Shown here: in pieces, positions 1 through 23,936 of the stretch
How the letters are laid out: every line of letters starts with the position of its first letter
Position numbering within the stretch: position 1 is the first letter of the stretch
DNA from: Holophaga sp.
GTDB taxonomy: Bacteria > Acidobacteriota > Holophagae > Holophagales > Holophagaceae
Reading direction: 5' to 3'
NCBI GenBank assembly: GCA_031292735.1
Contig: JARLGP010000277.1
Span: 1 to 23,936, forward strand
DNA length: 23,936 nt
The notes under the pieces: model-generated
Databases searched by the model: none
Seen by the model: the letters and a program-made list of their open reading frames with translations, nothing else
What the model was told of the DNA's origin: nothing
Program-made: the position numbers and the translations under genes

Positions 1-1756
1 CCGGCCAGGCCGGGAACGGGGGCAGGGGGATCCAGGCCCCGAGCCGTTCCGCGGCCCTGCGCACCGGGGCGGGCAGCAGGGTGTCCTGGGCCTCGTGGAA
101 TTCGCTGGAGCGCTCGCCGAGCTGGACGCGCTGGCCGTCCAGGGCCGCGGCCGTCCGCTCCAGCGCGGCCAGCCGGTTCCGGGCCGTGCCGGCGGCGGCG
201 CCGGCCGGTCCGGCGGCAGCGGTCTGGAGCTGGATCTCGTCGTCGAGGCGGCCCAGGTCGGCCTGCACCTTGGCGGGGTCGAACTGCCGGCACTGCTCCT
301 TGAGGAAGGGGCAGACGCCGCTGCCGATCTCCCGCAGCTGTTCCGCCAGGCTCCGGTGCCGCTCGCGCAGGCCGGCCAGATGGCTGGTGAGCGCCTGCAC
401 CTGCCGGTCGGCGGCGCCGGACTGCTCCCGGGCGGCGGTCAGCGCGGCGGGGTCCCAGCCGTCCAGCTCGGCCGACAGGCCCAGGATCTGGGCCAGCGCC
501 CGCTGCTGGCGGGCCAGGGCCGGGGCCAGGCCGGCGCTGAACGGGCCCAGCACGGCCAAGGCCTGCTCCGCGTCCCGGGCGGCCTCCTGGGCGGCCTGGG
601 CCGCGTCCCGGCCCTGCTCCAGGCGGGCCTGGAGGGCCTCATGCTCGCGCTCCAGTTGGAGCCGTTCCGCGTCCTTGGCGGCGCGCTGGCCCTGGAACAG
701 GCCGGCCCGCTCCAGGGCGGCCTGGGCCCGGGCCGCACGTTCGGCCTGGCGCTGGGCGGCGCTGGCCCGCTGGGCCTCCAGCCGCCGCTGCTGGTCCTGG
801 CGCTCGCGCAGCTGCTTGACCTGGGCTTCCGCGGCCAGCCAGGCCCGGTAGGCGGGTTCCAGCCGGGTGAGGGCCTCGGCGGCGGATCGGGCCGCCTGCA
901 CCTGGCTGGCGGCCTGGTCCCGCTTCTGGGCCAGCAGGCCGCACTGCTGCTGGGTTTCCATCCGCAGCCGGGCGGCTTCGGCCAGGGCCGCGGCCCGGGC
1001 CTCCAGCTGCTCCTTGCGGGCCTGCACCTGGGCCAGGGCCGCCGCCAGGGCGTCCCGCCGCTCTTCCAGCCCGGCCACTTCCGCCGCCTGGGCGTCCAGG
1101 GCGGCCTGGCTGTCCTGGCGCTCGCGGACCCGCTCCTCCTGGACGGCCAGCTCCAGGTTGCGGAGCTGGTAGTCCTCCTCGAAGCGGTCCACCGCCGGCT
1201 TGATCCGGTCGAAGCACTGGCGGAACACTTCCACGTCCAGCAGCGGCTCGAAAAAGTCCTTGGCCTGGCCCGGTTTGGAATCGAACGGCCGGGTCAGGTG
1301 GCCCTGCTTCACCCCCAGCAGCTTGAGGAACACGTCGGCCAGCCGCCTGGGGTCGGGAAAGCCCAGCAGCCGGCAGAGGAAGCCGGAGACCTCCCGCTCG
1401 TCCTCGGCGCAGATGCTGCCGTCGTCCACCAGGACCACCTTGGCCCGGCGCTTGCTGGATGGGCCCAGGCCGCGCTCCACCCGGTAGGTTTCCGGGCCGT
1501 GGCTGAAGGTGATGTCGATCTCCCCGGCCTTGCAGCCGGCCCGCAGGAAGTAGGTGGTGAGGTCGAAGCTTTCCAGGCAGGGCGGCTCGGCGGAGAACAT
1601 GGCGTAGCCAAGGGCCTCGATCAGGGTGGACTTGCCGTGCCCGTTGCGGCCGGCGATGCGGTTCACCCCGGGCTGGAAACGGATGGTGACCCCGTCGCCG
1701 TCGGGACCTTCGCCGTACGACTTGATGTTCTTCAGGCGGATGGCGCGGATGATCAC
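1..1756 (-). CDS. sbcC: SbcC-like exonuclease ATPase subunit, 5' part (runs off window)
   Basis: Rad50/SbcC family ATPase that pairs with the SbcD nuclease to process DNA ends and hairpins. About 585 codons read open from a GTG at 1756 to the window edge, so the C-terminal half, including Walker B, is missing. The N-terminus reads VIIRAIRLKNIKSYGEG, and the Walker A loop GRNGHGKST lies at residues 36-44. Further on is a long Ala/Gln/Glu/Arg-rich coiled coil. A CPFLKEQC element at residues 482-489 sits where the zinc hook at the coiled-coil tip should be; the usual hook is CxxC, so this spacing is unusual. The GTG start overlaps the sbcD stop as GTGA, which decides the start and implies translational coupling. 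Confident at family level. Confidence 0.88.
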   Translation of the reverse strand, partial: MIIRAIRLKNIKSYGEGPDGDGVTIRFQPGVNRIAGRNGHGKSTLIEALGYAMFSAEPPCLESFDLTTYFLRAGCKAGEIDITFSHGPETYRVERGLGPSSKRRAKVVLVDDGSICAEDEREVSGFLCRLLGFPDPRRLADVFLKLLGVKQGHLTRPFDSKPGQAKDFFEPLLDVEVFRQCFDRIKPAVDRFEEDYQLRNLELAVQEERVRERQDSQAALDAQAAEVAGLEERRDALAAALAQVQARKEQLEARAAALAEAARLRMETQQQCGLLAQKRDQAASQVQAARSAAEALTRLEPAYRAWLAAEAQVKQLRERQDQQRRLEAQRASAAQRQAERAARAQAALERAGLFQGQRAAKDAERLQLEREHEALQARLEQGRDAAQAAQEAARDAEQALAVLGPFSAGLAPALARQQRALAQILGLSAELDGWDPAALTAAREQSGAADRQVQALTSHLAGLRERHRSLAEQLREIGSGVCPFLKEQCRQFDPAKVQADLGRLDDEIQLQTAAAGPAGAAAGTARNRLAALERTAAALDGQRVQLGERSSEFHEAQDTLLPAPVRRAAERLGAWIPLPPFPAWP

Positions 1757-3066
1757 AGCTGCTCCTCCCGGGCCGCCAGGATCCGGTCCACCAGGGGGCT
1801 CCGGCCCAGGTGCTCGGCCAGCTCGTCGCCGCCCCAGCCTGCCCGGACCCCTTCCTTCAGCTCGTAGAACAGCGCGGCGAAGGCCGGGTCCTGGCCCTCC
1901 AGCCCGAACAGGTTGCGGCTGCCCACCACCTGGAGGATGGCGGCCCGCTCCAGCAGCTCCCGGGTGGGCTGGGCCGGCTGGTCCAGGCCGGGCAGGGCCG
2001 CGCCGTCCAGGTTCAGTCCGCTGGCGTCCAGGGCCACGGCGGTGACCTGGGCGGCCTGCTCGATCTCGGTGGCGGCCAGGGCCTGGTCCAGGGCGATGCG
2101 GGCCAGGTTGAGCCGGCCGGTGAGCTTGAGGTCGATGACCGCGGCCGGCGCGCAACCGGCGGCGCGGATGGCGGCCACGGCGGCGCGCACCAGGGCGGAG
2201 GCGCCGTCCTTGAGCTTGTTGCCGAAGGGCGTGCAGTCCAGCACCAGCGAGTGCACCGGGCGGCGCGGGTTGCTGCGCACCGCCAGGGCCGCCGGGGCGT
2301 TCCGGTTGAGCGGGTCCAGCTCCACCAGGGCGTAGCCGCGACCGGTGGGGGCGCCGGTGCGGTCCAGGTCGTAGCCGGCCTCGCGCAGGTCGCAGTTCTC
2401 CGGCGAACCGGCGTTGCAGGCCCAGTCCCCGTGCACCATGGGCTTGTGGATGTGGCCCAGGGCCAGGTAGCAGACCTTTTCGTGCACGGCCCGCAGATCC
2501 TCGCCCGAGAACCCGCCGCCTTCGCCCACGAAGTAGTCGGGGCCGGCGTGCAGCAGCAGCACGTGGGCGCGGTCCGGTTCCAGCCGGTCGGCCAACTCCC
2601 GCACCTTGTGCGGGGTAGCGGCGCCCAGGTAGCCGGCCCCCACGAAGCGCACGCCGCCCAGATCCAGGTAGGCGCCGGTGCGGGCCGCCGGATCCCAGGG
2701 CGCGAGCACCGGACCGTCCGCGTCGAACGGCGTGCGCAGCAGCGTCAACAGGCCGTCCTCGGCCAGGTAGTGCACCCAGGTGGGCGCGTCGGAATGGACG
2801 AAGGCCTTGTCGTGGTTGCCTTCGATGGCGATGACCGGGATCCCGGCCTGCTTCAGGCGGCCCAGGACCCGCTGGGCCTGGCGCAGGTGCGGCGGCTCCA
2901 CCTGGGGCTTGTCGAAGCAGTCCCCGGCCAGCAGCAAGGCATCCACCCGCTCCTGGATGGCCTGTTCGGCGATGAAGGCGAAGGCTTCGGCCAGGTCGGA
3001 GTCGGGAAGCCGCCCGTCCAGTCGGCGGCGGCCCAGGTGCAGATCGGAGGTCTGGAGGAGTTTCAT
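1753..3066 (-). CDS. sbcD: SbcD-like DNA repair metallophosphoesterase
   Basis: Mre11/SbcD family nuclease subunit, cytoplasmic, acting with SbcC on double-strand ends and hairpins. The 437-residue product starts MKLLQTSDLHLG and shows all calcineurin-type metal-binding motifs: DLH (D8, H10), GDCFD (D49, D52), GNHD (84-86), LLHAG (H173) and GHIH (H205, H207). E. coli SbcD is about 400 residues, so the length is normal; the C-terminal ~200 residues would be the capping and SbcC-binding part. It lies 59 bp after the GH16 gene and overlaps sbcC by 4 bases. No strong ribosome site is seen before the ATG. It could be read through from the glucan operon, but its role is unrelated and I infer a separate unit. 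Confidence 0.92.
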   Translation of the reverse strand: MKLLQTSDLHLGRRRLDGRLPDSDLAEAFAFIAEQAIQERVDALLLAGDCFDKPQVEPPHLRQAQRVLGRLKQAGIPVIAIEGNHDKAFVHSDAPTWVHYLAEDGLLTLLRTPFDADGPVLAPWDPAARTGAYLDLGGVRFVGAGYLGAATPHKVRELADRLEPDRAHVLLLHAGPDYFVGEGGGFSGEDLRAVHEKVCYLALGHIHKPMVHGDWACNAGSPENCDLREAGYDLDRTGAPTGRGYALVELDPLNRNAPAALAVRSNPRRPVHSLVLDCTPFGNKLKDGASALVRAAVAAIRAAGCAPAAVIDLKLTGRLNLARIALDQALAATEIEQAAQVTAVALDASGLNLDGAALPGLDQPAQPTRELLERAAILQVVGSRNLFGLEGQDPAFAALFYELKEGVRAGWGGDELAEHLGRSPLVDRILAAREEQL

Positions 3067-3125
3067 GGGTACAGGGTAGCGGTTCCCCGCCGGCCCTGGC
3101 TGCAATCCCTGTGGGTAGCCCGGCA

Positions 3126-3992
3126 TCACTGATAGGTGTACACCCTGACGTAGTTCACGAGCATCCGCTGGGGGAAGGTGGTGGTGCTGTCCGGCGCCCC
3201 CGGCCAGGAGCCGCCCACGGCCACGTTGAGGATCAGGAAGAAGGGCTGGTCGAACACCCACTGGCCGCCGGCGGGGAGGTCGGCCGGGGTATAGGTGGCG
3301 TAGAGGGTGTCGTCCAGGTACATCTTGATGAGGCCGGAGGACCACTCCACCGCGTACACGTGGAATGCGTCGGCCAGGTCGCCGGAGGGCAGGGCATGGC
3401 TGGTGCTGAGGCTGCCGCCGGTGAACCCGGGGCCGTGGATGGAGCCGTAGACGGTGGCCGGCTGGCTGCCGATGTTCTCCATGATGTCGATCTCGCCGCA
3501 GGCGGGCCAGCCGGCCGAGGCGAAGGTGTCGCCCAGCATCCAGAAGGCAGGCCACAGGCCCTGCCCGCGGGGGATCTGGATCCGGGCCTCGAACCGGCCG
3601 CAGGTCTGGGAGAACAGGCCCTGGGTCTTCAGGCGCGCGGAGGTGTAGCCGCAGGTGATGCCGTCGGCGCCGGTGTAGGTTTCCTTCAGGGCGGTGATGA
3701 CCAGGTTGCCGCCCTGGATCTGGGCGTTCTGGGCCAGGCTGGTGTAGGACTCCAGCTCGCCGTTGCCCCAGCCGTCGCCGCCCAGCTCGCAGGTCCACTT
3801 GGTGGGGTCGGGTCGGGTGCCGTCGGTCCCGCCGAAGTCGTCGCTCCAGGTGAGCACCCAGCCGGGGGCGGGGGTGGGAGTCGGGGTGGGTGTGGAGGTG
3901 ACGGTGGAGGTGACGGTGGAGGAGGCGCCGCCTCCGCCTCCGCAGCCCACGAGGACGGCCAGCGCGGCCAGGCATGGCAGGAGGAGACGCAT
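3126..3992 (-). CDS. GH16 beta-1,3(4)-glucanase (laminarinase) lipoprotein
   Basis: Endo-acting beta-glucanase of family GH16, predicted to cut internal beta-1,3 bonds of laminarin-type glucan. The 288-residue product has a hydrophobic leader ending in the lipobox LVGC (lipidated C17), a Gly/Ser/Thr run and a TPTPTPTP linker, then the jelly-roll domain from about residue 46. The GH16 catalytic motif GEIDIMEN is intact: nucleophile E167, D169, acid/base E172. The motif with the extra residue (ExDxxE) is the laminarinase type rather than the lichenase type. It is the last gene of the six-gene glucan operon; its ATG lies 1 base after the phosphorylase stop, so it is translationally coupled. Membrane-anchored, facing the periplasm or outside; which face is not shown by sequence. 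Confidence 0.93.
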   Translation of the reverse strand: MRLLLPCLAALAVLVGCGGGGGASSTVTSTVTSTPTPTPTPAPGWVLTWSDDFGGTDGTRPDPTKWTCELGGDGWGNGELESYTSLAQNAQIQGGNLVITALKETYTGADGITCGYTSARLKTQGLFSQTCGRFEARIQIPRGQGLWPAFWMLGDTFASAGWPACGEIDIMENIGSQPATVYGSIHGPGFTGGSLSTSHALPSGDLADAFHVYAVEWSSGLIKMYLDDTLYATYTPADLPAGGQWVFDQPFFLILNVAVGGSWPGAPDSTTTFPQRMLVNYVRVYTYQ

Positions 3993-3993
3993 C

Positions 3994-6900
3994 CTAGCCG
4001 TCCAGGCCCAGGAACACTTCCAACTGCCGCACTGCGCCCGTGCGCTCGTGGATGGCGCCGCTGGTGGCGGCGTCCAGGGCGAGCCCGCCGATGACCTGCC
4101 GGCCGTCCCCGCGGGTGACGATGATGCGCGGGGCGCCGCCCCGGTGCGCCACCACGGGCACCTGGCACAGGGTGAAGGCCAGCGTGCCCGCGGCCAGCTG
4201 GAGGGTCTGGAACTGCCCGTCCAGGTCCACGTAGCGGAAGGTGTCGGCTTTGGCGAGGAACTCCTCCAAGGGCATGATCCAGGGCTGGAAGGTGATCCTC
4301 CCGCCGCTGACCTTGACCCCCATCTCGCTGATGCGGGTAAGGATATCTTCCTTCACCTGGCCGGTCATGCCGGGCTGCTGGGCGCCGGCGAATCCGGGGG
4401 TGTGGGAGTATGGGTCAATGGGGATGGCGCCGTGCAGGGCGGGCGACTTGTGCACGCCAAGGCCTTCGCGAATCTCGTGGTAGTGGCGCTGCAGGCGCGC
4501 CAGGGTGCCGGGCTCCCCGCCGGCCGCGGCCTGCCGGACCTCGTCCACCGCCACCAGCAGCTTGGCAACCATGTGCCAGTAGATGCAGCCGAGACCCTCG
4601 TACTTGTAGAAGGTGCCGGAGCGGCCGGTGAACGACTGGTGGTCGAAGACCCGCTCGTACAGCTCCAGGAGCCGGGGACCTTCCTGCTCCGCCAGGGGGC
4701 CGAACTCGGTTCCCCGCAGGTCCTCCAGAGCGGCCTTGAGGCACTCGTCGTTGCGGAACGCCGCGTTGAAGTGGGTCTGGCCGTCCACGTCCTGCACCAC
4801 GATGCGCTGGTCCCCCCGCTCCAGGAGCGCCCGGAGCAGGGGCGACCCGGCCGCGGCCCCCTCCGGGATGTTGTTCTGCTCCAGGAAGTGCGGCAGGGGG
4901 TTGTCCGGGTAGAGGATGTAGCTGTTCTGGTCGGCCCGGTACAGCGCGCTGGCGCGTAGGGCGTCCAGCAGGACCACGGCGTCGGCGCCGGAAAGGGCGC
5001 CCGAGCTGAGGGCGGCCACCTGGCCTTCCAGCATCTCGCACAGGTGGCGCACCTCCACCCGGTCGCCGGCCACCTTCATGAGGTTGTAGGCGTGGTAGAG
5101 TCCGTCGCCGCGCCGGTTGACCCGGATGGAGTGATCCAGTTGGGCCAGGGCGGAGGCGCAGAAGGCCTGGATCCGCGCTGCCGTGAGCCGGACCCGGCGC
5201 CCGGAGAAGCCGTCCTGGTAGATTCGTGCCCGGTACCGGGTCCCGGCCTGGCCCAGGGCGTCCAGGACCTGCTTGCGCTCCCGGGGCGTGACCGGCCGGC
5301 CCGGCGCGGGCGCGACCTCCCGGAACACTTCGGCCACGGCCTCCAGCAGCTCGGCGATCTCTTCGGCGGCCTCGATCTCCGTCGCCTCCGGGGCCTGGAA
5401 CAGCTCAAGGCAGAACGCGAGGTAGCGGCGCAGGTAGTAGAGCGTGACCATGGACACGCCGTAGCCCACCAGGGCGTTGTTGGCGTCGTTCCATTCCGGG
5501 CGCTGGGTGTTCATCCAGATGCCGGCCTCGGGGACGAAGTTGGAGAGCTTGGTGAGGGCCACCAGGAGCAGCTTCTCCGCCAGATTGGCGCGAACCGGTT
5601 CGCCTCCGGCCATCAGGGCCTTGCCGTCGCTGCCCAGCTCCGCGGCCAGGGCCATGGCCCGGTCGTGCTCCACCTGTTCGAAGGTGATGGTGCTGCGGGG
5701 ATTGGCCAGCATCTCCTGGTAGGGTTTGATCCGGTAGGGGATGTTGGCGAAGGTGAACAGGCGCCGGCCCAGCAGTCCAGCCAGGGCGCTGGGGTGGTAG
5801 CGGCGTGAGGCCTCCAGCAGCTTGAGCAGGTAGATGACCTGGTGGTCGCCCCAGTAGCCGATGAAGGACCAGGGGTCGCGGGGATCGATCACTTCCCATT
5901 CGAACCCCTCCCGCATGACCCGGTAGGGGTTGTAGCCGTCGGCGGTGGAGGAGTCGGCGAACTTGAAGATCATGCTCTCGATGAAGCCGGGGTAGGAACA
6001 GCCCAGCGCTTCCCAGTTCTGGAACAGGTCGCGCCAGTTGCCTTCGAAATTGAGGATCTTGCCGCCCCGCTCGTCCTTGAGCTGGATGGAGAAGGTGTTC
6101 CAGGGGCGGCTGGGGTCGCCGTGGCGGCGGCTGAAGGTGAGCGGCAGGTACTCGTTGGCCAACCGCTCCAGGTCCGGGTCCTGCTGCCGGGCGGCCAGGT
6201 CCAGGAGCTCGCCGTGGGGCAGCGACTCGGGCAGCGCGGCCAGGAAGGCGGCGTGCCGGCCCGCAACCCGGGCGTTGGCCTTGGCCAGGAACGAGGCCAG
6301 GTCGTCCCTGGAGATCCGGTAGCCATCGTCGGGGATGCCGCCGCGCATGATGTTGAAGAGCGCGTCGGAGAAGTGCCGCCAGGTGCTCAGCGGGTCCGCG
6401 GTGGCCTGGAGGCCGTCGGCCCCGGCCACCAGCTGGACCAGGTTCCGGGTGCAGCGAGCCACGTCCTCCAGCACCAGGCCGGCCGGGTCCGGGGCGGTGT
6501 CCAGGAGCCGCGCCAGGGCGCGCACGCCGACCGCGTCCTGGCCCAGTTCGGCCACGATCAGCCAGTCTTTCCGGGTCCCGGGCCGCAGGTCGACGGTGGC
6601 GTTCAGCAGGTAGGCGCCGCGCTGGCCTCGCACGTCGGACTCTTCCTGGAGCGGCGCGCCCATCCGGAAGGCCTCCAGCTGGGCGGTGGAGAGCAGGCGC
6701 CGGGCGGGTTCCAGCCCGGCGGACCAGGCCAGGTTCACGCGCAGCGCCTCGCTGGGCTCGGCCTTGTCCACCGGGATGGAACTGAGCCGGAACAGTGCCA
6801 GGCTGGTGCCGGGCACCCGCTCGGTGCGCTTGTAGCCGTCGGCCAGGGTGCTGTACTCCGCCTGGAAGCGCCGCTCCACCCCGAACGGCAGCACGTTCTG

Positions 6901-7437
6901 GAAACCATCCACCAGGTCGACGCTGACCGGGTCCGCGCCCTCGTTGTGGAGGGCGGACTGGCGCACGAAGCCGAAGCGCTCGCTGTTCAGCCACCCGTAG
7001 CGGAAGCGGAGGCCCAGGTCCTGGTTGCGCTCCTCGAACAGGATCTTGTTGCCGTAGACGCTCTTGTAGAGGCTGCGGACGACCCGGTAGAGGCCGTCGT
7101 AGCGCTGGGAGAAGGGCTCCCACAGGGAGGTCCGGCCCCGGCGGCGGACCCGCAGGAGGGTCTTGGCGCCGGTCTGGTCCTGGCTGTCGTGGATGCGGTC
7201 GTCGGTGCAGTAGGGGAACAGGGCGTGGTCCGGGTCCTTGCGGCCCGCGGTCAGGGCGCCGTTGCTGGAGATGAAGAGCCAGTGGTCCGAGTCGCTCACC
7301 AGGCTCATCAGGAAGGGCGGCATGGTGTCGTAGTTGACCAGGTGGTAGAAGGGCTCGCCCGCGATCTCGACAATGGACCCGGCCGCGGGCTGGGCCGGCG
7401 GCCGCAAGGGGGAATCGGAAACGAACGTGTGGCTCAT
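3994..7437 (-). CDS. Large GH94-clan phosphorylase, probable beta-1,3-oligoglucan phosphorylase (GH149/GH161-like)
   Basis: Predicted cytoplasmic inverting phosphorylase that would split beta-1,3-gluco-oligosaccharides with phosphate to give alpha-glucose 1-phosphate and a shortened chain. The 1147-residue product has no signal peptide. Its N-terminal ~300 residues look like the beta-sandwich domain of GH94-type enzymes, followed by an (alpha/alpha)6-barrel region with conserved-looking blocks (EGNWRDLFQNWEAL near residue 465; GYWGDHQ; PEWNDANNALVG). The aspartate of WND (D651) matches in context the catalytic acid of GH94 cellobiose phosphorylases (motif DWND). The size and the neighbouring GH16, GH17 and GH81 genes favour the beta-1,3-glucan phosphorylase families GH149 or GH161 over GH94 cellobiose phosphorylase; I cannot choose between the two by eye. 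It starts 12 bases after the transporter stop, with AAGGA as ribosome site. Specificity is inferred from context. Confidence 0.8.
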   Translation of the reverse strand: MSHTFVSDSPLRPPAQPAAGSIVEIAGEPFYHLVNYDTMPPFLMSLVSDSDHWLFISSNGALTAGRKDPDHALFPYCTDDRIHDSQDQTGAKTLLRVRRRGRTSLWEPFSQRYDGLYRVVRSLYKSVYGNKILFEERNQDLGLRFRYGWLNSERFGFVRQSALHNEGADPVSVDLVDGFQNVLPFGVERRFQAEYSTLADGYKRTERVPGTSLALFRLSSIPVDKAEPSEALRVNLAWSAGLEPARRLLSTAQLEAFRMGAPLQEESDVRGQRGAYLLNATVDLRPGTRKDWLIVAELGQDAVGVRALARLLDTAPDPAGLVLEDVARCTRNLVQLVAGADGLQATADPLSTWRHFSDALFNIMRGGIPDDGYRISRDDLASFLAKANARVAGRHAAFLAALPESLPHGELLDLAARQQDPDLERLANEYLPLTFSRRHGDPSRPWNTFSIQLKDERGGKILNFEGNWRDLFQNWEALGCSYPGFIESMIFKFADSSTADGYNPYRVMREGFEWEVIDPRDPWSFIGYWGDHQVIYLLKLLEASRRYHPSALAGLLGRRLFTFANIPYRIKPYQEMLANPRSTITFEQVEHDRAMALAAELGSDGKALMAGGEPVRANLAEKLLLVALTKLSNFVPEAGIWMNTQRPEWNDANNALVGYGVSMVTLYYLRRYLAFCLELFQAPEATEIEAAEEIAELLEAVAEVFREVAPAPGRPVTPRERKQVLDALGQAGTRYRARIYQDGFSGRRVRLTAARIQAFCASALAQLDHSIRVNRRGDGLYHAYNLMKVAGDRVEVRHLCEMLEGQVAALSSGALSGADAVVLLDALRASALYRADQNSYILYPDNPLPHFLEQNNIPEGAAAGSPLLRALLERGDQRIVVQDVDGQTHFNAAFRNDECLKAALEDLRGTEFGPLAEQEGPRLLELYERVFDHQSFTGRSGTFYKYEGLGCIYWHMVAKLLVAVDEVRQAAAGGEPGTLARLQRHYHEIREGLGVHKSPALHGAIPIDPYSHTPGFAGAQQPGMTGQVKEDILTRISEMGVKVSGGRITFQPWIMPLEEFLAKADTFRYVDLDGQFQTLQLAAGTLAFTLCQVPVVAHRGGAPRIIVTRGDGRQVIGGLALDAATSGAIHERTGAVRQLEVFLGLDG

Positions 7438-7449
7438 GGCTGGGGTCCT

Positions 7450-8940
7450 TCAGGAGCTGGATTCCGTGGGCACGAGCTTGCGCCGCTTGAGATCCTTCTC
7501 GATCCGGACCATCAGCTCGTCGTTCAGGGGGTAGGCGTTCATCAGCAGGGCGGCCAATACCAGCATGGCTCCGGGGATGAGGCTCATGCAGAGCCGGATG
7601 CCCAGCAGCGAGGTGCCGGACTGTTCGACGTTGGCCACGTAGCCGAACCGGGTGAGCAGCAGGCCCGTGAGCCAGGCGCCGAAGGCCAGGCCGATCTTCG
7701 TGCCGAAGATGGCCGAGGCGAAGACCAGGCCGGTGTTCCGGCGGCCCAGGCGCCACTCCGCGTCGTCGGCGGTGTCGGCGAACATGGCCCACACCAGGGG
7801 GGAGTTGAAGCCGATGACGAAGCTGCCGGCGATCTGCAGGGTGAACATGAGCCCGATGTCCCCGGGCCCGGCGAACCAGAATCCGGCCACCACCAGGCCG
7901 CCGCCGCCGATGGCGGCCATGAACAGGGCCTTCTTGTCGAACCGCCTGGCGATGGCCGGGGTGAAGACCACGGCCACCAGGAAGGCCAGGGCGTTGGCGA
8001 CCAGGAAGGGCCCCAGCAGGTCGCTGCGGTGGACGAAGTATTTGAAGTAGTAGACGGAGATGGAGCCCCGGAGCACGAAGGAGGTGATCATGACGATCAT
8101 GACCCCCAGCATCACGACGAACGGACGGCTGGCAGCCATGTCCCGCACGTCCCGCCTGAGGTCGGGGCTCTGGTTTCCCGGGGGCGTGACCCGCTCGCGG
8201 GTGATCAGGAAGCACAGGGTCAGCAGGAGCAGCGCCAGCGCCCCGTAGAGCACCATGGTCATCTGCCAGCCCTTGGCCGGGTCGGACGGCAGCGCCAGGA
8301 GGTCCTTGGACAGGAACCAGCGGAGCCAGCCGGCGGGATGGGCCAGGAACGGGTGCAGGCCGCGGGCCGCGGCGTCCATGCCGAACCAGTGGGCCAGGCT
8401 GGGCGTGCAGTACTGGACGAACACCGCCACGCTGAAGGCCCCCACGAAGCGGAACGAGGCCAGGGAGGTGCGCTCCACGGAGTTGGGGGTCATCACCCCC
8501 AGCAGGGCGCTGTAGGGGATGTTCACCGCGGTGTACATCAGCATCAGGAGGCAGTAGGTCACGTAGGCGTACAGCAGCTTGCCGCCGCCGCCCAGGTGGG
8601 GCGTGGTGAAGGTGAACACCCCGGCCACCACCAGGGGCAGCCCGAACCAGACCAGGTAGGGGCGGAAATGGCCCCAGCGGGTCACGGTCCGGTCCGCGAT
8701 GGTGCCCATCACCGGGTCCGCCACCGCGTCCAGGATGCGGGTGACCAGCATCATGGTGCCCACGGCGCCGGCGGAGATGCCGAAGACGTCGGTGTAGAAG
8801 AAGATGATGAAGAATTCGAAGGACTTCCAGTAGAAGTTGGAGGCCGCGTCGCCCAGGGCGTAGCCGGCCTTCTCGCCGAAGGCGAGCCGGTCCTCGATGG
8901 GGTCCTTCTCCTGCCCGGTCACGCGTACGGTCGTCTTCAT
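7450..8940 (-). CDS. GPH-family sugar:cation symporter (MFS superfamily)
   Basis: Inner-membrane glycoside-pentoside-hexuronide type symporter, predicted to import gluco-oligosaccharides with Na+ or H+. The 496-residue product shows about 12 hydrophobic segments and typical N-terminal GPH features: the EKAGYALGDAASNFYW block near residues 23-38, the DAVADPVMGTIADRT loop, then RWGHFRPYL. The length fits the family (about 450-500). A charged tail (RIEKDLKRRK) follows the last membrane segment. The ATG overlaps the epimerase stop as ATGA, which fixes the start and couples translation. The neighbours (secreted glucanases, cytoplasmic phosphorylase) suggest beta-1,3-gluco-oligosaccharides as substrate; the sequence alone does not prove this. 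Confidence 0.9.
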   Translation of the reverse strand: MKTTVRVTGQEKDPIEDRLAFGEKAGYALGDAASNFYWKSFEFFIIFFYTDVFGISAGAVGTMMLVTRILDAVADPVMGTIADRTVTRWGHFRPYLVWFGLPLVVAGVFTFTTPHLGGGGKLLYAYVTYCLLMLMYTAVNIPYSALLGVMTPNSVERTSLASFRFVGAFSVAVFVQYCTPSLAHWFGMDAAARGLHPFLAHPAGWLRWFLSKDLLALPSDPAKGWQMTMVLYGALALLLLTLCFLITRERVTPPGNQSPDLRRDVRDMAASRPFVVMLGVMIVMITSFVLRGSISVYYFKYFVHRSDLLGPFLVANALAFLVAVVFTPAIARRFDKKALFMAAIGGGGLVVAGFWFAGPGDIGLMFTLQIAGSFVIGFNSPLVWAMFADTADDAEWRLGRRNTGLVFASAIFGTKIGLAFGAWLTGLLLTRFGYVANVEQSGTSLLGIRLCMSLIPGAMLVLAALLMNAYPLNDELMVRIEKDLKRRKLVPTESSS

Positions 8941-9890
8941 GATAGTTCCAGCGTGACGGACCACTGGGCGGTCTGGCCCGGCTGGACCGTCTGGAACTGC
9001 CCCCAGGATTCGACCGCGTCCGCCAGGGAATCCGGGGCCCCGCTGGCGGGTTCCAGGGCCACGTGGTGGAAGCCGCAGTGACCGCGGTTGATCCAGATGC
9101 CCAGGAAGGGCAGGAGGGCGGCATCCCAGCTCAGTTCCAGGCGGTCCCCGGCCCGGTCGTTCACCACCGCGGCGCGGCCGCGGGTGAGCGGGCCGGCGAA
9201 GGCCTTGACGCACCCGCCGGGCATTCCTGGCACCTGGCACTGGTCCAGGCGAACCCCGGGAAACGGCTCGGGATAGTCCCACCAGTCGCCCTGGGCGATG
9301 TTTGCGCCCAGGCCCCCGTTCAGGCGCAGCCTGCGCACTTCCACGGGCAGTTCCAGACGGTCGCCGGGTTCGATGGCCATGAGCGGATGCAGGCTCCAGA
9401 GGAACGGCTCCGCCGCGTCTCCGGTGTTGCGCAGGCTGTAGTCGAACACGAAGGCCCCGTCCGGGCCCACCCGGATGGACCGGGAGAAGACCAGGGGGGA
9501 CACGGTGAGGGGAACCGAGGCCCGCAGCCGGTGGATCGCCAGGGCGCCGGGGTCCAGGGCCCAGTCCTGGAACCACACTTCGCCGTGGTCCGGGAGGTCC
9601 CGGCCGCGCACCCGGCATGGAGCCACCGTGGGCACGCATTCGTCGATGCCGGCCTGGGGGCTCGAGCCGAACGGGTCCCCGGCCCGGCTGGCCCACAGCC
9701 AGTCCGGGCGGGGCTGGTGCCAGCACCACTCCCGGCCGGTCCTGCGGCTGCGCAGGCTGACGATCCGGCCGCCAAGCTCGGGCACCATCCGCAGTTCGGC
9801 GGCGCTGCTGCGCAGCCCCCTCACGGTGAAGCCCTGCAGGGGGGCGACGATCGCTTCGGTTTCGTCCATGCGGGCCGCCTGCGCGTTCAC
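8937..9890 (-). CDS. Aldose 1-epimerase-like (galactose mutarotase superfamily) protein
   Basis: Beta-sandwich sugar mutarotase-like protein, presumed cytoplasmic, 317 residues from the GTG at 9890. Visible family features are GIDECVPT near residue 81, LPDHGEVWFQDW with H102, and SLHPLMAIEPGD with H168; the two histidines lie where mutarotases have their catalytic pair. Such enzymes interconvert alpha and beta anomers of glucose or short oligosaccharides, a useful step because phosphorolysis yields specific anomers. The GTG overlaps the GH17 stop as GTGA and is preferred for that reason; the ATG at residue 8 (9869) is an alternative. The stop overlaps the transporter ATG. It is more distant from classical GalM, so the substrate is unknown. 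Confidence 0.78.
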   Translation of the reverse strand: MNAQAARMDETEAIVAPLQGFTVRGLRSSAAELRMVPELGGRIVSLRSRRTGREWCWHQPRPDWLWASRAGDPFGSSPQAGIDECVPTVAPCRVRGRDLPDHGEVWFQDWALDPGALAIHRLRASVPLTVSPLVFSRSIRVGPDGAFVFDYSLRNTGDAAEPFLWSLHPLMAIEPGDRLELPVEVRRLRLNGGLGANIAQGDWWDYPEPFPGVRLDQCQVPGMPGGCVKAFAGPLTRGRAAVVNDRAGDRLELSWDAALLPFLGIWINRGHCGFHHVALEPASGAPDSLADAVESWGQFQTVQPGQTAQWSVTLELS

Positions 9891-11611
9891 TTGGACCAGA
9901 ACAGATCGTCGACGTAGATCGGCGTCGTGCTGCTGCTGGTCTTGCCGGTGGTGGCATAGATGTCGGCGATCACGAACGGGTTGGTGACCATGGTCAGGTC
10001 GAGCTTGGAGTAGGTCGAACTGGTCATGCCGGAGGACATGAAGCCCCAGGGGAGCATGGCGCTGAGCGGGATCTGCACGTTGTGCCAGGCGCCATCGTTC
10101 ATGTAACCATAATCGCCGGGCCCGATGGGGATGAGCTCATCGTAGGCGCTGTAGTCGATCACGTCCCCGGTCAGGAAGCCGACCTGGATCAGCCCAGGGT
10201 AGGTGGTCTTGACGCTGAAGTTGAAATAGCCGTTGGCGAAGGCGGCCAGATTGTCCGCGTCGTTGCTGTAGGTCATGGCCATGCCCCAGCCCCAGGACGC
10301 GGGGGCTGGTGTGATCGCCATGCTCGCGGTGCCGTCCGCGGGGGCCGTGCTGGAGGTCTGCGCCGCGCTGGCGGTGCCGCTGCCCCAGGCGCTCCAGCCA
10401 GGCGTCTCGGTCGGGGTGGCCGCGCCAGTGGGGACGGTCTGGGCGTAGAGGACGTACGGGCTGGCGGTGACGGCAGGGTTCTGCACGGTGGGGAGGTAGT
10501 GGAGGGCATCGGACGCGGTGTAGCTGCCGGCCTCCCAGTCGCTGGAGGGGTACAGGTCCTGGATCACGTAGCGCGCCTTGCGGGAGACGTTGAACAGCCC
10601 CCAGTTGTTGTCGGCGCCCTTCCAGGGCTCGTCGAAGGCCTCGAACCAGAAGGTGTTCGCGGGGCCGGTGCCGGAGGCCTGCCAGGTCTGGAGCCCGGCG
10701 TAGAACATCTGCTGGTTCACCGGATGGGCGCGCTCGTACTCGCCGTTGGAGGCGATGGCCTTCCAGCCGGTCTCGCCGATGACCAGGGGCAGGGAGTAGC
10801 CCAGGGCGGACAGGTAGCGCTGCACCTCCTGGTAGTTCTCCTTGGTATACGCGATCGACTGGGCCATCATCGCGGCGGCGCGCCCGGAGGCGGGGACGCC
10901 GGCCTGCTGCCAGTCCCAGAGGTTGGGGTACATGCTGTCGGTCAACGCGTAGCTGTGCAGGGAGACGAAGTCGATGCCGCCCAGGATGTTGGCCGTGGCG
11001 GAGGTGAAGTAGGCGTAGTTGTCGTCGGTGGTCACCGGCTGGGCGATGGCCGAGCGCACCTGGTGGATGTAGGAGGCCATCTGGGACGGCGCCACCGGGT
11101 TGCCCGACCAGCTCACCATGCATTCGTTGCCGACGCTCACCACCTCCACGAGGTCCGGGTAGCTGTTGGCCAGGGCGATGCAGCGGGCGATCTCGGCCTG
11201 GTTGGAGCTTTCGATGGCCGTCACCTGATTCGCGGCCACGTTCTCCTCGCTGGCGATCCAGCACCCCAGGTGCACCTTGATGTCCAGGTTGTTGGCCTTG
11301 ATGACTTCCAGGGTCTGCTTGGCCACCATGTCCGAACTGCTGTACAACCGGATCAGGCCGAAGTTGCCCTGGGCCAGCAGGTTGAGGTCCTGGCTGATCT
11401 CCGCTTCGGTGACCGTCTCGGTGGACTCGTTGTCGCTGCGGTACGGCCCATAGGCGACCGCCTTGCGCGTGCGGTAGTCGGCGGGCAGCGGGCGCGGGTG
11501 GCTGGCAGGGTAGGGCACGCTGCGGTTGCCGCCGCTGCAGGAGGCCAGGGCGACGGCCAGCGCCAACGCGGCGATAGGGCGAAGCACCAGGGCGGGGGTA
11601 TGGGTCGACAT
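9887..11611 (-). CDS. GH17 beta-1,3-glucanase/transglycosylase lipoprotein with C-terminal binding-like domain
   Basis: Retaining beta-1,3-glucan-active enzyme of family GH17. The 574-residue product has a lipoprotein leader (LASC, lipidated C25) and then a (beta/alpha)8 barrel, about residues 46-380. The acid/base is E163 in VSVGNECM and the nucleophile E280 in VIGETGW, the two classic GH17 motifs. After a Thr/Pro/Ala/Ser-rich stretch, the last ~170 residues form a beta-strand-rich module ending IYVDDLFW, of the sort seen in carbohydrate-binding domains. Endo-hydrolase and transglycosylase forms exist in GH17 and I cannot separate them. The ribosome site AAGGAG is at 11619-11624, 7 bases before ATG and just after the porin stop. 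Second gene of the operon. Confidence 0.92.
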   Translation of the reverse strand: MSTHTPALVLRPIAALALAVALASCSGGNRSVPYPASHPRPLPADYRTRKAVAYGPYRSDNESTETVTEAEISQDLNLLAQGNFGLIRLYSSSDMVAKQTLEVIKANNLDIKVHLGCWIASEENVAANQVTAIESSNQAEIARCIALANSYPDLVEVVSVGNECMVSWSGNPVAPSQMASYIHQVRSAIAQPVTTDDNYAYFTSATANILGGIDFVSLHSYALTDSMYPNLWDWQQAGVPASGRAAAMMAQSIAYTKENYQEVQRYLSALGYSLPLVIGETGWKAIASNGEYERAHPVNQQMFYAGLQTWQASGTGPANTFWFEAFDEPWKGADNNWGLFNVSRKARYVIQDLYPSSDWEAGSYTASDALHYLPTVQNPAVTASPYVLYAQTVPTGAATPTETPGWSAWGSGTASAAQTSSTAPADGTASMAITPAPASWGWGMAMTYSNDADNLAAFANGYFNFSVKTTYPGLIQVGFLTGDVIDYSAYDELIPIGPGDYGYMNDGAWHNVQIPLSAMLPWGFMSSGMTSSTYSKLDLTMVTNPFVIADIYATTGKTSSSTTPIYVDDLFWSK

Positions 11612-11629
11612 GGATTCACTCCTTGGGGA

Positions 11630-12991
11630 TCAGAGGACGTAGAGGACACCGATGAGAATCCAGTTGCCGTTGCGGGAGACCCGCGAGTCCACCCCGGTGA
11701 AGGCCGAGTTGGTCGACATGGACATGGGCGAGGGGCCCAGCTTCCCGTAATGCACCAGACCCACCTCGCCGTAGCACACCAGCCCGTGGCCGAAGTCGTA
11801 CTGCACACCGGCCACATCGAAGTTGGCCCAGTTGTTCTGGCCGCGTTCGGAGGGGTTGGCGGTGGTGGCCTTGCCCAGGATCTCCGCGGCCAGCCAGGTG
11901 GACCACGGGCCCCAGCGGTGCAGCACGGCGCCGAAGCCGTCGGTCTCGCTGGCCGAGTAGCCGGGGTTGGAAACCCCGTTGCTGGTGCCGTTCCAGTTGA
12001 CGTTGAACATGTCGTTCCATTGGGCCGGGGGCCCGGCTACGGTGATCACCGCGTGCGCGCCGCTCCACTGGTTGAAGCGGATGCCGCCGGAGTACTGCCA
12101 GTGCTTGTCGTAGTCGTAGCGCGCCATGATCATCAGGATGCCCTGGCCGGCGCCGCCCACCACGCTGTCGTCCCGGGAGAAGGGGGTGAGGCCGGTGAAC
12201 GGGCCCTGGCCCCAGGCTTGCGGGTTGCCGTTGCGGGTGGCCTGGCCGATGACGTCCACCACCAGGCCGGCGTTGTGGTACTGCCCGTAGAATTCGAAGA
12301 ACCGCGGCTTGTGGGTCTTGAAGGCGGTGTTGCCCTCGTCGTAGGTGGCTTCCAGGACCAGGTCGCCCTTCAGCACGTCGAAGGTCCGGGAGGTGTAGCG
12401 GACCGCCTTGGTGAGCAGGCCGTAGCCGGCGCCGCTCTGGGCCCACTCGTCGGCCAGGCCCACGTTGGTGCCGTAGGGGTAGTCGGCCACGCTCCAGCCT
12501 CGGGCGACCATCTTGCCCACGGCCAGGCGGCCGTAGTCCTCGTGGCTGATGGCGACGTTCTCCTCGTAGATGAAGCCGGGGATGTCGGCGGTGGTGGGGT
12601 CGCCGTCCCCGCCGCGCCAGCGCTGGCTCACCATGCCGGACAGCTTGAAACCGCCCCCTATGTCGAACTTGGCGCCCAGCCAGGGCTGGAACAGCCAGAC
12701 ATGGGTGGGTTCGGTCTTGAGCGGGGCGCCGGCCACCAGGTTATCCCCCCAGTTCTCCTGCTTGGTTCCGCTGGGGCTGACCTGGATGTTGTTGGCCTGG
12801 TTGCTGTACCGGCCGTCCTCGATCTTGGCGAAGGCGTTCAGGGAGAAGGGGCCGTAGCTGAGGGCCTCGGCCCGGGCGGTGGTGCCCAGAACCAGCACGG
12901 CAAGCCCCAGGCCGGCCCGCAATCCCCGGCATGCGGCCCGGGAACGGACGGTGGGAAAGATTCGGCGTACGGCGGCGGGTCGGGTATGCAT
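11630..12991 (-). CDS. Outer-membrane beta-barrel porin, probable oligosaccharide channel
   Basis: Predicted outer-membrane porin, first gene of the glucan operon. The 453-residue product begins with a long Arg-rich signal peptide (hydrophobic core GLGLAVLVLG, likely cleavage ARA|EAL after residue 41). The mature part is rich in Gly, Asn, Trp and Tyr with alternating amphipathic strands, and has no TonB box or plug domain. It ends ILIGVLYVL rather than in the usual terminal Phe or Trp. The ATG at 12991 is chosen because GGAAGG lies 6 bases upstream and the signal peptide begins there; an in-frame extension to 13114 has no such support. I recognise a general Gram-negative porin pattern, not a named family. 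The role in passing glucan oligosaccharides is inferred from its operon. Confidence 0.82.
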   Translation of the reverse strand: MHTRPAAVRRIFPTVRSRAACRGLRAGLGLAVLVLGTTARAEALSYGPFSLNAFAKIEDGRYSNQANNIQVSPSGTKQENWGDNLVAGAPLKTEPTHVWLFQPWLGAKFDIGGGFKLSGMVSQRWRGGDGDPTTADIPGFIYEENVAISHEDYGRLAVGKMVARGWSVADYPYGTNVGLADEWAQSGAGYGLLTKAVRYTSRTFDVLKGDLVLEATYDEGNTAFKTHKPRFFEFYGQYHNAGLVVDVIGQATRNGNPQAWGQGPFTGLTPFSRDDSVVGGAGQGILMIMARYDYDKHWQYSGGIRFNQWSGAHAVITVAGPPAQWNDMFNVNWNGTSNGVSNPGYSASETDGFGAVLHRWGPWSTWLAAEILGKATTANPSERGQNNWANFDVAGVQYDFGHGLVCYGEVGLVHYGKLGPSPMSMSTNSAFTGVDSRVSRNGNWILIGVLYVL

Positions 12992-13152
12992 GTTGAACCT
13001 TCCATTCAGATTCAAACGGGGGTGGAAGAACTCGCTGGCGGACGGCCAGGCCGATTCTGGGCGTGCAATGCTTGGAAAACCCCAGGCACGGGGCGGTACT
13101 GCAACCAGGCTCAAGGAGGACTGTTAAAGGGTGAATCGGCAAAATTGGGTTG

Positions 13153-13192
13153 TATATGGTCTTTTTTCATTCTATCTGGTGATTTTTCGTGA
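13153..13192 (+). promoter_or_regulatory. Candidate tandem operator for the XylR-like regulator (porin/GH81 region)
   Basis: Two direct copies, 20 bp apart: TATATGGTCTTTTTTCATTC at 13153 and TATCTGGTGATTTTTCGTGA at 13173, identical at 14 of 20 positions. They sit in a conspicuously AT-rich patch between the divergent porin operon and GH81. The core ATGGTCTTTTTT recurs upstream of the regulator gene. Tandem half-sites two helical turns apart are typical of AraC/XylR activators. The element lies about 28 bp upstream of a TATGAT -10 box for GH81. Binding by the local regulator is inferred. Confidence 0.6.
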
Positions 13193-13219
13193 GAGGAAAC
13201 CTTTTGCTTCCAGTCCACC

Positions 13220-13225
13220 TATGAT
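13220..13225 (+). promoter_or_regulatory. Candidate -10 box of the GH81 promoter
   Basis: TATGAT matches the sigma-70 -10 consensus at 5 of 6 positions and is followed by the GH81 ATG at 13251, leaving a leader of about 20 bases. No good -35 hexamer is seen 17 bp upstream, as expected for an activator-dependent promoter with the tandem operator just upstream. The same TATGATCC octamer occurs before the regulator gene. Confidence 0.4.
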
Positions 13226-13250
13226 CCGGGGTGCGACCACGGGGGGGAAG

Positions 13251-15548
13251 ATGCTGCAACGCATTCACAGGACTTCGGCGACCTTTACCGGACGGTTCGC
13301 GGGGAGCGTGCTCATGCTCGGCCTGCTGCTGCCGGCCCGTGCGCAGACCGTCAAGGCCGGGGCGGGGGCCTACTGGCTGAGCAGCCAGGGCGGCGGGGAC
13401 AGGGACGTCCCGCCCGCGCCCATGCGCACCGAGGCGCTGCTCAAGACCGCGGCCCAGACCAACCAGTGGTACTCGACGCTCCTGTTCAGCGCCAGGCCCG
13501 AGGCCATCTACGCCCTGCCGCTCAGCTTCAAGGCCGGGCCGGCGGGCCTGGAATTGGCCCTGCCGGTCCGGACCGTGGTCCCCACCGAGCGGAAGGACAC
13601 CGAGATCCACTATCCGCACCGGAACCCCATGGTGATCGCCCCGGTGGCCTTCGAGCCCGGCCCGGCCCGCCTGGCCAAGGCCGGGGACTGGTCCATCGAC
13701 ATCGACATGTCCCGCGGGGCGGACCGCATGGTGGCGACCATCGCCCACGGCTGCCCCTACGCCTACCTGCAGGTGTCCCGCGGCGACGTGCGGGTGACGC
13801 TGCCGGCGGAGGGCAGTCGGACCGATGGCGGTGGGGACGCACGCGTGCTGGCCGTCCAGGCCGGCGGGACGGCCTTCGCGCTGTTCGGGCCCACCGGCGT
13901 GCGCTGGGAGCAGGCTTCCGGCCGGCAATGGATCGCCCACATGCCGGCGGACCGCGGCTACCTGTCCGCCGCTGCCCTCCCCGACGACCAGCCGGCGACG
14001 CTCAAGCTGTTCGCCCAGCACGCCTACGCCTTCCTCCAGGACACCCGGGCGGACGGGCGCTACGATTCCGCCGCCAGCACCGTGGAGACCAGCTTCCAGG
14101 CCACCGTGCGGACCATGGAGGGGGATCCGGCCACGCCGCTGCTGGGGCTCTACCCCCACCAGTGGTTCGGCAACGCCTCGCTGCGGGGCCGGCTGGGGCC
14201 CGGCTACGACACGCTGCGCGGCCGGATCCAGCTTCTGGCCGCCGCCGGGTTCACCACCCGGGCCGCCTACCACGGGTTCGTGCCCTTCTGGCCGGGGGTG
14301 ACGGATCCCAAGGACGCCTCGGAACTGCGCTCGCTGCTCAAGACCGACCTGCGCAAGGCCCGGGCCATGATGCTGGAGATCGGCGACGGGCCTTACTGGC
14401 AAGGCAAGGGCCTGCAGCGCATCGCCCAGCTGATGGCGGTGGCCGAGCAGCAGGGCGACCTGGAGGCGCGCGGCCAGTTGCTCAAGCTGCTGGAAGACCG
14501 GGCCGAGTCCTGGTTCTCGGGGAAGGAACGCAAGACCTACTTCCGCTATTCCAGGACCCTGGGCACGGTGCTCGGCTACCCGGAGGAGTATTTCTCGGTG
14601 GCCCAGGTGAACGACCATCACTTCCACTACGGCTACTGGATCAGGGCCTGCGCCGAGATCGCGCTGCGCGACCCGGCCTGGGCGGCCAAGGACAGGTGGG
14701 GCGCCATGGTGGACCTGCTGGTGGCCGACATCGCCACGCCGGTGCGCGGGGGCTCCGAGTTCCCGTTCCTGCGCAACTTCGACTCCTACGAAAGCCATTC
14801 CTGGGCCTCGGGCATCGGTCTGGGAGCCTTCGGCAACAACCAGGAAGCCTCGTCCGAGGCCATCAACGCCTGGGCCGGGCTCATCCTCTGGGGCGAGGCC
14901 ACCGGCGACCGCGGGCTGCGGGACCTGGGCGTCCGGCTCTACACCAGCGAGGTGGAGGGCGCCCAGAACTACTGGTTCGACCTGAACCACCAGGTGCTGG
15001 CCCCCGAATACCGCAACACCGAGGTGAGCATGCTGTTCGGCGCCAAGTACGCGCACAACACCTGGTGGACCGACGAGCCGCGCCAGATCAAGGGCATCAA
15101 CCTGCTGCCCATCACCACCGCGTCGCTCTACCTGGGGCGCGACCCGGAGTTCGTGAAGCGCAGCCTGGCCGAACTGTCCGTCCAGAGCGCGGCCTACGCC
15201 GCCCGCGGCCATCGCCCCAGCCCGCCGGACATCTGGCAGGACGTGTTCGCGGAGTACCTGGCCCTGGCCGACCCGGCCGAAGCCCTGGCCCGCTGGAACC
15301 GCTGGGGCGCGGTGGAACTGGGCGATACCCGCTCGCACACCCTTCACTGGATGCTGAGCCTGCAGCGCATGGGCATTCCCGATGACTCGGTCTCGGCCGA
15401 CACGCCGCTGTTCTCCGTCTTCCGCAAACCGAACGGTACCAAGACCTATCTGGCCTACAACGCGGGCCCGGCGGCCAGGGCGGTGCACTTCAGCGACGGA
15501 GTGCAGTTGACCGTGGCGCCCCATGCGCTGGGGGAGAAGACCCCTTGA
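13251..15548 (+). CDS. GH81 endo-beta-1,3-glucanase, secreted
   Basis: Inverting endo-beta-1,3-glucanase of family GH81, acting on long beta-1,3-glucan chains outside the cytoplasm. The 765-residue product starts with a signal peptide (core GSVLMLGLLL, likely cleavage ARA|QTV near residue 31), not a lipobox. Family motifs are clear: TNQWYSTLLF near the N-terminus, NDHHFHYGYWI with the catalytic acid D455, ESHSWASG, and NQEASSEAINAW with E532 and E536 as the candidate base residues. The ATG at 13251 is chosen because GGGGAAG precedes it and it begins the signal peptide; an ATG at 13221 and a GTG at 13131 lie in frame but overlap the predicted promoter and operator. It is transcribed divergently from the porin operon and sits alone in its unit. 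Confidence 0.94.
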   Translation: MLQRIHRTSATFTGRFAGSVLMLGLLLPARAQTVKAGAGAYWLSSQGGGDRDVPPAPMRTEALLKTAAQTNQWYSTLLFSARPEAIYALPLSFKAGPAGLELALPVRTVVPTERKDTEIHYPHRNPMVIAPVAFEPGPARLAKAGDWSIDIDMSRGADRMVATIAHGCPYAYLQVSRGDVRVTLPAEGSRTDGGGDARVLAVQAGGTAFALFGPTGVRWEQASGRQWIAHMPADRGYLSAAALPDDQPATLKLFAQHAYAFLQDTRADGRYDSAASTVETSFQATVRTMEGDPATPLLGLYPHQWFGNASLRGRLGPGYDTLRGRIQLLAAAGFTTRAAYHGFVPFWPGVTDPKDASELRSLLKTDLRKARAMMLEIGDGPYWQGKGLQRIAQLMAVAEQQGDLEARGQLLKLLEDRAESWFSGKERKTYFRYSRTLGTVLGYPEEYFSVAQVNDHHFHYGYWIRACAEIALRDPAWAAKDRWGAMVDLLVADIATPVRGGSEFPFLRNFDSYESHSWASGIGLGAFGNNQEASSEAINAWAGLILWGEATGDRGLRDLGVRLYTSEVEGAQNYWFDLNHQVLAPEYRNTEVSMLFGAKYAHNTWWTDEPRQIKGINLLPITTASLYLGRDPEFVKRSLAELSVQSAAYAARGHRPSPPDIWQDVFAEYLALADPAEALARWNRWGAVELGDTRSHTLHWMLSLQRMGIPDDSVSADTPLFSVFRKPNGTKTYLAYNAGPAARAVHFSDGVQLTVAPHALGEKTP

Positions 15549-15671
15549 CGCCGGTCCGGGAATGCCAGGGCGAAGGCCGTGGCCTCCTATCCCGGATTCC
15601 GGTGCCCTGTTGAAATCAGGCGATTCTATAGTCCTTTTTCGCACTTCCGGGCCAGGTCGCGCAGATGGCTT
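15549..15671. other. Convergent spacer between GH81 and regulator, with one operator-like half-site
   Basis: Short gap between two gene ends, no gene seen. It contains TATAGTCCTTTTTC at 15627-15640, which matches the operator core TATGGTCTTTTTTC at 12 of 14 positions but has no second copy 20 bp away. No clear stem-loop terminator with a T run was found for either gene. Confidence 0.35.
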
Positions 15672-16850
15672 TCAGCGCCCGGTCACGCCCGAGCGGTACA
15701 GGACCGGCGTGGTCTTGGTCTCGCGCTTGAAGAACCGGCAGAAGTAGGCGGCGGACAGGAACCCGCACTCCCGGGCCACCTGCTCGATGGTCATGGTGGA
15801 GTTCTCCAGGAGGCGCATCCCCCGGTTGAGCCGCACCCGCAGCATTTCCCCGGCCACCGGGCGCCCCAGGTGCTTCTTGAACAGGTTGTCCAGGGTGGAG
15901 CGGGAGCAGTTGACCAGATCGCAGACCTGCTCCACGGAGATCCCCCGGCAGGCGCGGTCGCGGATGATCCGGGACGCGGCCAGGACGATGGGGTCCTGGG
16001 CCGTGGTGATGTCCGTGGACTGGCGCTCGACGATCCGTGAAGGCGGCATGTTGTGGATCCCGGGCTCCACCGGCTCGCCGTTCAGCATCCGGTTCAGCAT
16101 CTCCGCGGCCATCTGCCCGATCCCCTCGTTGTCCGGGGCGATGCTGGTCAGGGTGGGCCGGCAGAGGCGGCAGAGGATGTCGTCGTTATCCACGCCGATC
16201 ACCGAGACCTCGGACGGCATGGCGATCCCCATGTCCCGGCAGGCGGTGATGACCTGCTGGCCGCGGATGTCGTTGCAGGCCAGGATGGCCACAGGCTTGG
16301 TCAACTGGGTGAGCCAAATGGCCAGGGTCGGCTCGTATTCCAGGCCCCGGAGTTCCCGGAATTGGTGCTTGATGGTTTCGGACGCCTTGGCCGGCGGGGT
16401 GTAGACGCTCACGGTGTGGCCCCGGGCCTGGAGGATCCGGCAGAAGGCCGTCGAACGCCGGTCCGAAAAGAAGATGGTGGGGTATCCCGCGAACGCGAAA
16501 TGGATGAAGCCGGCCTGGCTGAAGAAATCCGCGGCCACCTGGGCCACGCTGTCGGGGTCGGTGTCGAACACGGGCGAACCCGGGCAGTTGCCCTCCCCCT
16601 GCACGTCGACGATGGGCACTCCCAGGGACTTGATCTGGCTCCCCAGTTCCGGGGTGGAGATGAAGCCGATGATCCCGTCGATGTGGCCCCGCTTGAGCCA
16701 GTGGGGAAGTTTCATGAACTCGGCCCGCTCGTACGGGAAGATGACCCAGTTCTCGTGGTCCAGGGCGTAGTTGGCCACGCCCTTGCAAATGCCTCGGCTG
16801 TAGCCGCCGGAGGCAGGAACGAGCAAAGCGATGTGGCGATTGCTGACCAT
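15672..16850 (-). CDS. XylR-like transcriptional regulator (LacI-type sensor plus AraC-type HTH)
   Basis: DNA-binding regulator, 392 residues, the same length and layout as E. coli XylR. Residues ~5-285 are a periplasmic-binding-protein-like sugar sensor (RHIALLVPASGGYSRGICKG; DGIIGFIS; VSVIGVDNDDILCRLCRPTLTSI). Residues ~300-392 are a double helix-turn-helix AraC domain (ISVEQVCDLVNCSRSTLDNLFKKH, then MTIEQVARECGFLSAAYFCRFFKRET). Its neighbours point to a beta-glucan breakdown product as inducer rather than xylose, so I give no symbol. The ATG at 16850 is fixed by homology of the N-terminus, but no Shine-Dalgarno precedes it. A TATGAT box sits only 9-14 bases upstream, so the mRNA may be leaderless. 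It likely controls the porin operon, GH81 and the repeat lipoprotein. Confidence 0.9.
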   Translation of the reverse strand: MVSNRHIALLVPASGGYSRGICKGVANYALDHENWVIFPYERAEFMKLPHWLKRGHIDGIIGFISTPELGSQIKSLGVPIVDVQGEGNCPGSPVFDTDPDSVAQVAADFFSQAGFIHFAFAGYPTIFFSDRRSTAFCRILQARGHTVSVYTPPAKASETIKHQFRELRGLEYEPTLAIWLTQLTKPVAILACNDIRGQQVITACRDMGIAMPSEVSVIGVDNDDILCRLCRPTLTSIAPDNEGIGQMAAEMLNRMLNGEPVEPGIHNMPPSRIVERQSTDITTAQDPIVLAASRIIRDRACRGISVEQVCDLVNCSRSTLDNLFKKHLGRPVAGEMLRVRLNRGMRLLENSTMTIEQVARECGFLSAAYFCRFFKRETKTTPVLYRSGVTGR

Positions 16851-16858
16851 AAAAAAGG

Positions 16859-16864
16859 ATCATA
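16859..16864 (-). promoter_or_regulatory. Candidate -10 box of the regulator gene
   Basis: TATGAT read on the minus strand, 9-14 bases before the regulator ATG. The implied start of transcription falls at or within a few bases of the ATG. The same TATGATCC string is the proposed -10 of GH81. It overlaps an operator-like string (ATGATCCTTTTTT), which could mean autoregulation. Confidence 0.35.
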
Positions 16865-16910
16865 CCCCGGTCCGGGAAGACCACCCTGCAAATCGGCCAG
16901 GGGCGCACCG

Positions 16911-16950
16911 GAACCAAACTTGACCTGGAATAATCAAAAAAGACCATTAC
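16911..16950 (-). promoter_or_regulatory. Candidate tandem operator between regulator and repeat lipoprotein
   Basis: Read on the minus strand, GTAATGGTCTTTTTTGATTA (16950-16931) is followed directly by TTCCAGGTCAAGTTTGGTTC (16930-16911), with their GGTC boxes exactly 20 bp apart. The first copy matches the first copy of the porin/GH81 operator at 15 of 20 positions, including 12 contiguous bases. The second copy is weak (10 of 20 to its partner). It lies centrally in the regulator/lipoprotein divergent region, so it could serve both genes. Confidence 0.55.
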
Positions 16951-17010
16951 ATTCCCAGTTTTTAGATTGCACCCTTAATTTAATCCTCATTGAACACCAT
17001 CGCATCAGGA

Positions 17011-17032
17011 CGGTCCCTTGAAAGAGGGACCG
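17011..17032 (+). promoter_or_regulatory. Perfect inverted repeat in the leader of the repeat lipoprotein
   Basis: CGGTCCCT and AGGGACCG form an 8-bp perfect stem around the 6-base loop TGAAAG. It is about 60 bp upstream of the lipoprotein ATG, downstream of a possible TTTAAT -10 box at 16979-16984. No T run follows, so it is not a standard terminator. It could stabilise the mRNA 5' end or be a dimeric protein-binding site. Confidence 0.4.
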
Positions 17033-17094
17033 CTCTTCCGCATGCCCCATAAACCAAATACGGTTGAAAAGCCGTCCCTAACGAAGGAGTTCGT

Positions 17095-19206
17095 ATGACG
17101 CCCAATCGAACCCGAGGGGTGCTGGTAACGCTGACTCTCCTGGCGGCCGCGCTGCCTCCCATGCTGATCGGCTGCAGCGGTTCGTCCTCAGCGCCCGCCA
17201 CGGCCAGCTACAACCCGGCCCCCGCGGTGGTCATCAGCGGCACCAGCAGCACGCCGGCCACCGGCCCGGTGACCCTGACCTTCACCTTCAGCGAAGCCAT
17301 GACGTCCTTCCCCGCCTCCGCCGTGACGGTGACCGGCGGCACGGCCGCCACCAGAACCACCGAGGTCAACGCGAACCAGTACACCCTGGTCGTGACCCCT
17401 CCCTCCACCGGCTCCGGCACCATGCGGATCAGCGTCGCCGCCGGCGCCTTCACCGATGCCGCGGGCGTGGCGAACACGGCCGCGGCGAGCGTCTCCCAGA
17501 CCTACAACACCACACCCTTGACCTACACCGTCCTGGACTTCAATTCCACCCTGCCCTCGGGCGAAGCCTACAACGAGAACGACTTCAACGGCGACACCAC
17601 GACCCTGGTGAGCACCGGCTATCCCACCACCGGCCTGCCCGCCGGCACCGGCCCCGTGGTGGCCCAGATCGTCACGCCCGCGGTGACCGGCGGCTCGGCC
17701 GTCTACAACGGCACCTACCTGGGCGTCGGCTACGAGAACTCGGTGGGCGCGCTGCCGTTCTTCGCTTCCACTTCGGCCACGACCCCGCAGGCCACCAAGA
17801 TGTCCGTGGTGCTCTACTCCCCCGTCGCGGGGGTGGACATCAAGCTGAAGATCGAGAACGCCTCCAATTCGGCCCAGTCGGTGGAGACCGACCAGACCGC
17901 GGCCCTGGGCTGGCAGACCCTGGTCTTCGACTTCGGACAGCCCGCGACGGGCACCGCGGCCCTCAACGCGGCCTACACCTACAACTCCGCGATCATCTTC
18001 CCGGATTTCGGGGCCACCACCGCCACCTCGGCGACCTACTACGTCGGGCCCATCACCTTCATCGGCGAATCGGCCGCGTCGGCGCCGCCGCTCTCCCAGC
18101 CGGGATCGGAAGCCTACACGATCCTCGACTTCAACGCCACCTTGCCCTCGGGCGAAGCCTACAACTACCTCGACTTCAATTATGACGTCACGACCCTGGT
18201 GAGCACCGGCTATCCCGCCACCGGCCTGCCCACCGGCACCGGCCCGGTGGTGGCCCAGATCGCCGCGCCTGCGGTGAGTGGCGGCTCGGCCGTCTACAAC
18301 GGCACCTACCTGGGCGTCGGCTACGAGAACTCGGTGGGCGCGCTGCCGTTCTTCGCTTCCACTTCGGCCACGACCCCGCAGGCCACCCAGGTCTCCATGG
18401 TGCTCTACGCTCCCGTGGCGGGGGTGGACATCAAGCTGAAGATCCAGAACGCCGACAATACGTCCCAGTCGGTGGAGACCGACCAGACCACGGCCCAGGG
18501 CTGGCAGACCCTCGTCTTCGACTTCGCAACGCCCGCCACCGGCACCGCGGCCCTCAACGCGGCCTACACCTACAACTCCCCGATCCTCTTCCCGAATTTC
18601 GGGGCGACCAGCGCTTCGGGCGAGACCTACTTCGTCGGCCCGCTCACCTTCATCGGCGCCTCCGCGCCCCTGTCGTCTCCGCTCGCCACCCCCGCCGCCG
18701 GCAACACCCCGACCGCCGGCGCCCCCGCGCCGACCTTGACCGCCGGCAGCTACATCATGCTCTGGAACAGCTCCAACACCTACTCCACCACCACGATCGG
18801 CAACTGGAATCCAAGCTGGGGCCAGAGCGGCGCCATCACCTCGTTCCCGGCCGGCTCGGCAACGTTCTGGCTCATGGACCTGATCAACTACCAGGGCATC
18901 GACATCTCCGGACCCAATGGGGACCCCACGGACGCGGCTCCCGCTCCCCTCTCCATCAACGGGAAGCTCCACCTGCACATCAGCTACTGGACTCCGGACG
19001 GCACCGCGTTCAGCTTCTACCCGGTCGACGCCACCAATACCCAGCAAAGCAGCGCGGTCTCCTACGGATCCCTCGTCCAGAACACCTGGACCGACCTGGA
19101 GCTCAACTGCAATCTCTCGGGGTTCGATCCGACCACCCTGCGCCAGCTCGTCTTCAGTACCACGGCGACTGAACACATCTACCTGGACAACATCTACTTC
19201 CACTAA
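17095..19206 (+). CDS. Surface lipoprotein with Ig-like domain and tandem carbohydrate-binding-like repeats (putative beta-glucan-binding protein)
   Basis: 703-residue non-catalytic lipoprotein. The leader ends in LIGC (lipidated C27). Residues ~43-135 are a bacterial Ig-like domain (TFTFSEAM, VTVTGGT, AAGAFTDAAGVANTA). Residues ~144-323 and ~341-520 are two copies of one beta-sandwich module (VLDFNSTLPSGEAYN; VDIKLKIENA; SVETDQT; LGWQTLVFDF; GTAALNAAYTYN), a pattern I associate with modules attached to bacterial laminarinases. A Pro/Ala/Thr linker leads to a third beta-rich domain, residues ~552-703, ending HIYLDNIYFH like the GH17 tail. No glycosidase motif is seen. The ribosome site AAGGAG (17084-17089) fixes the ATG. 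It is divergent from the regulator, sharing its candidate operator. A role in holding beta-glucan at the cell surface is inferred. Confidence 0.75.
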   Translation: MTPNRTRGVLVTLTLLAAALPPMLIGCSGSSSAPATASYNPAPAVVISGTSSTPATGPVTLTFTFSEAMTSFPASAVTVTGGTAATRTTEVNANQYTLVVTPPSTGSGTMRISVAAGAFTDAAGVANTAAASVSQTYNTTPLTYTVLDFNSTLPSGEAYNENDFNGDTTTLVSTGYPTTGLPAGTGPVVAQIVTPAVTGGSAVYNGTYLGVGYENSVGALPFFASTSATTPQATKMSVVLYSPVAGVDIKLKIENASNSAQSVETDQTAALGWQTLVFDFGQPATGTAALNAAYTYNSAIIFPDFGATTATSATYYVGPITFIGESAASAPPLSQPGSEAYTILDFNATLPSGEAYNYLDFNYDVTTLVSTGYPATGLPTGTGPVVAQIAAPAVSGGSAVYNGTYLGVGYENSVGALPFFASTSATTPQATQVSMVLYAPVAGVDIKLKIQNADNTSQSVETDQTTAQGWQTLVFDFATPATGTAALNAAYTYNSPILFPNFGATSASGETYFVGPLTFIGASAPLSSPLATPAAGNTPTAGAPAPTLTAGSYIMLWNSSNTYSTTTIGNWNPSWGQSGAITSFPAGSATFWLMDLINYQGIDISGPNGDPTDAAPAPLSINGKLHLHISYWTPDGTAFSFYPVDATNTQQSSAVSYGSLVQNTWTDLELNCNLSGFDPTTLRQLVFSTTATEHIYLDNIYFH
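17524..18655 (+). repeat. Two in-frame tandem repeats, 591-bp period, with a 108-bp perfectly identical block
   Basis: Copy 1 is about 17524-18064 and copy 2 about 18115-18655, aligned throughout with an offset of 591 bp (197 codons) and no visible insertion or deletion. Positions 17689-17796 and 18280-18387 are identical at every base, including synonymous sites, while flanking parts differ at scattered positions. This indicates a recent duplication or local gene conversion. Confidence 0.9.
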
Positions 19207-19214
19207 GGTTCCTG

Positions 19215-19251
19215 CCCTGCCCCGGTCCGCGCCGCGGACCCCGGGGCAGGG
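19215..19251 (+). terminator. Candidate stem-loop terminator after the repeat lipoprotein
   Basis: CCCTGCCCCGGTCCGC (19215-19230) pairs with 19234-19251 around the loop GCC, forming a very GC-rich stem with a 2-base bulge. It begins 9 bases after the lipoprotein stop and is followed only by a short T run (GGTTTG). It lies between two convergent genes and could act in both directions. Confidence 0.6.
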
Positions 19252-19314
19252 GGTTTGCATGGCGCCCGGCGCGGGGACACCCCGCCCCGGGCGCATCGCT
19301 TTGGGGTCGAGGAT

Positions 19315-20340
19315 CTAGATGGACCCCATGGTCTTGCCGGCGCAGCGCAGGTCCTGGCAGGCGCGGATCACCCGGTCGGCCATGCTCTGCTCGGCCTTCT
19401 TCATGTACGAGCGGGGGTCGTAGACCTTCTTGTTGCCCACTTCGCCGTCCACCTTCAGCACGCCGTCGTAGTTCTTGATGATGTGGTCGGCGATGGCCCG
19501 GGTGAAGGCGTACTGGGTGTCGGTATCGACGTTCATCTTGATCACGCCGTAGTCCAGGGTCTCGTGGATCTCCTGGAGGCTGGAGCCGGAACCGCCGTGG
19601 AACACCAGGTCCGCCGTCTCGCCGTGGCAGGCGGCCCGGATGGCGTCCTGGCCGGCCTTGAGGATCCCGGGCTTCAGCACCACGTTGCCGGGCTTGTAGA
19701 CGCCGTGGACGTTGCCGAAGGTGGCGGCCAGCAGGTAGCGGCCGATGGGGGCCAGGGCCTGGTGCACCGCCACCATGTCCTCCGGGGTGGTGTAGAGCTT
19801 CTCCTTGCCCAGGTGGGTGGTGTCGTGCCCGTCCTCTTCGCCGCCCACCACGCCGATTTCCACTTCCAGGATGATCTCGCTGGCGGCGCACCGCTTGAGC
19901 AGCTCCACGGAACGCTTGATGTTCTCCCCCAGGGGCAGCTCGGAGCCGTCGAACATATGCGCGGTGAACAGGTTGGGCAGGCCGGCCGCCCGCCGCCGCT
20001 CGGTTTCCGCGATGAGCGGAAGCACATAGCTTTCCAGCACCTTGGGCTGGCAGTGGTCGGTGTGCAGGGCCACGTTGATCTCGTAGTTGGCGGCCATCTG
20101 GTGCACGTAGTTGGCCAGGGCGATGCCGCCCTGGGCCATGCTCTTCACGCCCAGCCCGGACATGAATTCGGCCCCGCCGGTGGAAAGCTGGATGATGCCG
20201 TCCGCCTTGGCGGTCTTCAGGCCCAGCAGCACCGCGTTGGCGGTCTCGGTGGAGGTGACGTTGAAGGCGGGGTAGGCGTACTTCTCCTGTTTGGCCCGCT
20301 CCAGCATCTTGACGTATTGTTGGGCATTTACGACCGGCAT
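19315..20340 (-). CDS. fbaA: Class II fructose-bisphosphate aldolase (zinc-dependent)
   Basis: Cytoplasmic glycolytic enzyme that reversibly splits fructose 1,6-bisphosphate into dihydroxyacetone phosphate and glyceraldehyde 3-phosphate. The 341-residue product shows the class II metal and catalytic set: HTDH (catalytic D95, zinc ligand H96), EVEIGVVGGEEDG (residues 159-171), FGNVHG (H212), FHGGSGSS (H248) and NVDTDTQ (270-276). The length fits the IIA-type E. coli-like group. GAGAGGA lies upstream of the ATG at 20340. It is divergent from a class I aldolase gene with 183 bp between them, and convergent with the repeat lipoprotein. It would take carbon from glucan-derived glucose, but nothing shows co-regulation. 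Confidence 0.95.
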   Translation of the reverse strand: MPVVNAQQYVKMLERAKQEKYAYPAFNVTSTETANAVLLGLKTAKADGIIQLSTGGAEFMSGLGVKSMAQGGIALANYVHQMAANYEINVALHTDHCQPKVLESYVLPLIAETERRRAAGLPNLFTAHMFDGSELPLGENIKRSVELLKRCAASEIILEVEIGVVGGEEDGHDTTHLGKEKLYTTPEDMVAVHQALAPIGRYLLAATFGNVHGVYKPGNVVLKPGILKAGQDAIRAACHGETADLVFHGGSGSSLQEIHETLDYGVIKMNVDTDTQYAFTRAIADHIIKNYDGVLKVDGEVGNKKVYDPRSYMKKAEQSMADRVIRACQDLRCAGKTMGSI

Positions 20341-20523
20341 GGGGGTCCTCTCGAAGGGTTGCTGCTTTCAACCTAGCAACACCCGGCCAATCTTGCCAGA
20401 CCCGGTGAACCGGCCATGCCGGGTTGCCGGGGGAACCCAGCGGCCGCGCGGGGCTCCCTCATTCATGCCGGGAGCTTGCCCCCGGCGTTACCATGGGGTG
20501 AACAATTCCGGAGGGGGCAGGTC
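20341..20523. other. Divergent intergenic region between the two aldolase genes
   Basis: This 183-bp region must hold promoters for both fbaA (minus) and fbaB (plus). GTTGCT (20358-20363) and AGCAAC (20375-20380) form a small inverted repeat in the fbaA leader. No convincing -35/-10 pair was found for either gene. No copy of the GGTCTTTTTT operator core is present. Confidence 0.5.
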
Positions 20524-21444
20524 ATGAGCACCACACGGGTGAAGGAAATCCTTTCCTGGTACGGTTCGGACAACCCCGGGGTCAAGACCAACCTGGCGCG
20601 CCTGATGAACACCGGCGTGCTGGCGGGCACCGGCAAGCTGGTCATCCTCCCGGTGGACCAGGGCTTCGAGCACGGGCCCGCCCGCAGCTTCGCCCCCAAC
20701 GCCGCGGGCTACGACCCCCGCTACCACGTGCAACTGGCCATCGAGGCGGGCTGCAACGCCTACGCCGCGCCCCTGGGCTTCCTGGAGGCGGTGGCCGGCG
20801 ACTTCGCCGGGGACATTCCGTTGATCCTCAAGCTCAACAACAGCGACAGCCTCACCAAGGGGATGGAGCCCTGCTCGGCGGTGACCGGAGCGGTGGCCGA
20901 CGCCCTGCGCCTGGGCTGCGCCGCCATCGGCTACACCATCTATCCCGGCAGCGGCGCCCGCAACACCCAGTTCGAGGCCCTGCGCGCGCTGATCCTGGAA
21001 GCCAAGACGGCGGGCCTGCCCACGGTGGGGTGGGCCTACCCGCGCGGCGCCGGCCTCAGCAAGGACGGGGAGACCGCGCTGGACGTGGTGGCCTACGCCG
21101 CCCAGATCGCCGCCCAGCTGGGCGCCCACATCATCAAGGTGAAGCCGCCCAAGGACTTCCTGGAGCAGGCCGAGGCCAAGAAGGTCTACGAGAAGTACGC
21201 CATCCCCTCCGCCAGCCTCAAGGACCGCATCCAGCACGTGGTGCAGAGCGCCTTCAACGGCCGGCGGATCGTGATCTTCTCCGGCGGCGAGGCCAAGGGC
21301 ACCGAGGACCTGCTGAAGGAAGTGGCGGAGATCGCCGCCGGCGGCGCGTTCGGCAGCATCATGGGGCGCAATTCCTTCCAGCGGCCGAAGGATGAGGCGG
21401 TGAAGCTGCTGCGGACGGTCATGGGGATCTACGCGAAAGCCTAG
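20524..21444 (+). CDS. fbaB: Class I fructose-bisphosphate aldolase (DhnA/FbaB type)
   Basis: Metal-independent aldolase that works through a lysine Schiff base, the same reaction as the neighbouring class II enzyme but an unrelated mechanism. The 306-residue product has the archaeal-type/DhnA pattern: KLVILPVDQGFEHGP near residue 38, LKLNNSDS, YTIYPGS, GWAYPRG, HIIKVKPPK (the Schiff-base lysine should be K205 or K207) and IVIFSGGEAKG phosphate-binding strands. The ATG at 20524 has GGAGGGGG about 7 bases upstream and is preferred to an in-frame upstream extension from 20416. Its stop is one base from the end of the convergent SDR gene. Confidence 0.93.
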   Translation: MSTTRVKEILSWYGSDNPGVKTNLARLMNTGVLAGTGKLVILPVDQGFEHGPARSFAPNAAGYDPRYHVQLAIEAGCNAYAAPLGFLEAVAGDFAGDIPLILKLNNSDSLTKGMEPCSAVTGAVADALRLGCAAIGYTIYPGSGARNTQFEALRALILEAKTAGLPTVGWAYPRGAGLSKDGETALDVVAYAAQIAAQLGAHIIKVKPPKDFLEQAEAKKVYEKYAIPSASLKDRIQHVVQSAFNGRRIVIFSGGEAKGTEDLLKEVAEIAAGGAFGSIMGRNSFQRPKDEAVKLLRTVMGIYAKA

Positions 21445-21445
21445 C

Positions 21446-22186
21446 CTACATCGTCGCCCAGGCCCCGCCGTCGATGGGGATCACGGCCCCGGTGGTCCAG
21501 CGGCTTTCGTCCCCCAACAGATGGGCCACCAGGGCCGCGATCTCCTCTTCCCGGCCCAGCCGGCCCAGGGGATTGACCTGTTCCAGGGCGGCCAGGGCCG
21601 CGGCCGGGTCGGGGGCCTGGGCGAGCCGCTGGTCGACCATGGCGGTGCGCACCGGTCCGGGGGCGACGGCGTTGCAGCGGATGCCCCGAGGGGCCCACTC
21701 CAGGGCCAGCACCTGGGCCAGCATGTGCACGCCGGCCTTGGCCACGGAATAGGCGGCGGAATCGGGGATGGCCCGGATGCCGATGTTGGAGCCGGCCAGG
21801 ACCACGCTGGCCCCGTCCCGCAGGCGTGGGCCCAGGTGGTGGCACATGAGCCAGGGACCGCGCAGGTTGGCGGCGATCATGCGCTCGAAGGTGGCGGCCG
21901 GGCTCGCCTGCACGCTGCCGGTGAGCAGCTCTCCGGCGCACAGGAACATGCCGTCCAGCTCCGGGCAGTCCCGGGCGAAGGCGGCCACGGCGGCGTCGTC
22001 GCCGTGGTCCAGGGCCACGGCCCGGGCGGCGGGCAGGGTCTCCCGCAGGGGGGCCAGGTTGCGGCCGGCCAGCAGCAGGGTGGCGCCCAGGTCCTGGAAC
22101 CGGCGAGCCGAGGCCCGGCCGATGCCGGAACCGGCCCCGGTGACCAGGATGGTTTTCCCGGCCAGGAGGCTGGGAGCGGTTCTCAC
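21446..22186 (-). CDS. Short-chain dehydrogenase/reductase (SDR)
   Basis: NAD(P)-dependent classical SDR oxidoreductase, 246 residues, cytoplasmic; the substrate is unknown. The Rossmann motif TGAGSGIG is near residues 16-23, LCAGE replaces the usual NNAG at 82-86, and the catalytic set is N107, S133, Y146 and K150 (YSVAK). The C-terminal PGPVRTAM and IDGGAW blocks are typical. The GTG start at 22186 overlaps the DUF502 stop as GTGA; longer readings upstream run through the DUF502 gene in another frame and are rejected. Sequence resembles 3-ketoacyl-ACP reductase-type SDRs, but so do many SDRs. Last gene of the pgsA-DUF502-SDR set. Confidence 0.9.
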   Translation of the reverse strand: MRTAPSLLAGKTILVTGAGSGIGRASARRFQDLGATLLLAGRNLAPLRETLPAARAVALDHGDDAAVAAFARDCPELDGMFLCAGELLTGSVQASPAATFERMIAANLRGPWLMCHHLGPRLRDGASVVLAGSNIGIRAIPDSAAYSVAKAGVHMLAQVLALEWAPRGIRCNAVAPGPVRTAMVDQRLAQAPDPAAALAALEQVNPLGRLGREEEIAALVAHLLGDESRWTTGAVIPIDGGAWATM

Positions 22187-22860
22187 GGACGCTGCCCGTT
22201 CTTGCCGTAGGGCGCCACCACGCCGCCGGAGATGGCCCAGGTGAGCGCCTCTTCGGGGGTGACGTTCATGGGCCTGATCTTGGATTCGGCCAGCATAATC
22301 ACGTAGCCGGAGGTTGGGTTGGGCGAGGTGGGGATGTAGACGGCGGTGAGCGGTTCGGTCCCGGGCGGGGTGGCCCAGGAGCAGTTGCGGTGGGCCACGA
22401 AGCCCAGGGTGTAGGACCCCGGCTGCGGCCACTCCACCATCACCACGTCCTTGAAACTGCCGCCCTGGCCGCTCTGGATGGCGTTCATGAGCTGCTTGGT
22501 GGCGCCGTAGATCCCCTTCACCACAGGGATGTGCATCACCACCTCGTCCAGCCAGCTGCGCAGCTGGACCCCGACGAAGTTGCCCATGAGGGCGCCCACC
22601 AGGAACAGCAGCAGCAGGGTGGCCGCGCCGGAGGCCACCGCCAGCTGCCAGTAGGGCGGGGTCTGCATGCCCAGGCTCCTGGACAGCCAGCTGGTGGGCC
22701 CCTCGAAGATCCCCACCAGCGCGTCGAAGATGGCCTTCAGGATCCAGAAGGTCACCGCGGACGGAAGCAGGGTGAACAGGCCCGCCAGGAGGTACCTGCG
22801 AATCATGGACCCTTCGCGATCCGAAGGGGGCATCCCCGTACCGCTCGTTTCCTTTTTCAT
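22183..22860 (-). CDS. DUF502 family membrane protein
   Basis: Membrane protein of the uncharacterised DUF502 family, 225 residues. Two hydrophobic segments are seen (about residues 22-47 and 70-95), then a soluble part with the family's typical order: LRSWLDEVVMHIPVVKGIYGATKQLMNA, FKDVVMVEWPQPGSYTLGFV, and VYIPTSPNPTSGYVIML. No biochemical function is established for the family to my knowledge. The ATG at 22860 overlaps the pgsA stop as ATGA; an internal ATG at residue 19 (MIRRYLL) is a possible later start. The association with pgsA suggests an envelope role, which is inference. Confidence 0.88.
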   Translation of the reverse strand: MKKETSGTGMPPSDREGSMIRRYLLAGLFTLLPSAVTFWILKAIFDALVGIFEGPTSWLSRSLGMQTPPYWQLAVASGAATLLLLFLVGALMGNFVGVQLRSWLDEVVMHIPVVKGIYGATKQLMNAIQSGQGGSFKDVVMVEWPQPGSYTLGFVAHRNCSWATPPGTEPLTAVYIPTSPNPTSGYVIMLAESKIRPMNVTPEEALTWAISGGVVAPYGKNGQRP

Positions 22861-23516
22861 TGCTTGTCCCCGACCCGGTCTCCGGACCCGGTGAGCCGGC
22901 CCTTGGCCGTAAGGATGCTCGGGCCCAGTTGATGCCAGAATTTGCGGAAGTAGAGGCAGGCGCTCCAGATGGAGAGGATCATGGCCAGCCAGAGCAGGAG
23001 CATGCCCATGCCCCAGAAGAAGCTGAACGGCCTGGGCAGCCGGATGAAGAGGCGGAAGATGTCCAGGTGGGTCCACTCATACAGCCAGGCGTCCAGCTTG
23101 GGACCCAGGATGAGGCAGGAGATGGCGGCGATCTGGGCGCCCAGCTTCCATTTGCCCAGGCCCTCGGCGGCGATGGTGATGCCTTCCTCGCTGGCGATCC
23201 CGCGCAGTCCGGTGATGGCCATTTCCCGGCCGAGGATGATGAAGGTCATCCAGGCCGGCGCCAGGTCCAGCTCCACCAGGGAGATCAGCGCGCCCGAGAT
23301 CAGCAGCTTGTCGGCCAGCGGATCCAGCAGCTTGCCCAGGGTGGTCACCTGCTTCCAGCGCCGCGCCAGATAGCCGTCCAGCAGGTCGGTGAGGCTGGCC
23401 ACCCAGAACACCAGGACGCCGATGAGTTCATGATTCGTGACCCTGGTCAGGAGCACCACCACGAGGATGGGCACCATCAGGATTCGGGCAAAGCTCAAAT
23501 AGTTCGGAAGGTTCAT
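22857..23516 (-). CDS. pgsA: CDP-diacylglycerol--glycerol-3-phosphate 3-phosphatidyltransferase
   Basis: Integral inner-membrane enzyme making phosphatidylglycerol phosphate from CDP-diacylglycerol and glycerol 3-phosphate, the first committed step to phosphatidylglycerol and cardiolipin. The CDP-alcohol phosphotransferase motif is complete: D44, D47-G48, A51-R52, G61, D65, D69 (numbered from the ATG at 23516), with about five to six hydrophobic segments. The C-terminal tail (TAKGRLTGSGDRVGDKQ) is somewhat long, giving 219 residues. A TTG two codons upstream (23522) is an alternative start; neither has a strong ribosome site. First gene of a coupled set with DUF502 and SDR. Confidence 0.93.
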   Translation of the reverse strand: MNLPNYLSFARILMVPILVVVLLTRVTNHELIGVLVFWVASLTDLLDGYLARRWKQVTTLGKLLDPLADKLLISGALISLVELDLAPAWMTFIILGREMAITGLRGIASEEGITIAAEGLGKWKLGAQIAAISCLILGPKLDAWLYEWTHLDIFRLFIRLPRPFSFFWGMGMLLLWLAMILSIWSACLYFRKFWHQLGPSILTAKGRLTGSGDRVGDKQ

Positions 23517-23798
23517 TGGCAAACTTGTGCAAGGGGACCTTGGGGTCCGATGGTGATGCCTTCAGTCTAGCGGCTCCCAGGCCCAAGGCCGCGGTTAAAC
23601 AGGGGGAGGAACGGATTTTCAAGGCGGCGAGGAGACTAGACCCGGGTTCGGACGCCATGGTTTAGAGGCCGTTACAGAATAACCACGGCTCGATCTCGTC
23701 TTTCCGCCACGGCCCCCTTTTGATGCATCCGTCACAAGGGGTCCAAGGAACTCATGCCGGGGTCGTGCGGAACGGACAAGGCCATTCCTGCCCGGGGC
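23517..23798. other. Intergenic region upstream of pgsA
   Basis: About 280 bp without a gene that I can support. Short open readings here have no ribosome site or family pattern. It should hold the pgsA promoter and the end of the upstream transcript, but I see no convincing -35/-10 pair or stem-loop with a T run. Confidence 0.5.
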
Positions 23799-23936
23799 CT
23801 ACAGGATCGTGATCTCCCCCCGGCCCGCCAGGCGCTGCCATTGGGAGTCCTCCATGACCTCGAAGGCGGCCGGTTCCAGGGGGAACAGCTGGCTTTCCCG
23901 GGAGATCCGCACCGGGATGCCCCGGGCCTGGAGCAG
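23799..23936 (-). CDS. C-terminal end of an unidentified protein (runs off window)
   Basis: Open frame entering from the right edge and ending at a TAG at 23799-23801, giving 45 residues (LLQARGIPVRISRESQ..., ending GRGEITIL). The frame is open right to the edge and its composition is protein-like, with no rare-codon signs. I do not recognise the family. It is on the same strand as pgsA, about 280 bp upstream, so it is probably a separate unit. Confidence 0.55.
   Translation of the reverse strand: MLQARGIPVRISRESQLFPLEPAAFEVMEDSQWQRLAGRGEITIL

Follow-up and report, generated by a model that had tools for sequence, protein, structure and literature searches.

Gene content of the block

The window, that is, the whole stretch of 23,936 nucleotides analysed, carries a block of about 16 kb (3126..19206) with genes for a GH16, a GH17 and a GH81 enzyme, a GH149 phosphorylase, a GPH symporter, a mutarotase-like protein, a porin, a XylR-like regulator and a repeat lipoprotein. 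Nine frames of the block are backed by a third-position GC of 0.90–0.97, and profile, structure or fold matches place every gene named in a preliminary description of this DNA where that description had put it. The features are as follows, with their basis in parentheses.

3126..3992, minus strand: GH16 endo-glucanase, a lipoprotein with lipobox LVGC (PF00722, lipobox pattern)
3994..7437, minus strand: GH149 beta-1,3-glucan phosphorylase, 1147 residues, no export signal seen (NF058639, PDB 6hq6, active-site motifs)
7450..8940, minus strand: GPH-family cation symporter, 496 residues, candidate start (PF13347, TIGR00792)
8937..9890, minus strand: mutarotase-like protein of aldose 1-epimerase fold (model, Foldseek, invariant residues)
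9887..11611, minus strand: GH17 lipoprotein with lipobox LASC and a C-terminal extension (PF00332, PDB 6fcg, lipobox)
11630..12991, minus strand: 16-stranded outer-membrane porin, start uncertain, up to 13114 (barrel model, structural matches, homologues)
13150..13169, plus strand: operator-like motif TTGTATATGGTCTTTTTTCA, 20 nt, between the porin and GH81 genes (38.6 bits)
13251..15548, plus strand: GH81 endo-beta-1,3-glucanase, signal peptide recognized by eye (PF17652)
15672..16850, minus strand: XylR-like regulator with a periplasmic-binding-protein-like sensor and an AraC-type HTH (PF13377, PF12833)
16934..16953, minus strand: weaker form of the operator-like motif, one base shorter, between the regulator and lipoprotein genes (20.7 bits)
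17095..19206, plus strand: lipoprotein with lipobox LIGC, a Big_12 domain, two similar repeats and a C-terminal module (PF19078)

The GH16 enzyme matches PF00722 with 79.9 bits (cut-off 22), and the GH17 lipoprotein matches PF00332 with 30.3 bits (cut-off 28.2) and PDB 6fcg with an E-value of 6.6e-34. GH81 is a family of beta-1,3-glucanases; here its C-terminal domain PF17652 scores 182 bits (cut-off 25.6), its N-terminal domain PF03639 stays under the cut-off with 10.8 bits only, and the gene has candidate starts at 13251, at 13221 or at an earlier in-frame GTG, 13131. The repeats of the lipoprotein at 17095..19206 are visible in tblastn matches only, blastp self-comparison having reported none, and a sequence search against solved structures returned one chance match. 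Similar modules occur in 12 of 80 GH149 loci, a count that has no background control, and the protein is a possible glucan binder.

Properties of the encoded proteins

The phosphorylase had been placed preliminarily in the GH94 clan, as GH149 or GH161, and only the first of these two families holds. It scores 1553.9 bits against the NCBIfam GH149 equivalog NF058639 (curated cut-off 1150) and 1181 bits against PDB 6hq6 (Pro_7066) across residues 22–1142, whereas GH161 and cellobiose phosphorylase structures match only partly; membership of GH161 or GH94 was thus rejected. The alignment with Pro_7066 recovers all the active-site motifs, RD, WND, E and H, which are named for that enzyme in PMC6771811. 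GH149 enzymes are described as using acceptors of DP 1 and longer, so that a beta-glucosidase would be dispensable in principle; tolerance of other-linkage acceptors is described for GH149 and GH161 enzymes in PMC6484121. The 16-kb block holds no beta-glucosidase gene. The six relatives that share the gene set (see below) have no GH1 gene and 0–2 GH3 genes each, so that GH149 may complete glucan breakdown in them.

The porin has no Pfam match even at an E-value of 1, and its sequence profile gives only chance matches to solved structures. Its predicted model is a 16-stranded barrel that matches solved porins, with the Vibrio chitoporin VhChiP on top; the two share the 16-stranded fold but only 11–12% sequence identity, and the substrate of VhChiP is chitin. 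The model fits general porins from Burkholderia and Neisseria practically as well, within 1 Z unit, and the fold therefore does not settle the sugar specificity. Among the best 120 of 901 homologues, the named ones come from a Burkholderiaceae MAG (60% identity), Leptothrix sp. BB-4 (59%) and a Pseudomonadota MAG (58%). There was no match in plasmids, and none at E 1e-20 in 398 sampled Pseudomonadota genomes, a result that carries no weight because the search had no positive control.

The symporter is a clear GPH member, with 377.2 bits against TIGR00792 (cut-off 231.35). The neighbouring mutarotase-like protein has no NCBIfam family and stays under the Pfam cut-off for DUF4432 (24 bits, cut-off 32.5); its model (pLDDT 95) finds the mutarotase fold in the top Foldseek matches. 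H95, H161 and E273 are invariant, and we take them to be the catalytic residues, after GalM. The regulator carries PF13377 (PBP_3) and PF12833 (AraC HTH) above cut-off, and the XylR N-terminal domain PF22177 just below it (24.4 bits, cut-off 27); "XylR-like" is used here for the domain architecture only.

The operator-like motif in the porin–GH81 gap scores 38.6 bits with a matrix built without the window, and none of 200 simulated windows reached 28 bits. The copy beside the regulator gene, at 20.7 bits, is no stronger than one in a convergent gap (20.0 bits); the 200 simulated windows gave one match of at least 20 bits.

Porin-type and receptor-type loci in the Geothrix family

The gene set of the window was found again in six relatives, with 55–80% protein identity, and this recurrence indicates that the block is more than a chance assembly. 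In a survey of 77 genomes of the Geothrix family, GH149 is present in 15 and the porin in six, always beside GH149 on the same contig and within the window's gene set (hypergeometric P 2e-5, relatedness ignored). Among the 15, G412 was left out, its gene being split over two contigs, and G433 was covered by two contig stretches. Eight other GH149 loci (L120–L126 and L135) share with the porin type the XylR-like gene, the operator-like motif, a lipoprotein, GPH (76–79% identity) and GH149 (58–65%), but they carry a TonB-dependent receptor, two small outer-membrane-type proteins and a short GH17. The regions fetched for them contain neither GH81 nor a mutarotase-like gene, and the porin is missing from the whole of each genome; the window has all three. 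Conversely, the receptor of these sister loci has no match in the window or in the fetched porin-type regions. A neighbourhood search across Acidobacteriota and other phyla had been proposed preliminarily; the porin, GPH and GH149 set recurs in six genomes of the Geothrix family, and 80 GH149 loci of other taxonomic origin gave no match to the porin at E 1e-5.

The motif lies between the porin and GH81 genes in all six porin-type loci, as in the window, and adjoins the XylR-like gene in 6/6 porin-type and 8/8 receptor-type genomes examined. With at most one mismatch, it occurs 18 times in the 77 genomes, 15 of these copies lying within 11 kb of GH149, and GH149 is present in 13 of the 14 genomes in which such a copy occurs, the pattern itself having been derived from the same GH149 loci; allowing two mismatches brings the number of genomes with the motif to 34 of the 77.

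The porin could be an unspecific diffusion channel that happens to sit in the operon, the fragments entering mainly through a TonB-dependent receptor encoded elsewhere. All six porin-type genomes do encode such receptors at other places (4–11 PF00593 matches each), and the near-tie of the porin fold would suit a general channel. We nevertheless consider this unlikely: in the family the porin occurs only with GH149 (6/6) and shares its intergenic region and motif with GH81, and the locus contigs of the five draft genomes contain no PF00593 receptor, while in the single-contig genome G205 the nearest is some 110 kb from the locus. At E 1e-5, PF00593 misses the sister-type receptor in G004 and is therefore no stand-in for a genome-wide search with that receptor.

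With regulator, GPH, GH149 and motif in common and porin and receptor alternating, one regulon appears to have given up an active receptor and taken on a porin in its place. A single exchange fits the trees of GH149 and GPH, with weak support (54/81 and 37/47). We infer that the porin replaced the receptor. The reverse, an older porin-type set from which the receptor type derived by gain of a TonB receptor, is unlikely, even though neither tree gives a supported root for the two types: TonB-receptor GH149 clusters are known from other classes (type II, PMC5827456), two family genomes, G379 and G430, have such receptor operons without GH149, and the porin is unmatched in the 80 loci from other taxa. 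The two sister types amount to a natural experiment, in which the same regulator, inner transporter and phosphorylase work with either an active TonB-type receptor or a passive porin; their comparison would show what is gained from an energized outer-membrane step and when a cell can forgo it. The motif offers a concrete, testable operator candidate.

Proposed pathway and comparison with known systems

Beta-1,3-glucan is a polysaccharide of fungi and algae. A locus for its use that combines porin, cation symporter and phosphorylase, as advanced preliminarily, is the likeliest reading, and the conserved gene order and the common operator-like motif add to its support. We give a probability of roughly 0.7 to the full scheme, in which the block is a single regulon for beta-1,3-glucan use in a member of the Acidobacteriota that belongs to the Geothrix family or stands close to it, with substrate, localization, transport and regulation as follows. 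Cleavage of the glucan, extracellularly or in the outer envelope, would be the task of the two lipoproteins GH16 and GH17 and of the secreted GH81, and the repeat lipoprotein would probably bind the polymer. Short laminari-oligosaccharides would reach the periplasm by diffusion through the dedicated 16-stranded porin, and the GPH symporter would take them across the inner membrane. GH149 would then degrade them by stepwise phosphorolysis to alpha-glucose 1-phosphate and lastly glucose, a route that may save ATP, as suggested preliminarily, and the mutarotase-like protein would balance the anomers. The XylR-like regulator would act through a 20-nt operator at two places, in the gap from which the porin and GH81 genes diverge and next to its own gene. 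A different glucan as the main substrate, for instance mixed-linkage beta-1,3-1,4-glucan, with the beta-1,3 activity secondary, is very improbable: the best NCBIfam match of the GH16 is EglC, a beta-1,3-1,4-glycanase, at 96.7 bits, below the cut-off of 700, and the acceptor tolerance noted above would allow it, but the GH81 family and a phosphorylase far above the GH149 beta-1,3 equivalog cut-off speak against it.

The absence of SusC/D and of a beta-glucosidase, as noticed preliminarily, was confirmed for the block: those of the window's ORFs that were scanned with Pfam revealed no SusD or TonB receptor domain, and hence no SusC/SusD pair of the kind that marks a Bacteroidota-type PUL; SusD (PF07980) is also absent from 13 of 13 relatives. 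A Bacteroidota laminarin PUL such as that of Formosa (PMC6246565) likewise joins GH16, GH17 and GH149 in one locus, but uses SusC/SusD-type uptake and GH3/GH30 beta-glucosidases, whereas the window has the porin. GH149 clusters without SusCD were, however, already described as type I (ABC) and type II (TonB receptor) by Kuhaudomlarp et al. in 2018 (PMC5827456), so that this absence is not new and was rejected as the novelty; of the "under-described locus type" suggested preliminarily, what stands is the porin. The literature searched contained no porin-type GH149 locus, and where it mentions a porin together with GH149, that porin belongs to a nitrogen-metabolism cluster. The 2018 paper names GH149 from Bacteroidetes, Proteobacteria and Euglenophyta; GH149 loci are now placed in Acidobacteriota too.

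Type I clusters (PMC5827456) resemble the window in GH149, a dedicated inner-membrane transporter, a LacI- or AraC-type regulator and the lack of SusCD, but import through an ABC transporter and are without exported glucanases or an outer-membrane transporter. Type II clusters of Alteromonadales (PMC5827456) come closer, with GH149, GH16, GH17 and a PF13347 inner-membrane transporter, all of which the window has, and without SusD. Their TonB-dependent receptor and two-component regulators set them apart: the scanned window ORFs hold neither such a receptor nor, in the block, a histidine kinase with response regulator, the regulator there being PBP_3 plus AraC HTH, and the window instead has the porin, the XylR-like gene, GH81 and the mutarotase-like gene. 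There are even odds, in our judgement, that this amounts to a third outer-membrane strategy for GH149 loci, in which a regulon that kept its regulator, operator, symporter and phosphorylase would have exchanged the TonB receptor for a sugar-specific porin and added a secreted GH81 and a mutarotase, so that short beta-1,3-oligosaccharides would enter without expense of TonB energy and with bond energy conserved by phosphorolysis. The new part is the outer-membrane component, a porin where close relatives carry a TonB-dependent receptor.

Gene content and arrangement of the locus

The block at 3126–19206 is made up of the genes listed below, whose third-position GC of 0.90–0.97 supports their being coding, and their family matches bear out the gene set observed in the preliminary description.

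Genes of the block (coordinates, strand, product)
11630–12991, minus: porin, first gene of the minus-strand run
9887–11611, minus: GH17 lipoprotein, second in reading order
8937–9890, minus: mutarotase-like protein, third
7450–8940, minus: GPH symporter, fourth
3994–7437, minus: GH149 phosphorylase, fifth
3126–3992, minus: GH16 lipoprotein, sixth
13251, 13221 or 13131 (start) to 15548, plus: GH81, divergent from the porin gene
15672–16850, minus: XylR-like regulator, divergent from the repeat lipoprotein gene
17095–19206, plus: repeat lipoprotein, divergent from the regulator gene

Neighbors in the minus-strand run overlap or lie no more than 20 bases apart, and the porin, GH17, mutarotase-like, GPH, GH149 and GH16 genes are therefore likely to form one operon. 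To its left the block borders on SbcCD-type genes. Its right-hand neighbors are two divergent aldolase-type genes that directly adjoin it (19315–21444), one for a class II fructose-bisphosphate aldolase and one for a DeoC/LacD-type enzyme. In the repeat lipoprotein, a Big_12 domain is followed by a pair of similar repeats and then by a C-terminal module.

Porin-type and receptor-type loci in the Geothrix family

The gene sets nearest to the window come from the family of Geothrix sp. SG200 (genome G004), taken here to be Holophagaceae. The class II aldolase has matches in 35 of the 77 family genomes compared, with 91% identity to one and 76–84% to the 34 others; judged from these sequence identities, the window therefore probably belongs in or near this family. 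GH149 is found in 15 of the 77 genomes and the porin in six, all six among the 15 and each with both genes on a common contig (p = 2e-5 for co-occurrence, hypergeometric test, relatedness ignored). Among 396 sampled genomes of the phylum, GH149 occurs in 14 and the porin in two, both of them porin-type genomes of the Geothrix family.

The six porin-type loci (G205, G083, G420, G422, G423 and G417) share with the window the porin (63–72% identity), GH81 (69–74%), a long GH17 (55–61%), the mutarotase-like gene (64–72%), GPH (76–80%) and GH149 (66–72%, one partial); GH16 was not found in the stretches fetched. The gene order of the window is kept in four of the six. In G423 and G417, segments of the locus are inverted, and the XylR-like gene (67–68%) lies on a separate contig adjoining a lipoprotein of the window's kind.

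The receptor-type loci (G385, G251, G104, G397, G435, G409, G004 and, on two contig stretches, G433) carry the XylR-like gene and a lipoprotein, along with a TonB-dependent receptor (about 1141 aa), two smaller proteins of 255 aa and 195 aa, the latter a small barrel protein, and GPH (76–79%), GH149 (58–65%) and a short GH17 (27–34% identity to that of the window). The G004 receptor has CarboxypepD_reg and Plug domains (Pfam), and GH16 adjoins the XylR-like gene in G004, G433, G435, G104 and G397. A genome-wide search detected the porin in none of the eight receptor-type genomes, and the seven receptor-type stretches fetched contain neither GH81 nor the mutarotase-like gene; conversely, tblastn with the receptor gave no match in the window or in any porin-type stretch fetched. 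In G409, the receptor match consists of two pieces that overlap but differ in frame (L125, 7706–11126), and this receptor may be interrupted or mis-assembled.

An operator-like motif common to both locus types

The intergenic stretches have in common a motif of about TTGTAwATGGTCTTTTTTCG. A matrix built from 14 sites of relatives, with the window left out, gave the following matches.

Motif matches in the window
13150–13169, between porin and GH81: operator-like motif, 38.6 bits
16934–16953, between regulator and lipoprotein: weaker copy, one base shorter, 20.7 bits
15622–15641, plus, in the convergent gap behind GH81 and before the XylR-like gene: weaker copy, 20.0 bits

Simulation of 200 windows with the dinucleotide composition of the real one gave one match of at least 20 bits and none of 28, and the best score in 79 GH149 loci from other taxa (the best 80 of 591 candidates, minus that of G004) was 26.4. 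The motif lies between porin and GH81 in all six porin-type loci and adjoins the XylR-like gene in all genomes examined (6/6 porin-type, 8/8 receptor-type), 14 of these sites being the training sites of the matrix. In receptor-type relatives, the stretch between GH16 and the XylR-like gene contains a weak copy similar to that at 15622–15641, and the window copy may be a relic of a moved GH16.

The pattern TGTAWATGRTCTTTTTT has six exact copies in the 77 genomes, all near GH149; since it was derived from the GH149 loci themselves, the scan tests specificity only. With up to one mismatch there are 18 copies, 15 of them within 11 kb of GH149, and 13 of the 14 genomes carrying one possess GH149 (p = 8e-12, relatedness ignored); allowing two mismatches makes the pattern unspecific (34 of 77 genomes). 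The remaining three copies are in G433, in G430 and at an additional site in G435. That of G433 shares a short contig with a XylR-like and a GH16 gene and is probably part of the same locus as its GH149. In G430, which has no GH149, the copy stands before a receptor operon like that of the receptor-type loci, and a GH2-type glycosidase follows (L128, 4196–9241). In G379, also without GH149, two copies surround a XylR-like gene (64%) that is flanked by a receptor operon of that kind and, on the opposite side, by GH3, GH30 and GH5 genes (L127, 5535–17852); this may be a sister regulon for a branched beta-glucan. We infer that the XylR-like protein binds the motif.

The phosphorylase and comparison with known GH149 systems

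Against the NCBIfam GH149 equivalog, whose cut-off is 1150 bits, the phosphorylase reaches 1553.9 bits, and its residues 22–1142 align with the solved Pro_7066 (6hq6). By alignment and motifs, it retains the active-site residues named in PMC6771811. As GH149 enzymes accept DP 1 and longer, according to PMC6484121 and PMC5827456, a single such enzyme could take oligosaccharides down to glucose. GH1 was detected in 0/6 porin-type genomes and in three of 13 genomes overall, all three receptor-type (E 1e-5). GH3 counts in the porin-type genomes are 0, 1, 1, 1, 1 and 2; the 13 genomes together contain 14 GH3 open frames, nine of them 339–360 aa long, a size like that of the house-keeping NagZ. This low content of GH1 and GH3, the two families surveyed, is consistent with a finish by GH149 only.

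Among the best 80 of 591 candidate GH149 loci, taken from other taxa, neither the porin nor the mutarotase-like protein has a match, GH81 is matched in four, and lipoprotein-like modules are found in 12 (E 1e-5; a count without a background rate); from this co-occurrence, one might guess that the lipoprotein binds glucan. The GH149 proteins of L002 and L003, on contigs labeled as Brockarchaeota and Demequina MAGs, are 60% identical to that of the window, perhaps through transfer or mis-binning, the Demequina one being nested in the Geothrix-family clade of the GH149 tree. In an Acidobacteriota genome (G350:C18:5355-8716; L094, L095), the match consists of two adjacent pieces, and the gene may be split or mis-assembled.

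The earlier reading of the block as a beta-1,3-glucan locus is likely right in general, but the lack of SusCD is not what is new about it. A stronger case for novelty is the alternation of a porin and a TonB-type receptor within one family, apparently within one regulon. In the literature collection searched, a single paper mentions both GH149 and a porin (PMC6246565), and that porin is part of a nitrogen cluster. According to Kuhaudomlarp et al. 2018 (PMC5827456), type I GH149 loci have an ABC transporter, type II loci have a TonB-dependent receptor, GH16, GH17, a PF13347 transporter and two-component regulators, and the Bacteroidetes settings are PULs or CAZyme clusters. Of these, type II comes closest to the window, yet the TonB-dependent receptor that defines this type was not found there.
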